A stretch of 64,000 nt of DNA, taken from positions 92,660 to 156,659 of the forward strand of contig CALVZQ010000004.1 in assembly GCA_944372585.1 (NCBI GenBank). Reading direction: 5' to 3'. Position numbers and translations under genes: made by a program. Source of the stretch: an uncultured Clostridia bacterium (GTDB lineage Bacteria; Bacillota; Clostridia; Christensenellales; UBA1242). Within the stretch, counting starts at the first letter, position 1. Each line of letters opens with the position of its first letter. The notes under the pieces were generated by a model that ran no database searches, was not told where the DNA came from, and saw only the letters and a list, made by a program, of their open reading frames with translations. This document shows positions 1 through 64,000 of the stretch, one piece after another.

Positions 1-457
1 TGCTAACTTCACAAACAATCACACTGTCTTTTGTCGTCTTTTCACATATGGAAGAAAATGGAAGACCAATGTTTCCACACAAAAAAGTTTTAAAGCCCGC
101 AGTCTTCAAGATTTTGTTGGTAAGCATACTGACGGTGGTTTTTCCGTTTGTCCCAGTGATCGCAACAATTTTTCCTTTGCAAAAAAGATACGCCAAATCA
201 AGTTCCGAAATGACAGGAATGTTTTTCTCTTTAAAAATTTTGAGAAGAGGATTGCCCAAACACTTAATGCCCGGACTGATGACCACCAAATCCCAATTTT
301 CGTTTTGTGGACATCTCTCAAACCCAACATATTCATAAAATTTGATGTTATCGTCATAAAAACTGACATACGCATTGTGTTTTTTTAACAATTTGATGAC
401 TGCTCGTCCACTGTCACCCAAACCGTAAACCAAAACTTTTTTGTTTTTTAATCTCAT
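1..457 (-). CDS. murD: UDP-N-acetylmuramoylalanine--D-glutamate ligase MurD, 3' end cut off
   Basis: Cytoplasmic Mur ligase that adds D-glutamate to UDP-MurNAc-L-Ala using ATP. I read it directly on the minus strand from ATG at 457 to the window edge, about 152 residues with no stop. It starts MRLKNKKVLVYGLGDSG, a Rossmann-type N-terminal domain, and contains the Mur-ligase P-loop GTNGKTT near residue 113. The rest of the ATPase and the C-terminal domain lie outside the window. A GGGAAG ribosome site precedes the ATG, and only 17 bases separate it from the mraY stop. It is the last visible gene of the mur operon. The identity as MurD rather than another Mur ligase rests on its place after mraY and the short N-terminal domain. 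Confidence 0.88.
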   Translation of the reverse strand, partial: MRLKNKKVLVYGLGDSGRAVIKLLKKHNAYVSFYDDNIKFYEYVGFERCPQNENWDLVVISPGIKCLGNPLLKIFKEKNIPVISELDLAYLFCKGKIVAITGTNGKTTVSMLTNKILKTAGFKTFLCGNIGLPFSSICEKTTKDSVIVCEVS

Positions 458-474
458 TTAAAAACTTCCCTTGG

Positions 475-1440
475 TCAAATTCCAACGGACAGCCAAACTG
501 CCAGAACTGCCAAAGAAACTGCCGCTGTTATAACTATATATACTGCGACAATTCTGTTTTCATGCACTCCTTTTTGTTCAAAATGATGATGAAGTGGTGC
601 CATAAGAAACACCCTCTTTTTTGTTCTTTTATAATGCAAAACTTGGATAATGTCAGAAAGTGCCGACAAAACAAACATAATTCCCATGATAGGGATCAAA
701 AGTTCAAGCCCACTCAAAACCGCAACCACCCCAATGAATCCGCCAAGAGCAAGTGAACCCGTGTCCCCCATGAAAATCTTGGCTGGGAAACAATTAAACA
801 TCAAAAAGCCAGCAAGTCCTCCGCAAATCCCAAAGCAAACAATTGCCATGTTTTGGAATTCAAGATATGATGTGGTTGCCAAAATGATTCCAAAAATCAA
901 AATATAGACAAATGACACTCCGCCAGCAAGTCCGTCAAGCCCATCAGTCAGATTGACGCTGTTTGCGGTCGCAACAAGCACCAAAATGACAAGCGGAATC
1001 ACTCCCCAACCAATGTCAAACTCAAGCGAAAAAAATCTCAGAGTTGTCATTCCAGAAAGATAAAGAAAAACACCAACAATGACAGCTATGCCAACTTGTC
1101 CAACAATTTTTTGATATGGTTTCAACCCCTCATTGTGATGCAAGTGCACTTTGATGAAATCATCAAGAAATCCCAAAAGACCATAACAAAATGTCACCGC
1201 CATGCAAAACCAAGCAAGAAAAGAGGAATAGTCAAACAAAAAACAAGCAGAAAAAAACATGGTCAAAATAAAAATCAGACCGCCCATTGTTGGTGTTCCT
1301 TCCTTTGACGCATGCTTGTCCACATAATGCAAAATGCTTTGTGAAGCCTTGAGTTTTTTGCAAAACCAAAGAATGACTGGGGCAATTATGCTGGAAAAGA
1401 CCAGACACAAAAGCCCACAAACGATATATTTAACAACCAT
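475..1440 (-). CDS. mraY: Phospho-N-acetylmuramoyl-pentapeptide transferase MraY
   Basis: Integral membrane enzyme that transfers phospho-MurNAc-pentapeptide to undecaprenyl phosphate, giving lipid I. The 321 residues form about ten hydrophobic segments with the family motifs in order: a cytoplasmic HHNEGLKPYQK loop near residue 101, NLTDGLDGLAGG near 163, FMGDTGSLALGG near 223 and the histidine-rich MAPLHHHFEQKG loop near 280. TDGLDG and GDTGS carry the aspartates of the active site. The ATG at 1440 has a strong AAGGAG site. The start overlaps the murE stop by 11 bases, so translation is probably coupled. Length is normal for Firmicutes. Confidence 0.97.
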   Translation of the reverse strand: MVVKYIVCGLLCLVFSSIIAPVILWFCKKLKASQSILHYVDKHASKEGTPTMGGLIFILTMFFSACFLFDYSSFLAWFCMAVTFCYGLLGFLDDFIKVHLHHNEGLKPYQKIVGQVGIAVIVGVFLYLSGMTTLRFFSLEFDIGWGVIPLVILVLVATANSVNLTDGLDGLAGGVSFVYILIFGIILATTSYLEFQNMAIVCFGICGGLAGFLMFNCFPAKIFMGDTGSLALGGFIGVVAVLSGLELLIPIMGIMFVLSALSDIIQVLHYKRTKKRVFLMAPLHHHFEQKGVHENRIVAVYIVITAAVSLAVLAVWLSVGI

Positions 1441-2908
1441 AATACTCCTTATTGTTTCTGTTCTTTATTGGATTTGATTCTTCAAAATAGTTGTAAACTG
1501 ACTCAAAATCATTGTAAGGTCTTTTTTCCGTTCCTATTTCTTGATATTTCTCCGCGCCTTTTCCTGCGATAATGACAATATCTCCTGGTTTGGCAAATTC
1601 AATCATTTTTTTGATTGCCTTATATCTGTCAGTCTCAACAAAATGTGGTTTTTTCATACCTTTTTCAATGTCCGCAATTATATCCAAAGATTTCTCAAGT
1701 CTAGGGTTGTCATCAGTCAAGCAAACATAGTCAGCATATTTTTCTGCAATTTTTCCCATCTGCGGTCGTTTTCCTTTGTCTCTGTTTCCACCACAACCAA
1801 ACACAACATAAACCTTTTTGTCAGTAAGTTCTCTCGCCGCTTTCAGAACATTCATCATGCTGTCTGGAGAATGAGCAAAGTCAATGACAGCATAGCGTCC
1901 ATTGATGTTTATGACATTAAATCTCCCTTCGACAGGATTGATGAAATTTATTCCCCTGACGAGTTGTTCTTCATTAAGTCCAAGACATTGGCAAACAGCC
2001 AGTGAAGCCAAGGAGTTGTAAACATTATATTGCCCCACCAAATTTGTTTTGATGTCAACAACACAATCACAAACATTTCCCACAAAATGTGTGCCATTCA
2101 TTGAACAGCAAATATCAATTGCAAAAACATCACTCGGACTGAAGAGACCATAAGTCAAAATTGGAACATCAGTGTTTCCAATCAATTTTCTTGCACACTT
2201 GTCATCGGCACAAACAATGCCTTTTTTGATATGTTCACTTGTCAAAAATGACAGTTTTGTCTTTTCGTATGCTTCAAAAGTTTTGAAATAATCCAAATGG
2301 TCTTGCGTGACATTTGTCAAAACACCAAGTTCAAATTTGATGCCGTTAATTCGTTTTTGGTCAATCGCATGAGCCGAAACTTCCATGATGACGTATTCCA
2401 CTCCGTCGTCCAACATCTCAGAAAAGGTCTTGTGCAAAAAATCAGCGTCTGGAGTTGTCAAAGGACATTCCTGAACTTTGCCGTTATAAAAAACTCCGCT
2501 GGTTCCAATGACTCCAACTTTCTTTCCATTGCGTTTCAATATCTCGGCAACAACATGTGAGGTTGTTGTCTTTCCATTAGTGCCAGTAATTCCCACAATT
2601 TTCAACTTGTCACAAGCCCGATGATAGAAATTTGCGCAAGAATTTGCGAACAAATCTCTACAATCTTCCACTTTGACACATTTTTCAAAAGGTAAATTAA
2701 AATCACTAAAAACCACTAATGCACCATTTTTCAATGCTTGTTCACAACGTAATTTTGCTTTTTCCAAATCGTGCGTCAAACAAAAATATGCTTTTCCTGT
2801 GTTGTCAACAGTGCTGTCACGACTGATTTCATTGATTTTCAAATCGTCAAATTCAATCGAATTTTTATTAAATTGCAAACTTTTATCCAAAATTTCTTTC
2901 AGAAGCAT
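1430..2908 (-). CDS. murE: UDP-N-acetylmuramoyl-tripeptide synthetase MurE, diaminopimelate type
   Basis: Adds the third amino acid to UDP-MurNAc-L-Ala-D-Glu. The 492-residue protein has the P-loop GITGTNGKTTTSH near residue 102, a lysine-carbamylation region, and the motif DNPR in LTDDNPRLE near residue 400. DNPR is the known signature of enzymes that add meso-diaminopimelate rather than lysine, so I infer DAP-type peptidoglycan. The open frame extends upstream to 2959, but ATG at 2908 has an AAAGGAG site seven bases before it and the normal MurE N-terminus, so I chose it. It ends inside the start of mraY, consistent with one mRNA. Confidence 0.95.
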   Translation of the reverse strand: MLLKEILDKSLQFNKNSIEFDDLKINEISRDSTVDNTGKAYFCLTHDLEKAKLRCEQALKNGALVVFSDFNLPFEKCVKVEDCRDLFANSCANFYHRACDKLKIVGITGTNGKTTTSHVVAEILKRNGKKVGVIGTSGVFYNGKVQECPLTTPDADFLHKTFSEMLDDGVEYVIMEVSAHAIDQKRINGIKFELGVLTNVTQDHLDYFKTFEAYEKTKLSFLTSEHIKKGIVCADDKCARKLIGNTDVPILTYGLFSPSDVFAIDICCSMNGTHFVGNVCDCVVDIKTNLVGQYNVYNSLASLAVCQCLGLNEEQLVRGINFINPVEGRFNVININGRYAVIDFAHSPDSMMNVLKAARELTDKKVYVVFGCGGNRDKGKRPQMGKIAEKYADYVCLTDDNPRLEKSLDIIADIEKGMKKPHFVETDRYKAIKKMIEFAKPGDIVIIAGKGAEKYQEIGTEKRPYNDFESVYNYFEESNPIKNRNNKEYYGC

Positions 2909-2995
2909 AATCTCTCCTTTACTTGTATTGTAATGTTCAAAAAGCATAATTGTGTTCAACTTTCAAAATAAGTCCAAATTAGACAAATTTAGCAA

Positions 2996-4117
2996 TCACT
3001 TTTTAAGCGACTCTGACACATTTTCAAAAATTTTCAATGCGTTGCTTTCAAAACTCACAGTCAATTTTTTCTCTCTTTCAGCATCAAGTTTGCTTTCTTC
3101 CAACATTGAAATCAAAAGATCCTTAAATGTTATATCTTTAAACAAATAGAATGCCAAAGAACCAGGAATGGTGTTGATTTCATTGACATACAAAATCTCC
3201 GCCTTTTCATCAAACAGGAAATCAACTCTCACAATTCCCTTGCAATCAAAGAGTTTGTAAACCCTCTCTGTCAGAGATTGAACTTTTTTTGACAAAGTCT
3301 TGTCAACCTCCCGATTTCCATCTTTCTTTGAAAGATATTTGTCTTCAAAGGAATAAATTTCTTTTTTGTTTCTCACTTCATTGACATTTGATGTGAAGAA
3401 GTGTCCTTTAAACAGAAAACATGCGCAATTGAACTCCCTCAAATTCTCCACCAATTTTTCAATCAAGATCTTGTCGTCAAACATCAAAGCAAGTTCAACC
3501 GCTTTTTCAAGATCCCCCTCTTTGTGACAGACGGAAATTCCAATGCTGCTTCCAAGATTTGCCGGTTTGACAATAAGAGGAAATTCAATTTTGTTTGCCA
3601 CATTTTTCAAAATTTTTTCTTTCGTTTGCAAATATGTGCATCTGTCAAATGAAACATATTTTGGGGAAAGAATGTCATTGGCCTTCAAAATGTCCTTCAT
3701 AAAGACCTTATCCATGCAAAGAGCAGACGATGTCACACCTGACGAAGTCGTTGGGATTGCACAGGTTTTCAAAACTCCTTGCACAGAACCATCTTCGCCA
3801 ATGTTTCCATGACAACAATTCAAAACGGTCTCCACTTCATATTGTGGAACGAACTTGTTTCCTTTCTTCACTGCAACAACCTTTTCTCCCAGAATCAAAG
3901 TGACCTGTTTTCGATTTTTGGACAACCTTTTGAAACTGGAATAAATTTCAATCTCAGACAAATTGTCCGCAATCCACCAAAGCCCCTCTCTGTCTATGTA
4001 AACCGGCAAGCAATCAAAACTTTTGGGCCACTGTTTCAATACCTGCATTGCCGTGATGATGGAAATGTCATGTTCAACACTTTTTCCACCAAAAATGACC
4101 AATATCCTTTCTTTCAT
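2996..4117 (-). CDS. ddl: D-alanine--D-alanine ligase
   Basis: ATP-grasp enzyme making D-Ala-D-Ala, the substrate of MurF. In its 373 residues I see the N-terminal GGKSVEHDISI motif, the substrate loop CHGNIGEDGSVQG, the ATP-binding PLIVKPANLGSSIGIS and the metal site VRVDFLF...NEINTIPGS. The reading frame is open to a GTG at 4123, but ATG at 4117 with an AAGG about seven bases upstream is the better start. The last ~30 residues, after SMLEESKL, are a charged tail without a motif. It sits between murF and murE, so the whole D-Ala-D-Ala branch is made from one operon. Confidence 0.95.
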   Translation of the reverse strand: MKERILVIFGGKSVEHDISIITAMQVLKQWPKSFDCLPVYIDREGLWWIADNLSEIEIYSSFKRLSKNRKQVTLILGEKVVAVKKGNKFVPQYEVETVLNCCHGNIGEDGSVQGVLKTCAIPTTSSGVTSSALCMDKVFMKDILKANDILSPKYVSFDRCTYLQTKEKILKNVANKIEFPLIVKPANLGSSIGISVCHKEGDLEKAVELALMFDDKILIEKLVENLREFNCACFLFKGHFFTSNVNEVRNKKEIYSFEDKYLSKKDGNREVDKTLSKKVQSLTERVYKLFDCKGIVRVDFLFDEKAEILYVNEINTIPGSLAFYLFKDITFKDLLISMLEESKLDAEREKKLTVSFESNALKIFENVSESLKK

Positions 4118-4198
4118 AACCACCCTTTTAAAAATTTTGTTCCAATAACTTATATGAAAAATTTTAGATCAATGATAAAACTTTTTTTCCACAAAATC

Positions 4199-5614
4199 TT
4201 ACTTGATATTGTCAGGGAAATCGTTTTCAAAAAGCACCACACCTCCGCTTTTTATCACTTTCTTTAACAATTTTTTTTGTTCATCTCTGGTGTTTGCAAA
4301 AAAAATTTGACTTTCACTCATTCCACCTTGTTTTGCACCATCGGACAAGGCTTTTTGATTGGTTTTGTTCATGACGATGAAAATGTCTGCAACTTTTCCC
4401 ACCTCTTTTCCAACTTCAAAATTGACCTTGTTCTGCTCTGCACCAAGTTCAACAATTCCAGGAGAAACCACAATTTTTTGTCCCTTAAATTTTGAAATAA
4501 TTTCAAGAGCCTGCAAAAAACCATCATGGTTGCTGTTGAACGAGTCATCAATTATGCTCACATTTGCACCAACGATAAGTTCCAACCTGTGTGGTGTGGA
4601 CTTCAATCCCTTGATTGCTTTCTGAATGCTGTAGATGCTCTCATTAAGCAAATATGCCATTGCTGAGGCCACAACAATGTTGTCAATGTTCGCTTTTCCC
4701 AGCAATCTTGTTTCACAGGCAAAACTTTGACCATCAATCACCATGTCAAATTTTGAACCTGTCGCGGAGGTTTCGATGTTTTTTGCATAAGCAAAACTGT
4801 TGTCCTCGCACACCAAATATTTTTTCTTCGGAAACCTGTCAAAAAGACTTCTTGAACCTTTGCTCTTTCCATTGAACACCACCCACTCTTTTGCTTCTTT
4901 GCATAGTTCATATTTTTCTTGTTCAATGTTTTCAAAACAACCAAAAGTTTCAAGATGGCAATTTCCTATTGGAGTGATGATTCCAAAATCAACTCCAAAA
5001 TTTTTTGCCAAAAATTCAATATCACCCAATCTTCTCGCTCCATATTCCACAATCAAGAAATCGTCAGTTTCCTTCAAGTTTTCCAAAATCGTTTTGCAAA
5101 TTCCCATTGGTGTATTGAAACTTTGTGGCGTTGCACAAACATCAAATTCTTCTTTCAAAATTTGATACAAAATGTTTTTTGTCGATGTCTTTCCATAACT
5201 TCCTGTGATGGCAATTTTTTTGCAATTAATATTTGACAATTTTTCTTTCGCTTTTTTGATAAATCTTTTTTTTATCAATTCTTCAAAAGGATATGTGACA
5301 AAAAATGACAACAAAACTGCAAAACTGCTTGAAATAACGAAGAAAAAAACAATTACAAAATTAACCCAAAAATTGTCAATTAATCCAAAAAACATTAAAA
5401 AAATAAAAAATTTTAATAAAAAATCAATAAAAATTAACCTTTTTAATCTTTTTGTGAAATTGATTTTGTTTTTCTTCCCAAAAGCAAAGTCAAATTCCAG
5501 TGTTTTTTTTAAATATTTTTTTATGTCATAATTTTCAAGTTGGAATGTCTTTATGTAAATCAAATCTAGTGCTGTCAAAACTGTCGTCACGAGAAAAGCA
5601 TAAAAAACAAACAT
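4199..5614 (-). CDS. murF: UDP-N-acetylmuramoyl-tripeptide--D-alanyl-D-alanine ligase MurF with N-terminal membrane segments
   Basis: Completes the UDP-MurNAc-pentapeptide by adding D-Ala-D-Ala. The 471-residue product differs from the soluble textbook enzyme: the first ~125 residues hold a hydrophobic start (FVFYAFLVTTVLTALDLIYI) and a second pair of membrane segments near residues 62-110. The Mur-ligase core follows, with ITGSYGKTSTKNI near residue 137 and DDSFNSNHDG near 350. Such membrane-anchored MurF forms are known in several Firmicutes. The ATG at 5614 has AAAGGAG at good distance. The gap to ddl is 81 bases with no clear terminator. The membrane part may hold the enzyme near MraY; that is inference. 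Confidence 0.92.
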   Translation of the reverse strand: MFVFYAFLVTTVLTALDLIYIKTFQLENYDIKKYLKKTLEFDFAFGKKNKINFTKRLKRLIFIDFLLKFFIFLMFFGLIDNFWVNFVIVFFFVISSSFAVLLSFFVTYPFEELIKKRFIKKAKEKLSNINCKKIAITGSYGKTSTKNILYQILKEEFDVCATPQSFNTPMGICKTILENLKETDDFLIVEYGARRLGDIEFLAKNFGVDFGIITPIGNCHLETFGCFENIEQEKYELCKEAKEWVVFNGKSKGSRSLFDRFPKKKYLVCEDNSFAYAKNIETSATGSKFDMVIDGQSFACETRLLGKANIDNIVVASAMAYLLNESIYSIQKAIKGLKSTPHRLELIVGANVSIIDDSFNSNHDGFLQALEIISKFKGQKIVVSPGIVELGAEQNKVNFEVGKEVGKVADIFIVMNKTNQKALSDGAKQGGMSESQIFFANTRDEQKKLLKKVIKSGGVVLFENDFPDNIK

Positions 5615-5632
5615 AATATCTCCTTTCTTTTG

Positions 5633-6355
5633 TTAATTTTTCAAAAAAACTTCAAGGCAATTTGAAAACTCCATTCTTCTGTCCACAAAACAAAAATGTC
5701 CCGCTTCTTTCATCAACACAAGCTCAGAATTTTTGATTTCCCGCTTAAATTTTTTTGCCATATAAATCGGTGTTGTCATGTCATTTTCTCCAAAGATTAT
5801 CAAGGTCTTCGCTTTTATAAATGGTAAAAAATCATCAAGATAAGTGGTGACAATGCTGTTGAAAATTTTTCTCATTTCAGTGTTCAGGACCAAATAATCA
5901 CAACTTCCATATTTTGAAACATCTAGCCCCAACTTTTTTCTGAGTTTGTAATGATAAACTTTCAAATAATAATTCAAACTTCTTCTTGGTTTCAATCCTG
6001 CACTGTCAACCAACACCACTTTTTGCGACTCTTCCTTGCACAGCACAGCCATGATTATGGCAATTCTTCCACCAAAGGAGTGCCCGATGATGTTAAATTT
6101 TTTTATCTCCAAATGCTGACATAGAGATATGACCATGTTTGCATAGGTGAAAACACTCCAGCCTCTTATGTTTTTTGAACTCTCTCCAAAAGGTGGAAAA
6201 TCAACAAACAAAGAATTTTGCCCTTGAACGAAATCTTTGCAAAACAAAAGACTTTTGTGGTCACAGCCCCACCCATGCAAAAATATGTTTGTCACATCAC
6301 TTTTTTTGTTGATAAACCTGTAGAAAATCTGCGCATCACGATAGACATATTTCAT
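5633..6355 (-). CDS. Alpha/beta hydrolase inside the mur cluster
   Basis: A 240-residue alpha/beta-hydrolase fold protein of unknown substrate. The oxyanion region is NIFLHGWGCDH near residue 23, the nucleophile elbow is GHSFGG (serine near residue 93), the acid lies in FGENDMTTP near 190 and the histidine in AGHFCF near 220, so the triad appears complete. There is no signal peptide, so it acts in the cytoplasm. It lies 9 bases after murC and 18 before murF, clearly in the same operon. Its ribosome site is poor, so it may depend on translation from murC. A role in cell-wall precursor metabolism is suggested only by the neighbourhood. Confidence 0.85.
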   Translation of the reverse strand: MKYVYRDAQIFYRFINKKSDVTNIFLHGWGCDHKSLLFCKDFVQGQNSLFVDFPPFGESSKNIRGWSVFTYANMVISLCQHLEIKKFNIIGHSFGGRIAIIMAVLCKEESQKVVLVDSAGLKPRRSLNYYLKVYHYKLRKKLGLDVSKYGSCDYLVLNTEMRKIFNSIVTTYLDDFLPFIKAKTLIIFGENDMTTPIYMAKKFKREIKNSELVLMKEAGHFCFVDRRMEFSNCLEVFLKN

Positions 6356-6364
6356 AAAATCATT

Positions 6365-7642
6365 CTATGAAATAAAATTATTTTTGTGTAATATCTCCGG
6401 CAAGTCCCCCGCCCCGACGAACAACAACATCACTTTGTTTTTTTGTTTTTGAAGCAAAAATGTTTTCAAATCTTCAAAATTTTCAAAATATTTCGCATTT
6501 TTGTTTGTTTTTTGCACAATTTCTGTAAGTTGCAAAGCACTCAAACCATCTTCTGGTTTTTCTCTTGCAGAATATGTTCTGAAAAACAATGGCTCTTCAA
6601 CTTCTTGAAAAATTTTGACAAAATCGCTCAACAACAATTTTGTTCTCGAATATGTATGCGGTTGAAAGATTGTAATAATCTCTCTGTTTTTATAGATCTT
6701 CTTTGCCGACCTAATCGCTTTTGAAATTTCTGTTGGATGATGCGCATAATCACACACAACCGCATCAAAGAAAGGACAGCAAACTTTTTCAAATCTTGTG
6801 CTGACACCCATGTAACTTTCAAGTCCGAGTTTGATTAAACAATCATCAATTCCCAACTTTTTTGCAACCTGATAGGCATAAATACAATTTTGAGTGTTGA
6901 CATCCTCACATATGTTCAAATTTAAATCAAAGATTTTTTTGTCTTTTTCATAAAGACCAAATCTCAACCGCCCAAATTTGTCATGACGAACATTTTTTGC
7001 CTTTAAGTCATTCCTGTTGCCAATGACAAACTCGGATTGATCTTTAAATTTTTCAAATGACTTTAATTGATTTTGAAAGGTTTTAAAATAGTCCAAATGC
7101 TCTTTTTCAATGTTTGTCACAACTGAAATAAATGGTTTCAAAAAAAGAAAGTTGTCATGATATTCACATGCTTCAGTCACAAAGAACTCTTCATCTCCCA
7201 AATGGAAGTTCAGACCATCATCAAGTTTGTATCCCCCAAGATGCAAAGTTGGATTTTTTCCTGCGCACATCAAAATTTGATAAATCATTGCCGTTGTGGT
7301 TGTTTTTCCATGAGAACCTGCAACTGCAATCACTTTTTCATAGCCACATGCGATTTGTCCCAAAATTTTGCCACGTGATGACATTTTTTTACCATTTTCT
7401 TTCGCAAAGACAAACAATGGATTATCTTGTTTGATTGCTGATGAATAACAAATCTCGTCCGCTTGCAAAATTTTTTCTTCATTCAAAATATAATCAACAT
7501 CAATGCCATCTTTGTTTAAAATCTCAGTTCCCTTTCCAGAAAATTCGTCATAACCACCAACTTCAAAACCACGATGTTTGAGCATCACAGCAAGTGCTGA
7601 CATAGACACACCACCTATGCCTAAGAAATAATATTTTTTCAT
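6365..7642 (-). CDS. murC: UDP-N-acetylmuramate--L-alanine ligase MurC
   Basis: First amino-acid ligase of the peptidoglycan precursor pathway. The 425 residues begin MKKYYFLGIGGVSMSALA, the typical UDP-binding glycine motif of MurC, followed by the P-loop AVAGSHGKTTTTAM near residue 106, the CEYHDNF motif near 172 and DYAHHPTEI near 294. It is the first gene of the mur operon and is divergent from spoVG. There is no Shine-Dalgarno sequence before the ATG. Instead TATAAC lies six bases upstream with TTGTCA 18 bases further, which suggests a leaderless mRNA. All catalytic motifs are intact. Confidence 0.95.
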   Translation of the reverse strand: MKKYYFLGIGGVSMSALAVMLKHRGFEVGGYDEFSGKGTEILNKDGIDVDYILNEEKILQADEICYSSAIKQDNPLFVFAKENGKKMSSRGKILGQIACGYEKVIAVAGSHGKTTTTAMIYQILMCAGKNPTLHLGGYKLDDGLNFHLGDEEFFVTEACEYHDNFLFLKPFISVVTNIEKEHLDYFKTFQNQLKSFEKFKDQSEFVIGNRNDLKAKNVRHDKFGRLRFGLYEKDKKIFDLNLNICEDVNTQNCIYAYQVAKKLGIDDCLIKLGLESYMGVSTRFEKVCCPFFDAVVCDYAHHPTEISKAIRSAKKIYKNREIITIFQPHTYSRTKLLLSDFVKIFQEVEEPLFFRTYSAREKPEDGLSALQLTEIVQKTNKNAKYFENFEDLKTFLLQKQKNKVMLLFVGAGDLPEILHKNNFIS

Positions 7643-7648
7643 ATTTTG

Positions 7649-7678
7649 GTTATATGAATTTCAAAAAATCTTTGACAA
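7649..7678 (-). promoter_or_regulatory. Promoter of the murC operon, giving a leaderless mRNA
   Basis: Minus-strand -35 TTGTCA (7673-7678), 18-base spacer and -10 TATAAC (7649-7654). Only six bases separate the -10 from the murC ATG, so transcription should begin at or next to the start codon. No ribosome binding site exists in this stretch. Confidence 0.6.
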
Positions 7679-7692
7679 TATTGAAAAATCTT

Positions 7693-7720
7693 TTGCAATA
7701 AGAAACAATTATGATATAAT
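7693..7720 (+). promoter_or_regulatory. Promoter of spoVG
   Basis: Extended -10 TGATATAAT ending at 7720 with a weak -35 TTGCAA (7693-7698), spacer 16. The expected transcript begins near 7727 and carries a leader of about 40 bases with a ribosome site. It is back to back with the murC promoter. Confidence 0.6.
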
Positions 7721-7767
7721 TATTTCGACCGATAAAGGTTAATCTAAAAAAAGGAAGGTATGGAAAC

Positions 7768-8043
7768 TTGAAGATTACGGACATTAGAGTAAGACTTGTA
7801 AACAACGGCAACGACAAACTCAAAGCAGTTGCATCAATCACAATCGATGATGAACTCGTTGTTCATGACATCAAAGTCATCAACGGCAAAGATGGTTATT
7901 TTCTTTCAATGCCAAGCAGAAAAACTAACGAGGGAGAATTCAAAGACATTGTTCACCCAATCAAAACTGAAGTTAGAGAAATGCTTAAAGAAAAAATCCT
8001 TGCTGAATATGAAAAAGCACTTGCAAACGCAGAAAATGAATAA
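7768..8043 (+). CDS. spoVG: Septation/sporulation regulator SpoVG, TTG start
   Basis: Small site-specific DNA/RNA-binding regulator that in Bacillus and Listeria affects septation, sporulation and virulence genes. The 91 residues MKITDIRVRLVNNGNDKLKA... match the family throughout, including the ITIDDELVVHDIKVINGKDG core and the FKDIVHP segment. The only start that gives the conserved N-terminus is TTG at 7768, nine bases after AAGGAAGG. An ATG at 7760 lies between them and opens a three-codon frame (Met-Glu-Thr-stop) whose TGA overlaps the TTG, which could tune initiation. A strong terminator follows. The gene appears to be transcribed alone. Confidence 0.95.
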   Translation: MKITDIRVRLVNNGNDKLKAVASITIDDELVVHDIKVINGKDGYFLSMPSRKTNEGEFKDIVHPIKTEVREMLKEKILAEYEKALANAENE

Positions 8044-8056
8044 TTCGAGTGTTTAT

Positions 8057-8087
8057 AAAAAATCTACATTAATTTGTAGATTTTTTT
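8057..8087 (+). terminator. Intrinsic terminator of spoVG
   Basis: AAAAAATCTACA and TGTAGATTTTTT form a 12-base-pair stem around TTAATT, followed by T residues. It ends where the next gene's promoter begins. Confidence 0.85.
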
Positions 8088-8114
8088 GTTTCCTTTTCAA
8101 AATTTTTATATAAT
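8086..8114 (+). promoter_or_regulatory. Promoter of the split membrane protein gene, leaderless type
   Basis: TTGTTT (8086-8091), 17 bases, TATAAT (8109-8114), then six bases to the ATG at 8121. No ribosome site is present. Confidence 0.55.
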
Positions 8115-8120
8115 TAATAT

Positions 8121-8875
8121 ATGAACATCAAACAACATATCCATTCCTTGAAAGATTCTGACAAAAGAGTCAAAGTGATAACATTCATAACAATGTTATA
8201 TAATTTCTTTTGGGCAATAGGAAAAATTTTGTTTGGAGTTTTCATGCGTTCTTATCTCTACTGCATAAGTGGTGCATACACTCTGCTATTGGGATTTAGC
8301 AAAAAAGTTTTTGTTTCCAACCATAAAACAAAAAAAGAAATCAACCTTGAAACAAAGTCGTTGATCATTGGCATTCTGCTGGCAATCAGTGGAATGGCCT
8401 TTGGAATTTATATGGGCGGACTTTATATTTGGAGAATTGACTTTCAGTACAACATGATTTGGTCAATAACCATCGCACTTTGCTCCTTCGTGGAACTTGG
8501 AATCTCCATTCACAATCTAATTAAGGTCAGAAAAAAGGTGACATCTTGCTTCTCAGTCTAAGATGTTGCAACATTGGCTCTTCTTTGTTTGCAATGGTTA
8601 TGACACAAGTGGCTTTGCTCTCTGCAACTGGGACAGAAAACACCTATATGTACAATGCCACAACTGGTGTGATTGCAAGCATTCTTGTCATCTGTCTTGG
8701 TTTCTTTGTGATTGGCAAATCCGCTTATATGGAAAAACGGAAACAAACGGAAGACGAGACGAAAAAAGTTGGCAACAATAATGAAGAAAGTGAAAATTTA
8801 AATGATCTCACAAAAATAAGTGAAGAAAGTGAAAACCAAATGAAAAATGAGAAAAATAAAAAAGATGAAAATTAA
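8121..8875 (+). CDS. Polytopic membrane protein encoded in two frames (-1 shift at 8531-8537)
   Basis: I do not recognise a named family. The first frame (8121-8561, 146 residues) starts MNIKQHIHSLKDSD and has about four membrane segments, including FFWAIGKILFGVF and IIGILLAISGMAFGIYMGGLY. Its last residues (VTSCFSV) look random. The second frame (to 8875) continues with CCNIGSSLFAMVMTQVALL and GVIASILVICLGFFVIG, then a charged tail rich in Glu, Asn and Lys. Joined by a -1 shift at A_AAA_AAG they give a smooth 251-residue six-segment protein. Either the shift is programmed, or the gene is broken, or one base was lost in sequencing. The second frame has no ribosome site of its own. The gene has its own promoter and a terminator. 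Confidence 0.7.
8531..8566 (+). other. Candidate -1 ribosomal frameshift site with hairpin
   Basis: The heptamer A_AAA_AAG (8531-8537) is in the correct zero frame (AGA AAA AAG) and is the same slippery sequence used in E. coli dnaX. Three bases later ACATCTT (8541-8547) pairs perfectly with AAGATGT (8560-8566) around a 12-base loop. AAGG at 8523-8526 could act as an upstream ribosome-pairing stimulator. The -1 frame leads straight into the downstream open frame. Confidence 0.5.
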
Positions 8876-8890
8876 TTTCATCTTTTTTAA
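8858..8890. terminator. Bidirectional terminator between the membrane protein gene and ypeB
   Basis: GATGAAA and TTTCATC pair around ATTAA, flanked by A-runs and T-runs on both sides, serving the two convergent genes. Confidence 0.8.
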
Positions 8891-8895
8891 TTAAT

Positions 8896-10323
8896 TTACA
8901 TAAGTTTGCTTCCATCGTTTGTTTTAACAACTTTCAATATGTTCTCTTCAACATTTGTGTTTGCGTTGATGTAGATATAATAAGTTGAACCATTTCTTTC
9001 ACATTCAAACTCCCAACACAAAACCTCTCTGTTGTAGTCGAGTGGAGCCAAAACAAGTCTTTCATTCTTGATTGAGAAAGAGGTGTCAATGTTTGTCTTC
9101 GCCATTTCTGTTGTCACAGTTGCTCCTGAAATATCTCTGGAAGTATGGTTAATCCAGTAAGAAACTGCATCATAACCAATAACATTTCCATTCTCCAAAT
9201 CAACTTTCACTTTGACAAGGTCAGGATAAAGAATGATTCCATTTTGTTTTGGCGAAATGTTGAAATATGCTTGAGAATCTAGCTCCTCACTCCAAACAAT
9301 CTCAGCATTTTCCACACCATTTCCTTTTGCAAAATCAAGTGCAATCTTTTCTGCCTGTTGCATGGTTATGTTCTTAACATCAGAATCAACATGGCCACTG
9401 ACTGTCAAAATTTTTCCACCTATCTTTGTCACTTGAACATAAACCTTTTGATTGTCTGTATTCAACAAGACATAGTTATAAGTGCTGAACTTACCATTCG
9501 TTTGTCCTTGATATTGAAGATTGGAGATATTTTTGAAATATGAGTCCACAATCTTGTATGCTTCATCTTTTGATATCTCACTTCCAGTCAATCCTTTAAC
9601 TTTTTGGTTGACAACAGAATCAGAGAAAGGTCCGTCATAAATCATGGTTGGATATTCAGTATCATCAGATTTGATTTGTGCAAAATCTAGTGAAAAATCA
9701 TCATAATTACCATCAATATGATTACTTGCGTCCAAAATGCTGTAACCGTAGATCATTTTTTCGGACATTTGATTGAGATATTTTTTCATCTCCGTCAATG
9801 ATTCATGCATTTCATTGAGTGTATTTAAGTCGCTTTCGGTCAACTCTCCACCCTTTGCCACTTTTTCTTGCAAAGTCTGAGTATAGCCAGACATTTGATT
9901 GATGAATCTGACACTTTCAACAATGTTGTCACTGGAAAGTGGAAGAGCAGCAATGTTGCTTTGCATTTCTTTGGCACCTTGCGCAAGATCATTGAGCATT
10001 TTTGCTTGATAATCCTCACTGTTTGATGCAAGAAGTTTGCTTATGTTCATATCAGCCGTGTTGACAGTATCGACAAGTTCATAATAATTTTTCTTGTATA
10101 TGTTTTCAAGTTGCAGAGAATAACTGTTTGCCTGCGACATTGAAACCCCATATCCAATGCCAAAACCGATTGTACTGAGTCCCAACACCCCTGTCGCAAT
10201 TGAAAGTCCAATAACAGCACCTCTATATTTGTGCCTTACTGCTGAATTTCTCTTATCTTGAGTTTGGTTGGAATTTTTTACATTTTTGTTTTCAGTTTGA
10301 GCAATTTTCTTATCTTCTTTCAT
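8896..10323 (-). CDS. ypeB: Spore germination protein YpeB
   Basis: Partner of the cortex-lytic enzyme SleB; in Bacillus the two depend on each other for location in the dormant spore. The 475-residue protein has a short lysine/asparagine-rich cytoplasmic start, one membrane anchor (GLSIATGVLGLSTIGFGIGY, about residues 39-58), a long helical region to ~220, and PepSY-like repeats near residues 240-430, including SRDISGATVTTEMAK. The frame runs on to 10359, but ATG at 10323 with AGGAGGGG is the start. It lies 10 bases after sleB, so they are co-transcribed. Length fits the family. Confidence 0.93.
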   Translation of the reverse strand: MKEDKKIAQTENKNVKNSNQTQDKRNSAVRHKYRGAVIGLSIATGVLGLSTIGFGIGYGVSMSQANSYSLQLENIYKKNYYELVDTVNTADMNISKLLASNSEDYQAKMLNDLAQGAKEMQSNIAALPLSSDNIVESVRFINQMSGYTQTLQEKVAKGGELTESDLNTLNEMHESLTEMKKYLNQMSEKMIYGYSILDASNHIDGNYDDFSLDFAQIKSDDTEYPTMIYDGPFSDSVVNQKVKGLTGSEISKDEAYKIVDSYFKNISNLQYQGQTNGKFSTYNYVLLNTDNQKVYVQVTKIGGKILTVSGHVDSDVKNITMQQAEKIALDFAKGNGVENAEIVWSEELDSQAYFNISPKQNGIILYPDLVKVKVDLENGNVIGYDAVSYWINHTSRDISGATVTTEMAKTNIDTSFSIKNERLVLAPLDYNREVLCWEFECERNGSTYYIYINANTNVEENILKVVKTNDGSKLM

Positions 10324-10333
10324 AATCCCCTCC

Positions 10334-11017
10334 TTAAATTGCAAACACATGGTTGCCAATCACAACTGTTGTTGTCTTGCTGTATATCCATTTGTTTGTT
10401 GCAGTGCTTGCGTTATAGTAATACAATGCACCATAAGTAGGGTCCCAACCATTCAAAGCATCACGAGCGGCATTATATGCAGTTTGGTCAGGTTCGAGAT
10501 TGATTTGTCCGTCATTGACTGCCGTAAAAGCCCATGGCTGATAGATGACCCCTGCAATAGTATTTGGAAAATCAGGGCTTTCTACTCTGTTCAAAATAAC
10601 TGCTGCGACCGCAACTTGTCCAGTGTAACTTTCTCCACGGGCTTCAGCGTAAACACACTTGGCCAAAAGATATAAGTCACTGTTAGAAACCGAATTGTCA
10701 TCAGTTGAAGACAAGGTCATTCCAAGAGCCGCCGCCGTTTTTGGTCCAACAATTCCGTCAACAGAAAGTCCATTTTTGCTTTGGAAATATCTGACAGCCT
10801 TGCGTGTTAAATTTCCATAAATTCCATCGACATTGCCAGTGTAATATCCCCATCTTTTCAATTTTGTTTGAACAGTTCTTGTTTGTGAAGTGGTCAAGGC
10901 CGCTTCAACATATTCAATGTTTGGTTGTATGTAATTTGTCAAAACCACAGTAAGCGTTCCGATTGACATGATTGCAAACATAACTGCAAAAGTCAACGCA
11001 AATAATTTTTTCTTCAT
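10334..11017 (-). CDS. sleB: Spore cortex-lytic enzyme SleB
   Basis: Lytic transglycosylase that degrades muramic-lactam cortex during germination. The 227 residues contain an N-terminal membrane/signal segment (KLFALTFAVMFAIMSIG), a peptidoglycan-binding type 1 domain (about 47-103, with GYYTGNVDGIYGNLTRKAV and DGIVGPKTAAALG), and the Hydrolase_2 catalytic domain from ~115, with the predicted acid in YAEARGE near residue 130 and later YYYNASTATNKWIYSK. The start has AAAGGAGA. It is 11 bases after spoIIR and 10 before ypeB. The sleB-ypeB pairing is the common arrangement. Confidence 0.95.
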   Translation of the reverse strand: MKKKLFALTFAVMFAIMSIGTLTVVLTNYIQPNIEYVEAALTTSQTRTVQTKLKRWGYYTGNVDGIYGNLTRKAVRYFQSKNGLSVDGIVGPKTAAALGMTLSSTDDNSVSNSDLYLLAKCVYAEARGESYTGQVAVAAVILNRVESPDFPNTIAGVIYQPWAFTAVNDGQINLEPDQTAYNAARDALNGWDPTYGALYYYNASTATNKWIYSKTTTVVIGNHVFAI

Positions 11018-11028
11018 ATTTTCTCCTT

Positions 11029-11562
11029 TTATCGTGTTACACTATTTATAATTTCCCAAATTTTTGAAATATAAACATAATTTTCGTAATTTTTTGAAGA
11101 GAGAAAACATACAGCAGGAAAAACGACGCACCACCAATTGTCGCCTTTTCCAGCCCCCAAATCAATTTTCAAACAATCATAAACGCCTTCTTCAAGCACC
11201 AAATCATCATATGCACGTGCCGGCATCTCTTCTTGAGTGATGGAAATTGTGGCAGAATATTCCACTCCTTCACTCTTGAGAACTTCATTTACAACCGCTT
11301 GCAAGTAAAACAAACTAAGTGCAATAATTTCTGCCGCTTCATCTTTGTTTTCAGCGTAGGCAAGTTTTGGAATCAAAAAATCTACCACTGCATCTTTTAC
11401 TTTATATTTCAAATTTTGGTCAGTGACAGAATTGGAATTTGCTGTTATGTGAATTCTCATATAACCTTCGTTCAATGCACTTGCGGAAACATTGTTTCCT
11501 CCACAAAGAAAGATTGCCAAGCAAATGATTCCAATTCCAACAAATGACAAAATGTATTTCAT
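11029..11562 (-). CDS. spoIIR: Stage II sporulation protein R (SpoIIR)
   Basis: Forespore-secreted signal that triggers SpoIIGA to process pro-sigma E in the mother cell. The 177 residues start with a signal segment (YILSFVGIGIICLAIFLCGG) and contain the family core: RIHITANSNSVTDQNLKYKVKDAV near residue 36, a helical mid-part, then LEEGVYDCLKIDLGAGKGDNWWCVVFP near 127 with the conserved GxGxNWWCVVFP motif. The ATG at 11562 follows GAGGGA. It heads a tight cluster with sleB and ypeB, which in Bacillus belong to a later forespore stage, so extra promoters or an altered timing are possible. Confidence 0.95.
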   Translation of the reverse strand: MKYILSFVGIGIICLAIFLCGGNNVSASALNEGYMRIHITANSNSVTDQNLKYKVKDAVVDFLIPKLAYAENKDEAAEIIALSLFYLQAVVNEVLKSEGVEYSATISITQEEMPARAYDDLVLEEGVYDCLKIDLGAGKGDNWWCVVFPAVCFLSSKNYENYVYISKIWEIINSVTR

Positions 11563-11600
11563 AAATCCCTCACAAACGAATTTTTGTCTGAAAAATAATA

Positions 11601-11629
11601 AAAAAACCGCAAAAATTTGCGATTTTTTT
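11601..11629 (-). terminator. Terminator of the SPOCS/LysM gene
   Basis: ATCGCAAA and TTGCGGT pair around a T-rich loop, followed on the minus strand by a long T-run. It separates the gene at 11689 from spoIIR. Confidence 0.8.
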
Positions 11630-11688
11630 CTTTTTTATTAATTTTTTAAAAGTTTGAGAGGTACATCTTTTAAAATTAATTTCTCTTC

Positions 11689-13209
11689 TTAATTTCTTTT
11701 TTGGTAATACACAATCACATTTTCATCTTTTTCAAGTGGGAATGCAAGTTCAGGATTTTGAAGCATGATTGTTTCTTCTCTGACTTTGACGCTTTTTGCA
11801 AGGTCCCAAGAAGACTGCCCAGCACTTGCAAAAATAAGTTCAATCGCACAATCTCTCTCAGGATACTCACTTGCCAAGTTGATGTTGGAAATGACCGCCT
11901 CAACTTCATCACAATCATAGTTTACATTGATTTTGAGTTTTGCATCAAAATAGAATTCTCTTCCTTTCTTGACAACGACATCAACATCATAAAGCACAGC
12001 AAACACACTTTCAATTTGTGCATTGTCGCAAGTTGCACCTGATTTATCCGAAACAACAAAAGGCACTTCAATCACAACACTGTGCAGAGAATTTGTTTCA
12101 TCATTCAAATAGACAACATTTGTTTTGCTGACTCCTTCAACAAAAATTTCTCCATTCTTGATGTAAGAATTTGTGATTGCAAGATTTGAACCACCGACAA
12201 ACATAATCTTGTCAACTCTTGGTTTGTCATCTTCCAAGGTTAACGTTCCATCAATTTTGGCCTCAAAATAGTCCCCTTGAAGTTGCTTTGTCATTTCAAA
12301 AGATTCAGTTGAAACTTCAAGTTCATTTTCTGTGCTGTAGATGTCTTTGATGATGACTTCACTTTTTTCAAGATAAGATGTCACCTTGACTTCGACTGGC
12401 ACAGTAATTTTGATGTCGACGCCCTTTTCCGCTTCAGAAACTTCACATTTAACCGCACTTCTTTTTATGCAAGCAGTTGCTTCACTGACTGCTTCACGAT
12501 TCACACCTTCAAGTTCAACTTCTTCCTTGAAGTTCTCTGTCACATAAGAAGATTCAAACCTGTCTTTTTCTGTCAAATACAAAATTCTTGTGACAACTTC
12601 GCCGCTTACAGAAACAAAATTTACTCCGCTTTCTGTTGACTTGACGGAAACATGACTGTCACACAATAGCACTTTTTTGATTGGTTCTTTGATTGAAACT
12701 TCGCTTTCAACAGTAAAAACTTCCTGTGCCTGCCCAACCAAAGTGTTGACAAGCATTTCATCTTCACGTGTGCACATATTTTCATCGTCGCTTTTGATGT
12801 TTTGCACTTCTCTCTCGCATATCAGCACGCCAAATTGACACACCGTGCAGTTGATTTTGATGTTTGAACTTGTCACAGAATCAATGGAATAGTCTTCCAC
12901 TTCAACTTGGATTCCAACCTTGTCACCCACAGCAATATCCGAGTCTTCAAACTTTGAAGTGAATGGACATGAAGAATTTATTGTTCCAATTTCTCCATCA
13001 ACAGTGCAATAAAGCAAGCAAATGTCAAGGCTGCCCGAATAATTGACAACGCCATTCAAAATTTCAGCATTTTCTGCTTGTGCAGTGTGACAGACTGACA
13101 AAATTTTGTCAATCTCCACATTAGTTTCAATGTTACATTCAACATTGAACTGAGATTTTTCGAGTCGTTTTTTCTTTACAACTCTGAACTTGTTTGTTTC
13201 AAAAGACAT
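11689..13209 (-). CDS. SPOCS (DUF3794) repeat protein with C-terminal LysM domain
   Basis: Predicted spore-coat-type protein. The 506 residues are built of repeated beta-rich SPOCS/DUF3794 modules (about residues 25-130, 160-290 and 310-440), recognisable by stretches such as INGxVxYxxxI/GxxKVxxQVEVEDYSID, and end in a LysM-like segment, ASAGQSSWDLAKSVKV, near residue 462. LysM domains bind glycan, and the family is found in spore formers next to sporulation genes. The frame begins earlier with TTG, but ATG at 13209 has GGAGGGG seven bases upstream. It has its own terminator and is divergent from veg. No signal peptide is visible. Confidence 0.88.
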   Translation of the reverse strand: MSFETNKFRVVKKKRLEKSQFNVECNIETNVEIDKILSVCHTAQAENAEILNGVVNYSGSLDICLLYCTVDGEIGTINSSCPFTSKFEDSDIAVGDKVGIQVEVEDYSIDSVTSSNIKINCTVCQFGVLICEREVQNIKSDDENMCTREDEMLVNTLVGQAQEVFTVESEVSIKEPIKKVLLCDSHVSVKSTESGVNFVSVSGEVVTRILYLTEKDRFESSYVTENFKEEVELEGVNREAVSEATACIKRSAVKCEVSEAEKGVDIKITVPVEVKVTSYLEKSEVIIKDIYSTENELEVSTESFEMTKQLQGDYFEAKIDGTLTLEDDKPRVDKIMFVGGSNLAITNSYIKNGEIFVEGVSKTNVVYLNDETNSLHSVVIEVPFVVSDKSGATCDNAQIESVFAVLYDVDVVVKKGREFYFDAKLKINVNYDCDEVEAVISNINLASEYPERDCAIELIFASAGQSSWDLAKSVKVREETIMLQNPELAFPLEKDENVIVYYQKRN

Positions 13210-13320
13210 ATACCCCTCCAAATGAAAAACTAGTATAATATACTTGCAAAATGAACCGCTTAGAACAAAAAATTGAATAAATTTTCTCTTTCATGTCAAA
13301 AATCATCAAAAGGAGATTTT

Positions 13321-13557
13321 ATGAGAAAAATTGTTTATGGACTTGATGAAATCAAGTTAAAAATATCAGGATTGAAAGGACAAAATGTTCAAATGAGCAT
13401 AAACAGAGGACGAAAAAAAATTGAGTCAGTCAATGCAACAATCAAAGATGTCTACCCAAGCGTGTTCACAATCAAAACCCAAGACGACAAACTTCAAACA
13501 TTTTCATATTTTGATGTTATGTGTGGAGATATTGTTTTTGACAGTGGTAAATCCTAA
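13321..13557 (+). CDS. veg: Veg family protein
   Basis: Small protein that in B. subtilis promotes biofilm gene expression and is very strongly transcribed. The 78 residues contain the family pattern: GLDEIKLKISGLKGQNV, a basic RGRKKIE segment, then ATIKDVYPSVFTIK and the FSYFDVMCGDIVF end. The frame is open from 13273, but ATG at 13321 behind AAAAGGAG gives the conserved start. It is divergent from the SPOCS gene. I could not identify a convincing promoter in the 111-base gap. Confidence 0.93.
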   Translation: MRKIVYGLDEIKLKISGLKGQNVQMSINRGRKKIESVNATIKDVYPSVFTIKTQDDKLQTFSYFDVMCGDIVFDSGKS

Positions 13558-13566
13558 AACAAAATA

Positions 13567-13595
13567 TTGAAATAACATAATTGATATGTTATAAT
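13567..13595 (+). promoter_or_regulatory. Promoter of the P-loop kinase gene, leaderless type
   Basis: TTGAAA (13567-13572), 17 bases, extended -10 TGTTATAAT (TATAAT 13590-13595), then exactly six bases to ATG at 13602. This is the best example of the leaderless start pattern in the window. Confidence 0.75.
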
Positions 13596-13601
13596 ATAAA
13601 T

Positions 13602-14390
13602 ATGGATAAAAAAACAGAAATTTTGGAAAAATCAATAATACTCAACGGACCCATTGGAAGTGGAAAAAGCCTTTTGTCAAGAATTCTTGCAAGAAAACTT
13701 GGCTACCATGTGATTTCAACAGATTCTTTTAGGCACCTTCCAAGCAAAAAATATTTCCAAAGCAAATCTTTTGAGGATTTAACCGAGCAAGATAAAACTT
13801 CCTTGCAACTTAGGCAACACTTGCCAAATCTTCCAAACTATCAAGAGCTTGGTTTCAATCCACAAACTAGCGAAATGATAATGCGTCGCTTTGGAGCTGT
13901 TGCATGGCATTTCTATCAAAAACAATTTGAAACAAAACTTCTTTCAGAAATGTTTTCACAACTCCAAACCCCGAGCATAATTGATCTTGGTGGTGGAATG
14001 GGAATCTCTTTAGACAGAGATTACAAATATTTAGAGGAAAAAGCACGCGCTATCAATCCCAACTTGTTTAATGAATGTTTTCCATTGAAAAATTATATCG
14101 GTTTTGACAAGATTAAGAAACTTTTGGGACAATTCAAAAATGTTATCTATCTCAAACTTCCAAACAATTATTCTGAAAATGTGAAAAAAGCCTCTCAAGA
14201 CAGATTAAACCCCATTTTTCTCTCAACTGGACAATATCAAGAAACTGCCACTCAAACAATAAGTGTTCAAAATTTGATTTATCAAAATCAACCCAACTGG
14301 GACAAAGCAGAGAAACTTGCAGATGAAATCATTTCAAGCTGTGGGCTTGAGCAGTGCAAACATATTGAACGAAAAAGACACCTCACTTGA
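13602..14390 (+). CDS. P-loop kinase, shikimate-kinase-like
   Basis: A 262-residue protein with a clear Walker A, IILNGPIGSGKSLLSRILA, near residues 12-30, followed by LGYHVISTDSFR, as in small-molecule kinases of the shikimate/gluconate kinase type. Further on are IDLGGGMG near residue 128 and FKNVIYLKLP near 185. At 262 residues it is longer than shikimate kinase (about 170), with a helical insert near residues 55-110. The substrate is unknown; isolation from aroma genes argues against a true AroK. An upstream TTG is in frame, but the -10 overlaps it, so ATG at 13602 must be the start. Confidence 0.7.
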   Translation: MDKKTEILEKSIILNGPIGSGKSLLSRILARKLGYHVISTDSFRHLPSKKYFQSKSFEDLTEQDKTSLQLRQHLPNLPNYQELGFNPQTSEMIMRRFGAVAWHFYQKQFETKLLSEMFSQLQTPSIIDLGGGMGISLDRDYKYLEEKARAINPNLFNECFPLKNYIGFDKIKKLLGQFKNVIYLKLPNNYSENVKKASQDRLNPIFLSTGQYQETATQTISVQNLIYQNQPNWDKAEKLADEIISSCGLEQCKHIERKRHLT

Positions 14391-14402
14391 GATGTCTTTT
14401 TT
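14372..14402. terminator. Bidirectional terminator after the P-loop kinase gene
   Basis: AAAAAGACA and TGTCTTTTT pair, with an inner CTC/GAG helix and one mismatch, and flanking A- and T-runs. It contains the kinase stop codon and serves the converging gene at 14415. Confidence 0.75.
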
Positions 14403-14414
14403 GAATGTATCCAA

Positions 14415-15092
14415 TCAAACTGTTTGTTTTTCCCACTTATAAACATAATAGGTTCTAAGTCTCTCTGCATTAGTTTCACCATTTTCAGTCATCTGATATT
14501 CATCTGATTGAGCAAATGGAGAGAAATATTTCCAATTTTCATAATCTCCAAATGTTACACTTATGAGACCCGCACTGCGAAAAGCTTCAGCTTCAATCAA
14601 AGTCACAGACTGAGGAATGTATACCTCATGAAGACTTGAAGCATTGTAGAATGCTCTTTGCCCAATCGTTGTAACAGTGTCAGCAATGGAAATTGATTCC
14701 AAATTGGAACAATTGACAAAGGTATATGCAGGAATTGAAACTATTCCACTTGAAATAACAACTGAGGTTATGCCCTCATTGCCATAGAATGCACCCTGAT
14801 TTTGCTCTGTTGTAGAGTAAATTTGAACGGTGTAAACAACTCCTTCATGTTCAACATTTCCAGGAATGATCAACTCTCCTGTTGGCATGTTGTCCGCATT
14901 TTGTCTTACTGTGACTGTTTTGTCCGTTTCGTTGTAGCCTTCAAAAAGCAATGTTGTATAAGAATCGGCATCTTTAATTGCATCTTCTGGAGGTGTTGTT
15001 TTTTTCAAGCCCAAACCAAGTCCTAAGCCAAGTGCAAGTCCCACAACAACGACCGCCAAAACGATAGTAAGCACTTTGTATTTTTTACTCAT
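14415..15092 (-). CDS. Membrane-anchored leucine-rich repeat protein, BspA type
   Basis: A 225-residue surface protein. A short basic start (MSKKYK) leads into a membrane anchor, VLTIVLAVVVVGLALGLGLG, near residues 7-26. Outside it carries two to three BspA-type leucine-rich repeats (LRR_5), seen as SIPAYTFVNCSNLESISI, TIGQRAFYNASSLHEVYIP and LIEAEAFRSAGLISVTF between about residues 120 and 190. Such proteins mediate adhesion in gut and oral bacteria. The start at 15092 follows GGAAGAGG; a TTG further upstream is unlikely. It is small for its class, with few repeats, and stands alone. Confidence 0.8.
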   Translation of the reverse strand: MSKKYKVLTIVLAVVVVGLALGLGLGLGLKKTTPPEDAIKDADSYTTLLFEGYNETDKTVTVRQNADNMPTGELIIPGNVEHEGVVYTVQIYSTTEQNQGAFYGNEGITSVVISSGIVSIPAYTFVNCSNLESISIADTVTTIGQRAFYNASSLHEVYIPQSVTLIEAEAFRSAGLISVTFGDYENWKYFSPFAQSDEYQMTENGETNAERLRTYYVYKWEKQTV

Positions 15093-15179
15093 ATCCTCTT
15101 CCAATTATTTATTTATGAAATAAATTTGATTATTTTGCCTAATTTCATCCTTGATTGACATTATAAACAAAATTTATTC

Positions 15180-17825
15180 CTACTTAGAAAACAAACTCTT
15201 TTTCTTTCTTGGATATTTGATTGCAGCTTGAGCAGCAGCAAGACGAGCAATTGGAACTCTGTATGGTGAACAAGAAACATAGTTAAGTCCAATTCTGTGG
15301 CAGAATTCAATTGATGATGGATCTCCACCATGTTCTCCACAAATTCCAAGTTTGATGTCTGGTCTTGTGCTTCTTCCAAGTTCAGCAGCGATTCTCACAA
15401 GTTTGCCAACACCATTTTGGTCAAGTCTAGCAAATGGATCGCTTTCAAAAATCTTCTTTTCATAATAAACATCAAGGAATTTTCCAGCGTCGTCACGAGA
15501 GAATCCATAAGTCATTTGAGTCAAGTCATTTGTTCCAAATGAGAAGAATTCAGCATATTTTGCAATTTGGTCAGCAGTGATTGCCGCTCTTGGGATTTCA
15601 ATCATTGTTCCAACTTTGTATTTCATTTCAACTTTGTTTGCTTCCAAAATTTTGTCAGCTGTTGATGTCACGATGTCTTTAACATACTTAAATTCGGCAC
15701 TGTCACAAGTAAGAGGAATCATGATTTCTGGAATAACGTCAATCTTGTCTTCTTTCATAACTTCAATTGCAGCTTTGATGACAGCTTCAGTCTGCATTTC
15801 TGCAATTTCAGGATATGTCACAGCAAGTCTAAGACCACGGTGTCCCATCATTGGGTTGAATTCATGAAGAGATTCAACAGTGCTCTTGAGAGCTTCAAAT
15901 GTCAAGCCCATTTCTTTTGCAAGAGCCTTGATTTCGCTGTCTTCATGTGGCAAAAATTCATGAAGAGGAGGATCCAAGAAACGAATTGTAACTGGACGTC
16001 CTTTCATAGCCTTGAAGATGCCCTTGAAATCTTTTTGTTGCATTGGAAGAAGTTTTTTGAGTGCCTTCTTTCTCTCTTCTGTTGTTGTTGAAACAATCAT
16101 TTCTCTAACAGCAGGAATTCTGTCTGCTTCAAAGAACATATGTTCGGTTCTGCAAAGTCCAACACCTTCTGCACCAAAATTGAAAGCAACAGAAGTATCT
16201 CTTGGGTTGTCTGCGTTTGTTCTGATCATCAAATCTCTGTGTTCGTCTGCCCATTGCATAATTGTGGCAAATTCACCAGAAATCTTTGCTTCAACAGTGT
16301 CGATTAAACCATCATAGATCTTTCCTGTTGAACCGTCGAAAGAGATAACATCTCCTTCTTTATATTTCTTTCCGCCGAGAGTGAATGATTTTCCATCATC
16401 AGCAAATTTGATTGCTGAACACCCAGCAACACAGCAAGTTCCCATCCCACGAGCAACAACAGCAGCATGAGAAGTCATACCGCCACGAGCGGTCAAAATT
16501 CCTTGAGAGGCAGCCATACCTTCAATATCTTCTGGAGATGTTTCAAGACGAACAAGAACAACCTTTTCTTTCTTTCCTTGTTCTTTTGCTTTTTCAGCAG
16601 TGAAGCAAATCTTACCACTTGCAGCTCCTGGAGATGCAGGAAGAGCTTCACCAATCACTGTTGCCTTCTTGATTGCCTTTTCATCAAAGGTTGGGTGAAG
16701 AAGGGCATCAAGTTGTTTTGGATCAATCATAAGAAGCGCTGTTTTCTTGTCAATCATACCTTCATTAACAAGGTCAACGGCAATCTTGAGAGCAGCCTTT
16801 GCTGTTCTTTTGCCATTTCTGGTTTGAAGCATAAAGAGTTTGCCTTTTTCAATTGTAAACTCCATATCTTGCATATCTTTATAGTGGTTTTCAAGTTTTT
16901 TGCAAATTGCAACAAATTGAGCAAAAACTTCTGGGTTTTGTTTTTCAAGTTGAGAAATTGGTTGTGGTGTTCTGATACCAGCAACAACGTCTTCGCCTTG
17001 AGCATTCATCAAATATTCTCCATAGAGAACATTTTCACCAGTTGATGGGTTTCTTGTGAAAGCAACACCAGTTCCACTGTCGTCTCCCATGTTTCCAAAC
17101 ACCATTGATTGAACGTTTACAGCAGTTCCCCAGTTGTATGGAATGTCGTGCATTCTTCTGTAAACATTTGCTCTGTCATTATCCCAAGAACGGAACACAG
17201 CCTTAACAGCTTCAATAAGCTGAACTTTTGGTTCTTGAGGGAACTCTGTCTTTTGAGAGTCTTTGTAGAGTTTCTTGAAGAGTTTAACGATTTCTTTCAA
17301 ATCGTCAGCAGTAAGGTCTTTGTCAAACTTGACACCTTTCTTTTCTTTGATTTCGTCCAAAATTCTTTCATATTTAGACTTGTCTTGTTGCATAACAACA
17401 TCACTAAACATCTGAATGAAACGACGATATGAGTCATAAGCAAATCTTTCGTTGTTTGTAAGTTTTGCAAGACCTTCAACAACTTCATCATTGAGACCAA
17501 GGTTCAAAATTGTGTCCATCATTCCAGGCATTGAAACTCTTGCTCCAGAACGAACGGAAACAAGAAGAGGATTGCTTGGATCACCAAATTTCTTTCCTGT
17601 GATTTTTTCAATTTGTGCAAGTTTTTCTTCAATTTGTGCTTTGATGGCATCATTGATCATTCTTCCATCTTCATAATATTTTGTGCACGCCTCAGTAGTG
17701 ATTGTGAAGCCTTGTGGAACTGGCAAGCCAATTTTTGTCATTTCAGCAAGGTTTGCACCTTTACCACCAAAAAGTGCTTTGTTCTTTCCATCTGCTTCTT
17801 TAAACAAGTAAACATATTTTTTCAT
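15180..17825 (-). CDS. ppdK: Pyruvate, phosphate dikinase
   Basis: Interconverts pyruvate, ATP and phosphate with phosphoenolpyruvate, AMP and pyrophosphate; in anaerobic Clostridia it serves glycolysis and gluconeogenesis. The 881-residue length is full. The N-terminal ATP-binding part has ALFGGKGANLAEM near residue 17, the phosphohistidine domain has GGMTSHAAVVARGMGTCCVAG near 450, and the C-terminal PEP-binding barrel has FGAEGVGLCRTEHMFF near 553, GHRGLRLA near 660, FSFGTNDLTQM near 765 and the GICGEHGGDP motif near 830. Start at 17825 has AAAGGAG. It is monocistronic with a strong promoter, in line with high expression. Confidence 0.97.
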   Translation of the reverse strand: MKKYVYLFKEADGKNKALFGGKGANLAEMTKIGLPVPQGFTITTEACTKYYEDGRMINDAIKAQIEEKLAQIEKITGKKFGDPSNPLLVSVRSGARVSMPGMMDTILNLGLNDEVVEGLAKLTNNERFAYDSYRRFIQMFSDVVMQQDKSKYERILDEIKEKKGVKFDKDLTADDLKEIVKLFKKLYKDSQKTEFPQEPKVQLIEAVKAVFRSWDNDRANVYRRMHDIPYNWGTAVNVQSMVFGNMGDDSGTGVAFTRNPSTGENVLYGEYLMNAQGEDVVAGIRTPQPISQLEKQNPEVFAQFVAICKKLENHYKDMQDMEFTIEKGKLFMLQTRNGKRTAKAALKIAVDLVNEGMIDKKTALLMIDPKQLDALLHPTFDEKAIKKATVIGEALPASPGAASGKICFTAEKAKEQGKKEKVVLVRLETSPEDIEGMAASQGILTARGGMTSHAAVVARGMGTCCVAGCSAIKFADDGKSFTLGGKKYKEGDVISFDGSTGKIYDGLIDTVEAKISGEFATIMQWADEHRDLMIRTNADNPRDTSVAFNFGAEGVGLCRTEHMFFEADRIPAVREMIVSTTTEERKKALKKLLPMQQKDFKGIFKAMKGRPVTIRFLDPPLHEFLPHEDSEIKALAKEMGLTFEALKSTVESLHEFNPMMGHRGLRLAVTYPEIAEMQTEAVIKAAIEVMKEDKIDVIPEIMIPLTCDSAEFKYVKDIVTSTADKILEANKVEMKYKVGTMIEIPRAAITADQIAKYAEFFSFGTNDLTQMTYGFSRDDAGKFLDVYYEKKIFESDPFARLDQNGVGKLVRIAAELGRSTRPDIKLGICGEHGGDPSSIEFCHRIGLNYVSCSPYRVPIARLAAAQAAIKYPRKKKSLFSK

Positions 17826-17860
17826 AAATAAACATCTCCTTTATTTTCTGTAACGATAAT

Positions 17861-17890
17861 ATTATATCAAAACACACTTATCCTTGGCAA
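17861..17890 (-). promoter_or_regulatory. Promoter of ppdK
   Basis: Minus-strand TTGCCA (17885-17890), 18-base spacer and extended -10 TGATATAAT (TATAAT 17861-17866). It leaves a leader of about 30 bases with a ribosome site. Confidence 0.7.
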
Positions 17891-17961
17891 ACAATTTCAA
17901 AATATTTATGAATAAATTGTGAAAATTTTTCATATTGAGAACAACTTTGCCTTCATAAAAG

Positions 17962-17985
17962 AAAAGACTTTCAAAATTGAAAGTC
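17962..17985 (-). terminator. Terminator of ysxC
   Basis: GACTTTCAA and TTGAAAGTC form a perfect nine-base-pair hairpin, followed on the minus strand by TTTTCTTTT. Confidence 0.8.
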
Positions 17986-17995
17986 CATTTCACAC

Positions 17996-18574
17996 TTATA
18001 TCAAGTTTTCAATATATTCAAGAATTTTTTCTCTTCCGAAACCGCTTTCTGAGGAATAACCTTGAACCAATTCTTTCCTGACACCAAGTGTTTTTGCAAT
18101 CATATTGCAAGCTTGTGGAATTTTGCTCTTTGCAATTTTGTCAACTTTTGTTGCAACAACCATATAAGGAATTTGATAAACATTCAAAAATTCAATCATC
18201 ATCTTGTCAAGTTCACTAGGTTCATGCCTGCAATCGACCAAAACAAAAACGGTTTTCAAACTTTGCGACAATGTCAAATATTTTTCCATAAGCCCCGCCC
18301 AGTTTGCAATGTGCTTATGTCCAGTTTTTGCATATCCATAACCTGGCAGGTCAACAATTCTGAATTTGTCATTGACAACAAAATAATTGATCATTTTGGT
18401 AAGTCCCGGAGTTGAAGATGTTTTGGCAAGATTTTTTTGTCCGCAAAGAGAATTTATGAGAGAAGATTTTCCCACATTGCTTCTTCCAACAAAGGCAAAT
18501 TCCACCACCTCATCTTTCAAAATATTCTCTTCTTTCACAACACTTGTGAGATATTTTGCACTGACTATCTTCAT
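17996..18574 (-). CDS. ysxC: Ribosome biogenesis GTPase YsxC/EngB
   Basis: Essential GTPase needed for assembly of the large ribosomal subunit. The 192 residues show all G motifs: G1 GRSNVGKSSLIN near 29, G2 STPGLTKMINYF near 53, G3 DLPGYGYA near 74, G4 ATKVDK near 140 and a terminal SSESGFG. Normal length. There is no ribosome site: the bases between TATAAT and ATG are AACTCC only, so the mRNA is probably leaderless. It is often found next to lon or clpX; here it stands alone, divergent from the hemolysin III gene. Confidence 0.95.
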   Translation of the reverse strand: MKIVSAKYLTSVVKEENILKDEVVEFAFVGRSNVGKSSLINSLCGQKNLAKTSSTPGLTKMINYFVVNDKFRIVDLPGYGYAKTGHKHIANWAGLMEKYLTLSQSLKTVFVLVDCRHEPSELDKMMIEFLNVYQIPYMVVATKVDKIAKSKIPQACNMIAKTLGVRKELVQGYSSESGFGREKILEYIENLI

Positions 18575-18580
18575 GGAGTT

Positions 18581-18608
18581 ATTATAACAAAAAACAAAGA
18601 AAATTCAA
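18581..18608 (-). promoter_or_regulatory. Promoter of ysxC, leaderless type
   Basis: Minus-strand extended -10 TGTTATAAT (TATAAT 18581-18586) lies six bases before the ATG. The best -35 is TTGAAT (18603-18608) at 16 bases. Confidence 0.65.
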
Positions 18609-18677
18609 AACAAAAACAAAATTCAGCAAAAAGTTATAAATATATCAAAAATATTTAAAAATTTTTAACTATTTCGC

Positions 18678-18731
18678 TTTACTAAAATTTCCAAAATGTA
18701 TATAATCAATTTCAAGATCATGTGAATGATC
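18678..18731 (+). promoter_or_regulatory. Promoter and leader hairpin of the hemolysin III gene
   Basis: TTTACT (18678-18683), 17 bases, TATAAT (18701-18706). The start of the transcript carries an inverted repeat, GATCAT (18716-18721) and ATGATC (18726-18731), which could be an operator or a 5' stem. Confidence 0.55.
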
Positions 18732-18766
18732 ATTTCAAACTTAAAAAAGGATAGGATAACAACACA

Positions 18767-19432
18767 ATGAAAAAAGAATATGATAAATCACTTCCAAAAT
18801 ACACAAAAGGAGAAGAAATATTCAATGCTGTCACACACATTGTTGGTGGTGCTTTTGGAATTATTTTCTTGATTGTCGGCGTGATTTATGCCCATTGGCA
18901 CTGCGATGGAGTCGGAATTTTGAGCATGTACATCTATGGATTTTGCATGATAATAGCATACACAATGTCTGCAATTTATCATTTCTTGCGTCCAAACAGA
19001 GCCAAGAAGGTTTTTCGCATTTTTGATCATTGCTCAATATTTCTTTTGATTGCAGGAACCTACACCCCATATTGTCTCATCACACTTGCAGAAGTTCCAG
19101 AATGGGGATACTCCATTTTTGCGTTGGTTTGGAGTCTTTCCATTCTTGGAATTGTTCTAAATGCAATAAACATGCACAGGTGGAAAGTTCTCAGCATGAT
19201 TCTTTACATCGCTCTTGGCTGGTGCATTGTGATTGCAATCGTTCCTCTTTTGCAACATCTTGACATGGCTGGCTTTTGGTGGCTTTTGTCAGGCGGAATT
19301 GCATACACTGTTGGAGCTGTTTTCTATGGTTTTGGTTCAAAAGTGAAATATATCCACAGCATTTGGCATCTGTTTGTCCTTTTTGGAAGCATTTTGCAAT
19401 TTGTGTCTATTTTGTTTTATGTGATTTTGTAA
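18767..19432 (+). CDS. Hemolysin III family (PAQR-type) membrane protein
   Basis: A 221-residue protein of the Hly-III/PAQR/YqfA family with seven membrane segments. Family features are EEIFNAVTHIVGGAFGI near residue 16, the YHFLRP motif near 67 (histidine of the metal site), the DHCSIFLLIAGTYTPY segment near 87 and YIHSIWHLFVLFGS near 195 with the second histidine group. Despite the name most bacterial members are not proven toxins; roles in membrane homeostasis are proposed. The start has AGGATAGGAT about 11 bases away. The gene stands alone. Confidence 0.9.
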   Translation: MKKEYDKSLPKYTKGEEIFNAVTHIVGGAFGIIFLIVGVIYAHWHCDGVGILSMYIYGFCMIIAYTMSAIYHFLRPNRAKKVFRIFDHCSIFLLIAGTYTPYCLITLAEVPEWGYSIFALVWSLSILGIVLNAINMHRWKVLSMILYIALGWCIVIAIVPLLQHLDMAGFWWLLSGGIAYTVGAVFYGFGSKVKYIHSIWHLFVLFGSILQFVSILFYVIL

Positions 19433-19438
19433 CTCTTC

Positions 19439-19488
19439 CGAGTTTATTGAGAAATCTCATATAGTCATTTCGAGTTTGTCGAGTGATC
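19439..19488. repeat. Imperfect tandem repeat CGAGTTTRTYGAG
   Basis: Two 18-base copies, 19439-19456 and 19471-19488, share CGAGTTT-TGAG--ATC with four differences, 14 bases apart. The unit is itself partly palindromic and resembles short interspersed repeats found after genes in many bacteria. Confidence 0.45.
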
Positions 19489-19490
19489 AA

Positions 19491-19522
19491 AAAAAGAAGA
19501 CTGAAACTCAGTCTCCTTTTTT
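19491..19522. terminator. Bidirectional terminator between hemolysin III and lipoprotein genes
   Basis: AGACTGA and TCAGTCT pair around AAC, flanked by an A-run and a T-run, between converging genes. Confidence 0.65.
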
Positions 19523-22500
19523 ATACTCTGCTTCCACTAGGCATTGTCACAGCAAATCTGACTCCTTTCAAAGTGTCCAACCATGTCGTCTTCTTTTCTC
19601 CAGCTTCTGTGATTATCTGTCCATTGCCAAGTCCTGTTCCCAGATTTCTTGTCCAATAGTCCACAAATTCGTCTGTTCCACATCCAAGCAACAGACAAAC
19701 CATGTCACTTGCCTTAGCTGAAAAGTCTGATGTATAGTCATCTATCTCTTCAATTGATGCCACTCTTATTCCACTTAGTGATGATGACACACTTTCAACT
19801 TTGTCTTGTTGCCCAGCATCTCCAAATCTGTAGTTATATCCTGATACCGTCCCATATGACACTTCTGCGTAAAAATTGGTGGTCGAAGCTCCGTTGTTGA
19901 ATCTTGATGTGTTGGTGTATAGGTCACTGCTTGTGTATGCCCAACCTTCTGTCACGTTGCTTGCCTCAACTGCCCCAATCATCAATATTCTGTCACTTAC
20001 CACTGAGAAGTCCGACTTGTATGTTCCATATGTGCTCCAACCACTTGGATACGATGTGCTGGACACTCCATAGTTGCTCAACCGCCACCTGATTGGTTCA
20101 ACTTCAAACCAATAATATGTTCCACTGTTGAATGTGAATGTTCCATTGCTCATTGTGAGTGTCTGTGTGCTGGTTGCCTGCACCCTTGCATATCGGTTGC
20201 TGTTGTATGTGTATAGGTATATATATACAGTTGATGAACCATTGTTATATTGTATTCTTCCGCTTTGTGTTGTATTCCCATTGCTATATGCAGTTGTGAG
20301 TGTGCTGTTCATTGATGTTCCAACATAACTTTGTGGAAACACTCCATTTTCAAAATACCAATACCTCTCTGTGCTGTCATATTTCAATTCAAAAGATGAC
20401 GTCACCTTGAAATATAAATAACATGTATATGTTCCTGTCGCAGTTGGCGTAATAGTTGTTGACCGATTGCTTGGTATTGTCGTGCTGCTCGTGGTCACTC
20501 CAAGATAGACATATCCACTATTAGCTGTTGGCGTGAATGTGACAGCTCTGCTTAATAAAGCATTTGTTGCAACTGTTGTCGCTGACGCACTCGTCACACT
20601 CACAGATGAAGATTGTGTTGCTGTGTTGTTATTGTCATAATAATACCGAACTGTTGTTGTTCCACCAGTCACCGAATTGCTGAATGTCGAACCATTTGTT
20701 GACGTCTTGATCTGAACTCTGATTGTTGCCGTTCTTGGCGTCCAATCTGCATACAGCGTGTCACTTGCGTTTGTGGAATAACTTCCACCCGAACTGTAAG
20801 CCGTTCCCGTTCCAGCACTGTTTGTGTTCCAACCATTTGCTGTATAACTCGTTTTTGTCAAATTGTTTGTCCCAAGCGTCAAAGCTGTTCCATGTATTTT
20901 ATATTTATAAGTATCTGATGTCGGCAAATCTCCACTTCCACCATTGGAATTGTATGTTATTGTGTACCGCTGTTTCACATACACATACAATGTATCATTC
21001 GAATCTGGTGTCCAAGAATATGTGTAAGAATCCGAAGATGAGTCATAGAGTTTTGTGTATGTGCTTGTTGTTGGGTTGCTTCCTGTCCTCATGTAATAAT
21101 CATACGATCCATTGGACAACGTGATGGTGACACTCTGCGCTGTCGTGGAGTATGCATGACTTATTGTGGTGGATCCACCTGTGGAAACTGCAGTGCCATT
21201 AACTTCCAGATTTGTTGTGTTGCTTTGCCGTGTCGTTCCTCCATAATACCGGACGGTCAAAGTGTGCGTATCAATTTCAGCCCAAGCATAATATGTGTTT
21301 GATGTGTCAACTGTGAAGGTGTAAGTCGAACTGGTGCTCACTGCAGATGCCGAGCTGCTGTTTGTTGTCGTCCATTTGGAAAAGGAATAATGAGTGTCAG
21401 CCGTAACGGCAATGGTATATTCTGAGCCATACGTGGCAGTGACCTCTTTGTATCTTCCAATTGAGTTTGAATACCAACTTGTGGCAGGTTGGTTGATGTC
21501 CACAATTCCAGTCATTGCGTACACCCTTATTGAATATGAGTTCACTTCCCATTGTGCTATGGCTTCATAACTGCCGGTAATATCATTGTTGTCTCTATAT
21601 TCGGTGCTGAGTGTTATATCGCTCCATGGAATTGTGTCTCCAGCATCATAAATATCAAATGAAGACCCCATTGTTTCACCAATGTACTGCAACCTCCAAC
21701 CAGTAAATGTATAACCCGTTCTTGTTGGAATTGTGTCTGATAATGTCACAGGGCGTCCAGCATAAAATGATTGATCTCCTGGAGCCCCGCTTCCACCATT
21801 GGCATCATACTCTAAGGTCAAATTACGCCTAATTTTTATGTACCAATTCCCAGACATAGAGGTCCCCACTGATGAACTCGGTGCAGATGTTGCTGTTTGA
21901 CTATTTCTATAAATATAAGAATATGTCGAGGTTCCAGTTGTTTGTCTGCTGGTTTCAAACGAAGAACTTGTATTAATACTCCATCTTGTGTAACCACCTG
22001 ATGCTATTGCGTATAATCTTGCATATCTTTGAACACCCCAAAAATAATTGTACTTAAAATACACCAAATTGCTTGCGTATGTAGAATTTGAATTGCCGCC
22101 ATTTACTGAATACCCATACGCAGCTGTTGTGGTTGGAGTGTTTCCCCAAGTTTGGGTGGTTCCATGGTTTGATCCACCATCTCCCTCATACCAATAAATT
22201 GTAAATCTGCCCGCATGAATGCTATTGCTGTTTAATTCAGAATAACTTGTCCCTGTGGCGCCACTATTCCATGGCATAAATGCAGTAATTCGCACCGAGA
22301 AATCTACGGCATCTTGTGCCAGTATGTCGTCATCTTCGTTTTCTTCATTGTTGTTATCATCTTCAGTGTCCGATCCGTCTTCACCAGGATTTTCCATCTC
22401 TCCATCTTCAGGAGTTTCCAAACCACCCTCTGATTGAGAACAACCAGCAAACAAAAATGCACCCCCTCCAATCAGAGAGAATCCGCATAATATCAAAAAA

Positions 22501-22523
22501 AGTGCGCACAAAAACTTTTTCAT
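19521..22523 (-). CDS. Large surface lipoprotein with InlB-type B-repeats
   Basis: A 1000-residue exported protein. It begins MKKFLCALFLILCGFSLIGG and has a lipobox LFAGC near residues 20-24, so it is probably a lipoprotein. A very acidic linker (residues 30-70) follows. The middle holds Listeria InlB/Flg_new-like B-repeats, for example YDANGGSGAPGDQSFYAG and GYTFTGW near 250, and ITYNSNGGSGDLPTSD with YADW near 515-590. The C-terminal ~270 residues, with YWFEVEPIRWRLSN, look like the DUF6273 type. Composition is rich in Ser, Thr, Tyr and Asn, and bases are less AT-rich than the neighbours, a sign of a fast-evolving or transferred gene. The start has no ribosome site. Confidence 0.8.
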   Translation of the reverse strand: MKKFLCALFLILCGFSLIGGGAFLFAGCSQSEGGLETPEDGEMENPGEDGSDTEDDNNNEENEDDDILAQDAVDFSVRITAFMPWNSGATGTSYSELNSNSIHAGRFTIYWYEGDGGSNHGTTQTWGNTPTTTAAYGYSVNGGNSNSTYASNLVYFKYNYFWGVQRYARLYAIASGGYTRWSINTSSSFETSRQTTGTSTYSYIYRNSQTATSAPSSSVGTSMSGNWYIKIRRNLTLEYDANGGSGAPGDQSFYAGRPVTLSDTIPTRTGYTFTGWRLQYIGETMGSSFDIYDAGDTIPWSDITLSTEYRDNNDITGSYEAIAQWEVNSYSIRVYAMTGIVDINQPATSWYSNSIGRYKEVTATYGSEYTIAVTADTHYSFSKWTTTNSSSASAVSTSSTYTFTVDTSNTYYAWAEIDTHTLTVRYYGGTTRQSNTTNLEVNGTAVSTGGSTTISHAYSTTAQSVTITLSNGSYDYYMRTGSNPTTSTYTKLYDSSSDSYTYSWTPDSNDTLYVYVKQRYTITYNSNGGSGDLPTSDTYKYKIHGTALTLGTNNLTKTSYTANGWNTNSAGTGTAYSSGGSYSTNASDTLYADWTPRTATIRVQIKTSTNGSTFSNSVTGGTTTVRYYYDNNNTATQSSSVSVTSASATTVATNALLSRAVTFTPTANSGYVYLGVTTSSTTIPSNRSTTITPTATGTYTCYLYFKVTSSFELKYDSTERYWYFENGVFPQSYVGTSMNSTLTTAYSNGNTTQSGRIQYNNGSSTVYIYLYTYNSNRYARVQATSTQTLTMSNGTFTFNSGTYYWFEVEPIRWRLSNYGVSSTSYPSGWSTYGTYKSDFSVVSDRILMIGAVEASNVTEGWAYTSSDLYTNTSRFNNGASTTNFYAEVSYGTVSGYNYRFGDAGQQDKVESVSSSLSGIRVASIEEIDDYTSDFSAKASDMVCLLLGCGTDEFVDYWTRNLGTGLGNGQIITEAGEKKTTWLDTLKGVRFAVTMPSGSRV

Positions 22524-22529
22524 ATACTT

Positions 22530-22558
22530 ATGATATATTATTTTTAGCAAAATAGCAA
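22530..22558 (-). promoter_or_regulatory. Promoter of the lipoprotein gene, leaderless type
   Basis: Minus-strand TTGCTA (22553-22558), 17 bases, TATCAT (22530-22535), then six bases to ATG at 22523. Confidence 0.5.
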
Positions 22559-22568
22559 ATATTTTGCA

Positions 22569-23447
22569 TTAATTTTGGTTTCTCTTGTTTTCCGTCACAA
22601 TCCACTGGTCATTTTCAAAGAAAAGATCTTTGTTTGGACGCAATTTTCTGGAATATTTTTCATCACCAAATCCGCAATCTTGAATTTGATACCATTCTTC
22701 TGCAACTCTCTTTGTTGTTTCATATGTTTGTTGCATCATTTTTTCTGATTTGCTCTTCTCGTCAGGCAGAGTTTTGTCCGGATAAACTGGATTGCAGATT
22801 GCAAAATATATTCTATATTTATACTTTCCGTCCTTTTTCTTTTTGCCTTTAAAAAGCAAAACTATTGGCAAAACAGGAACATCATTCTTTACCGCAATTG
22901 AGAAAGCCCCTCTTTTGTATGGTCTTATTTCTCTGTAATGTGGCCACATTGACCCCTCTGGATTGAAAAGAATTGGTTTTTTCTTCTTCAGAATTTCGCT
23001 CAAATCTTGGTTGTATTTCTTCATTCCAGAAATGCTTGTTGCTGGAATTGGAATTCCTCCCAAAGAGCGCAAGAAAAATCCAATCATTGGTCTTTGAATG
23101 TTTTGTTGCAAAGTTGTATAGTATATCTTTCTCCAACAAAACAAATTTGTTCCAATGCTGACATCATCAAACAAATGCACGTGATTGCAAGTCATCACAA
23201 AAGGTTTTCCTTTCAGTTTCTTTTTGTTTTCTTCTCCAAAAGTCTTCATTTTGAATTTGAAAACCATGAAAGGATTGAAAAAACATATGGCAAGCCCTCT
23301 GAAAAATGCCGCCCACATACGAAAAAATATGCTTCTTGGTTTATAGTTGTATTTGTCATCAAATTTGATTTTGCGTGTTGTGTTTTTAATTTCCAAAATG
23401 TTTCCATCAAATTTGTCAGGACGCTCTATTCCATCTTTATCTATCAT
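22569..23447 (-). CDS. 1-acyl-sn-glycerol-3-phosphate acyltransferase-like protein
   Basis: PlsC-type acyltransferase expected to make phosphatidic acid at the membrane. Of 292 residues, the catalytic block I is TCNHVHLFDDVSIG near residue 84 (HxxxxD form, NHVHLFDD), and a glycerophosphate-binding block is FNPEGSMWPH near 152, close to the usual FPEGTRS. The protein has a hydrophobic stretch AAFFRGLAICFFNPFMVF near 47. The C-terminal 70 residues are charged and not part of the domain. The start follows GGGAAGGG. It lies 45 bases upstream of the lipoprotein start on the same strand, but that gene has its own promoter. Confidence 0.82.
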   Translation of the reverse strand: MIDKDGIERPDKFDGNILEIKNTTRKIKFDDKYNYKPRSIFFRMWAAFFRGLAICFFNPFMVFKFKMKTFGEENKKKLKGKPFVMTCNHVHLFDDVSIGTNLFCWRKIYYTTLQQNIQRPMIGFFLRSLGGIPIPATSISGMKKYNQDLSEILKKKKPILFNPEGSMWPHYREIRPYKRGAFSIAVKNDVPVLPIVLLFKGKKKKDGKYKYRIYFAICNPVYPDKTLPDEKSKSEKMMQQTYETTKRVAEEWYQIQDCGFGDEKYSRKLRPNKDLFFENDQWIVTENKRNQN

Positions 23448-23605
23448 TTTTCCCTTCCCCTTCTGTTACCTGCATTCTCCATGCGTTTCATTGGATCTAT
23501 TGTAAATGATTTTAAACGATTTTGCAAGCAAAAAATTTAATATATCAACAAACATTGACCTATGCATCAAATAAATCATAAATACTAATTGTATCAGGAG
23601 GATTT

Positions 23606-24907
23606 ATGACCAAATTTTTTGGAACAGATGGCATCAGAGGAGAATATGGAAAAACATTGACTTGTGACATTGCTTTTTCGGTTGGAAATGCTCTAACTCA
23701 AATCAAAAACAATCCAAAAGTTGTCGTTGGACACGACACGAGAATTTCTGCTGATGCTTTGATGTTGTCTTTATGTGCCGGAATTGTGCAAGGTGGAGGA
23801 AATGTTGTCAATGTCAAAACCATACCTACTGCAGGAATTTCTTTCTTGACAGAAAATGAAAAGTTTGATTTTGGTGTCATCATAACAGCCTCTCACAACC
23901 CACCAAACTACAACGGCATCAAAATTTTTGATTGCGCAGGCAGAAAATTGTGCGACAGCGAAGAGGAATTTTTGGAAGAGTTCTTTTCAAATAAATATAT
24001 AAGTGATCACTGCGGAAAATATAAAGAAAAAGAAAATCTTCAAAAAAAATATGTTGATCATTTGCTCCACTGCACAAATGTGAAATTGTCAAATTTGAAA
24101 GTGTGCATTGATGCCAGCAATGGTGCAGGATTCAAAATTGCTCCAAAAATCTTCCAAAAACTCGGAGCAAAAGTTTGCAAACTCTCTTGCAAAAATGACG
24201 GAAACAAAATCAATGTAAATTGTGGCTCCTTGCATGTTGAAAACTTGAGAAAAAAGGTTCTTTCAACCAAGTCAGACATTGGGTTTGCTTACGATGGAGA
24301 TGCAGACAGAGTGATTGCGGTGAGCAAAAGTGGTGCTGTCTTTGATGGAGACAAATTGCTCTACATTTTGGCAACACAGATGAAACAACAAGGACAATTA
24401 TTCGCAAACTCAGTTGTTGGAACAAGTCACACAAACAGCGGAATCATGGTTGCACTCAATCGCAACAAAATCAATCTGATCAGAACAGATATCGGTGACA
24501 AATATGTGATTGAAGCCATGGAAAAAATGAATTTGACACTTGGCGGAGAGCAGTCTGGACATATCATAATCAAAAATCACGCACAAACTGGTGACGGAAT
24601 TTTGACGTCTTTGAAAATATGTGAAACAATCCAAAAAACACAAAAATCCCTTGACCAACTTTTTGATGCAAAATTAATCTATCAAGAAAACATCAATCTG
24701 CAAGTTAAGGATAAGATAAAAATCTTAAATAATGAAAATTTGAAAATTTTGGCAAACAAGATTGCAAATGAAATTGCCCCTGCTGGAAGAATTTTGATCA
24801 GAGCAAGCGGAACAGAAGACAAGATAAGAATCATGATTGAATATCCAAACAAGCAAAAAGCAATATCTTTTGCAAACCAAATAAAAAGCCTGATACAAAA
24901 AATATAA
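23606..24907 (+). CDS. glmM: Phosphoglucosamine mutase GlmM
   Basis: Converts glucosamine-6-phosphate into glucosamine-1-phosphate for UDP-GlcNAc and the cell wall. The 433 residues begin TKFFGTDGIRGEYG and carry the phosphoserine loop TASHNPPNYNGIK near residue 94, the metal loop DGDADRV near 231, the sugar-binding GGEQSGHI near 314 and the phosphate-binding RASGTEDKIRIM near 397. It is slightly shorter than usual (about 450). AGGAGG precedes the start. It stands alone, between an acyltransferase and a MarR gene, not with cdaA-ybbR as in many Firmicutes. Confidence 0.96.
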   Translation: MTKFFGTDGIRGEYGKTLTCDIAFSVGNALTQIKNNPKVVVGHDTRISADALMLSLCAGIVQGGGNVVNVKTIPTAGISFLTENEKFDFGVIITASHNPPNYNGIKIFDCAGRKLCDSEEEFLEEFFSNKYISDHCGKYKEKENLQKKYVDHLLHCTNVKLSNLKVCIDASNGAGFKIAPKIFQKLGAKVCKLSCKNDGNKINVNCGSLHVENLRKKVLSTKSDIGFAYDGDADRVIAVSKSGAVFDGDKLLYILATQMKQQGQLFANSVVGTSHTNSGIMVALNRNKINLIRTDIGDKYVIEAMEKMNLTLGGEQSGHIIIKNHAQTGDGILTSLKICETIQKTQKSLDQLFDAKLIYQENINLQVKDKIKILNNENLKILANKIANEIAPAGRILIRASGTEDKIRIMIEYPNKQKAISFANQIKSLIQKI

Positions 24908-24945
24908 CCAAGAAGGCTCGTAGCCTTTGAAACTATCAAAAAAAT

Positions 24946-24977
24946 ATAGTGGAAAATTGTTTCCCACTATTTTTTTG
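24946..24977 (+). terminator. Terminator of glmM
   Basis: ATAGTGG (24946-24952) pairs with CCACTAT (24964-24970), followed by seven T residues. Confidence 0.8.
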
Positions 24978-25015
24978 AATCAGTTTGAAAAATAATTGAC
25001 TGATGTCTCGTTTTT

Positions 25016-25447
25016 TTATGCTTTTTCACTGTCCATTTGGTCAGTTAATATTTTCAGAATCTTATCAATTTTTTTACACTCTTTCTTATCAAGATTTTTC
25101 TTCAAATCATGAACAATGACATAATCCTCTTTGTTTTCATAGAAATCAAAAAACTTTTGTGTTGGCTTGAGATAATATTCTCTTTTGTCTCTTTCTGACT
25201 TCTCTTTTGTGATGAATCCTTTTTTTATGAGTTGTTTGACCTTGTAAGTTGCGTTTGGTGAAGAGATATCCAAAAAATTTGCAAACTGGGATATTGTTGG
25301 ATTACCCATGAGATAAATACATTCAAGGCAAAAATACTCAGTTGAAGACAAGGCTTCTTCCTTATCCTTGATGCGATCAAACATATTCTTGTAGATCATA
25401 AGTTTTATTTTTCTATAAAACCTATTTACTGACTTCTTTAATTTCAT
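25016..25447 (-). CDS. MarR family transcriptional regulator
   Basis: A 143-residue winged-helix regulator. The helix-turn-helix is NPTISQFANFLDISSPNATYKVKQ near residues 48-71, followed by LIKKGFITKEKSERDKREYYLKPT, the wing with the family DxRE-like DKRE motif. The N- and C-terminal helices would form the dimer. GAGGTTGTT precedes the ATG. An inverted repeat over its own -10 suggests autoregulation. Targets are unknown: no transporter or enzyme gene sits beside it, since its neighbours are glmM and a tRNA gene. Confidence 0.9.
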   Translation of the reverse strand: MKLKKSVNRFYRKIKLMIYKNMFDRIKDKEEALSSTEYFCLECIYLMGNPTISQFANFLDISSPNATYKVKQLIKKGFITKEKSERDKREYYLKPTQKFFDFYENKEDYVIVHDLKKNLDKKECKKIDKILKILTDQMDSEKA

Positions 25448-25464
25448 AACAACCTCATTAATCC

Positions 25465-25504
25465 AATTCTAATCCATTTTATAGAATTTTATCATTTTTA
25501 TCAA
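25465..25504 (-). promoter_or_regulatory. Promoter and likely autoregulatory operator of the marR gene
   Basis: Minus-strand TTGATA (25499-25504), 17 bases, TAAAAT (25476-25481). The -10 lies between perfect seven-base arms AATTCTA (25465-25471) and TAGAATT (25482-25488), a typical layout for a repressor site. Confidence 0.6.
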
Positions 25505-25665
25505 ATAAAAACAAGTATTTTTGTTCAAAAATTTTAAATATCTTCATAAAATAGATGTCGAATTTGACATATCATTTTCAATTTTGAGGTCAAATCCCAA
25601 ATCACCAAACAACATAAAAAACAAGACGGAACTTACAAATAATTTAAACAACTTTTAAAAATTTA

Positions 25666-25694
25666 TTGATTTTTTGTGTTTTTTTTGATATGAT
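25666..25694 (+). promoter_or_regulatory. Promoter of tRNA-Glu
   Basis: TTGATT (25666-25671), 17 bases, TATGAT (25689-25694) with an upstream TG. The mature tRNA begins 10 bases later. Confidence 0.65.
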
Positions 25695-25704
25695 ATAGAC
25701 GCAT

Positions 25705-25779
25705 GGTCCCATGGTCAAGCGGTTAAGACGCCGCCCTCTCACGGCGGAATCAGGGGTTCGATTCCCCTTGGGACTACCA
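25705..25779 (+). tRNA. tRNA-Glu (anticodon CTC)
   Basis: A 75-base cloverleaf with encoded CCA. The acceptor strands GGTCCCA and TGGGACT pair with a G-U at the first position. The anticodon arm is CCGCC-CTCTCAC-GGCGG, which puts CTC at positions 34-36 and reads GAG. The T arm AGGGG-TTCGATT-CCCCT is canonical. The CTC isoacceptor is less common in low-GC Firmicutes, which often make do with TTC, so the genome probably also has a TTC gene elsewhere. Confidence 0.97.
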
Positions 25780-25855
25780 AAATTACAAAATATAAAATAT
25801 TTATCTTCAATAAGAAAAATTTTGAAGAAGTGACCATTTAAACAGTCAAAACAAC

Positions 25856-25888
25856 AAAGGATAGCGATTGGTTTTCGTTATCCTTTTT
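25856..25888 (+). terminator. Terminator of tRNA-Glu
   Basis: AAAGGATAGCGA (25856-25867) pairs with TCGTTATCCTTT (25875-25886) over 12 positions with one G-U, followed by T residues. Confidence 0.85.
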
Positions 25889-25934
25889 AGTTTGAAAAAA
25901 CATTGACTTAAAAACTTTTGGTTCGTTTTTTATA

Positions 25935-26360
25935 CTACAACAAAACGACCAGCATCACAATCGTTGCAACAATCAGTCCAACGCCGCAAACCAAACTCAC
26001 AGCAAGAGCCACCTTGCCAATGGCTTTTTTGTTAACTTTCGTTTGATACATGGCAAAACTTATGGAACTTAAGTTGAGAGAAAGAAAAATTGCCAATGCA
26101 AAACAGTAGAGAATGATTGCACCAATAAATGACATAATTGGAAAATTGTAAGTTCCATCGCCCACTTGTTCACTTGCCACATTTTGAGCACACAATGTGC
26201 CAAAGTAAACACAAAGCAAAACCAACACGGTTCCAACAACTGCCAAAATCAATGATTGAACTCCAAGTCTTGTTACCTTTTGCTTGTCTTCTTCGCTCTG
26301 TCCAGCAATCATAAGATATTGCGTTTTTGCACCAAATAATGCTTTAAAAATTCTTAACAT
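25935..26360 (-). CDS. Hypothetical membrane protein, three transmembrane segments
   Basis: A 141-residue protein that I cannot place in a family. It has an amphipathic N-terminus (MLRIFKALFGAKTQYL), a charged loop SEEDKQKVTR, and hydrophobic segments near residues 34-58, 74-98 and 114-141, the last ending in the run VGLIVATIVMLVVLL. Orientation cannot be judged with certainty. AGGAGG lies well placed before the ATG. It is a single gene between the tRNA terminator and the yolD-like gene, with a perfect 8-base inverted repeat shortly upstream. Confidence 0.75.
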   Translation of the reverse strand: MLRIFKALFGAKTQYLMIAGQSEEDKQKVTRLGVQSLILAVVGTVLVLLCVYFGTLCAQNVASEQVGDGTYNFPIMSFIGAIILYCFALAIFLSLNLSSISFAMYQTKVNKKAIGKVALAVSLVCGVGLIVATIVMLVVLL

Positions 26361-26390
26361 TAACTCTATCCTCCTATTTATCCTATTGAT

Positions 26391-26410
26391 AGATTAACAA
26401 AAGTTAATCT
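26391..26410. promoter_or_regulatory. Perfect inverted repeat upstream of the membrane protein gene
   Basis: AGATTAAC and GTTAATCT are exact arms around AAAA. No T-run follows on the plus strand sufficient for a terminator, so an operator for the gene at 26360 or a weak transcript end for the yolD-like gene are both possible. Confidence 0.4.
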
Positions 26411-26443
26411 TTGTTGTCAATAAAAATGCATAACATTAACTTT

Positions 26444-26758
26444 TTATTTCAATAAAGAAATGTCCATGATATCAAGAAAATCAATGCTTTTATGATTAAT
26501 TTCGATTTTTTGCTTTGCATAATCAATTTTAGCTTGTCCATTTTCATTGAAATAATGCCCATTTTCAAAATAGACAACCTCAATTTTGTCTTTAAATTTT
26601 AAATTGTTCAGGATTTCAGAAATTTTGTCTATTTTTTCGTCTGACAAATCCCCCTTTTCAATTCTTTCTTGTTCAAATTCTTTAAGTCTTAATGCACGAT
26701 GCAGGCCTTTCAGTGCGTCAAAGGGAGCAAATTGTTTTGCCCGCTCTGACCTAGGCAT
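26444..26758 (-). CDS. YolD-like protein
   Basis: A 104-residue protein of the YolD type, a family regularly encoded next to Y-family DNA polymerases of the UvrX/YqjW kind and proposed to be a UmuD-like partner. It begins MPRSERAKQFAPFDALKGLHRAL, the recognisable N-terminal segment, and ends with KIEINHKSIDFLDIMDISLL. The frame is open upstream from a TTG at 26788 and a GTG at 26773, each with a possible site; I prefer ATG at 26758, seven bases behind GGAGAG. It overlaps the polymerase gene by eight bases, so the two are coupled. Confidence 0.85.
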   Translation of the reverse strand: MPRSERAKQFAPFDALKGLHRALRLKEFEQERIEKGDLSDEKIDKISEILNNLKFKDKIEVVYFENGHYFNENGQAKIDYAKQKIEINHKSIDFLDIMDISLLK

Positions 26759-28031
26759 CTTCGTTCTCTCCACTGTTGTGTCCTCCAATCATTTTGTTTC
26801 TTTCTCGTTGTGTTGATGTGTCAAAAAAATCTATTCCGCTCAAAATCGCGTTTTTACCAAACTTGTCTTGAATGTCAAGCAAACTTTTTACCAATTCTTT
26901 TTCTCTTTTCACTTTTTCAATATCGGTGAACAAATCATAAAATTCCTGCTCTTCTGGAACAAGATCAGCAAAATCATATCCAATTTTCCTTATTGGTCTG
27001 TTTTTGTCAACAATCTTATCAAAAAGTTGTTCGAAATATGGACCGACAAGATAATAGATATTTGTGCAAACTTTCATTCTGACAGTTCCTTTTGTTCCGT
27101 CATCTTTTTTGTCTCCATAACCAACATAAAGATGAAGCAGTTGCGTTGAATTTTTTTGCCGTGCCAATTCATAACAAGCATTCTGCACCATTTCATTCAT
27201 GACGTTTTTTGCATCTTTGAATGAATAATTGCATGGAAAAATTTGAGAACCCGACATTGATTTTTTCTTGGATTTATAATTTTTGATGTCAGACATCAAA
27301 CAAGACTCTCTTCCCCAAGCATGGTCGATCAAAAGTTCGGCATTAACTCCAAATTCATCATATAAAATGTCCGGATCACATTTTGCAATTCCTTCCATAT
27401 CATAAATCCCAAATTTTGCAAGTCGGTTTATCGTTCCTTTCGAAATTCCCCAAAAGTCAGAAAGTGGAGTATGATTCCATAGTTCTTTTATAAACTTTTT
27501 TTCTGTAAGCCACCCGATATGGTCACTTGCGTGTTTTGCCGTTATGTCAAGGGCTATTTTTGCCAAATACATATTCGTGCCAATTCCTGCAGTCGCAGGA
27601 ATGTGCAATTTTTCATATATCTCATTCATAAGTTTGCAAGCAAAATCTTTTGCCCTTATTTTATAGAGTTTCAAATAATCAGTTGCATCAATAAAACTTT
27701 CATCAATTGAATAGACATGAATGTCGTTTTTGTCAATGTAGTCAAGATAAATCCCATAAATTTCAGAAGCATATTCAATATATTTTTTCATTTGAGGTTT
27801 TGCTATAACAAAATCAATGTCTTTGGGAATCTCATACAAACGACATCTGTTTTTGATTCCCAGTGCTTTCATTGCTGGCGACACTGCCAAACAAATGGTT
27901 TTTTCTCCCCTGCTTTCATCTGCAACAACAAGTCTTGTTGTAAGCGGGTCAAGCCCCCTTTCTGCACATTCAACAGAAGCAAAAAAAGATTTCATATCAA
28001 TCACAAAATAACATCTCTGTTTTTCTTCCAC
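26751..28031 (-). CDS. Y-family DNA polymerase (UmuC/UvrX type)
   Basis: Lesion-bypass DNA polymerase, 426 residues. The palm motifs are YFVIDMKSFFASVEC near residue 8 (first aspartate), and YSIDESFIDATDY near 106 with the second Asp-Glu pair. The thumb/helix-hairpin-helix region, SKGTINRLAKFGIYDMEGIA near 195, and a little-finger domain to ~390 follow. Length and the YolD partner point to the Firmicute UvrX/YqjW class rather than the classic DinB. The start is GTG at 28031 behind GAGGAG. I see no LexA box of the CGAAC-N4-GTTCG kind upstream. Confidence 0.92.
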   Translation of the reverse strand: MEEKQRCYFVIDMKSFFASVECAERGLDPLTTRLVVADESRGEKTICLAVSPAMKALGIKNRCRLYEIPKDIDFVIAKPQMKKYIEYASEIYGIYLDYIDKNDIHVYSIDESFIDATDYLKLYKIRAKDFACKLMNEIYEKLHIPATAGIGTNMYLAKIALDITAKHASDHIGWLTEKKFIKELWNHTPLSDFWGISKGTINRLAKFGIYDMEGIAKCDPDILYDEFGVNAELLIDHAWGRESCLMSDIKNYKSKKKSMSGSQIFPCNYSFKDAKNVMNEMVQNACYELARQKNSTQLLHLYVGYGDKKDDGTKGTVRMKVCTNIYYLVGPYFEQLFDKIVDKNRPIRKIGYDFADLVPEEQEFYDLFTDIEKVKREKELVKSLLDIQDKFGKNAILSGIDFFDTSTQRERNKMIGGHNSGENEDA

Positions 28032-28182
28032 AAGATCTCCTCATGTTTGGATTTATTATATATCAAAAGTTGATAAAATCAAAAAATTATGATTGATATA
28101 CACAAAAAAATATTGATTTTTATTGACTTTAAAAGATTTATTTGCTTTTGCTCTTTCGGCTCCAGATTTTAATAGAAAAGTT

Positions 28183-28746
28183 TTACTTGTCTGTATCTTT
28201 CATCAATTCGTAATACATATTCACATTCTCCGCGACTATGTTTTCAAATTGATTGTAGTGTGTTATTAATCTTTTTGCTTTAAGTTTTCCACAAGTTATA
28301 TTTTGCACAATCAAATCATCACACTCCATTTCGCCACACAGCACCTCAACCATTTCACAGTCCAGTTTCGTTGCCTCGACTTTTCCTTTTGCTCGCAGTG
28401 CATCATAGATTTCGCTGACGTCTTTCAAATTTATATTGTTCACAAAAACTCTGCCAACTCTAAATTTTTTGTTTGCCACAATATCTCTTGCCCAGAAAGA
28501 ATAACAAATAGGTTCGGCAAAATCAATATTTGACAGTTCGTCACCTTTGCTTTTTTCAACTTTAACCATTTTTGGCTCTTGGAAGTCCATTAAACCAAAA
28601 GGAATCTCAACATTAAAAACAACATCGGCAAGTTCGTCATTTTCGGTGAACTTATATAGCTTAACCTTGAATTTTTTGTCTTTGCTTTTTGGTATTGTTT
28701 GAAATTTATATTTTTCCAAATCCTCCAAACTATTGATTGTTATCAT
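28183..28746 (-). CDS. Hypothetical protein with C-terminal beta-helix-like repeats
   Basis: Not a family I know. The 187 residues start MITINSLEDLEKYKFQTI and contain charged beta-rich sequence to ~85. From about 90 (ARDIVANKKFRVGRVFVNNINLKDVSEIYD) and again 125-170 (KVEATKLDCEMVEVLCGEME, then CDDLIVQNITCGKLKAKRLI) short five- to six-residue strands recur with regular hydrophobic and cysteine positions, as in small right-handed beta-helices. No signal peptide or membrane segment. It overlaps the end of the WYL regulator gene by 17 bases and has its own GGGGAG, so it is probably translated from the same mRNA. Confidence 0.7.
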   Translation of the reverse strand: MITINSLEDLEKYKFQTIPKSKDKKFKVKLYKFTENDELADVVFNVEIPFGLMDFQEPKMVKVEKSKGDELSNIDFAEPICYSFWARDIVANKKFRVGRVFVNNINLKDVSEIYDALRAKGKVEATKLDCEMVEVLCGEMECDDLIVQNITCGKLKAKRLITHYNQFENIVAENVNMYYELMKDTDK

Positions 28747-29740
28747 AATCTCCCCTTTTGTAATTTTTTTTCATTGCATCTATCTTTTTTATGAGTTCGT
28801 TTCGTGTTTCTTTTGGTGAAATAAGTTCGATTGTTTCTCCATATTGCAAACACCAATAAATGATCGCCTGTTCATTCACTTTGACATCAGCAAACAAAAC
28901 CTCATCTTTCAAATAAAATCTGGCATTCTTACCAAACCATTCAGCAACATATTCAGCAGAATATTCACTTAATATTTTCAGTGTGGCATTGATAGTTTTG
29001 TTGTGAAACATATAGATATTTTGATTGGCATATTCCGCCATATCAACTCCATTTTCGCAATTTTTAAGTTTTTTGATAGGTTTTGCTGGCGAGTCCAAAA
29101 TTTTGATATTTGAAATAAGTTCAACCTTGTAGTTTGCAATATCGTCAAAACAGTTCAGGTTGCAAACAAGATAATATCTTCCTTGATTGTTTATCATAAA
29201 ATACGGATTTATGATGTAACGTTTTTGCTTTTTTTCTTCATTCTTAGCCTTATCAAAATAGAAACGATTATAGTTAAATTCAACCTGTTTTCCTTTTTCA
29301 ATCGCTTCATTCAATATGTCTATGGTGTAGAAAAGTTGTTTTTGATCTGTCCTGACAATTTGGTCAGACTTGTAGATATATTTATATTTTCTCCTTTCAA
29401 ATTCGCTTAGAAAATTTGAAAGTTTTTGTGATAGTTTCCTTGCATGGTCGCTGTCGATAGATTTGCTTGAAAACACCGCATCAACCAAATATGAAATTTC
29501 ACTTTTTTCAAATTCTCTTTCTCCCAAAAAACAACCATTCTTTGTTTTGACAATATCAAATCCGAAATCTACCAAACTGTCAATTGTGGCACCAACAGAT
29601 TTTCTTTCAAGTTCCAAACCAAATTTTGAGTATAACTTTTGAATTATTTGTTCTTGTTTTAAAGGGTGATTTTCGTCACTACTTTCTTTTAAAATAGATA
29701 AAATGCAAAGTGGTGAAAGTTTTTTGTTATTAGGCAGCAT
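28730..29740 (-). CDS. WYL-domain transcriptional regulator
   Basis: A 336-residue regulator with an N-terminal winged helix (about residues 8-75, KLSPLCILSILKESSDENH and EQIIQKLYSKFG) and a WYL domain from ~140, with FNYNRFYFDKAKNEEK and the conserved INPYFMINNQGRYYLVCN near 180 that corresponds to the PYxLxxxxGxWYL motif. WYL proteins often control phage-defence or DNA-damage genes and can sense nucleic acids or nucleotides. The frame is open far upstream to 29893, but ATG at 29740 follows GGAGAC, with TTGTGG and TATAAT just before it, inside the end of the AAA gene. Confidence 0.88.
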   Translation of the reverse strand: MLPNNKKLSPLCILSILKESSDENHPLKQEQIIQKLYSKFGLELERKSVGATIDSLVDFGFDIVKTKNGCFLGEREFEKSEISYLVDAVFSSKSIDSDHARKLSQKLSNFLSEFERRKYKYIYKSDQIVRTDQKQLFYTIDILNEAIEKGKQVEFNYNRFYFDKAKNEEKKQKRYIINPYFMINNQGRYYLVCNLNCFDDIANYKVELISNIKILDSPAKPIKKLKNCENGVDMAEYANQNIYMFHNKTINATLKILSEYSAEYVAEWFGKNARFYLKDEVLFADVKVNEQAIIYWCLQYGETIELISPKETRNELIKKIDAMKKNYKRGDYDNNQ

Positions 29741-29789
29741 ATTCGTCTCCAATTTCATTATATCACAAGTCTTGCAACCCACAAAGTGT

Positions 29790-31790
29790 TTAACAATGAA
29801 AACCAAAAGAGAATTTGTCTGCCTTTTTGATTGGCATATCAATATCTTCAGGCAACAATTCGCGCATCTTTGAAGTGTGAAGAAGATTTTCATTCACAAG
29901 TCTGGTTGCCTGTTTCATTCTTGCTTTTTCAAGGATATTTCTCACAAACCTACCGTTTCCAAAATTTTTATCATCTTTGTTAAGAGAAATTATCTCTCTT
30001 ATCTTTTCTTCGCACTGCGAAATATCTATGTCCATTTTCTTTGCATGAAATTCGGCAATTTTGATTAGTTCATCTTCACTGTAGTCGGGAAATTCCACCT
30101 CAAAGGCTATTCTGCTTCTCAAACCCGAATTCCTATCCAAAAATCTTTGCATTTCATCTTTATATCCCGCAAAAATAACCACCAAATCTTCACGATTGTT
30201 TTCCATTTCCTGAACAATAGCATTGATTGCTTCATCGCCAAACAACCTATCTCTTCCATCACAAAGAGAGTAAGCCTCGTCAATAAAGAGAACATTTCCA
30301 TAAGCCATCTTAAAAAGTTCTTTGACTTTTGGTGCTGTTCCGCCGACAAATTTGCTCACAATGTCCGCTCTCCCAACTTCAATCAATCTTCCATTAGAAA
30401 GCAATCCCTCTTCCTTCATGATTTTTGCGATAATTCTTGCCACTGTTGTTTTTGCTGTTCCTGGATTGCCCACAAAGCACATATGTCGACTAAATTGCAT
30501 AACTTTCATATTTTCGCTTTTGCAAACCTGCTGAAGTTTTGCGTAATTTATGAAATCTGTGACAATTTTTTTGATATTCTCCTGCCCAATCAAGTTGTTA
30601 AGCTCTTGATAACCATCATTGACCGAAACCTCTTTCTCCACAATCTCTTCTTCCTTCACAAACATGGAATACTGTGGGAATTGAACTGTTTGCATATAGT
30701 TTTTTTGCCAATTTTTAAAGATATTCTCAAGTTCAAACGTTTTATATGATTTTTTAGGTTCAATAAGTTTCAAAAGACTTTGCGTCTCTTGGATTTTGTA
30801 TTTTTTTGCCAATCTTTCCAAAAAATCTCTCGCCATTTCGTCTCGTAATGACGTGTCATGCACTTCCACAAAAGACATATCTGACAAATTGTTTTTTATG
30901 TAATTTAATTGTCCATTTTTTAAAGAATAAAGTTGAAATATAAAAGTTATCTCCCTGTTGGCCAACTTGCAAACCTGACAAATCATTTCAAGCACTTCCT
31001 GTTCTCGTGAGTAGCAATTCGTTTCGTCGATTTCCAAATTTGAAGAAATAACAACCACTCCGCCATCATTTATATCAAACGCCGAAGAGATTTCCAAAAA
31101 AAGATCAACACCAATGTGACATAACATAGAGGTGTTCAAAACCATATATTTGTCACGAAGCATGCGCTCGTTTGAGTGTAGAGAATCGACCAAAATCTTG
31201 GCCGCCTCCTGCCCCGCTTGTTCTTGCATGTTGAGAATATAGTGAACCGGAACACCAAAACCATCAGTTTCTCTTGGCATATATATCCTTTTTATTTCCT
31301 CCTTCAACTGCTCGTTTGGCACTTTTTTGTTGCAGATGTTCAGCATTTCATCTTGCGAGAAGAATTTTTTATTTATCATATATTCCTTGAAACATATACG
31401 CGAACCATAGTTGATGTTATATTTTGTTCTAATGTCATTGACATTTTCAATAAATTTCTCATCATCGGCATTATGCAAATCATTGATTAAGGTGTCGAGA
31501 CTTATTTCTTTTCTGGAAATTTGTTCAAAGTTTTTTTTAAGTCTTTTGATAAATTCCTGTGCGGTCGCTTCCACCATATCAACCTTATCAAGTGATTTTT
31601 TGAAAATTACATCAAACTGAAGTCTATTGCCCTCATCGCAAACGATAAACAAAAAAATATCATCATCTTGGCTCTCCTCGCAAAATTTTCTGTAAGCATC
31701 AAGATCCTGCTTTATCATTCCTGTGACAATCGCTTTGTCCGTCACAACCTCTTTTTCTTGATTTGAGCATGTAAATTTGTAGAAAATCAT
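29790..31790 (-). CDS. AAA+ ATPase of the CbbX/SpoVK type with a long N-terminal module
   Basis: A 666-residue protein. The C-terminal ~265 residues form a CbbX/SpoVK-like AAA+ domain: Walker A VGNPGTAKTTVARIIAKIM near residue 438, Walker B NVLFIDEAYSL near 498, sensor 1 VIFAGYKDEM near 540 and the arginine-finger region RSRIAFEVEFPDYS near 558. The N-terminal 400 residues match nothing I know, though residues 180-330 (VHYILNM, GGVVVISSNLE, REITFIFQL) keep AAA-like strand spacing without a P-loop, perhaps a degenerate second ATPase. No membrane segment. AGGAGG precedes the ATG. The WYL regulator follows 49 bases later with its own promoter. Confidence 0.85.
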   Translation of the reverse strand: MIFYKFTCSNQEKEVVTDKAIVTGMIKQDLDAYRKFCEESQDDDIFLFIVCDEGNRLQFDVIFKKSLDKVDMVEATAQEFIKRLKKNFEQISRKEISLDTLINDLHNADDEKFIENVNDIRTKYNINYGSRICFKEYMINKKFFSQDEMLNICNKKVPNEQLKEEIKRIYMPRETDGFGVPVHYILNMQEQAGQEAAKILVDSLHSNERMLRDKYMVLNTSMLCHIGVDLFLEISSAFDINDGGVVVISSNLEIDETNCYSREQEVLEMICQVCKLANREITFIFQLYSLKNGQLNYIKNNLSDMSFVEVHDTSLRDEMARDFLERLAKKYKIQETQSLLKLIEPKKSYKTFELENIFKNWQKNYMQTVQFPQYSMFVKEEEIVEKEVSVNDGYQELNNLIGQENIKKIVTDFINYAKLQQVCKSENMKVMQFSRHMCFVGNPGTAKTTVARIIAKIMKEEGLLSNGRLIEVGRADIVSKFVGGTAPKVKELFKMAYGNVLFIDEAYSLCDGRDRLFGDEAINAIVQEMENNREDLVVIFAGYKDEMQRFLDRNSGLRSRIAFEVEFPDYSEDELIKIAEFHAKKMDIDISQCEEKIREIISLNKDDKNFGNGRFVRNILEKARMKQATRLVNENLLHTSKMRELLPEDIDMPIKKADKFSFGFHC

Positions 31791-31906
31791 AATTCCCTCC
31801 TATTGGTTTCATGGTCATTTTAACACTTTGAAAGTCCAAAAATTTGGACATAACTTGTGCCAAAAGTGGCGAAGAATTTATTGTTTTTATATTTTTCTTA
31901 TAAAAG

Positions 31907-31935
31907 TTTCAAATTTTAGAAATTTATGGTATAAT
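31907..31935 (+). promoter_or_regulatory. Promoter of the FAD-dependent dehydrogenase gene
   Basis: Extended -10 TGGTATAAT (TATAAT 31930-31935) with a weak -35 TTTCAA (31907-31912) at 17 bases. A short leader with TTTGGAGG follows. Confidence 0.6.
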
Positions 31936-31954
31936 AAGCTCGTTTGGAGGAAAT

Positions 31955-33352
31955 ATGGAAAATTTTGATGTTATCATTGTTGGTGGCGGGCCTGCTGGGC
32001 TTTTTGCCACATATGAACTTAAAGAAAAAAACAAAAAATTGAAAGTATGTTTGATTGATCAAGGCAGAAAAGCAAAAAATAGAGTCTGTCCGATGAAACA
32101 AGGGCATGCCTGCGCAAATTGTAATCCTTGTCAAATTTTGTCCGGTTTTGGTGGTGCAGGAACTTTCAGTGATGGAAAACTCAACTTTATTCCAAAACTT
32201 GGGAAAAGTGATCTTTTTAAGTATATGAGTGAAAGTGAGGCCTATAAAATTATTGATGACACTGAAGAAATCTTCAATAAGTTTGGAATGGATGCTGAAA
32301 TTTATCCAAAAAATGATGAGAAGAGCGAAGAAATCAAAAGAGAAGTAACTTTAAGAGGTGCCAGATTGCTTCTCATCAAGCAAAAACACTTAGGCTCTGA
32401 CACTTTGCCAAATCACATAGAAAAATTTACTGATTATCTTGAAAATGAAGGTGTAAAAATTATTGAAAGTGGCAATGTTTTGGATATTGAACAAGACAAA
32501 AATAATTTGAATGTTGTTACATATCAAAAAGACGGGAAAAATTTAAAGATGTCCGCAAAATATGTTGTTGTCGCACCTGGACGAAGTGGTGCTGAATGGA
32601 TGCAAGCTTTGCTTGATAGACACAACATTCCATACAATTCTCAAAGTATAGAAATCGGCGTCCGTGTGGAAGTTAGAAAGGAAATTTTGCAAAAAATCAC
32701 CGACGTAATTTACGATCCAACAATTTTCATTAAAACAAAAACTTATGGTGACGAAATAAGAACTTTCTGCACCAACCCAGGCGGATTTGTGGCAAAAGAA
32801 AATTATTACGGTTATATTTGTGTAAATGGTCACGCACTCAAAAACACTAAATCCAACAACTCCAATTTTGCCTTTATTTCCAAAGTAACTTTGACACAAC
32901 CAGCAACAAACACGCGTCTGTATGGCGAATCAATCGCTCGCATTGCCAATGTACTTGGTGACAACAAACCTATCATTCAGACTCTCAAAGACCTGAAGCA
33001 AGGCAGACGCAGTGAGTGGCACAAAATTAATAAAGGCTTCATCGAGCCAACACTTAAAGATTGTGTCGCTGGTGACCTTGCCCTTGTTATGCCATACAGA
33101 ATAATAACAAACATTTTGGAAGGTTTGGAAGAACTGGATAAGATAATCCCAGGTGTAAACAATGACGAAACCTTGCTTTATGGTCCAGAAATCAAATTCT
33201 TCTCAAATGAAATTGAAACAGACAACAATTTCAAAGCAGAAGGAAAGCCACTATACTTTATCGGTGATGGAGCTGGAAAAGCAGGCAACATTGTTGTTGC
33301 GGCAGCCACTGGACTTATTGCTGCAAGAGATATAATTTCACGTTTAAAATAG
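31955..33352 (+). CDS. FAD-dependent dehydrogenase (COG2509-like)
   Basis: A 465-residue flavoprotein. The dinucleotide-binding motif is DVIIVGGGPAGLFATYEL at residues 5-22. A cysteine-rich stretch, CPMKQGHACANCNPCQI near 46-62, is typical of this uncharacterised dehydrogenase group and may be redox active. GFGGAGTFSDGKLNF follows it, and the C-terminal FAD contact is LYFIGDGAGKAGNIVVAAATG near 428. Reaction and electron partner are unknown. TTTGGAGGAAAT precedes the ATG. It is monocistronic, closed by a strong terminator. Confidence 0.88.
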   Translation: MENFDVIIVGGGPAGLFATYELKEKNKKLKVCLIDQGRKAKNRVCPMKQGHACANCNPCQILSGFGGAGTFSDGKLNFIPKLGKSDLFKYMSESEAYKIIDDTEEIFNKFGMDAEIYPKNDEKSEEIKREVTLRGARLLLIKQKHLGSDTLPNHIEKFTDYLENEGVKIIESGNVLDIEQDKNNLNVVTYQKDGKNLKMSAKYVVVAPGRSGAEWMQALLDRHNIPYNSQSIEIGVRVEVRKEILQKITDVIYDPTIFIKTKTYGDEIRTFCTNPGGFVAKENYYGYICVNGHALKNTKSNNSNFAFISKVTLTQPATNTRLYGESIARIANVLGDNKPIIQTLKDLKQGRRSEWHKINKGFIEPTLKDCVAGDLALVMPYRIITNILEGLEELDKIIPGVNNDETLLYGPEIKFFSNEIETDNNFKAEGKPLYFIGDGAGKAGNIVVAAATGLIAARDIISRLK

Positions 33353-33376
33353 GTGTCACTGACACCTATTTTTTTG
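33346..33376 (+). terminator. Terminator of the FAD-dependent dehydrogenase gene
   Basis: AAATAGGTGTC and GACACCTATTT pair with a three-base loop, followed by T residues. The stem includes the stop codon. Confidence 0.85.
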
Positions 33377-33524
33377 TATTATGAAAACAAATAAAAAATA
33401 TCAAGAATATTAAAAATATTTGATAAAAAACATAAAAATAAACAAATTTTCAAATATTAAAATTGAGAATGAAAAAAGTTTAGATTTGAAAAAATACCAT
33501 GATATTATATTGTCATTTTTCTCT

Positions 33525-33557
33525 AAAAAAAGAAGGCAAAATTATTAACTTCGCCCT
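33525..33557 (-). terminator. Terminator of the rpoZ-to-HAD gene operon
   Basis: On the minus strand AGGGCGAA pairs with TTTGCCTT (two G-U pairs), followed by TTTTTTT. It lies just after the HAD gene stop. The 150 bases between this and the previous terminator are very AT-rich, and I see nothing in them. Confidence 0.6.
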
Positions 33558-33560
33558 GTT

Positions 33561-34199
33561 TTATTTTATGTATTTTCTGCAATCAAGAATTTTGTTTTTT
33601 GTGAAATATTCGTAAATTTGATTGAAATCGCCATTGAAATGCAAAGTTTTGATTGAAAGTTGTTTCGCAGGTTCAATGTCGCTGCTCAAGCTATCGCCAA
33701 TCATCAGCATCTCCTCTGGCAAACACTTTTCTTTTTTCATTATTTTTTTCAAAAGAACAGATTTGGATTTGTCTTTTGCACATAAATCCACAGAATACAT
33801 CTTTTTGAAACATTTTTCATCAATTCCATACAATTTGGTATAATGTTTCAGATAATTTTGTGCAGATAATGAGACCACATACAAATGATAATATTTGCTG
33901 AGTTCTTTTAAGAGATCTGCGTTGATGACCTTAACTTCTTTTGTCGCATGCTCATAAATATTATATTTTAGGAATTTCTTGAACCTTCTATGCCCAAAAC
34001 CTTCCTTCTCTGCCATAATGCAGATATCTCGCACCTTAAGAGATTTCCATAATTCATGTTTTTTTATTATTTCTTGGTAGTCCGATTTGTTATTCACAAC
34101 AAACTGCACAAAATTCTCAAAAAATGCAAACCATTTTTTGCCCCAAACATCTCCAACATAAAGAGTGTCATCAAAATCAAAAACTATTGTCTTAATCAT
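33561..34199 (-). CDS. HAD-superfamily hydrolase
   Basis: A 212-residue haloacid-dehalogenase-type phosphatase. Motif I is VFDFDDTLYVGD near residue 6 (nucleophile and acid aspartates), motif II VVSLSA near 113, motif III lysine near 150 (KDKSKSVLLKKIM), and motif IV MLMIGDSLSSDIEPAKQL near 163. The helical cap lies between residues 20 and 85. Substrate unknown. It starts 12 bases after rpe with GGTGA and is the last gene of the long operon. A role in removing phosphorylated side products is possible but not shown. Confidence 0.85.
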   Translation of the reverse strand: MIKTIVFDFDDTLYVGDVWGKKWFAFFENFVQFVVNNKSDYQEIIKKHELWKSLKVRDICIMAEKEGFGHRRFKKFLKYNIYEHATKEVKVINADLLKELSKYYHLYVVSLSAQNYLKHYTKLYGIDEKCFKKMYSVDLCAKDKSKSVLLKKIMKKEKCLPEEMLMIGDSLSSDIEPAKQLSIKTLHFNGDFNQIYEYFTKNKILDCRKYIK

Positions 34200-34211
34200 A
34201 TTTCACCATTT

Positions 34212-34892
34212 TTAATAATTTTTTTGTTCCTCTCCACGAAGTTCTTGAACGGCAAGTTGTCTGTTTTTGCTGTTGTAAACATATGTTCCGCTGACCAAAA
34301 TGTCAACTCCACATTCAATCAGTTTTTTTGCAGTTTCAGGATTGACTCCGCCATCAAATTCAATCTTGAAATTCAAGTTGTTTGATTGTCTAAATTCATA
34401 AATCTCCCTGACTTTGTCATAGGTTTCGTCCAAGATTTTTTGACCACTTGCCCCTGGTTCAACTCCCATAACCAAAATGACATCACAATTAAAGGCAAAA
34501 GAACGTACATCTTTGAAAGGTGTTCCAGGTTTCAATGAAATTCCTGCCAATGTGTCATTTTCTTGAATATATTTCAAAACATTAACCAGATCTTCTTTGT
34601 TTTCAAATGCTTCGTAATGCACCGTGACAATGTTTGCTCCTGCCTCAATATATTTTGGAACATCATTCAAAGGCTCATTAACCATCAAATGAACATCAAG
34701 CATGATGGCACTGTTTAGGTTGACACTTTTGACAAGATTGAAATCATAGGTGTTTTTAGACACAAAATTTTCATTCATAACATCACAATGCAAAAAATCT
34801 GCAACTCCTTGCATTTGTTTGGCATATTCGATTATGTTTTGATAGTCACTGATAGGGTCAGTTGACACAGATATATCAACACGTTTTTTCAT
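34212..34892 (-). CDS. rpe: Ribulose-phosphate 3-epimerase
   Basis: Pentose phosphate enzyme interconverting ribulose-5-phosphate and xylulose-5-phosphate. The 226-residue TIM barrel keeps the known landmarks: FLHCDVMNENFV near residue 32, MLDVHLMV near 65, VHYEAF near 91, VMGVEPGASGQ near 142 and EFDGGVN near 173. It is somewhat diverged, with MNENFV in place of the usual MDGHFV, and VEPGASGQ instead of VNPGFGGQ. The start at 34892 follows GGGAG; an earlier in-frame ATG at 34937 has none. It follows rsgA as in many Firmicutes. Confidence 0.9.
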   Translation of the reverse strand: MKKRVDISVSTDPISDYQNIIEYAKQMQGVADFLHCDVMNENFVSKNTYDFNLVKSVNLNSAIMLDVHLMVNEPLNDVPKYIEAGANIVTVHYEAFENKEDLVNVLKYIQENDTLAGISLKPGTPFKDVRSFAFNCDVILVMGVEPGASGQKILDETYDKVREIYEFRQSNNLNFKIEFDGGVNPETAKKLIECGVDILVSGTYVYNSKNRQLAVQELRGEEQKNY

Positions 34893-34944
34893 ATATTCTC
34901 CCTTTTTTATTCTAACAAAAAGTTGCCACAATTTCAAATCATTA

Positions 34945-35790
34945 TCAGTATCTTTTTATATTTTTCACGGTATGATAAAGTTTTAAATAATTTTCATATC
35001 TTTCTTTTGAAATTTCTCCGTTTTTGACCGCTTTGACAACTCCACAATCTTTGTCTGTCAAATGTGCACAACTTTTGTATTTGCACTTTTCGGCAAAATT
35101 CAAAAATTCTGGATAATAACTCTTGATTTCATCTTCTCTGATGTCTAAAAGTCTTTCATCAAGTTTGGAAAATCCAGCGGTGTCGGCAAGATAATTTCCC
35201 TTCCCAAACTCAAAAAGTTGCACAGTTCTTGTTGTCTGCTTTCCTCTTTCAATTTTTTTGCTGAACGTATCAACTTTTGCGACTTCTTCTTTTTTCAGTG
35301 CATTGATTATGGAAGATTTTCCAACAGCGCTTTGCCCCGCAAGCACACAAATTCCTTTGATTTGATTTTTCAATTTCATAACACTGTCATCAAAACTGGA
35401 AAAAATCATCGTTTTTGCAATTTTTTTATAGATTTTTTCAACATTTTTGCAATATTCTTCGTCCAAATCTTTTTTGTTTATGCAAACTATTGGTTCAATT
35501 GCATTCAGCCTGCAAAACAAAATCATTTTGTCAACCGTGTATAGGTCAGCCTTTGGAACAGGTGCAACGACAATAAACATTCTGTCAATGTTTGCGACCG
35601 GTGGACGAATTAAAACATTTTTTCTCTTGTCAATTTTGAAAATGGCATCATCTTCATCAAGAAAAACATAATCTCCCACAAAAATTCCGTCTTTTTTCAA
35701 AACCTTTCTTGCAACAGTTGTGACAGTTTTGTTCCCAAGCGAAACTGTGAAAAGATCTGCCTGTTTTTTCAATACCAACCCTCTAAGCAT
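34945..35790 (-). CDS. rsgA: Small ribosomal subunit biogenesis GTPase RsgA
   Basis: Circularly permuted GTPase that checks maturation of the 30S subunit. The 281 residues have an N-terminal OB-fold (about 1-65), then the permuted G motifs: G4 CINKKDL near 103, G1 GQSAVGKSSIIN near 152, G3 DTAGF near 198 and a C-terminal zinc-binding region (CKYKSCAHLTDKDCGV near 235). Start ATG with GGAGGTGTGA overlaps the rlmN end by eight bases. In most relatives prpC and prkC lie just upstream of rsgA; here they are absent. Confidence 0.95.
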   Translation of the reverse strand: MLRGLVLKKQADLFTVSLGNKTVTTVARKVLKKDGIFVGDYVFLDEDDAIFKIDKRKNVLIRPPVANIDRMFIVVAPVPKADLYTVDKMILFCRLNAIEPIVCINKKDLDEEYCKNVEKIYKKIAKTMIFSSFDDSVMKLKNQIKGICVLAGQSAVGKSSIINALKKEEVAKVDTFSKKIERGKQTTRTVQLFEFGKGNYLADTAGFSKLDERLLDIREDEIKSYYPEFLNFAEKCKYKSCAHLTDKDCGVVKAVKNGEISKERYENYLKLYHTVKNIKRY

Positions 35791-36811
35791 TCACACCTCC
35801 AACTCTGTTTCTAAGTTGTCCGCAAGCCCCCTCAATATCTTCGCCCATTGTTCGTCTTACTGTGGCATTAATTCCAAGTTTTTCCAATTTTCCAGCAATC
35901 ACATAAGCTTTCTTTCTCGTCACCCCAAGCAAAGATTTCTCTTTGACTGAGTTAAGTGGAATCAAATTCACATGACAGGTTTTTCCCTTCAAAATTTGTG
36001 CAAGTTCTCTTATCTCTTTTTCTCCGTCATTGACGCCTTCAATGAGAGAATATTCAAACTCAAGTCTTCTTCCAGTCTTGTCAAAATAATAATCACACGC
36101 TTTCAAAATTTCTTCAATGCTGTACGCATTTGCAATCGGCATGATTGTCTTTCTAAGCTCATCATTTGGTGCGTGCAAAGAAATTGTCAATGTCACAGAA
36201 AAACCGTCATCAGCAAGTTTGTATATGTTTGGAACAATTCCGCAAGTTGACAATGAGATGTTTCTTTGACTGATGTTCAATCCATTTTCATCAGAAACCA
36301 ACTTCAAAAATTTTGTGACATTTTCATAGTTGTCCAAAGGTTCTCCGCATCCCATAAGCACAACATTTGTCACTTTTCTTTCTTTAAGTGTTCCGCCAAG
36401 CAAACGATTGAAAAACAAAATTTGAAGCAAAATTTCACCTGCGCTCAAATTTCTCTGCAAACCATTCAGTGTTGAGGCACAGAACTTGCACCCCATTCTG
36501 CAACCAACTTGCGTCGAAACACAGACTGTGTAGCCATATTTATACTTAAGCAAAACACTTTCAACAATGCTTCCGTCAAAAAGTTTCAGAGCAACTTTTT
36601 GAGTTCCGTCATCACTGAAAAAATGTGCAACTACTTCATACTTTGGAAAATCCTTTTCAATTTCGTCCTTAAATGACTTTGGCAAATTTGAAATCTCCTC
36701 CAAGTTTTTGCCAAGAATGCAACCTTCGTAGAGTTGTTTCGCTCTGTATGACGGTTGCCCATGTTCTTTCACATATTCCGTAAGTTCTTGCAAATTCATG
36801 TCCAAAATCAT
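35783..36811 (-). CDS. rlmN: Dual-specificity RNA methyltransferase RlmN
   Basis: Radical-SAM enzyme that methylates C2 of A2503 in 23S rRNA and of A37 in some tRNAs. The 342 residues carry the CxxxCxxC cluster in QVGCRMGCKFCAST near residue 100, the SAM-binding GCGEPLDNYE near 160, LSTCGIVP near 192, and the catalytic cysteine in EDIEGACGQL near the end. The frame extends to 36892, but ATG at 36811 overlaps the fmt stop as ATGA and gives the normal N-terminus. The rsmB gene that commonly separates fmt and rlmN is missing. Confidence 0.95.
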   Translation of the reverse strand: MILDMNLQELTEYVKEHGQPSYRAKQLYEGCILGKNLEEISNLPKSFKDEIEKDFPKYEVVAHFFSDDGTQKVALKLFDGSIVESVLLKYKYGYTVCVSTQVGCRMGCKFCASTLNGLQRNLSAGEILLQILFFNRLLGGTLKERKVTNVVLMGCGEPLDNYENVTKFLKLVSDENGLNISQRNISLSTCGIVPNIYKLADDGFSVTLTISLHAPNDELRKTIMPIANAYSIEEILKACDYYFDKTGRRLEFEYSLIEGVNDGEKEIRELAQILKGKTCHVNLIPLNSVKEKSLLGVTRKKAYVIAGKLEKLGINATVRRTMGEDIEGACGQLRNRVGGVNA

Positions 36812-37722
36812 AGACTCACCGCCATTGTCTTGAATCTGTAACCATTCAGAAAACTGCTTGCGTCCATAACCTTTCCGCCAGAGGCCTGACATTTCAAAAT
36901 TTCAAAAACACCGTCCGCTGCTTGAATCTGAAAATGTTTTTTTGTTGAAATGATTTGCCCAACAGGTGCATCAGTGCTCATATTTGCAACCTTTGCTTTG
37001 TAAACCTTGATTCTATCTTCCCCCAAATGAAAGAATGCCACAGGGTTTTCGCAAAATGCTCTAACCTTGTTGACCAGACTTTGAGCTGACATAGAAAAAT
37101 CAAGAAGGGCGTCTTCTTTTTGAATAAGTTTAACAAAAGTTGCCTTGCTGTCGTCCTGTGGCGTTCTGATTGCATTTCCATTTTCAATTTTGTGCAAAGT
37201 TTCAATCAAAAGGTCAAGTCCAACCTTTGCAAGTTTGTCAAGAAGAGAAACATAGTCATCTTCTGGCAAGATTTCCACTTCTTTTTGAACAAAAATATCT
37301 CCATCGTCCATGCCAACTTCAGTCTTCATGATTGACACACCTGTCATTGTGTCACCATTCAAAAGTGCACTTTGAATTGGAGTTGCTCCACGATATTTTG
37401 GAAGCATTGAAGGATGAACATTTATGCAAGGTTTCAAGTCAAGAAAACTCTTTGGAAGGATTTTACCATAGGAAGCAGTCACAGCCAAGTCATAATCCAT
37501 AGCCTTGAAATCTTCAATGTGTTCCCTAATTTTCTCAAATTGATAAACTGGAACACCTTTTTCTCTTGCAATCTCCACGATGTGTGGTGTTTTCATCTTG
37601 TTGCCTCGACCCGCTGGCTTATCATTTTGACAAACCACTCCAACAACATCAAAATTGTTGTCAAAAAGTCCCTGCAAAATGATTTCAGCAAATCTTGGAG
37701 TTCCAAAAAACAATATCTTCAT
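36808..37722 (-). CDS. fmt: Methionyl-tRNA formyltransferase
   Basis: Formylates initiator methionyl-tRNA using 10-formyltetrahydrofolate. The 304 residues start KILFFGTPRFAE and contain the catalytic asparagine-histidine and flexible loop NVHPSMLPKYRGATPIQ near residue 105, and VGMDDGDI near 142 with the catalytic aspartate. The C-terminal OB domain runs from ~205. Start ATG at 37722 overlaps the def stop (TGATG), so translation is coupled. The pairing with def, its functional opposite, is the standard arrangement. Confidence 0.96.
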   Translation of the reverse strand: MKILFFGTPRFAEIILQGLFDNNFDVVGVVCQNDKPAGRGNKMKTPHIVEIAREKGVPVYQFEKIREHIEDFKAMDYDLAVTASYGKILPKSFLDLKPCINVHPSMLPKYRGATPIQSALLNGDTMTGVSIMKTEVGMDDGDIFVQKEVEILPEDDYVSLLDKLAKVGLDLLIETLHKIENGNAIRTPQDDSKATFVKLIQKEDALLDFSMSAQSLVNKVRAFCENPVAFFHLGEDRIKVYKAKVANMSTDAPVGQIISTKKHFQIQAADGVFEILKCQASGGKVMDASSFLNGYRFKTMAVSL

Positions 37723-38198
37723 CAAACCACCCCATGCTCTTTTTTATATTCTCTTCCTTCTTCCGTCAAATCAACAAAAAGAATGCCATTCAAATGGTCA
37801 ATCTCGTGGCAAACACAACGAGCAATATAATCTTCTGCTTCAAATTCAAAAGGCTTTCCATGTCTGTCTTGTGCAACAATTTTGACATACCTAGGTCTTG
37901 GGACATCGCAATAGAAACCAGGAATGCTCAAACACCCTTCGCTGTTTGTAACTTTCCCTTTTGTCTTAACAATTTCTGGATTGATGATTTCCAAATATTC
38001 TTCAGGCTCAATTTCAATGACGATTGCACGGCGAAGAACCCCCACTTGAACAGCAGAAATTCCAACACCTTTTTTCTCAATCATAGTTGCTTTCATATCA
38101 TCAAGAAGAATGCCAAGAGAATCATCAAAAGCAGTCACCGGTTTTGATTTTTTTCTCAAAGTTTCATTCCCCAAAGTCACAATTTTTCTTGTTGCCAT
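37722..38198 (-). CDS. def: Peptide deformylase
   Basis: Metalloenzyme removing the formyl group from nascent proteins. The 158 residues hold the three motifs: GVGISAVQVG near residue 44, EGCLSIPG near 88 with the metal cysteine, and CHEIDHLNG near 131 with HExxH. The length is that of the short type I class. AAGGAGATT precedes the ATG at 38198, 14 bases after priA. Nothing unusual is seen except a basic, lysine-rich C-terminus. Confidence 0.96.
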   Translation of the reverse strand: MATRKIVTLGNETLRKKSKPVTAFDDSLGILLDDMKATMIEKKGVGISAVQVGVLRRAIVIEIEPEEYLEIINPEIVKTKGKVTNSEGCLSIPGFYCDVPRPRYVKIVAQDRHGKPFEFEAEDYIARCVCHEIDHLNGILFVDLTEEGREYKKEHGVV

Positions 38199-38212
38199 AT
38201 AAATCTCCTTAA

Positions 38213-40384
38213 TTAACTCAAATTGTTTGGATTAATTTCAAAAAAGACGCTGGATTTGCATTTTTCATCAACACAATCATATATTTTCTTTTCAATTTCA
38301 TCAGCCTTGTCGAGTTTGAATCTCATCATAATTTGGTATCTAAATTTGTTCTTGATTTTGTTGAGTGGCGCTTTCATAACATCAAGATAGACAAAATCTT
38401 CAGCATATGCATCTCTCACTTCTTTGACTTTATTATAACACACTTTGCACTCTTGTGCCACAGTATTTTCATTTTCGTGCGTAAACAAAATTCTGACAAT
38501 GCGTGCATAAGGCGGGAAGTTTGTAACCTTTCTCAAGTTTGCTTCTTTTTTGAAAAAGCCTTTATAGTCATAGTTGCTTGCAAATCTATAGACATAGTGT
38601 CTTGGACTGTAGGTCTGTAAAATCACTCTCCCTTGAGATGCACTTCTTCCTGCTCTGCCTGCAACCTGTGTGATGAGTTGGAATGTTCTTTCAATTGAGC
38701 GGTAATCTGATTGATACAAACTTTGGTCAGCATCAACAATCCCAACCAAAACAACATCTTCAAAATCATGCCCTTTTGCAATCATCTGTGTACCAACCAA
38801 GATCGCTGGTTTTGTGTTTCTAAACTCATTCAAAATTTCTCTGTGGCCATTCTTTTTTGAAGTGGTGTCATTGTCCATTCTCAAAATTCGCACATCAGGG
38901 AAAAGTTTGTGAAGTTCTTCAACAACTCTTTCAGTGCCAATTGCCCCTTGCTTGATGTCGCGACTTCCACAACTTGGGCACACATCAAGAGCCCTAAACC
39001 TTTTTCCGCAGTAATGACACTTGAGTTTGTTCTCCGTTCTGTGATAGACAAGTGACACATCACAATCTGTGCATTTGGCAACATAACCACACTGTCTGCA
39101 ACGTTGAAACGAAGAAAAACCACGTCTGTTGATGAAAATCATTGCTTGTTTCTTCTGCTCAATGACATTTTTAAGTTCATAAATCAGCGGAATGGCAAAA
39201 ATTTGATTGTTGCCCTGTCGCATTTCCATGAGCATATCAATGACAACAATTTTTGGCATTTCCATTCCATTGACACGAACAGGCATTTCAACAAGTTGAT
39301 ACTCCCCATCAATCGCCTTGGAATAACTTTCAATTGAAGGTGTTGCACTTCCAAAAACAAGTGTGCAATCGTTGTATTTTCTTCTGAACTCTGCAACCAT
39401 GTGAGTGTCATATCTTGGATTGCTTTCCGAAACATAACTCTGCTCATGCTCTTCGTCAATGATAATGATTCCCAAATTTTCAATCGGCGTAAAGATTGCC
39501 GACCTTGCACCAACGACAACTCTTGCTTCTCCAAAGAAAATTCTTTTCCACTCATCAAAGCGTTCTCCAGCAGAAAGTCCACTGTGAATAAGTGCCACTT
39601 TTTCACCAAAGCGTGCTTTGAAATTTGCCAAAACTTGAGGTGTCAAAGAAATCTCAGGAACAAGCATGAGTGCAGTTTTGTCAAGAGCAAGTTGCCTTTC
39701 AATCAAATTCATATAGACTTCTGTTTTTCCGCTTCCAGTCACGCCATGAAGAAGATAGGTTTTGTTTTCTGTGATTGTGTCCACCGCTCTTTGTTGCAAT
39801 GCAGTCAAAACTCTGTGTTCGTTTTTTATCTCATCAAAGACTGGAACACGGTTCTCTTGTTTTTCTTCCACCACCACAACACCGTTTTTGACAAGTGCAA
39901 AAAGTGGTGCATATCCAAACTGATTGGAAACATCAGAAAATTTTTGTTTTCCATTTTCTTTCAAAAACTCCACAATTCCCAACTGTTTTTTTGCTCGAGA
40001 AGATGGCATTTGTCCGCCACCTGAAAGAGAAACATACCTGACAATAAGTTCTTTGATTTGATCAGTTCTCATTTCGCTAGGCAAAAACAATCTCAAAATG
40101 CTTGCAAGTTTGAGATGCAGTTTGTCTGCCATGTAGAACATAAGTTCCAACATTTCTTTTTTTATGACAGGGAAATCTTCAATTTTTCGTGAGATAGGTT
40201 TGATTTTGCTTTCGTCAAAGACAGCGACATCTTCAAGACCGACGATAAACCCTTGGAGATTGCGACTGCCAAAAGGAACAATCACCCTTTCTCCAACTTG
40301 CACAGACATATCATCTGGGACGCGATATTCAAAAACTTTGTCCAAAGCCTTAGCGTCTTGGTCAATTATGATTTTTGCGAACAA
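38213..40384 (-). CDS. priA: Primosomal protein PriA (replication restart helicase), TTG start
   Basis: Helicase that reloads the replisome at stalled forks. In 723 residues: N-terminal 3'-DNA-binding domain (1-105), Walker A HGVTGSGKTEVYMNLI near 213, the DEAH-type box IIDEEHEQSY near 310, the zinc-binding cysteine set CRQCGYVAKCTDCD, CHYCGKRF and CPSCGS between about 432 and 475, and helicase motif VI QVAGRAGR near 567. The start is TTG at 40384 behind GGGAG, and it overlaps the upstream kinase gene by 23 bases. No ATG near there gives the conserved first residues. Confidence 0.94.
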   Translation of the reverse strand: MFAKIIIDQDAKALDKVFEYRVPDDMSVQVGERVIVPFGSRNLQGFIVGLEDVAVFDESKIKPISRKIEDFPVIKKEMLELMFYMADKLHLKLASILRLFLPSEMRTDQIKELIVRYVSLSGGGQMPSSRAKKQLGIVEFLKENGKQKFSDVSNQFGYAPLFALVKNGVVVVEEKQENRVPVFDEIKNEHRVLTALQQRAVDTITENKTYLLHGVTGSGKTEVYMNLIERQLALDKTALMLVPEISLTPQVLANFKARFGEKVALIHSGLSAGERFDEWKRIFFGEARVVVGARSAIFTPIENLGIIIIDEEHEQSYVSESNPRYDTHMVAEFRRKYNDCTLVFGSATPSIESYSKAIDGEYQLVEMPVRVNGMEMPKIVVIDMLMEMRQGNNQIFAIPLIYELKNVIEQKKQAMIFINRRGFSSFQRCRQCGYVAKCTDCDVSLVYHRTENKLKCHYCGKRFRALDVCPSCGSRDIKQGAIGTERVVEELHKLFPDVRILRMDNDTTSKKNGHREILNEFRNTKPAILVGTQMIAKGHDFEDVVLVGIVDADQSLYQSDYRSIERTFQLITQVAGRAGRSASQGRVILQTYSPRHYVYRFASNYDYKGFFKKEANLRKVTNFPPYARIVRILFTHENENTVAQECKVCYNKVKEVRDAYAEDFVYLDVMKAPLNKIKNKFRYQIMMRFKLDKADEIEKKIYDCVDEKCKSSVFFEINPNNLS

Positions 40385-41018
40385 ATTTTTCTCCCATATT
40401 TTTAATAATTTTTAAACTTTCGTTATTTGTTTCAATCACATAATCAAATTTAAATTTTTTAGGCAAAACATTCGCTAAAAATTGGCTATCACGAGTTTCA
40501 ATTCTTGAAACAACCTCTTCTCTTGACAAACCGCCTCTTTTCATTCTTCTTTCAATTTCAGTTTCTTTTTCACATTCAAACCACAAACTGACAGATTGTT
40601 CATCAAAACTCATAAAGCAAGTTCCAATACCTTCTACAATTGTCAAGTCTGCTCCCGAATGAAGCCTTATCATACCATTTCGTTTTGTTTTCAGACAAAT
40701 ATCACACCCAACACTTAAAGAATACAACACTGAAACCAATCCATTCCAGAAATATGATTCTTCGCAACATGATGTATATCTTCCTTCATAACTTTTGCCA
40801 TTCAACAACCATTCACACTTGCTGTTGTTTCTAACTTTTGAATCTGTGATGAAATCATCTGTTGAAATCAAATTGACCACTTTCCCTTCCATCTCTAAAA
40901 AATTTTTGATCTTTTGGGCATAAGTGGTCTTTCCTGCTCCACCATTACCAGAAATATATAAAAATTTCTTATCTCCAATCAAATCACATAATTTTCTTAT
41001 ATTTTCAATATCTTCCAT
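40362..41018 (-). CDS. P-loop kinase, uridine-kinase-like
   Basis: A 218-residue NTPase of the uridine/phosphoribulokinase type. Walker A is YISGNGGAGKTTYAQKI near residue 17, followed by NLISTDDFI near 47, where the aspartates match the substrate site of Udk-type kinases, and ADLTIVEGIGTCF near 123. The C-terminal EREKxTEIERRMKRGG-like segment near 150 resembles a lid with arginines. It occupies the place where coaBC usually stands in the gmk-rpoZ-coaBC-priA cluster, but is not related to CoaBC. Substrate unknown. GAGG precedes the start. Confidence 0.72.
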   Translation of the reverse strand: MEDIENIRKLCDLIGDKKFLYISGNGGAGKTTYAQKIKNFLEMEGKVVNLISTDDFITDSKVRNNSKCEWLLNGKSYEGRYTSCCEESYFWNGLVSVLYSLSVGCDICLKTKRNGMIRLHSGADLTIVEGIGTCFMSFDEQSVSLWFECEKETEIERRMKRGGLSREEVVSRIETRDSQFLANVLPKKFKFDYVIETNNESLKIIKNMGEKFVRKNHN

Positions 41019-41028
41019 AAAAACCTCA

Positions 41029-41066
41029 TAAAAAATAATTCTACCGCCATTTGACAGTAGAATTAT
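41029..41066 (-). terminator. Terminator or attenuator between rpoZ and the kinase gene
   Basis: ATAATTCTAC (41035-41044) and GTAGAATTAT (41057-41066) form a ten-base-pair stem; on the minus strand six T residues follow. It may cut most rpoZ transcripts, with partial read-through into priA, as no other promoter is obvious for the kinase gene. Confidence 0.7.
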
Positions 41067-41087
41067 ATCACAAAAATTTTGCCTAAA

Positions 41088-41291
41088 TCAATCATTTAAA
41101 TCGCTTGGAACAACATTGCCTTCATAAATTTCATCAAGGGCAATACTGATTGATTTTTTGTCGGCAGTGGCAAGTTCTGCTCTTCTTGTTGTTTCAATTT
41201 CTTTTGCTCTTTTTGAAGCAATAATCGAAAGAACATATTTGTTTCCATGTGCTTTTTTTGTGAGTTCATCAATAGGTGGTTCAATCATCAT
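41088..41291 (-). CDS. rpoZ: RNA polymerase omega subunit
   Basis: Small subunit that helps assemble RNA polymerase. The 67 residues MMIEPPIDELTKKAHGNKY... with VLSIIASKRAKEIETTR (the conserved AxRAR-like segment) and the acidic ISIALDEIYEGNV end match the family. Of two adjacent ATGs (41291 and 41288) the first is at the better distance from AGGAG. Upstream in-frame codons to 41333 are not part of the gene, because the -10 overlaps them. It is the first gene of the priA operon. Confidence 0.92.
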   Translation of the reverse strand: MMIEPPIDELTKKAHGNKYVLSIIASKRAKEIETTRRAELATADKKSISIALDEIYEGNVVPSDLND

Positions 41292-41323
41292 AACGGCAAT
41301 TCTCCTAAAATTTAATCGACCAT

Positions 41324-41352
41324 ATTTTATCATAGAATGAAAAAATTGTAAA
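41324..41352 (-). promoter_or_regulatory. Promoter of rpoZ and the downstream operon
   Basis: Minus-strand TTTACA (41347-41352), 17 bases, extended -10 TGATAAAAT (TAAAAT 41324-41329). Confidence 0.7.
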
Positions 41353-41469
41353 GTCTTTTAAGAAAAAATCTTCATTTTAAGCATCTTTTGCTGATTAAAA
41401 ATCAGAATATGAGATTTATTTTGAGATTTGTGATAACATTTCAACAAATCACATTAAAGGAGCATTGAC

Positions 41470-41709
41470 ATGGACGAATTAATTTTTCAGGAATTTTTAC
41501 AAAGGCATATAGAAACTGTTGAAGAATGGAAAATAATGCAAAAACTTTCTGATTTATCTGAAGACTTTTTAAAAGACCTAAGTGATAACCAAAAGCAAAT
41601 ATATTACAAATTGGAAAGTCTGCACTACGAACTTCAAGCAGTTGTTGAGAAACTTTTGATAAGATACATTCTCAATCTTCTTTTTTCGGACCTTTACAAA
41701 AATCATTGA
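41470..41709 (+). CDS. Hypothetical small helical protein
   Basis: A 79-residue protein, not recognised with confidence. It is acidic and almost entirely helical: [20 protein letters not shown] and [20 protein letters not shown], ending in a hydrophobic helix [12 protein letters not shown]. The arrangement is loosely like the DUF6809 group of small clostridial proteins (a helical hairpin with a final hydrophobic helix). AAAGGAG precedes the ATG. It converges with mazF and overlaps its stop by seven bases. A hairpin with arms GATTTGT and ACAAATC lies just upstream of the ribosome site. Confidence 0.6.
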
Positions 41710-42056
41710 ACGAAGCCGAGTGAAATCAAAAGTGCACGATTTACTTCTTTCATTTTTCTTTCGTCAATAACAGTAATTTTTTCTTTTAACCTACGCTTGT
41801 CGAGAGTTCTTATCTGTTCAAGCAAAACAACTGAGTTTTTTGGAAGATGATAAGCCTCTGACGACAACTCTATGTGAGTTGGAAGTTTTGCTTTTGAAAG
41901 TTGACTTGTTATTGCTGAAACAATCACTGTTGGAGAATATTTGTTTCCCACATCATTCTGAATGACGAGAACAGGACGTATTCCGCCTTGCTCACTCCCA
42001 ACAACAGGACTGAGGTCAGCAAAATATATATCTCCTCTTTTAACTGAATTCTCCAT
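41703..42056 (-). CDS. mazF: MazF/NdoA (PemK-type) endoribonuclease toxin
   Basis: Sequence-specific mRNA interferase. The 117 residues show the family core: [27 protein letters not shown] at the N-terminus, with the conserved RGD and the GSEQGG loop, then VIVSAITSQ near 46 (catalytic threonine region), THIEL, and [16 protein letters not shown] near 80. It fits the chromosomal Firmicute NdoA/EndoA type. Start ATG at 42056 overlaps the partner gene by 17 bases; AGGT is the only ribosome site, so coupling is likely. Confidence 0.93.
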
Positions 42057-42288
42057 CAAACGAACCTGCCAATTTTTGAAAGTCAAAGAGGTCGGCAAGT
42101 TCAAGGTCAGAAAGCGACTGATAAACAAGCGACATCTCTTTGTATGTGGAAGGATTTTGCTCTTCCATTCTCATTCTATGTTTCTCATCGGTAATTGTTG
42201 AGTTAACGACAAAATTTTCAAGGGAACCATATTCCTTTTCAATTTCTTCGACTCTTTTTTCAAGTTCATGAAAAACATTTTGTTCCAT
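42040..42288 (-). CDS. Putative antitoxin partner of MazF
   Basis: An 82-residue acidic protein encoded directly before and overlapping mazF, the usual antitoxin place. It does not look like the ribbon-helix-helix antitoxin NdoAI: the N-terminus is a coiled helix, [21 protein letters not shown], followed by a proline/asparagine turn and [20 protein letters not shown], then [10 protein letters not shown] near the end, which could be the toxin-binding tail. GGAGAT lies nine bases from the ATG. Function is inferred from position only. It has no obvious DNA-binding domain, so autoregulation of the pair may differ. Confidence 0.65.
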
Positions 42289-42361
42289 GAAAAATATCTC
42301 CTGTTTATCAAAATTTTATACTTATTTTAAAACAAGCAAAAATTTTTATTCATCAGTAAAA

Positions 42362-42398
42362 AGAAAAGATGTCACAAGGCATAAAAGCCAATGTGACA
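42362..42398 (-). terminator. Terminator of the XRE-to-acpS operon
   Basis: TGTCACA (42370-42376) pairs with TGTGACA (42392-42398), with an inner GGC/GCC helix. On the minus strand a T-rich tail, TCTTTTCTT, follows. It is about 60 bases after acpS. Confidence 0.7.
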
Positions 42399-42458
42399 CC
42401 ACCAAAGCAACAAATTTTTGATAATTTTCTCAGCAATAACTCTCAACAGATGAAAGGG

Positions 42459-42812
42459 TTATGTGCAGATTTCCACCACCGCTCCAACAATGCTTTTTTG
42501 ATGAGAAATGGAAACATTGATTTTCTTTCCCTTAAGCATTTCAAATCGCTTTTTTGCTTTTCCATGCAAAACGATGATTGGGGCACCGCTCTCTTTGTGA
42601 CAAAGTTCAATTTCTTTGAAAGAAATCTCTCCACTTGAAACATCGAGTGCTTTGAAAACCGCTTCCTTAACCACCCAAAGAGTTGCAACCTTTTCTTTTT
42701 TGTTTTTAACAAATCTCTCTATGTAGGCAATTTCACTTTCAAGGGCAATTTTTTGAAGCAATTTGTCTTCATCTTTAATTCTTTTAACCTCTTGTAAATC
42801 AAATCCAATCAT
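42459..42812 (-). CDS. acpS: Holo-[acyl-carrier-protein] synthase
   Basis: Transfers the phosphopantetheine arm of CoA to acyl carrier protein. The 117 residues start MIGFDLQEVKRIKDE, where GxDxxExxRI-like positions bind magnesium, and contain the second signature LWVVKEAVFKAL near residue 46 and NVSISHQKSIVGAVV near 98. Two ATGs stand side by side; the second (42812) has the better spacing to AGGAG. It is the last gene of the five-gene operon and overlaps recX by 14 bases. In Bacillus acpS lies near mazEF, which is also the case here. Confidence 0.93.
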   Translation of the reverse strand: MIGFDLQEVKRIKDEDKLLQKIALESEIAYIERFVKNKKEKVATLWVVKEAVFKALDVSSGEISFKEIELCHKESGAPIIVLHGKAKKRFEMLKGKKINVSISHQKSIVGAVVEICT

Positions 42813-43431
42813 CATTTTCTCCTAAGTTTTGAAGGGCATTTTTCGTTGCTTTTTGTGCCACGCTATAATCATACCCCTTGTAAATCAGATGAGCAAGGCA
42901 TTTTTGTTTTAATTTTGTGTCAATTTGACGATTTTTCACGAATTTCTCAGCAAGTGTTGTTGCCATTTCAATCTGTGATTCTTCATCGACATTTTCCAGC
43001 AAATTTCCGATAATTTCAGCGGACACGCCTTTTTCTCTCAACTTGTTTGCGATTGCTCGTTTCCCTTTGCTTGTGCTCAAACTTTCAAAATAGTTCTTTG
43101 CAAATTTCTCATCGTCAATAAAGCCATACTCTCTCAATTTTTCAACGGTTTTGGCAATGATTTTTCCATCAAAAGACTTCTTTTTCAAATAGGCTTTCAA
43201 CCCTTTCTCGCTGACAACATACTTTTCAAGATAAAAAACCGCCATGTCAAAAGCGACTTTTTCATCATTCTCGGACTTAATTGTTTTAAATTCGTCCTCG
43301 TCAATTTCCATGTCAGTCTTGAAGTGATAAAAAGCCAAAATTTCATCAAGAAAAATCCCGCTCCACTTCTCATCAACATAGACATGAAAACGATTTGTGC
43401 TCCCGATTCGTTTGATCTTTGTGATTGTCAT
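42799..43431 (-). CDS. recX: RecA regulator RecX
   Basis: Modulator that binds RecA filaments. The 210 residues are made of three-helix repeats; typical segments are AVFYLEKYVVSEKGLKAYL near 75, KLREYGFIDDEKFAKNYFES near 108 and RAIANKLREKGVSAEIIGNLL near 130. It has the extended N-terminal part (1-65) common in Firmicutes. AAGGAG precedes the ATG, which overlaps the GIY-YIG stop as ATGA. recA itself is not in the window. Confidence 0.92.
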   Translation of the reverse strand: MTITKIKRIGSTNRFHVYVDEKWSGIFLDEILAFYHFKTDMEIDEDEFKTIKSENDEKVAFDMAVFYLEKYVVSEKGLKAYLKKKSFDGKIIAKTVEKLREYGFIDDEKFAKNYFESLSTSKGKRAIANKLREKGVSAEIIGNLLENVDEESQIEMATTLAEKFVKNRQIDTKLKQKCLAHLIYKGYDYSVAQKATKNALQNLGENDDWI

Positions 43432-44354
43432 TTTTTCTCCTTCAATTGCATTTGTTTTCTTGGAATTACAACAAGATTCCCTCCAGTAACTCTATTCAAT
43501 ACAAACTTTGGCGAAAAACTTTCAATATATTTTTCTTCTTTGGAATATATATCTTTTGTTGTATAAACAAAAATTCTTGTCGTGTCCAAAACCCTAAAAC
43601 TATCAATAGACAATTTTGATGTCTCAACAGCGTGCCACGGGAAAATAAGTCTGTCAAATTGTTTTACTTTCTGCCAATGAGTTATGATTCTTTTTTCTAT
43701 ATCCTCAGTAGTTCCGACATAAACTTGTTTATATTTGCCCAAAACCATCACATAATATCCCGGTTTAAATATAAATTTTGTTAAATCTGAGATTTCTCTA
43801 AATTCCTTGTGGTTTTTAATAAAATAGTCAACCTCTTTTTCAAATTCTTCTTGATTTAAAGAATCGAAATAGTCCATATTAATTTGAAAATTTTCTCTAA
43901 CTTCTTTTTCTTGAATCTCACACCACTCTTTACTATATATCCTACCTTCAATTGATTTTTCCAAATCATAGTTATTTGCTCTTTGCAATATTTTCTTCTC
44001 TGTTGCAAACAATTTTTCTTTATCGTCATTTTTTATTTTAAAAACTCTTTTCAAAACCTGCAAATGCCTGTTCTCATCAAATTTTTGCACTCTTGCCAAT
44101 ATTTCTTTTGCATTAATTTGAAGCCTCTTCTGCTTACTTGACAATGTATGCAGCCCCTCATAATATGCAAGCAATTTTGAAAGGTAGTCAACTATAAAAG
44201 ATTTTGGAAAATATTCATAGTCATGCATGACTATTTCAGAAAAATAAGGCAAAGACACTTTGTCATTAACCAAACAATATTCCTCTTCCACAAGATTAAA
44301 TTGAAATTTTCTTTTTTGAAATTGAATTCCAAAATGTGTTAATTTTTCATTCAT
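43428..44354 (-). CDS. GIY-YIG domain protein with long N-terminal region
   Basis: A 308-residue protein. A GIY-YIG-like module lies near residues 197-270: KPGYYVMVLGKYKQVYVG, where YYV and YVG match the two motif halves, followed by TTEDIEKRIITHW, which supplies the conserved arginine helix. The 190 residues before it are charged and helical and carry no known domain. In restriction-type or homing nucleases the domain cuts DNA; some single-domain members are of unknown role. The ATG overlaps the yigZ stop (ATGA) and the stop overlaps recX, so it is firmly part of the operon. Activity is not certain, since the second glycine context is unusual. Confidence 0.75.
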   Translation of the reverse strand: MNEKLTHFGIQFQKRKFQFNLVEEEYCLVNDKVSLPYFSEIVMHDYEYFPKSFIVDYLSKLLAYYEGLHTLSSKQKRLQINAKEILARVQKFDENRHLQVLKRVFKIKNDDKEKLFATEKKILQRANNYDLEKSIEGRIYSKEWCEIQEKEVRENFQINMDYFDSLNQEEFEKEVDYFIKNHKEFREISDLTKFIFKPGYYVMVLGKYKQVYVGTTEDIEKRIITHWQKVKQFDRLIFPWHAVETSKLSIDSFRVLDTTRIFVYTTKDIYSKEEKYIESFSPKFVLNRVTGGNLVVIPRKQMQLKEKK

Positions 44355-44707
44355 TTAAGCACCTCGCTTGTTGTTTTTGTGTATGCTCTCACAAGTCCAC
44401 CAGCTCCAAGTTTTATTCCACCAAAATATCTGACAACAAACACACAAGTGTCGGTGACACCTTTTTTTTGAAGCACCGAAAGAATCGGCCGACCTGCAGT
44501 CCCTCCCGGCTCGCCATCATCAACTGCTTTTTCCATGAAAGGATTTTTGAGAGAATATGCATAACAAATATGTGTCGCCTTTTTATGCTCCGCCCTAAGA
44601 TCAGTCAGCGCAGACTGAACTTCTTCCACACTTGTGCATCTCAAAAGATAACCGATAAACCTCGATTTCTTTTCAACATATTCAATTTCTTTTGCAAATG
44701 TGGTCAT
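44351..44707 (-). CDS. yigZ: YigZ/IMPACT family protein, N-terminal domain only
   Basis: A 118-residue UPF0029 protein. Family signatures are EKKSRFIGYL near residue 12, the DDGEPGGTAGRPIL motif near 63 and VVRYFGGIKLGAGGLVRAY near 91. The full-length relatives have about 200 residues with a second small domain, which is missing here; the stop is clean and coupled to the next gene, so this may be a natural short form. Eukaryotic IMPACT regulates the GCN2 kinase, while the bacterial role is unclear. Start at 44707 with GGAGG overlaps the XRE stop (TGATG). Confidence 0.88.
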   Translation of the reverse strand: MTTFAKEIEYVEKKSRFIGYLLRCTSVEEVQSALTDLRAEHKKATHICYAYSLKNPFMEKAVDDGEPGGTAGRPILSVLQKKGVTDTCVFVVRYFGGIKLGAGGLVRAYTKTTSEVLK

Positions 44708-44910
44708 CAATCCTCCAATCCACACAAATAGTCTGTTGATACTTTAAAAAAGACGGCAATTTGTTTTGCATTCTCCAAACTTGGTTCTCTCAAATCTCTT
44801 TCCCATCTACTTATTGTTGTTGCAGTAACCCCAATTTTATTGCCTAGTTGTGTTGTAGATAACTTTTCTTCAGTTCTTAAATCTTTTAATCTCTCCGCGA
44901 ATATTTTCAT
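44707..44910 (-). CDS. XRE-family transcriptional regulator heading the operon
   Basis: A 67-residue single-domain Cro/CI-type regulator. The helix-turn-helix is LSTTQLGNKIGVTATTISRWER near residues 17-38, and the rest is VSTDYLCGLED, the usual end of the family. ATG at 44910 follows AAGGAG; upstream in-frame codons overlap the -10 and are not used. It is the first gene of XRE-yigZ-GIY-YIG-recX-acpS, all overlapping by 1-14 bases. Its promoter carries palindromes that it probably binds. The small gene across the promoter is also HTH-like. Confidence 0.9.
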   Translation of the reverse strand: MKIFAERLKDLRTEEKLSTTQLGNKIGVTATTISRWERDLREPSLENAKQIAVFFKVSTDYLCGLED

Positions 44911-44932
44911 ATACATCTCCTTATATGAAAAT

Positions 44933-45003
44933 ATTATAACCTTTTGGTAAAAATTTGTTGACTTTGACCAAATGGTCAAAGTATAATTTACCTATTGGTT
45001 AAA
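44933..45003. promoter_or_regulatory. Divergent promoter region with three operator-like inverted repeats
   Basis: A perfect repeat CTTTGACCA/TGGTCAAAG (44962-44981) lies between TTGACT (44958-44963) and TATAAT (44982-44987) of the plus-strand promoter. Weaker related repeats are TAACC-TTTT-GGTAA (44937-44950), next to the minus-strand -10 TATAAT (44933-44938), and TTTACC-TATT-GGTTAAA (44987-45003), before the plus-strand ribosome site. All share ACC and GGT half-sites. Confidence 0.7.
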
Positions 45004-45011
45004 GGAGTTGT

Positions 45012-45239
45012 ATGAAAAAAGATAAAAACGAAATTACTTTTGAGAATACAATTAAAATTCAAAAAATTGAAGAATATATGAAAAAACATAATTTGACAGA
45101 AGAGCAATTTGCCCAAAAGTGTCATTTGACTTTGAAAGAACTGCAAAAAGTTTTGCACAATCACTCATATTTTGAACCAATTTGGGTGCTGAAAATTGCC
45201 AGAACAATGAGTGTTGATTTCAATGACTTGGTCAACTGA
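45012..45239 (+). CDS. Small HTH-type protein divergent from the XRE operon
   Basis: A 75-residue basic protein. The middle, NLTEEQFAQKCHLTLKELQKVL near residues 29-50, has the pattern of a helix-turn-helix of the XRE class, although the recognition helix is atypical, and the end AR-TMSVDFNDLVN also resembles XRE proteins. The first 20 residues are a charged lead. AAAGGAG precedes the ATG, directly downstream of the palindromic promoter region. It ends one base before the tetR stop on the other strand. It may be the opposing regulator of a two-repressor switch; that is inference. Confidence 0.7.
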   Translation: MKKDKNEITFENTIKIQKIEEYMKKHNLTEEQFAQKCHLTLKELQKVLHNHSYFEPIWVLKIARTMSVDFNDLVN

Positions 45240-45240
45240 T

Positions 45241-45789
45241 TCATTTTCTTGACAGGTGAATCAATCTGTATATTCTCGCAAGTTCTTCTGGGGTTTCTTT
45301 CATTCCACTTTTCAGCCAACACATTTCCAAACTGAACAATTCCCCAATGAACATCTGCTCGGAATAATCTCTGATGTGTGATGATTTTTGTTTTCTGCTT
45401 TCTCTGAGAATGGAATATGTCTTTTGATAGCAATCATAAAGCAAAAACTCCATACCCTTGTCCAAAAACAACTGAATTATGTCCGCATATTTCTTGAAGT
45501 TTTCCAGTGTTGTTGTCATAACTCTGCTTATACTGAAGTCCAACTCTCTTTTTGCTCTTATTTCTTCAATCGTTTCCACAAAAATGTCAAGGATATAATC
45601 TTCAACAACGTTTTCTTTGGTGGCAAAATTGCGATAGAACCCCATTCTGCTCACACCAGCCTTGTTGATTATGTCCGTCACTGTTATTTCTTCAAAACCC
45701 TTCTTTTTCAAAAGTTCAAATAAGGCCTGAGTTATGCAATCTCTGACAAAAAGATTGTTTTTGTTTTTCCTTGCTTTCAACTGATACAT
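45241..45789 (-). CDS. TetR family transcriptional regulator
   Basis: A 182-residue regulator. The N-terminal helix-turn-helix is ALFELLKKKGFEEITVTDIINKAGVSRMGFYRNFATKENVV, about residues 18-60, the classic TetR domain. The C-terminal part (65-182) is helical with no special motif. Start ATG at 45789 behind AAGGGG is preferred to an in-frame ATG at 45816. It is divergent from degV; the 132-base space holds a palindrome, and the likely target is the degV gene, its own gene, or both. Confidence 0.9.
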   Translation of the reverse strand: MYQLKARKNKNNLFVRDCITQALFELLKKKGFEEITVTDIINKAGVSRMGFYRNFATKENVVEDYILDIFVETIEEIRAKRELDFSISRVMTTTLENFKKYADIIQLFLDKGMEFLLYDCYQKTYSILRESRKQKSSHIRDYSEQMFIGELFSLEMCWLKSGMKETPEELARIYRLIHLSRK

Positions 45790-45833
45790 TTTGTCCCCTT
45801 TTATCACATTACACAAAAATTGAATTTTTTAGG

Positions 45834-45884
45834 TTGATTTTAGGTATAAACATTGCTAAAATACCATCTGTTACAAGTGTAACA
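45834..45884 (+). promoter_or_regulatory. degV promoter with probable TetR operator
   Basis: TTGATT (45834-45839), 17 bases, TAAAAT (45857-45862). Just downstream, over the expected transcription start, is the perfect palindrome TGTTACA-AG-TGTAACA (45869-45884), a usual repressor position. Confidence 0.65.
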
Positions 45885-45921
45885 CTTTGAAACTTAAAAA
45901 TCAAATAAAAGGCAGAAAAAT

Positions 45922-46752
45922 ATGATTAAATTAGTTATTGACAGCACAGCGGACCTGACCGCACAAGAAGCAAAAGATTTGGGAGTTACCGTAATCCCTA
46001 TGAAAGTTTGTATTGACGAAAAAGAATATCTCGCAGGTGTCAACCTTGATGATGAAACATTTTTTAGTTTACTTAAAACCTGCAAAAATCTTCCACATAC
46101 AACACAAATAAATCAAGACGAATACATCAACACCATCAAACCAATGTTGGACAACGGAGATGAGGTTTTTGTTATGGCACTTTCAAGTGGTCTTTCGGGT
46201 TCTTTCAACAGTCTAAGACTTGCCAGCGAAGAGTTGAACTCTCCAAATCTTGAGATTTTTGACACTTTGAATGTCACAATGGGGTATAAAATTCTTGTAT
46301 TGGAGGCCTTAAAATTGATCAAAAGCGGAGTCTCTTTGAAAGAACTTAAAACCAAAATGGAAGAACTTAGACAAAAATGCAAACTGATTGCAGTCATTGA
46401 TAATGTCAAATATCTCATCAAGGGTGGAAGATTGTCTCTCGTTGCTGGAATCGCCGTGACCGCATTGAATATCAAACCTATTGTGACAATCAAAGACGGG
46501 AAATTGGTTGTCCTTTCAAAAGGTATTGGCTACAACCACGCAATAAAGAATTTGATTAAAAATGTCGGCAATATCGATTTTGAAAGAGCAATATCATTGG
46601 GACATTCAAATGATTTGACAAAGTTTCAACAATTCAAAAAGGAAGTTGGAAAAAATCTCAATATAAGTTCTGATGACTGCACTGGCATTGGTCCAATCAT
46701 AGGAACACATGCTGGACCTGGTTGCGTTGGAATGGCATACTTTGAAAAATAA
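45922..46752 (+). CDS. DegV family fatty-acid-binding protein
   Basis: A 276-residue DegV protein. Such proteins (FakB) hand fatty acids to the FakA kinase for phospholipid synthesis from exogenous fatty acids. Seen here: N-terminal IDSTADLTAQEAKDLGVTVIPM, the TTQINQDEY segment near 56, the SSGLSGSFNS loop near 90 that binds the carboxyl group, and a C-terminal GTHAGPGCVGMAYF, as in FakB. The ribosome site is weak (AAAGG at 12 bases). TetR control is likely, given the operator. A second DegV lies at 54289. Confidence 0.92.
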   Translation: MIKLVIDSTADLTAQEAKDLGVTVIPMKVCIDEKEYLAGVNLDDETFFSLLKTCKNLPHTTQINQDEYINTIKPMLDNGDEVFVMALSSGLSGSFNSLRLASEELNSPNLEIFDTLNVTMGYKILVLEALKLIKSGVSLKELKTKMEELRQKCKLIAVIDNVKYLIKGGRLSLVAGIAVTALNIKPIVTIKDGKLVVLSKGIGYNHAIKNLIKNVGNIDFERAISLGHSNDLTKFQQFKKEVGKNLNISSDDCTGIGPIIGTHAGPGCVGMAYFEK

Positions 46753-46761
46753 TTTCACAAC

Positions 46762-46795
46762 AAAAAAAGCCCAAATTTATTGGACTTTTTATTTT
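46762..46795. terminator. Bidirectional terminator between degV and tyrS
   Basis: AAAAAGCCCAA pairs with TTGGACTTTTT with one C/A mismatch, flanked by A- and T-runs, between converging genes. Confidence 0.7.
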
Positions 46796-46805
46796 TTTAT
46801 TCAGT

Positions 46806-48041
46806 TTATTTAATTGCAATTTTGATAAAGTTTTTCTTCCCCTTTTTGATGAGCGCATCATTTGCAACTGCCGCAGTCACCTGCATATCAAATTTTGCGA
46901 CTTTCTCATTTTTGAAAGTTATTGCTCCCCCTTGAATCAATCTTCTTGCTTCGCTCTTTGATGGTGCAAGTCCACATTTGAAAACAAGGTCACAGATCAT
47001 CATCGGAAATTCTGCCTTTTCAACTTCAACAACTGGAGCGTCATCACCGCCATTAACAAACAAATTCTGTGCCATATCTAAGGCTTCTTTTGCAGCGGTT
47101 TCACCATGCACAAGTTTTGTGATCTCAAAAGCCATTCTCTTTTTCGCTTCAATAATATTCGCAGAAACAAGATCTTCAATCTCTTTTAATGGAATTCTTG
47201 TGAAAAGTCTTAAAAGTGTCGGTACATCTTTGTCTTGAACATTATAGAAATATTGATAAAAATCGAATACACTTGTTTTTTCTCTTGCCACCCAAAGAGC
47301 ACCTTTTGCAGTTTTCCCCATTTTTTGTCCTTCAGAATTAGTCAAAAGTGGACAAGTCAAACATTCAAGTTCCAGTTTTTTCCCATCTGCAAATGACATC
47401 TTTCTGCCAAGTTCTGTGCCAGCAACCATATTTCCCCATTGGTCAGAGCCTCCGATTTGCAAATTGCAACCGTATTTTTTGTTGAGGTAAACAAAATCAT
47501 AAGCCTGCATAAGCATATAACCCATTTCCAAAAATGTCAAACCGCCTTCTTCAAGTCTTCTTGCATATGCATCATTCGAAAGCATCTTGTTGACATTGAA
47601 ATATGTCCCAACATCTCTCATGAAATTGACATAGTCATACCCCTTAAACCATTCTGCATTGCTGACAATTCGTGCTGGGTTTTCACCTGTTGTGTCAACG
47701 AACTTCTCCACCAACGTTTTAACTTCATTTAGATTATGTTGAACTTGTTCTTCTGTCAACATCTTTCTCATGTCAGTTCTTCCACTTGGATCACCAACCA
47801 TTGCTGTTGCTCCACCAATCAAAATAATTACATGGTGTCCAGCATCTTGAAAATATTTGATCATCATTAAAGAAAAGAAATGCCCAATATGCAAACTGTC
47901 AGCCGTTGGATCAATTCCAACATAAACAGTTGTTGGCTTTCCATTGACAATTCTTCTTACATTTTCTTCGTTTGACATTTGATAAACATATCCTCTTTCC
48001 TTCAATGTTTCAAATAATGTCGATCTATCAATTTTGTTCAT
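46806..48041 (-). CDS. tyrS: Tyrosyl-tRNA synthetase
   Basis: Charges tRNA-Tyr. The 411 residues show the class I HIGH equivalent in DPTADSLHIGHF near residue 40, the tyrosine-pocket motif MQAYDFVYLNKKYGCNLQIGGSDQWGN near 172, the KMSKS-like GQKMGKTAKGALW near 230 and a C-terminal S4 domain (APSKSEARRLIQGGAITFKNEKV near 345). KMGKT in place of KMSKS is common in the TyrS group. The frame is open to 48245, but ATG at 48041 behind AAAAGGAG is the true start. It is third in the T-box operon, 13 bases after the MazG-like gene. Confidence 0.96.
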   Translation of the reverse strand: MNKIDRSTLFETLKERGYVYQMSNEENVRRIVNGKPTTVYVGIDPTADSLHIGHFFSLMMIKYFQDAGHHVIILIGGATAMVGDPSGRTDMRKMLTEEQVQHNLNEVKTLVEKFVDTTGENPARIVSNAEWFKGYDYVNFMRDVGTYFNVNKMLSNDAYARRLEEGGLTFLEMGYMLMQAYDFVYLNKKYGCNLQIGGSDQWGNMVAGTELGRKMSFADGKKLELECLTCPLLTNSEGQKMGKTAKGALWVAREKTSVFDFYQYFYNVQDKDVPTLLRLFTRIPLKEIEDLVSANIIEAKKRMAFEITKLVHGETAAKEALDMAQNLFVNGGDDAPVVEVEKAEFPMMICDLVFKCGLAPSKSEARRLIQGGAITFKNEKVAKFDMQVTAAVANDALIKKGKKNFIKIAIK

Positions 48042-48054
48042 TTTCTTTCTCCTT

Positions 48055-48375
48055 TTAGTTTTCTTCAACAGACTCAAGGTATATTTTCTTTTCAAAACCA
48101 CCTCTTTTTGTCCGTTTTTGTAATCTAATTTTTTCAACTTCTGCCAAGTCAATTTTTTTGACATTTGCAATTGCATATATGACTTCAAGCAAATCGGCAA
48201 GTTCTTCTTTGTCATCTTCTTCCACAAATTCATTTGCTTCTTCAAACAACTTTTTGTGCAATTCTTTCAAGTATTCTTCATCATTTAAAAATCTATATTC
48301 CGCTTTTTGCCCTTTGCTTTCAATTATTTCAATAATTTTGTCTCTGACCAATTTGTTGTATGTTTTCTTTTCCAT
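48055..48375 (-). CDS. MazG-like nucleotide pyrophosphohydrolase
   Basis: A 106-residue all-alpha NTP-pyrophosphatase-type protein. The pattern NKLVRDKIIEIIESKGQKA at the start and KLFEEANEFVEEDDKEELADLLEVIYAI near residues 42-70, with the ExxE and ExxD metal-binding residues, places it in the phosphoribosyl-ATP pyrophosphohydrolase/MazG-like group. Members clean the nucleotide pool. GGAGGG precedes the ATG. It lies between a nucleoside phosphorylase and tyrS under the same T-box, so nucleotide salvage and tyrosine supply are co-regulated here. Confidence 0.85.
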   Translation of the reverse strand: MEKKTYNKLVRDKIIEIIESKGQKAEYRFLNDEEYLKELHKKLFEEANEFVEEDDKEELADLLEVIYAIANVKKIDLAEVEKIRLQKRTKRGGFEKKIYLESVEEN

Positions 48376-48385
48376 GCTCTCCCTC

Positions 48386-49165
48386 CTAAAAATCTGAAAT
48401 AATTTCCAAACAAATATTTAACGCCGTTTCATGAGAATCTTCTCCCCAATTTCTTGCATCATGATGTTCTGCATTTGCAAGACTGTCGGCCGTAAATAGA
48501 ATTTGTCCAAACTTTATTTTTCTAAATTTTGCAACAGCTGCAAGTGCTGCACATTCCATTTCGACCACTTTGCAACCTTCACTTCTTCTATATTCAACCA
48601 TATCTTTTGTTTCTCTATACATTGAATCTGTCGTCCAAGTTGTGCATTCTTCGTAAGGAAGCCCAAGTCTGTTGAAAGTTTTTTCAATCTCTTTATAAAC
48701 AGTTTTATCCAAATCTATAAATCTTTCAGGTGGCAAATATTTGTATGAAACCCCCTCATCTCTCATTGCTCTTATAGGGACTAAAAACGCTCCTTCTTCA
48801 ATATTTTCAAGAGTCCCACAAGAACCACAAGATATAACTTTGTTTACACCATGCCCAATCAAATAATCTAAAACTTGTGCCGCAACAGGACTCCCAACGC
48901 CTGCCTGACAAATACATATTTCTTCTGTTTTGTATTTTACTTTATAAATCGAATAAACTTTTGAAACAGTTTTATGAACCAACAATTCTGTTCCACCATT
49001 TTTCCTAACAAAATCATTTATAATTTCATCTTTCAAAAAAACAAAAACTGCTTTATTTGGCAATGGAGTAGATTTTTCAACCGTTCCATCATCTGTCTTT
49101 GTCGAAATGAAACCTTCTTTTTCATCGTCAAATTCTAAAATAGGTATGTTATTTTTTGTTATCAT
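48386..49165 (-). CDS. Nucleoside phosphorylase (PNP/UDP family)
   Basis: A 259-residue phosphorylase. Signatures are AGVGSPVAAQVLD near residue 89, the glycine loop VISCGSCGTLEN near 110, the base-contact region WTTDSMYRET near 180 and the VVEMECAALAAVAKF segment near 200 with the ribose-binding Met-Glu, then TADSLA near 225. It resembles uridine phosphorylases more than purine ones, but substrate cannot be fixed. It is the first gene behind the T-box leader with AAGGAG, ten bases before the MazG-like gene. Confidence 0.88.
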   Translation of the reverse strand: MITKNNIPILEFDDEKEGFISTKTDDGTVEKSTPLPNKAVFVFLKDEIINDFVRKNGGTELLVHKTVSKVYSIYKVKYKTEEICICQAGVGSPVAAQVLDYLIGHGVNKVISCGSCGTLENIEEGAFLVPIRAMRDEGVSYKYLPPERFIDLDKTVYKEIEKTFNRLGLPYEECTTWTTDSMYRETKDMVEYRRSEGCKVVEMECAALAAVAKFRKIKFGQILFTADSLANAEHHDARNWGEDSHETALNICLEIISDF

Positions 49166-49184
49166 TTTTTCTCCTTAATTTAAT

Positions 49185-49410
49185 AAAAAAGCACGCCAAA
49201 TCCCAAATTTTGGGACGAAGCGTGCATTCGTGGTACCAACCCAATTCAATTGAAAAATTTTTCAATCCTGTTTATGTCCGTTCGTGGACTGACGCAAAAC
49301 TTGAAATAAGTGTAATTCAACTTTAAGTTTTCCAAGATTTTTCACCAACCAATCTCTCTCTGAAGGTCAAACTTAAACCTACTTTTCTCACTCCACCATT
49401 TTGATTATGT
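49185..49410 (-). promoter_or_regulatory. T-box riboswitch, probably tyrosine-specific
   Basis: The minus-strand leader contains the elements in order: a stem I with the AG-bulge region CAGAGAGAGATTGGTTGGTG (about 49343-49362), a specifier-loop sequence GAATTACAC with TAC (Tyr) at 49312-49314, and the T-box core GGTTGGTACCACG (49229-49241), whose TGGTACC would bind the uncharged tRNA end. The terminator GCACGC/GCGTGC (49191-49225) with a T6 tail follows. When tRNA-Tyr is uncharged, the T-box should form the antiterminator and allow the phosphorylase, MazG-like and tyrS genes to be made. TTA (Leu) in the other register is less likely, given tyrS. Confidence 0.88.
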
Positions 49411-49414
49411 CCAA

Positions 49415-49443
49415 ATTTTAGCATCAAAAATTGATTTTGTCAA
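49415..49443 (-). promoter_or_regulatory. Promoter of the T-box operon
   Basis: Minus-strand TTGACA (49438-49443), 17 bases, TAAAAT (49415-49420), right after the stop of the gene at 49450. Confidence 0.8.
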
Positions 49444-49449
49444 ACAATT

Positions 49450-49881
49450 TCAGCTTTTATCTCTTGTATTTTCCTCTTTGCAATCTTCTTTTTGTGGTCT
49501 ATATGTTGGCCATTTTTTGTTTTCCTGCCCTGCTGTGCTGATTTCTTCGCTTAAAGCATTGTGTTCGATCAAAACATCTTTCAAATTCTTTTTGCCATTT
49601 CCATCACCAATAAAATCAAAATCAATTTCGGAAAATTCCTTTTCTGTCATAGGTGGAAGATTGACTCCTTTCTTTTCCAACGCATTCAAAACTTCCCCCA
49701 ATCTGCTTGGAGAAAGATATTTTGTCACAACGTCAAAGTTGTAAATTCCTGACAAACCTATTTCTCTCAGAGCGCTTACAGTGAAAGGCAACTTATATGA
49801 TTCAAGAATTTTTATCAATGTGTGGTATGTTGCGACATCAAGATTTAGGCTTAACAATGATATGTTGTCTGTTTTGTTCAT
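49450..49881 (-). CDS. Hypothetical protein
   Basis: A 143-residue protein that I do not recognise. Residues 1-85 are helical with regular leucines (LLSLNLDVATYHTLIKILESY, YLSPSRLGEVLNALEKKGVNL), and the C-terminal 55 residues are polar and basic, probably disordered (QENKKWPTYRPQKEDCKEEN). No membrane segment or signal. AAGGAG precedes ATG at 49881; an upstream TTG extension to 49932 lacks a site. It stands alone between the T-box promoter and the divergent NifU-like gene. No function is proposed. Confidence 0.7.
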   Translation of the reverse strand: MNKTDNISLLSLNLDVATYHTLIKILESYKLPFTVSALREIGLSGIYNFDVVTKYLSPSRLGEVLNALEKKGVNLPPMTEKEFSEIDFDFIGDGNGKKNLKDVLIEHNALSEEISTAGQENKKWPTYRPQKEDCKEENTRDKS

Positions 49882-50084
49882 ATTTCTCTCCTTAAACTCT
49901 TCAAGTTTATCACATAAATCAAATCTGGTCAAGAGGTAATTTTAAATTTGTTTTTTCTTTACCAACAAACAATCTTTGAAGGTGAGAGTTTTTGCTCTCT
50001 TTGAGGCTGTTTCTGTTGTTTTCTCTTCAAAATCATTTGGGGTTTTTCATTGCAAAATGCTATACTTAGACGAAAGGAGATATT

Positions 50085-50777
50085 ATGGAAAAGAACAACA
50101 AAAACTCAGATTGCTGTGTCAAAAATATGCACGGCTTTGGCCCATCTCCAATTCCACAAGAAGGAAAATGGGACCAAGTTAAAGAAATAACTCAAATTTC
50201 CGGTTTCTCACATGGCTGTGGCGCTTGTGCTCCTCAACAAGGGACTTGCAAACTTACACTCAACGTGAAAAACGGGATAATCAAAGAAGCTCTCGTGGAA
50301 ACCATTGGTTGCTCCGGAATGACCCACTCCGCCGCAATGGCTGGAGAAATTTTGATTGGAAAAACACTTTTGGAAGCACTCAACACTGACCTTGTTTGCG
50401 ATGCCATCAATGACGCAATGAAAAACATCTTTGAACAACTTGTCTATGGAAGAAGTCAATCAGCTTTCTCTCTTGGTGGACTTGAAGTCGGAGCAAGCAT
50501 GGAAGACCTTGGAAAATATAAAACCAGCCAAGTTGGAACAATTGTTTCAACTGAAAATGGTGGAGTTAAATATCTCAACCTCACAGAAGGATACATCACA
50601 AAAATGGCTCTCGATGAAAATGGAGAAGTGATTGGATATGAATATATCAACTTGGGATTGCTCCTCAAAAACCTTAACGATGACAGTTTGTCAAAAGCAC
50701 AAGCAATTGAAAAGTCGACCAAACATTATGGAAGATTTGATGAAGCCAAGAAAATCATCAATCCAAGAGGAGAATAG
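50085..50777 (+). CDS. NifU-like iron-sulfur cluster scaffold protein, partner of GGGtGRT protein
   Basis: A 230-residue IscU/NifU-like protein of the form found beside GGGtGRT proteins in anaerobic Clostridia. Cysteine motifs are SHGCGACAPQQGTC near residues 43-56 and ETIGCSGMTHSAAMAGE near 73-89, the latter matching the scaffold core. A third conserved patch is GRSQSAFSLGG near 121. The C-terminal 90 residues are not part of the classical domain. AAAGGAG precedes the ATG; TATACT with a weak -35 stands about 20 bases upstream. The gap to the next gene is two bases. Confidence 0.85.
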   Translation: MEKNNKNSDCCVKNMHGFGPSPIPQEGKWDQVKEITQISGFSHGCGACAPQQGTCKLTLNVKNGIIKEALVETIGCSGMTHSAAMAGEILIGKTLLEALNTDLVCDAINDAMKNIFEQLVYGRSQSAFSLGGLEVGASMEDLGKYKTSQVGTIVSTENGGVKYLNLTEGYITKMALDENGEVIGYEYINLGLLLKNLNDDSLSKAQAIEKSTKHYGRFDEAKKIINPRGE

Positions 50778-50779
50778 CT

Positions 50780-51766
50780 ATGGAAGAAATCACAAAATAT
50801 GCATACCTTTCAAAAGCATTGAAAGATAATGGGCTCAAAGACATTCAAGACGCCAAAGACTTTTGCAATTCATACGGAATTGATGTTGAAAAAATTGTTC
50901 GCGAAATTCAACCAATCTGTTTTGATAACGCAGTCGACGCCTATGCTCTTGGCACTGCAATTGCATTGAAATCAAACTGCAAAAGTGCAAGTGAGTATGC
51001 TGAAAAAATCGGAGAAGGTTTGCAGGCCTTTTGTGTGAAAGGTTCGGTTGCCGATGAAAGAAAGATTGGGCTTGGACACGGTCGTCTTGCTGGAAGGCTT
51101 TTGGACGAAAACACAAAATGCTTCTGCTTCTTGGCAGGACATGAAAGTTTCGCCGCTGCAGAAGGTGCAATGGGAATTGCAAAGACAGCAAACAAAATCA
51201 GAAAAACTCCACTCAAAATCATTTTGAATGGGCTTGGAAAAGATGCTGCATACATCATTGCCAGAGTCAATGGTTTCACTTTTGTTGAGACTTATTTTGA
51301 CCATGATGAACAAAAATTGAACATTTTGAAAGAAATTCCATTTGGAAGCGGAGAAAGAGGAAAAGTCAAAATCTATGGAGCTTATGATGTTTCTGAAGGT
51401 GTGGCAATCATGCAACACGAAGGAGTTGATGTTTCAATCACTGGAAACTCCACAAATCCAACTCGTTTCCAACACCCAGTTGCTGGAACGTACAAAAAAT
51501 GGTGCGTTGACAATGGAAAGAAATATTTTTCTGTTGCATCTGGGGGCGGAACGGGAAGAACTCTCCACCCTGACAACATGAGATGTGGCCCTGCAAGTTA
51601 CGGAATGACAGACACAATGGGCAGAATGCATTGTGATGCTCAGTTTGCTGGCTCTTCTTCTGTGCCTGCACATGTTGCAATGATGGGCTTCATTGGAATG
51701 GGCAACAACCCAATGGTTGGTGCGACAGTGTCCCTTGCTGTTGCAGTTTCTTTGGCAAAAAAATAA
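50780..51766 (+). CDS. GGGtGRT family protein
   Basis: A 328-residue protein known only by its signature. GGGTGRTLHPDNMRCGPASYG near residues 254-274 is the name-giving motif. Other conserved parts are KIGLGHGRLAGRLLDE near 95, FLAGHESFAAAEGAMGIAKTAN near 115, and the glycine/alanine-rich end MGFIGMGNNPMVGATVSLAVAV. Function is unknown; constant pairing with an iron-sulfur scaffold suggests a metal-cofactor role. GAGGAG overlaps the end of the upstream gene. A terminator follows. Confidence 0.9.
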   Translation: MEEITKYAYLSKALKDNGLKDIQDAKDFCNSYGIDVEKIVREIQPICFDNAVDAYALGTAIALKSNCKSASEYAEKIGEGLQAFCVKGSVADERKIGLGHGRLAGRLLDENTKCFCFLAGHESFAAAEGAMGIAKTANKIRKTPLKIILNGLGKDAAYIIARVNGFTFVETYFDHDEQKLNILKEIPFGSGERGKVKIYGAYDVSEGVAIMQHEGVDVSITGNSTNPTRFQHPVAGTYKKWCVDNGKKYFSVASGGGTGRTLHPDNMRCGPASYGMTDTMGRMHCDAQFAGSSSVPAHVAMMGFIGMGNNPMVGATVSLAVAVSLAKK

Positions 51767-51789
51767 ATTAAACTTAAATCTAAGATGAG

Positions 51790-51820
51790 AGTAAACAAAG
51801 TTAAGCTTGTTTACTTTTTT
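51790..51820 (+). terminator. Terminator of the NifU-like/GGGtGRT operon
   Basis: AGTAAACAA (51790-51798) pairs with TTGTTTACT (51807-51815), followed by T residues. Confidence 0.85.
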
Positions 51821-51948
51821 AATACAAGACAAAACTCAAAAAGAAAATCCTTTAAGGTTTTGACTGCTCTTTTCTCAAATTGAAAAAATCTCGTTTCATT
51901 TTGAATATTTAAATTCATATTGCACAACCTATTCTCAGGAGGTTGAAA

Positions 51949-52116
51949 ATGAGTCAAAAATGGAAACCTGGTGAGCAAGTTCCTGAATCTGGGGAATATG
52001 CAGCCTATGACCGCGAAGGAAACAACGGTGGAACTACCTATCTTGAAAAAGGAAAAAGATTTCCTGCAACACAACATGAAGGTAGTTACTATGTAAGTGT
52101 TGATGATGAAGGCTAA
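51949..52116 (+). CDS. yjzC: YjzC family small protein
   Basis: A 55-residue protein, MSQKWKPGEQVPESGEYAAY at its start, then DREGNNGGTTYLEKGKRF, PATQHEGSYYVSVDDEG. The KPGExxPxSGxY start, the GGTxYLxKGxxFP middle and the HEGSYY end match the YjzC family of small Firmicute proteins, whose function is unknown and which in Bacillus are linked with sporulation-stage expression. CAGGAGG is at ideal distance from the ATG. It has its own terminator. Confidence 0.88.
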   Translation: MSQKWKPGEQVPESGEYAAYDREGNNGGTTYLEKGKRFPATQHEGSYYVSVDDEG

Positions 52117-52134
52117 ACTCAAAATTTGGTTTTC

Positions 52135-52167
52135 AAAAAAAGTCACAAATTTTTGTGACTTTTTTTA
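52135..52167. terminator. Terminator of yjzC
   Basis: AAAGTCACAAA and TTTGTGACTTT form an 11-base-pair stem with A-run before and T-run after. Confidence 0.85.
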
Positions 52168-52247
52168 TTTTTTTGTTGTTCTTTTATGAAAAATCATATC
52201 TATTCTCTCAAATTCTCTATCAATCCATTCAAAATATTCTTTTTTTG

Positions 52248-53123
52248 TCATCTGCTTTTCTCCTCTTTGGTGGGCGTAGGAAATGCATTTTCAATTTCTT
52301 GGTTATAGGCTTTTCGTCTGGCCTCTTTAGAATTTGGCTTTTCGTTTCTTGCTTTAATTCTAGCCAACATGTTTTTCTTAGTTTCAGCAACAATTTTCAG
52401 AACATCTAAAGCATAAGTTTCATCTTTCTTTGTCAGTTCTCTTCCAATAACACGATCTTTTAAAGAATTTTTCACAGATTCATCAATGGTTTGTAACTCA
52501 CCATATCTTTTCTCTTCAAAATAACTTTCAGGAAGATATTTATAAAGTTTTGGGTTTTTATATAATATTTTTGAAACTAAACGAAAACTTTTTTCAGATT
52601 GTTTGATAGCCTTAATCAAAAAACTTCTGTTTTGTTTCAATTCTTCTGGAACATTATCATATGTTTCTGGTGATTCCTTCAAAGCCAAGAGAACTGCCTC
52701 CTCGTAGAAATCAACATCTTTAGGAACATACTTAAGTGCATCACCATAGGAACCGACTGCCGTCAAAACGATGTCTCTATCTCTTTTAAGTTTTTCTGAA
52801 GCAAGTTCCAATGCTTGTCCAGATCTTTTTACTGCAGCAAAAATAACCGATCTATCTCCACTAAAATCTTTTGAATGTTTAAGCAGAAATTTCACTGAAG
52901 AATATGAGAAATAATCAATTGACTCCAACAAAGAAAGAACAAATTCCCTGCTTCCCCTCAGTCTTTTTGATGCATAAGCAAAATTTCTTGCATCTCTTTC
53001 AACTGCTGCGAAAACAACCTCTTCATCATCACGCAAATGTGGTGCACAGTGTGAAAGAAAACCCCAAGAATACCAAGGATTGTTATAGACTTTTCTTAAA
53101 GCAGTATTTTTTCTAAAAATCAT
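52248..53123 (-). CDS. DUF4116 repeat protein
   Basis: A 291-residue protein of tandem helical DUF4116 repeats: LRDDEEVVFAAVERDARNFAYAS, LRGSREFVLSLLESIDYFSY, FSGDRSVIFAAVKRSGQALE, LKRDRDIVLTAVGSYGDALKYV and DFYEEAVLLALKESPETYDNV, each about 24 residues with the alternation of a D-x-x-V/L turn and an A-V helix, from about residue 28 to 170. Role unknown; such repeats occur in gut bacteria and protists' symbionts and may bind other proteins. The C-terminus is lysine-rich. GGAGG precedes the ATG. A near-perfect promoter lies at 53153-53181. Confidence 0.85.
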   Translation of the reverse strand: MIFRKNTALRKVYNNPWYSWGFLSHCAPHLRDDEEVVFAAVERDARNFAYASKRLRGSREFVLSLLESIDYFSYSSVKFLLKHSKDFSGDRSVIFAAVKRSGQALELASEKLKRDRDIVLTAVGSYGDALKYVPKDVDFYEEAVLLALKESPETYDNVPEELKQNRSFLIKAIKQSEKSFRLVSKILYKNPKLYKYLPESYFEEKRYGELQTIDESVKNSLKDRVIGRELTKKDETYALDVLKIVAETKKNMLARIKARNEKPNSKEARRKAYNQEIENAFPTPTKEEKSR

Positions 53124-53152
53124 AAGAATTCAACCTCCACAAAATTACTCTA

Positions 53153-53181
53153 ATTTTACACTCTATTTTGCGGATTGTCAA
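53153..53181 (-). promoter_or_regulatory. Strong promoter of the DUF4116 gene
   Basis: Minus-strand consensus TTGACA (53176-53181), 17 bases, TAAAAT (53153-53158). It lies between the TtcA-like stop and the DUF4116 start. Confidence 0.8.
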
Positions 53182-53203
53182 TACCCTTTTTTCGACTTCT
53201 GCC

Positions 53204-54055
53204 TTAAGATTTGTCATTTTTTTTGAAAATTTCATTAAAATCATAAACTTTTCCGTGATATTTCAAACCAACCAAAGTTTCAATGTTGACATTGTGAATG
53301 CTTTTGAAAATATGATTTTCTACTTCTGGAATTTGCTTTTTCAACTGCCTAATCAAGTTTTTCACTTCAAGTCTGGCAGAAGGAGAAATTTCATCTTCCG
53401 ACAATTGACAATTTTCAGTGAAACGGCAAGCACATTGCAAAAATTTTAAGTCATTGTAATTCTTCCAGGCAATGATATCATCTTCATGAACACAAAAAAG
53501 CGGTCTGATGAGTTGCATGCCTTCAAAATTTTGAGAACGCAGTTTTGGAAGCATAGCTTGAATTTGCGCCCCATAGAGCATTCCCATCAAAGTCGTTTCA
53601 ATCACGTCACTATAGTGGTGTGCGAGCGCAATCTTGTTGCACCCTCGTTTTTGTGCTTCATTATAGAGATATCCTCTTCTCATTCTTGCACAGAGATAGC
53701 ATGGAGATTTTTCAATGTTGACAACACTGTCAAAAATGTTAGTTTCAAAAATATCCAATGGAATTTCAAGCATTTTTGCATTTGTTTCAATCTGTTTTCT
53801 GTTTTCGGCATTATAGCCTGGATCCATGCATAAAAAAACAAGGTCAAATTTCACTTCAGAGATCCTTTGCAACATTTGCATAAGTTTTGCAAGAAGCATG
53901 GAGTCTTTTCCGCCCGAAATACAGACTGCAATCTTGTCACCTTCTTGAATCAATTCATACCTCTTGAGTGCCAAAATAAATTTTGACCAAATTCCTTTTC
54001 TAAATCTTTTGTTTATGCTTTGTTCAACACTTTGTGCCTTTGTCAATTCTTTCAT
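53204..54055 (-). CDS. TtcA-like tRNA thiolation protein (PP-loop ATPase)
   Basis: A 283-residue PP-loop protein of the TtcA family, which adds sulfur to cytidine 32 of tRNA. The PP-loop is AVCISGGKDSMLLAKLMQ near residue 44. The two Fe-S cysteine pairs are in SPCYLCARMRRGYLY near 120 and LQCACRFTENCQL near 205. IALAHHYSDVIETTLMG near 140 is the second ATP-side motif. The real start is ATG at 54055, although the frame continues to 54070. No ribosome site: TATCAT lies six bases before the ATG, suggesting a leaderless mRNA. Confidence 0.85.
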   Translation of the reverse strand: MKELTKAQSVEQSINKRFRKGIWSKFILALKRYELIQEGDKIAVCISGGKDSMLLAKLMQMLQRISEVKFDLVFLCMDPGYNAENRKQIETNAKMLEIPLDIFETNIFDSVVNIEKSPCYLCARMRRGYLYNEAQKRGCNKIALAHHYSDVIETTLMGMLYGAQIQAMLPKLRSQNFEGMQLIRPLFCVHEDDIIAWKNYNDLKFLQCACRFTENCQLSEDEISPSARLEVKNLIRQLKKQIPEVENHIFKSIHNVNIETLVGLKYHGKVYDFNEIFKKNDKS

Positions 54056-54061
54056 GAAAAT

Positions 54062-54090
54062 ATGATACAACTTTCAAAGCAAAAAAACAA
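54062..54090 (-). promoter_or_regulatory. Promoter of the TtcA-like gene, leaderless type
   Basis: Minus-strand TTGTTT (54085-54090), 17 bases, TATCAT (54062-54067), six bases, ATG. Confidence 0.5.
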
Positions 54091-54111
54091 GCATTAAAAC
54101 CCCATTAATCC

Positions 54112-54228
54112 TTACAAATCATCTGCATCTTGCACAGGAACTTCATATTCATCTGAAGGTGTTCCTGTGTATGACCCCAATGGGTCGTTTTTGCTTTCGT
54201 ATTCATTTTTTTTCTTTCTCTTCTTCAT
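54112..54228 (-). CDS. Conserved-looking 38-residue microprotein with DPLGSYTG motif
   Basis: Read directly from ATG at 54228 to TAA at 54112. The protein is a basic lead MKKRKKKNEYESK, then NDPLGSYTGTPSDEYEVP, then VQDADDL. The DPxGSYTG and PVQDADDL parts are, from memory, a recurrent end of tiny Clostridia proteins; I know no function for them. It lies after the second degV's terminator, so it must have its own promoter: CATAAT stands six bases before the ATG, with no ribosome site and no good -35. The polar, acidic C-terminus suggests a binding tail rather than an enzyme. Confidence 0.7.
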   Translation of the reverse strand: MKKRKKKNEYESKNDPLGSYTGTPSDEYEVPVQDADDL

Positions 54229-54264
54229 GTTTTTATTATGTCGAATCAAAAAGAAAAAATACAT

Positions 54265-54290
54265 CAAAAAAAGATTGTTTCCAATCTTTT
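54265..54290 (-). terminator. Terminator of the second degV gene
   Basis: On the minus strand AAAAGATTG pairs with CAATCTTTT around GAAA, followed by T residues. It overlaps the degV stop codon. Confidence 0.8.
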
Positions 54291-55140
54291 AATGACCATC
54301 TATGCCATCGTTGATATACAAAATCCCCAATGTGTTTTCTCCACAATGGCTCGAAATTGTTGCCCCTGCTCTTGTTTCATAAATTGTTTTGAAACCTTTT
54401 GCTTTGACAGCATTTTTTGCCGCTTCCACCATTTCAGGTGTGGCTGTTGTGTATGTGACAAAAGCAACATCTAAGTCAGGATTGTTGAATTCTTCCAAAG
54501 TGTCCTTGCAATATTGTGCAACCACTTTGTCCATGTTTCCGCGATACTTTCTATGCACACCCATCTTCCCGTCCTTGAGAATGATCTGAGGTCTGATCTT
54601 CATAAGGTTTGCACCAAAATATGCCAATGCCGAGCATCTTCCGCCTTTATAGAGATATTCCAACTTTTTCAAAACAAAACTTGCTTGAACATTTGGAACT
54701 CTGGCAGAAACTTTCTCATAAACTTCTGAAGCATCAAGTCCTTTGTCAACAAGTTTTTTTGCATAAATTGCAAGAAGCGCAATCCCTGTTGAAAGAGATT
54801 GTGTGTCCACAACGTAAACGTTTTTGAGTTCTTGTGCAGCATCTTTTGCATTTTGACACGCGCTTGTGATTGCTCCAGAAAGACAGAAATGAACAACAGC
54901 ATCATGAGACTGTAGTTGTTTCTTGAAAAATTCCAAATATTGCTCTTTGTTGATTGCAGAGGTCTTCGGCAAAATTTTGTTTTTATCAACAAAATCAAAA
55001 ATTTCAGTTGGTTGAATTTCTCCATCTTTAAATTCGTTGTTCCCAAGAATAATCATATAGGGAATGGTTTTGATGTCATATTCCTCCAAAAGTTCTTTTG
55101 GCAGGTCAATGGTGCTCTCTGCAGTAATGACAGTTTTCAT
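54289..55140 (-). CDS. DegV family fatty-acid-binding protein (second copy)
   Basis: A 283-residue DegV/FakB-type protein, only distantly like the one at 45922. It starts AESTIDLPKELLEEYDIKTIPYMI, has LPKTSAINKEQYLEFF near 56, the ligand-binding FCLSGAITSACQNA near 86, and YLYKGGRCSALAYFGANLMKIRPQI near 163. The C-terminal ISSHCGENTLGILYI corresponds to the HxGPGxxG region, with Cys-Gly-Glu in place of Gly-Pro-Gly. Different paralogues usually prefer different fatty acids. GGAGGAT precedes the ATG; single gene. Confidence 0.92.
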   Translation of the reverse strand: MKTVITAESTIDLPKELLEEYDIKTIPYMIILGNNEFKDGEIQPTEIFDFVDKNKILPKTSAINKEQYLEFFKKQLQSHDAVVHFCLSGAITSACQNAKDAAQELKNVYVVDTQSLSTGIALLAIYAKKLVDKGLDASEVYEKVSARVPNVQASFVLKKLEYLYKGGRCSALAYFGANLMKIRPQIILKDGKMGVHRKYRGNMDKVVAQYCKDTLEEFNNPDLDVAFVTYTTATPEMVEAAKNAVKAKGFKTIYETRAGATISSHCGENTLGILYINDGIDGH

Positions 55141-55313
55141 ACTTATCCTCCATTGATAAATATTTTACTATATTTTGAAAATATCACAAAATAATTAAAG
55201 CAAAATTTTTCTTATATTACAAAAATAAAAATTTTCTCTTAATCATTTGACGCAAAATATTTTTAATGATAAACTCATATTAAAGGAAAAGTTCAACAAA
55301 TAGGAGGAAATTT

Positions 55314-56306
55314 ATGAGTAAATCTAAAAAGATAACCACCATTGTGATTGCTTGTATTTTTGCCGTTTTAGGCATTTTTGTGACTTTTTGGTATTTTGGA
55401 GAATCTTATAGTGATTTCTATTCCAAAGCCAGCAAAGAGTTTGAGATTCCAGGACTAAGTGAAGGTTTCACCCCTCAAGGACTTTGCTACGAAGACCAAG
55501 AAAAACTCTTCCTTGTCTGTGGTTACATGAAAGATGGTTCAGCATCAAGAATTTATGTTGTTGATGAAAATACTGATGAAACAATCAAATATTTCACCTT
55601 AACCAATGGAGATGAGGTCTATTGTGGACATGCAGGCGGAATCACTACTGACGGCACAAACGTTTGGATTGTTGGCGACGGAACAGTAAATAGGTTCTCA
55701 TTTGAAGAAATTTTAAACGTAGAAAATGGCAGTTCAATACAAATTTTGGATTCATTCGTTTCAAACAATGGCGCAGACTTTGTCACAGTTGACATAACAA
55801 ACAACACTCTTTGGGTTGGAGAATTTCATAGAGATGGTTCATATGACACCCCAGAAAGTCACATCATTGAAACATCTGATGGTTCAATCAACAAGGCAAT
55901 CAGTTTTTGTTACGAAATCAACAGCGAAAATCCTTACGGCATCACATCAACAACACCAATCATGGCGCTTTCCACTCCTTCTCTGGTTCAAGGTATGTCC
56001 TTCACTGCAGAAAAAATTGTGATATCAACCTCATATTCTCTTCCAAACTCACACATTTATTCATACAAAAACATCATAGAAGAGTCTTCATCGGCAGAAA
56101 AAACATTCAACTATGACAGTTCAACCGAAGTTCCACTTTATGTTTTGGAAAACAAGATTCTTATGGAAGATTTGGAAGCTCCTTGCATGAGCGAAGAAAT
56201 TGAATTTGTTGACGGAAAAATTTATGTATTGTTTGAAAGTGCATGTCAAAAATATGGCTTTGTCACCAGAGAACCTCTCAGAAATGTCTTCAGTTTTGCA
56301 ATCTAA
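55314..56306 (+). CDS. Membrane-anchored extracellular protein, probable beta-propeller
   Basis: A 330-residue protein not in a named family that I know. Residues 8-28 (TTIVIACIFAVLGIFVTFWYF) are an uncleaved signal anchor. The outer part has short beta-rich repeats with aspartate turns: FTPQGLCYEDQEKLFLVCGYM, ASRIYVVDENTDETIKYF, GHAGGITTDGTNVWIVGDG, DFVTVDITNNTLWVGEF and EFVDGKIYVLFES, which fits a five- or six-bladed propeller. AGGAGG is close to ideal before the ATG. It stands alone between degV and tilS. Ligand or enzymatic role is not visible. Confidence 0.75.
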   Translation: MSKSKKITTIVIACIFAVLGIFVTFWYFGESYSDFYSKASKEFEIPGLSEGFTPQGLCYEDQEKLFLVCGYMKDGSASRIYVVDENTDETIKYFTLTNGDEVYCGHAGGITTDGTNVWIVGDGTVNRFSFEEILNVENGSSIQILDSFVSNNGADFVTVDITNNTLWVGEFHRDGSYDTPESHIIETSDGSINKAISFCYEINSENPYGITSTTPIMALSTPSLVQGMSFTAEKIVISTSYSLPNSHIYSYKNIIEESSSAEKTFNYDSSTEVPLYVLENKILMEDLEAPCMSEEIEFVDGKIYVLFESACQKYGFVTREPLRNVFSFAI

Positions 56307-56364
56307 AAGCGCTTCAATCTTTATAATGGAAACTGAAATTAAAGACTGATCTTGAAATGCAATA

Positions 56365-56398
56365 AAAAATCTTGGTATAACTATCCAAGATTTTTATT
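56365..56398. terminator. Bidirectional terminator between the propeller-like gene and tilS
   Basis: AAAAATCTTGG (56365-56375) pairs perfectly with CCAAGATTTTT (56385-56395); A- and T-rich flanks on both sides. Confidence 0.85.
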
Positions 56399-57728
56399 TT
56401 TTCACAGTGATTTTGAAGCAAGTTGGAACTTCAGCATCAACTCTGACTTTTTCGCTTATTGCCACCCCAGCGATGACATACACTTCATTTTCACAAGCGA
56501 GCACAGGAATGTAGTCTCTGAGTCTGACAGGAATTTTTTTGTCAATCAAAAATGATTTGAGTTTCTTAGTCCCTCCCCCAAACTTTTCAATGACGTCACC
56601 CTCTTCTCTGTATCTCCATCTTACTTCTTTCGGGACTTTTCTATAGTCAAAATAAAGAGCATCGCTCTCGTTCATATTGTCGGTTTTAACTCTCTTTACA
56701 GTGACCATTCCAAAGTTTGGAGCCTCAAACTCTTCACATTTCAGCGCTCTGTTCATTTTAGGCTTTTCAACATAGTTGTTTTCAAAGGTTAGATAATCAT
56801 ATTCTTTGCTTACGGTGATGTCATAAGGAAGTTTGATTTTTTTTCCATTTTCAAGGTTGACTGCAAGGTCTTTGATCATTTCGATATGTTTTCTTTCAAT
56901 GTCTTTCTTTGCACCAATAAGTGACAACGCTTTGAAAACAATACGACTGTAAATCGAACTGCTTCCATAAAAATAACTGCATGGCATTTGAACAATCTTG
57001 TCGTCAACAAGTAGTGCATTTGTGTTAAGCAGAGATTTGATATAATCATCATCGTCACTTACTGCACTTGCAAAGTTGTTGATTGCTTCGATGGCATTTG
57101 GCCATTTTTTGAGAATGTCTTTCATAATGACATTTCTCACATAATTTCTTGCGTAAGAAGTGTCAGTGTTGCTTTCGTCTTCAACATATTCAATGTTGTT
57201 CAATGAAGCATATTCATTGATTTCTTCTTTTGAAACTGGAAGCATCGGTCGGATGTAGATCTTATCTCTCACTGGTTCCATACCCCTCGCTCCAGAAACA
57301 CCACAACCTCTGAAAATATGCATCAAAATCGTTTCCGCTTGATCACTTTGATGATGTGCAAGAGCAACTTTGTCCACAATATCTTTTTTTACCAGCGCTT
57401 CAAAAACGCCATAGCGTCCTTCTCTTGCAGCGGTTTCAATGCTTATCTTCTTCTCTTTTGCAATTTTTGGAGCATCAATAGAAAATTTGTAAACTCTAAC
57501 TCCCATTTCTTTGCACTTTTGCATAACAAAACGCGCCTCATCAAAACTTGCTTCTCTGATGCCATGGTTGATGTGAATTGCAACAACCTCAATGTCAAGC
57601 AACTGTCTGTTTTCGTTCAAAAAATGCAACAGACACATTGAATCAATCCCTCCACTGACACCAACACCAATGACTTCTCCAGGTTTGATTAAATTGTGCT
57701 TTTTAACAAATTCTAATATCTTCTCCAT
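56394..57728 (-). CDS. tilS: tRNA(Ile)-lysidine synthase TilS
   Basis: Converts C34 of tRNA-Ile(CAU) to lysidine so that it reads AUA. The 444 residues have the PP-loop GVGVSGGIDSMCLLHFL near residue 22, AHHQSDQAETILMHIFRGCG near 127, GMEPVRDKIYIRPML near 151 and NTDTSYARNYVRNVIM near 188. The C-terminal TilS domains contain RWRYREEGDVIEKFGGGTKKLKSFLIDKKIP near 370. ATG at 57728 behind GAGGAAAAG is preferred to in-frame codons up to 57764. In Bacillus tilS follows spoIIE, and the same order is kept here. Confidence 0.95.
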   Translation of the reverse strand: MEKILEFVKKHNLIKPGEVIGVGVSGGIDSMCLLHFLNENRQLLDIEVVAIHINHGIREASFDEARFVMQKCKEMGVRVYKFSIDAPKIAKEKKISIETAAREGRYGVFEALVKKDIVDKVALAHHQSDQAETILMHIFRGCGVSGARGMEPVRDKIYIRPMLPVSKEEINEYASLNNIEYVEDESNTDTSYARNYVRNVIMKDILKKWPNAIEAINNFASAVSDDDDYIKSLLNTNALLVDDKIVQMPCSYFYGSSSIYSRIVFKALSLIGAKKDIERKHIEMIKDLAVNLENGKKIKLPYDITVSKEYDYLTFENNYVEKPKMNRALKCEEFEAPNFGMVTVKRVKTDNMNESDALYFDYRKVPKEVRWRYREEGDVIEKFGGGTKKLKSFLIDKKIPVRLRDYIPVLACENEVYVIAGVAISEKVRVDAEVPTCFKITVKK

Positions 57729-57793
57729 TTTCTTTTCCTCAATTTTCTTTAGCATAGTATACAAAAAAATTTCCCAAAAAACAATATGTTTTT

Positions 57794-57822
57794 CAAAAAA
57801 AATGCTTTTTTAAGGCATTTTT
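57794..57822 (-). terminator. Terminator of spoIIE
   Basis: On the minus strand AAAAATGC and GCATTTTT pair around CTTAAAAAA, followed by a long T-run. tilS downstream may depend on read-through or on a promoter in the remaining ~65 bases. Confidence 0.7.
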
Positions 57823-57852
57823 ATGATTTTTTTGCTTATTTTTTTGATATTT

Positions 57853-60147
57853 TTAAAAATTTAGAATTTTTATAGCAATCACAGTCATATCATCAACTGC
57901 GTAGCCATTGTTGCAAGCAAGCGCTCTTTCCAAAAGTTCGTCGGCAAATTCTTGTGGATTTTTTGTTTTTATTGTTTTGATACACTCCTTAAGTTCTTCA
58001 TCACTTTCAAAACTGTCACTTATTCCGTCTGAAATCAAAATGACAAAATCCTTCGCTTCTATGACATGCTTTTTGATAAGTGGTTTTGTTTCTTCAACAA
58101 TGCCCATTGGCAAGGCTCCTGCCTCAACCACTTGACACTGATCCTCATTCAAAATGTAAGATTTTGGTGATGCCATCTTGATGAAATCAACCAAACCATT
58201 CTTTTCGTCAACAATTGCAATATCTAGAGCACTGAAAATTTCTTCCTTGTGCAATGCCAAAAGTTTGTTGACAGTTGAAAGAATCAAATCATTGTCAAAT
58301 CCAGCTTTATAAAAGTTTTCCACCAAGTTTATTGAAAGTTCGCTTGTTTTCTCCGCCTTTTCTCCACTGCCCATTCCATCACTAATTGCAAACAAAATTT
58401 TTTCTCCATCAAGTTTGACAATGCTGTAGGTGTCACCACTCATTTTTGAACCATTTTTGGTTTTTTGAGAAACACCAAACAAACAATCATATTTTGGAGC
58501 GGTTCTTAAGTTTACAACAGTGTACCCAGGTCTTGAGCACGGATAACTTTCAAAAATAGCCATTTTGCTTCCACAAATCTTGCTGATCACATCAACAATT
58601 CTGGGCTTGTCGCTGTCACTATTTCTGACAACAACCGAAGCCATTTGTGTCCACACATCTTTTTCAAAGACAACCGCATCTATGCAAATGATGTTGTAAT
58701 AGGTCAGTTCGTCAAGAATTTTATTTTCTCTTGCTGTGTCAAATGAAATGTTTGATTCCACTTCTTTTGACAACCCGCCCATGATTTTTGAAACACCCAA
58801 AAGTTGTTCCGCAATGATCAACTTGCTCGTGTCCACATCATGAACCATACTCATATACTTTTTGTATTGCCCCGTCAATGTGTTGATACTCCCCAAAATT
58901 GCATTGGTTTGCTTGCATCTTGAAGTCAAATATGAAGGAATGTCCAGAAGGGTAGCTTTCCCTTTTTCAAAAGAAATGGTGATGAGTTCATCAAAAACCT
59001 GTTTGGTGCTTTCAGCAAAAGTTCTGTGACAATGATTTCGCTCTGGACAAAAAGAGCAAATTTTGTCTGTAATCTCTTGTTCAAGCAAAGTCTTTACTTC
59101 ATCAAGTGTCATTCCCTGTTTCAACATATTGCGATATATGATGTTCATCTCGTTGAAAATTTCAGACAAATTCCCAAGTCTCCTATGCAAAATCTCCCTG
59201 TTTCTATTGACAACATTTTTCATCGCAAGCCTATCCTTTGAGAGATTGAAGATGACGGCAATTTCACTGCACAAACTTTTTGGCAAACACAAAAACAGCA
59301 AACAAGAAATTGCAACAGGCAAAATCTCAACATAACCAAATGACAAATAAAGATTGAAATAATATCCTATGATGAGTTCCACACAAATGAGTGAAACAAC
59401 CATAAAAATTCTGTGACGTTTTTTGAAGAGCAAAACTGCCAACGCCCAAATGATGAATGGTGCAACAAAAATTGGATTGTTTGATGCTATAAGCGAACCA
59501 ATACCACCAATTGATGCAACAAGCAAAGTCAAAAGTGGGGTTGAACAAAAGGCAAAAACAAGCAAAACAAAACTCATAAACAATTTCAAAAAACTGAAGG
59601 ATTCGATGTTAAGCATCATAAGCCCACTGCAAATGGCTGCGATGATTGTGAAAAGAGAGACAATTTCAAGACTTGTCAATTTGTTTGTGAATCCGCGAAT
59701 GATTATCGCCTCAAAAACATTTATGCAGGCATACATAAACAAAACACCAAGCAAAACACTTACGCACGAAAGAATTGGAGAAAAACCTGAAATAACATCA
59801 AAAACAACATTCGCTGTCTGACTGAGAATGGCAAAAATCAAAAATTCCCATTTTCTCATATTTTTCTTGCACAAAATGTGAATAAAATATGGCACAATCA
59901 GACAAAAAATGCAAACCAGCATACAAATTGCAAATTCCATTGTCGGCTGATAAATCACTCCGGCGATTATGTAAGCAGGGACCAACAACCAAACTTTTTG
60001 ATTCGCCCAAGTGAGTGCAAAAAACATTCCAAAAGCAAATGGAAAAATCACATAATTTATACTTGCATTAAAAAGGACAAAAAACAATGCCAAAAATATG
60101 AAAAATTGAAGAAAAAACAATAAATATTTATTAATTTTTAAATTCAT
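57853..60147 (-). CDS. spoIIE: Stage II sporulation protein E (SpoIIE), PP2C phosphatase
   Basis: Membrane phosphatase that dephosphorylates SpoIIAA in the forespore and so activates sigma F; it also helps asymmetric septation. The 764 residues have about ten membrane segments (10-300), a central oligomerisation region with the cysteine-rich ICSFCPERNHCHRTF near 380, and the PP2C domain from ~555: FGVSQKTKNGSKMSGDTYS, LFAISDGMGSGEKAE near 608 with the metal aspartate, and ILISDGISDSFE near 705 with DDMTVIAIKI at the end. The start ATG at 60147 follows AGAGG. tilS follows, as in Bacillus. Confidence 0.96.
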   Translation of the reverse strand: MNLKINKYLLFFLQFFIFLALFFVLFNASINYVIFPFAFGMFFALTWANQKVWLLVPAYIIAGVIYQPTMEFAICMLVCIFCLIVPYFIHILCKKNMRKWEFLIFAILSQTANVVFDVISGFSPILSCVSVLLGVLFMYACINVFEAIIIRGFTNKLTSLEIVSLFTIIAAICSGLMMLNIESFSFLKLFMSFVLLVFAFCSTPLLTLLVASIGGIGSLIASNNPIFVAPFIIWALAVLLFKKRHRIFMVVSLICVELIIGYYFNLYLSFGYVEILPVAISCLLFLCLPKSLCSEIAVIFNLSKDRLAMKNVVNRNREILHRRLGNLSEIFNEMNIIYRNMLKQGMTLDEVKTLLEQEITDKICSFCPERNHCHRTFAESTKQVFDELITISFEKGKATLLDIPSYLTSRCKQTNAILGSINTLTGQYKKYMSMVHDVDTSKLIIAEQLLGVSKIMGGLSKEVESNISFDTARENKILDELTYYNIICIDAVVFEKDVWTQMASVVVRNSDSDKPRIVDVISKICGSKMAIFESYPCSRPGYTVVNLRTAPKYDCLFGVSQKTKNGSKMSGDTYSIVKLDGEKILFAISDGMGSGEKAEKTSELSINLVENFYKAGFDNDLILSTVNKLLALHKEEIFSALDIAIVDEKNGLVDFIKMASPKSYILNEDQCQVVEAGALPMGIVEETKPLIKKHVIEAKDFVILISDGISDSFESDEELKECIKTIKTKNPQEFADELLERALACNNGYAVDDMTVIAIKILNF

Positions 60148-60175
60148 CACAACCTCTTTTCTGATTTTAATTCTT

Positions 60176-60209
60176 CGTATACAATTTTGGAAAAGAGATT
60201 ATTGTCAAA
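60176..60209 (-). promoter_or_regulatory. spoIIE promoter with overlapping Spo0A-box
   Basis: Minus-strand TTGACA (60203-60208) and TATACG (60176-60181) are separated by 21 bases, too far for ordinary sigma A activity. The opposite strand over the -35 reads TGTCAAA (60203-60209), which fits the 0A-box TGTCRAA. B. subtilis spoIIE and spoIIG use just this layout. Confidence 0.65.
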
Positions 60210-60238
60210 ATTTAACTTTTAATGTTTGATTTTGACTG

Positions 60239-60928
60239 TTAAAACAAAAAATAAAGCAAAATTCCGCAAAGAACATTATAGCAAAAGTTTTGCATATATT
60301 CTTTGTCCTGCAAAAGAGCCTCCTCTTCTGGATTAGACAAAAACCCACATTCAATCAAAATACTTGGATTTTCTGTGCAGTTAAGAATGTAATAATCTCC
60401 CGTTTTTGCTGTTTTCTTGGCATATTCAACATTTTTGTTCAAAACCAACTGCACCTTATCAGCCAAAACCTGTCCACTCTCAGAACCGTCAGCATAAAAA
60501 ACTTGGGCTCCTCTTGTTTGAGAAGATTGATAACTGTTCATGTGAATGCTTACAACAATATCGGGATTGGTACCTTCAATAATTTGCCTGCGTTTCTCCA
60601 TTTCGCTTCGCTTTTTGTTGCTGGCAAAAGGAGAATAAAGTCCATTCATATCACTGCGTGTCAACACAACTTTAAAACCATATTGTTCACACAAATTTTT
60701 CAAAGCCAAAGAATACTGCAAATTCAAATAACTTTCTGTGACACCAGTTTCCTTTCCAACCGCCCCGCCATCTTTCCCGCCGTGCCCTGCATCAATGACA
60801 ATGGTATATAACGCTTTCGGCGAACTCGTCGCCCTAACCACATAGCAAACGCCAACCACCGAGCAAATCAAAATCACGCTTACCAAAATAACACACAATG
60901 TGCGTCTTTTTATTGTTAAGAATTTCAT
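60239..60928 (-). CDS. cwlD: N-acetylmuramoyl-L-alanine amidase CwlD
   Basis: Zinc amidase of the Amidase_3 family, needed to make muramic lactam in the spore cortex, the structure that SleB later recognises. The 229 residues have a signal anchor (LCVILVSVILICSVVGVCYVV, about 11-31), then VIDAGHGGKDGGAVG near 44 with the first zinc histidine, a glutamate in ESYLNLQ, VVSIHMNSYQSS near 125 and the catalytic glutamate in ILIECGFLSNPEEE near 190. No ribosome site is visible and no convincing -10 sits six bases away, so the start mechanism is unclear. Confidence 0.92.
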   Translation of the reverse strand: MKFLTIKRRTLCVILVSVILICSVVGVCYVVRATSSPKALYTIVIDAGHGGKDGGAVGKETGVTESYLNLQYSLALKNLCEQYGFKVVLTRSDMNGLYSPFASNKKRSEMEKRRQIIEGTNPDIVVSIHMNSYQSSQTRGAQVFYADGSESGQVLADKVQLVLNKNVEYAKKTAKTGDYYILNCTENPSILIECGFLSNPEEEALLQDKEYMQNFCYNVLCGILLYFLF

Positions 60929-60976
60929 ATAATAACATATTTTTATTCTTTACTTTTTATAACAAAAAAGAGGATA

Positions 60977-61753
60977 TTAATACCCCCAATTTTCTAACTT
61001 AAACCCTTTTGAATTTATTTCTCCATAATCACCATATAATTTAAAATGCACACTTTTCCCATTTAACCCAACAACAGAAAAATCTGATTTTAGAATATGG
61101 GCAAAATTATATTGTGTTTTCGCTATTTTATCATCAACGTACCAAACTATTTTATTAGAAATATCACTTTTAACTATTATGTTTCCAGAATAATTATCTA
61201 TTTCTATATTTAAAATTCTAGGTAATAAATCAATTGCATTTTTTAAATTTTCCAAATCATTTTCACTATAAGGGTTTGATATCTTTAATCTTGTTATATC
61301 TGGAATAGATATTTTTTCTCCACCAAATTTTGCTAGATCTAATTTCATTTTCCAAAAATAGATTTCATTTCTTTCATTGAATAAAATTTCAGCTTGTGTT
61401 AAATGAGCAGCAAATTCAAATTCATTACAATCATTAACTTGCATAAAATGCTTTTTTGCTTCTTCTTCAAATCCTAATCGTCTTGAATTTCTAAAATGTT
61501 TAACACCGTGACACCTACTGCAAATTGCGATTATATCCTTTAATGTTTGAGTTTTATTTTTAATATCAAATTCCCATTCTTCGTGAACATCAAGGTCATC
61601 ACTTTCATAACCACATATTTCGCATTTTCCATTTGCTCTTTTTAAAGCAAACTCTCTTAATATATTCCAATCTTTTTTAGGTAATATTATACTTAAATCA
61701 TTTTTCCAAGAACCTCGTGGAAGTAGCTCTATTGCAAGTTTTAATTCGTTCAT
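60977..61753 (-). CDS. HNH endonuclease domain protein
   Basis: A 258-residue protein with an N-terminal HNH zinc-finger nuclease-like module: NGKCEICGYESDDLDVHEEWEFD near residues 41-63 and DIIAICSRCHGVKHF near 75-89. The two CxxC pairs and the HEEW/HxxxKH histidines give the betabeta-alpha-metal fold. Residues 100-258 form a separate region (NEIYFWKMKLDLAKFGGEKI, NIEIDNYSGNIIVKSDIS) with no known domain. Start ATG at 61753 with AGGTAGGT lies seven bases after the CPCC-DUF4417 gene. It is last in an accessory operon, so a role with those genes is likely but unproven. Confidence 0.8.
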   Translation of the reverse strand: MNELKLAIELLPRGSWKNDLSIILPKKDWNILREFALKRANGKCEICGYESDDLDVHEEWEFDIKNKTQTLKDIIAICSRCHGVKHFRNSRRLGFEEEAKKHFMQVNDCNEFEFAAHLTQAEILFNERNEIYFWKMKLDLAKFGGEKISIPDITRLKISNPYSENDLENLKNAIDLLPRILNIEIDNYSGNIIVKSDISNKIVWYVDDKIAKTQYNFAHILKSDFSVVGLNGKSVHFKLYGDYGEINSKGFKLENWGY

Positions 61754-61760
61754 AACACAC

Positions 61761-62861
61761 CTACCTAGATGGATAAAATTCGCCAGCAAGATATTTTCTC
61801 ATAAATTCTTCCATTCCCATTTTAGCAATAAGTTCTTCTTTATTAAATGGACTAACAACTTTTATATTCCCTTTCATTTCTGGGAAAGCCTCTCCGTAAA
61901 TTATGACTGCAGAAGGCTTTATCACTTCAAGCATTTTATTGTAACTCTTTAAAATTTCTTGTTTGTATTGTTCTCTTCGATATGTTGATATTGCCACAAC
62001 AGAGCCCTCTTCAATCCCATCAAAGCAAAAATCATAACTTTCTTCTCCTGCACAACATACTGTTGGGATCACAATTTTTCCCATTTTTTGCCAAAAAGCC
62101 CCACACCACCTGTTTTTAAATGTGTTATATATTTGTACTGCTTTCGGCATATCCCAATATAAACTAAATTCAGGACTTAAAAGTGCATAATATTGATCTA
62201 GTTTTTCCATAGCTTTTTCTGGTTTATCAAATACACTTTCAAAGTTCCAATCATATGTGAAAAAATGAATAGTTTTATCTTTATTTTCTTCATCATTAGG
62301 TTTAGTTTTGATATATCCCCACAAGTCGATTTTATCTAGATCAATTTTTTGTTTTTTAATAATAGGCATGCCATACTTCCCAACCATTTTAAATTGATTT
62401 CTCACAAGTTTCTGCTTTTTATACGATTTTTCAAATTCATAATCGCTTTCCTCGTCATTACTTGTATTTGGCTTTTCCTGCTGTCTTTCTAATTCTCTTT
62501 TCCTCCTATTCTCTTCTACTTGTTGCATTTTTACATCATATTCAGGATCTATTGATCTAAAATATTCCAAGTTTGCTTCTTCAAAATTTTCTTTATAGAA
62601 ATTATCAGCCTTATCAAAGATATAAAATAACTCGTTTTGATGATTTTTTAATATATCTTCTTTATTTTCCTTCCAGAATTGTTTATATTGATTTAAACTC
62701 ATATCATTTGCTCCACCTGCAAAATTTGGTTCATCATTTTGAACAGCATCATCTTCCCAACCACAAACTTTACAAACTGCGTATTCGTGTTCAACTTCAC
62801 CTAACCCGCAGACTTTACATTTGCGAGGATATTTTAAATTATTATTGATTTTTTCGCTCAT
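61761..62861 (-). CDS. CPCC-type cysteine-rich domain fused to DUF4417
   Basis: A 366-residue fusion. Residues 13-60 form a CPCC-like zinc domain: KCKVCGLGEVEHEYAVCKVCGWEDD, followed by NEPNFAGGANDMSL in its typical form. A charged coiled region (70-170) comes next. The C-terminal 190 residues match DUF4417: VQIYNTFKNRWCGAFWQKMG near 245, IPTVCCAGEESYDFCFDGI near 265 and AVIIYGEAFPE near 320. CPCC domains are common in small immunity-like or accessory genes; DUF4417 is frequent in phages and mobile DNA. AAAGGAG precedes the ATG. It lies 12 bases after the toxin-like gene. Confidence 0.8.
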   Translation of the reverse strand: MSEKINNNLKYPRKCKVCGLGEVEHEYAVCKVCGWEDDAVQNDEPNFAGGANDMSLNQYKQFWKENKEDILKNHQNELFYIFDKADNFYKENFEEANLEYFRSIDPEYDVKMQQVEENRRKRELERQQEKPNTSNDEESDYEFEKSYKKQKLVRNQFKMVGKYGMPIIKKQKIDLDKIDLWGYIKTKPNDEENKDKTIHFFTYDWNFESVFDKPEKAMEKLDQYYALLSPEFSLYWDMPKAVQIYNTFKNRWCGAFWQKMGKIVIPTVCCAGEESYDFCFDGIEEGSVVAISTYRREQYKQEILKSYNKMLEVIKPSAVIIYGEAFPEMKGNIKVVSPFNKEELIAKMGMEEFMRKYLAGEFYPSR

Positions 62862-62873
62862 TTTATTCTCCTT

Positions 62874-63194
62874 TTATAACCATTCATATCCATATTTCAA
62901 AAATAAGTTCTCAAAGTATTTCCCATCGGATCTTGGTGGATAATATGTAATAATTTTGCCATCTCTAGAAACCATCATAAATTCATTTGTGCTTTCTCTA
63001 TATCGGTATATCGTTCCATCTTTATCAGTAAATTCTCGAATATTGAGATCTTTATCATTTAAAAACTCAACTGCCTTTTTTGAATATTTGTATGGGTATC
63101 CTTTTAAACCAAATTGCGAGGCGTGTTTAAAATGCTCAACTTCATTTTCAGGCGATGTCCAATATTTTGCATTCTCACTCGGTCCTTTTTCCAT
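62874..63194 (-). CDS. Small protein resembling polymorphic-toxin C-terminal domains
   Basis: A 106-residue protein. I see the pattern EHFKHASQFGLKGYPYKYSKKAVEFL, then FTDKDGTIYRYRESTNEFMMV and SRDGKIITYYPPRSDGKYF. The sequence HFxxHxxxFG...NEFxxxxxDGKIxTYYxP is what many RNase-type toxin tips of RHS/CDI proteins look like, but no catalytic set can be proved and it has no secretion part. A regulatory or phage role is possible. ATG at 63194 comes 13 bases after AGGAG; in between a two-codon frame, ATG ATA TAA, ends in TAATG over the start, suggesting re-initiation. First gene of the operon. Confidence 0.55.
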   Translation of the reverse strand: MEKGPSENAKYWTSPENEVEHFKHASQFGLKGYPYKYSKKAVEFLNDKDLNIREFTDKDGTIYRYRESTNEFMMVSRDGKIITYYPPRSDGKYFENLFLKYGYEWL

Positions 63195-63244
63195 TATATC
63201 ATCTTTTCTCCTTATTCTAATAAAAAATTTTCGACTTTTAACAA

Positions 63245-63277
63245 AAAAGTTTGTAAAGAATCTTCTCACAAACTTTT
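63245..63277 (-). terminator. Hairpin with T-run in the leader of the accessory operon
   Basis: AAAAGTTTGT (63245-63254 on the plus strand) pairs with ACAAACTTTT (63268-63277); on the minus strand TTTTTTG follows. Lying between promoter and first gene, it could be an attenuator. Confidence 0.5.
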
Positions 63278-63299
63278 ATAGAAAAATATTAAGCCAGAA

Positions 63300-63328
63300 A
63301 TTTTGCAAAATTCAAGTTTATATGTCAA
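63300..63328 (-). promoter_or_regulatory. Promoter of the toxin-like/CPCC-DUF4417/HNH operon
   Basis: Minus-strand consensus -35 TTGACA (63323-63328), 17 bases, and a weak -10 CAAAAT (63300-63305). Confidence 0.5.
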
Positions 63329-63380
63329 TATATTTTATACTGTCCTAACTTTGATAAAGTAAATTTAAAAGAAAATTAGT

Positions 63381-63409
63381 TTTAAAATGATAAATAAATC
63401 TGTTATAAT
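63381..63409 (+). promoter_or_regulatory. Promoter of the truncated right-edge gene, leaderless type
   Basis: Extended -10 TGTTATAAT (TATAAT 63404-63409), -35 TTTAAA (63381-63386) at 17 bases. ATG follows after seven bases, with no ribosome site. Confidence 0.6.
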
Positions 63410-63416
63410 CAAAAAT

Positions 63417-64000
63417 ATGAGAATAACAGTTAAAAATTTAAACAAATTATACGCGTCTGCATTTGAAAAAATGGAGAATATGTCAAAATTCCTTGGCAAA
63501 AATTGTGTTGACCACGCGTTAGATTTTCATTATGGACATAGAATAAAAATTGGTAAACAATTTACAAATGAATTATATCCGATTCCTCTTATCCGCTTTA
63601 AAATAAAAAGAATAAAAACGGAGACTTTTTTTGATGTCTATACAAACAAAGACTATATAGGATATATCAAACTTTATCCAAACAAAGAAGAAATTTTATC
63701 TCTTGATTTAAAAGTTTTTGCAAACCTCAAATATCTTATATATGGATACCATTATCAGCAAGAACTTTACAATTCTGAAGATTTAGAAGAAATAAAAAAC
63801 AATATCGAAAAATCAAAAGATACAAGATTTATTATCTATGCCGACTTTAAAAACCTTGAACAAATTTATAGTTTGGTGGAAAAATTGATAATAAAGCCAT
63901 CTCAAAGGTTTTCAACAACAAATTACAAATGCGAGTGCGGACATTATATTACAATTGATACATATAACGGCACATGCCCTATTTGTGGAAAAGATAGTCC
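63417..64000 (+). CDS. Hypothetical protein with zinc-ribbon end, cut by the window edge
   Basis: An open frame from ATG at 63417 to the window edge, 194 codons without stop. It starts MRITVKNLNKLYASAFEKM. Residues 1-160 are lysine-rich with alternating strands and helices, including LKVFANLKYLIYGYHYQQ and FIIYADFKNLEQIYSLVEKL, which might be a small repeat or receptor-like fold. Near the edge, YKCECGHYITIDTYNGTCPICGK is a C-x-C-G...C-P-x-C-G zinc ribbon. I do not recognise the family. It is divergent from the toxin-like operon, at 222 bases, and may belong to the same accessory region. Confidence 0.7.
   Translation, partial: MRITVKNLNKLYASAFEKMENMSKFLGKNCVDHALDFHYGHRIKIGKQFTNELYPIPLIRFKIKRIKTETFFDVYTNKDYIGYIKLYPNKEEILSLDLKVFANLKYLIYGYHYQQELYNSEDLEEIKNNIEKSKDTRFIIYADFKNLEQIYSLVEKLIIKPSQRFSTTNYKCECGHYITIDTYNGTCPICGKDS

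What the first reader, a model, noticed from the sequence alone, without database searches (positions are those of the whole stretch)
7642..63417. A set of genes with leaderless-type starts: -10 hexamer six bases before ATG and no ribosome site
Seen directly at eight genes: murC (TATAAC, 7649-7654), 8121 (TATAAT), 13602 (TATAAT), ysxC 18574 (TATAAT), lipoprotein 22523 (TATCAT), TtcA-like 54055 (TATCAT), microprotein 54228 (CATAAT) and 63417 (TATAAT). The gap to ATG is 6,6,6,6,6,6,6,7, and seven have a -35-like element at 16-18 bases. Nearly all other genes have clear AGGAG-type sites. Leaderless mRNAs are well known in Actinobacteria and Deinococcus but are seldom described as a regular class in endospore-forming Firmicutes. 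The fixed spacing is hard to explain by AT-richness alone.
Basis: partly seen in the sequence, partly recalled or inferred. Interest (0 to 1): 0.78.

Follow-up and report, generated by a model that had tools for sequence, protein, structure and literature searches.

The report
Conserved leaderless genes in gut Clostridia
Some genes of this small gut bacterium appear to be copied into messenger RNA that begins exactly at the start codon, with no ribosome-binding leader; the sequence pattern is solid and shared with its relatives, but it is a known way of starting genes, found in a group where it was thought rare.

Summary
TATAAT-like hexamers lie exactly 6 bases before ATG in 26 of 399 genes of a 464-kb sample of this genome; each other gap from 0 to 12 gives about 3.6. 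In the window it is 8 of 67 genes against 0.75. A scan without a preset motif of 91 non-SD starts recovers TATAAT at -12 to -7 and TTG at -35. The class is seen before ATG only, rarely with an SD, and seldom close behind a same-strand gene. By best hit in a same-genus genome, 9 of 10 such genes are leaderless-type there too, against 3 of 115 others. Exact sites at gap 6 vs gap 9: 46 vs 8 here; 2.2-2.6-fold excess in six families of the order, weaker in others; no pooled excess in 198 other genomes of the phylum (6030 vs 5882). Best reading: SigA promoters that start transcription on the A of ATG, for roughly 6% of genes beside an SD majority. This kind is known (streptococci 8.6-9%). Examples vary: ysxC is well supported; murC lacks SD in relatives but its -10 form is not kept; the TtcA-like case is private; the 38-aa ORF is weak. 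No 5' ends were measured.

The parts
7649..7654 (-). -10-like TATAAC, gap 6 to murC ATG (7640-7642)
   Evidence: of 24 relatives with a usable start, 21 have CATA at -13/-14 and no SD, 0 have TATAAT (<=1 mismatch) at gap 6
7673..7678 (-). -35-like TTGTCA of murC, spacer 18
   Evidence: a TGTCAA-type element recurs in many relatives with divergent spoVG, so it may serve spoVG instead
6365..7642 (-). murC, leaderless-type start
8086..8091 (+). weak -35 TTGTTT, spacer 17
   Evidence: 3 mismatches
8109..8114 (+). TATAAT, gap 6 to ATG 8121
8121..8561 (+). 146-aa ORF, no Pfam match, leaderless-type start
13567..13572 (+). -35 TTGAAA, spacer 17
13590..13595 (+). TATAAT, gap 6 to ATG 13602
13602..14390 (+). 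262-aa protein, weak P-loop (AAA/kinase) matches below the Pfam cut-offs
18581..18586 (-). TATAAT, gap 6 to ysxC ATG
   Evidence: leaderless-type in 9 of 30 family loci examined, own included
18603..18608 (-). -35 TTGAAT, spacer 16
17996..18574 (-).
22530..22535 (-). TATCAT, gap 6 to ATG 22523
22553..22558 (-). -35 TTGCTA, spacer 17
19521..22523 (-). 1000-aa protein with Flg_new repeats
54062..54067 (-). TATCAT, gap 6 to ATG 54055
   Evidence: not conserved in the family
54085..54090 (-). weak -35 TTGTTT, spacer 17
   Evidence: 3 mismatches
53204..54055 (-). PP-loop (TtcA-like) protein
54235..54240 (-). CATAAT, gap 6 to a 38-aa ORF 54112-54228; weak case
   Evidence: no -35 with fewer than 4 mismatches
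63404..63409 (+). TATAAT, gap 7 to ATG 63417; gene cut by contig end
6362..6367 (-).

Best explanation
About 6% of the genes of this clostridial genome are leaderless. A SigA-type promoter (TTG-type -35 starting at -35, often TG before the -10, TATAAT at -12 to -7) is placed so that transcription would start on the A of the ATG. The mRNA then begins 5'-AUG, and translation would start without an SD, presumably by a 70S or IF2-favoured route. Shown here from sequence: the promoter geometry, the fixed spacing, the ATG restriction, the lack of SD, and the conservation in a relative. Inferred: the actual 5' ends, the sigma factor and the route of initiation. Most genes keep SD-led starts, and orthologs of one gene (ysxC) are leaderless-type in some genera and SD-led in others.
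For: Fixed-gap peak: 26 of 399 genes against about 3.6, and 30 against 1-9 with no gene caller. De novo words TATAAT at gap 6 (11 seen; expectation floored at 0.3) and TTGC at -35 (9 seen, 0.84 expected) among 91 non-SD starts. No peak before GTG/TTG starts or at 2374 internal ATGs. TTG-type -35 in 11 of 26 gap-6 cases vs 27 of 143 other-gap cases, p 0.011. 1 of 26 within 40 bp behind a same-strand gene vs 116 of 371 others, p 0.0015. Best-hit orthologs in G027: 9 of 10 vs 3 of 115, Fisher p 1.4e-10. Gap-6 peak without a gene caller in G027 (39 vs 2-10) and in small samples of families f31 (5 vs 0-1) and f6 (4 vs 0-1); none in G030, G286, G339. Whole-genome counts in order and phylum.
Against: No RNA data. 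Only 11 of 26 have a clear TTG-type -35. 15 of 26 have a same-strand gene upstream, so read-through leadered transcripts may also exist. 2 of 25 leaderless-type genes also have an SD-like start nearby. Orthologs were best hits, not reciprocal, and in 2 of the 9 matches the gap-6 ATG lies 21-24 bases inside the aligned start. With called genes, the peak is weaker in G027 (12 of 374; at most 6 at other gaps 0-12) and slight in G109 (5 vs up to 4 of 114). The f16 sample is equivocal (3 vs 0-3). In murC relatives the element is CATA one or two bases off the usual register and 0 of 24 meet the gap-6 rule. The TtcA-like case is not conserved. The three start-anchored control genomes have 42-51% GC, not 35%.
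Confidence: 0.9

Rival explanations
1. AT-richness and chance: TATAAT-like words are common in a 35% GC genome.
For: Background hits occur at all gaps, and exact sites also occur away from called starts (24 sites at gap 6 in 464 kb, 11 of them at called starts).
Against: Sharp peak at a single gap; no peak at internal ATGs or before GTG/TTG starts; 198 other genomes of the phylum give 6030 vs 5882 pooled, the best single one 75 vs 46, p 0.005 uncorrected; a genome with 58.6% GC (G079, family f6) still shows 4 vs 0-1.
Confidence: 0.01
2. An AT-rich or Kozak-like upstream translation element, as in Bacteroidota, rather than a promoter.
For: Kozak-like upstream sequences without SD are reported in Flavobacterium and other bacteria (PMC6847099, title and start of abstract in the listing).
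Against: The word is TATAAT with a TTG triplet at promoter spacing and TG before it; genes are seldom close behind a same-strand gene.
Confidence: 0.05
3. The promoters are real but serve as secondary starts; the working mRNA is leadered from upstream, as reported for potentially leaderless sites of Clostridium phytofermentans.
For: 15 of 26 have a same-strand upstream gene; PMC5171806 passage.
Against: SD is mostly not kept at these starts (2 of 25 have one nearby), unlike C. phytofermentans, where a typical RBS is retained; 11 of 26 lack a same-strand upstream gene.
Confidence: 0.1

Closest known systems
Leaderless transcripts of streptococci (S. pyogenes, S. agalactiae)
   Same: A minority class beside SD genes in low-GC Bacillota; 8.6% in S. 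pyogenes, 9% in S. agalactiae and S. pneumoniae; 81% of the S. pyogenes ones shared with S. agalactiae (PMC6431027, abstract and passages).
   Different: Streptococci are Bacilli and their starts were mapped by dRNA-seq; here the host is an uncultured clostridial lineage and the evidence is sequence only.
Leaderless genes with Pribnow-box signal in bacteria (Zheng et al. 2011, PMC3160421; passages)
   Same: Same signal (TATAAT just upstream of the start), with TG before the box in several low-GC genomes.
   Different: In Firmicutes that survey says they concentrate in Lactobacillales and Mycoplasma (56 of 209 genomes, mean 4.2%, up to 16.6%); words beginning 'clostridi' have 0 occurrences in its main text.
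Genomes predicted to use leaderless transcription by GeneMarkS-2 (as told in PMC9581028, passages)
   Different: The passages name Mycobacterium and Actinobacteria; whether this order was among them I did not see.
Potentially leaderless starts in C. phytofermentans and C. difficile
   Same: Clostridial hosts.
   Different: 4% of one TSS class, generally with another upstream start and a kept RBS (PMC5171806, passages); 15 genes in C. difficile (PMC7438776, passage).

Membership tests
Leaderless genes with SigA/sigma-70-type promoters | -10 hexamer centred about 10 bases upstream of the start codon, with fixed spacing | tested here: met
   Peak at gap 6; as a class, not for every gene
Leaderless genes with SigA/sigma-70-type promoters | No Shine-Dalgarno site | tested here: met
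   2 of 25 leaderless-type genes have an SD-like start nearby
Leaderless genes with SigA/sigma-70-type promoters | -35 element at 16-18 bases | tested here: inconclusive
   11 of 26 vs 27 of 143 at other gaps; TTG enriched at -35 de novo; no TTG-type hexamer at 54228, 63417 and 6355
Leaderless genes with SigA/sigma-70-type promoters | First gene of its transcription unit | tested here: inconclusive
   1 of 26 within 40 bp of a same-strand gene vs 116 of 371 others, but 15 of 26 do have a same-strand gene upstream
Leaderless genes with SigA/sigma-70-type promoters | mRNA 5' end at the A of AUG | not testable with these tools
   needs dRNA-seq or 5'-RACE
Leaderless genes with SigA/sigma-70-type promoters | Translated from the 5'-terminal AUG | not testable with these tools
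   needs ribosome profiling or a reporter

The most novel reading that the evidence does not exclude
One clostridial order of gut bacteria keeps an old, selectively maintained leaderless regulon of housekeeping genes (DNA repair and recombination, tRNA/rRNA modification, ribosome assembly, cell wall) beside normal SD genes. Genes switch between the two modes over evolution, and the class may be translated preferentially under stress or during sporulation.
Probability: 0.15. Interest if true: 0.7.

Novelty: new member of a known kind. Interest (0 to 1): 0.5.

Why it matters
It extends regular leaderless gene expression to a lineage of uncultured gut Clostridia, where RNA studies of two cultured Clostridia found it uncommon. 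Gene callers that expect SD sites may misplace these starts. The ysxC series, in which the same gene is leaderless-type in some genera and SD-led in others, makes the evolutionary switch between the two start modes testable.

Tried and rejected
A general alternative -10 (CATA), suggested by murC relatives, was sought at 91 non-SD starts: CATA is seen 1 time at gap 9 and 3 times at gap 10, against 0-4 at the other gaps 0-29, so no general motif is evident; the gene after murC (6355) and its G109 best hit also have CATA nearby, not followed. A divergent start codon as the reason for CAT upstream of murC was considered; in the window and a few relatives the reading frame soon stops (read by eye), so it was dropped. 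Loss of ribosomal protein S1 as the cause: S1 domains are present, four of them in one 370-aa frame. The anti-SD could not be read, because the 16S match stops near a contig end. Rows dropped: of 38 rows, seven GTG/TTG rows, one ATG row with an SD and one ATG row 474 bases upstream of the coding start were left out, leaving 29 for the ortholog list; 26 of these 29 were given to Pfam, not the 38-aa ORF, one gene that crosses two stretches, and one of 1663 aa. One search counted exact gap-6 sites in 14 of the 27 genomes behind the MurC loci (17-56 per genome against 0-20 for the reversed pattern) without a gap control, so it is not used as evidence. Literature: searched the open library; (leaderless + Christensenellales) found 0 papers, and I saw no report of a leaderless class in this order in the listings shown, which for searches were cut.
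Full report
Where the window lies. It is contig 4, bases 92660-156659, of an 11-contig, 1,121,691-base genome, 97.8% complete; the window has 35% GC. The 27 MurC relatives found (34-66% identity) come mostly from metagenome assemblies titled uncultured Clostridia bacterium, with one each titled uncultured Christensenella sp., Candidatus Caccovivens faecavium and Mageeibacillus sp.. NCBI places Caccovivens in Eubacteriales incertae sedis. That the order is Christensenellales in GTDB is recalled, not from a call. The genome encodes Spo0A over its cut-off, a sigma-G-like factor below its curated cut-off (370.9 of 457 bits) and a germination-protease homolog, so sporulation is plausible.

The observation. 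The eight hexamers and gaps are as stated. A gene caller that uses only coding statistics, and no upstream signal, called 403 genes in 464 kb (window plus 20 stretches). Among 273 coding-chosen ATG starts, TATAAT (at most one mismatch) occurs 25 times at gap 6, but 4, 1 and 0 times at gaps 5, 7 and 8. Allowing any ATG near the called start, 26 of 399 genes have it at gap 6, and the mean over gaps 0-5 and 7-12 is 3.58; further out, at gaps 16-24, counts rise to 5-16 each, as expected of leadered promoters. GTG/TTG starts show no peak (7 at gap 6; 1-9 at the other gaps 0-12), nor do 2374 internal ATGs (32 at gap 6; 23, 24 and 29 at gaps 3, 9 and 12). Without any gene caller, 30 ORF-opening ATGs lie at gap 6 against 1-9 at gaps 2-5 and 7-12. 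A positional word scan of 91 non-SD ATG starts finds TATAAT at gap 6 (11 seen; expectation floored at 0.3) and TTGC at gap 31, that is, at -35 (9 seen, 0.84 expected). In the window alone it is 8 of 67. The roughly 25 genes above background in 464 kb scale to about 60 in the genome, or about 6%; the scaling is my estimate.

Who the genes are. Besides six window proteins, 20 proteins of the sample were scanned and 19 have Pfam matches at 1e-5. The gene names are my reading of those matches: a tRNA/rRNA uracil-5-methyltransferase, RecD2, VanW-like, VTT/DedA-like, YetF-like, Dus, DNA polymerase III delta', YgjP-like, an integrase-family recombinase, RuvC, RsfS, an RsmD-type methylase, a tRNA pseudouridine synthase, an ATP:guanido phosphotransferase, PAP2, a calcineurin-like phosphoesterase, a uracil-DNA glycosylase, a germination protease and a glycosyltransferase. 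Repair, RNA modification and ribosome assembly are prominent; no enrichment test was made.

Conservation. Of 387 classified genes, 125 had a best hit in the held two thirds of G027 (same genus). Of 10 leaderless-type genes, 9 are leaderless-type there too and one has an SD; of the other 115, 3 are leaderless-type. The hits are not reciprocal, and two of the nine rest on an ATG 21-24 bases inside the aligned start. Protein identities of the nine run from 54 to 75%, while the printed upstream stretches differ except for the promoter elements and the ATG. For YsxC, 30 loci (of 39 genomes searched; loci were capped at 30) give 9 leaderless-type (8 without SD, own included), 1 possible, 14 SD-led and 6 neither. 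For the TtcA-like gene, 30 loci gave 22 usable ones, some of them distant relatives; 2 are leaderless-type, own included, and 2 more are possible, so that case looks private. For murC, 24 of 27 relatives had a usable start: 21 carry CATA at -13 or -14 and no SD, and 0 meet the gap-6 TATAAT rule. They lie in two gene contexts (divergent spoVG, or a same-strand gene just upstream), and three pairs are near-identical upstream. So murC lacks an SD in most relatives, but its promoter is not shown to be of the same type.

Distribution. Exact TATAAT-N6-ATG against TATAAT-N9-ATG, both strands: own genome 46 vs 8; 151 genomes of the order, own included, 4911 vs 3090. Six well-sampled families have ratios of 2.2-2.6 (f31, f3, f14, f6, f16, and f1, the window's own; f1 without the window's genome is 296 vs 148). 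Families f7, f24, f13, f9, f18 and f10 have weaker excesses of 1.5-1.8, while f30, f32, f23, f15, f4 and f12 lie between 0.87 and 1.04. In 198 other genomes of the phylum, none marked as of the same order, the totals are 6030 vs 5882. Tests without a gene caller: G027 39 at gap 6 against 2-10 at other gaps, G054 5 vs 0-1, G079 4 vs 0-1, G015 3 vs 0-3 (equivocal); G030, G286 and G339 show no peak. With called genes, G027 has 12 of 374 and G109 5 of 114 at gap 6, a weak signal.

Mechanism. A -35 at -35 and a -10 at -12 to -7 put the expected transcription start on the A of ATG. The ATG restriction, the lack of SD (2 of 25 have one nearby), and the scarcity close behind same-strand genes (1 of 26 vs 116 of 371) fit leaderless mRNAs. 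S1 domains are present and most ATG starts keep SD-like sites (193 of 273), so this is a second mode, not a loss of the first. The 5' ends and the 70S route are inferred.

Known context. Leaderless genes in Firmicutes were placed mainly in Lactobacillales and Mycoplasma (PMC3160421, passages). Streptococci have 8.6-9% and keep them across species (PMC6431027, abstract and passages). Two cultured Clostridia have few (PMC5171806; PMC7438776; passages). A later survey predicted leaderless transcription in 21.6% of bacterial species (told in PMC9581028, passages), and I did not see whether this order was among them. I found no paper on a leaderless class in this order in the open library searched, but the kind itself is well known.

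Noticed in passing
window 7640-7700 and loci L026-L051: murC carries a CATA element at -13/-14 with no SD in 21 of 24 usable relatives, in two gene contexts; it does not look like a standard SigA -10.
   Followed up: partly
G000:C4:78171-79709, C7:48107-48811, L022:8963-9718: Spo0A, sigma-G-like and neighbouring sigma-factor-like matches and a germination-protease homolog in a 1.12 Mb genome: a possible very small spore former.
   Followed up: partly
loci L127-L156: ysxC is leaderless-type in some genera and SD-led in others of one family.
   Followed up: partly
window 8060-8088: An inverted repeat followed by a T-run after spoVG lies just upstream of the promoter of the 8121 ORF.
   Followed up: no
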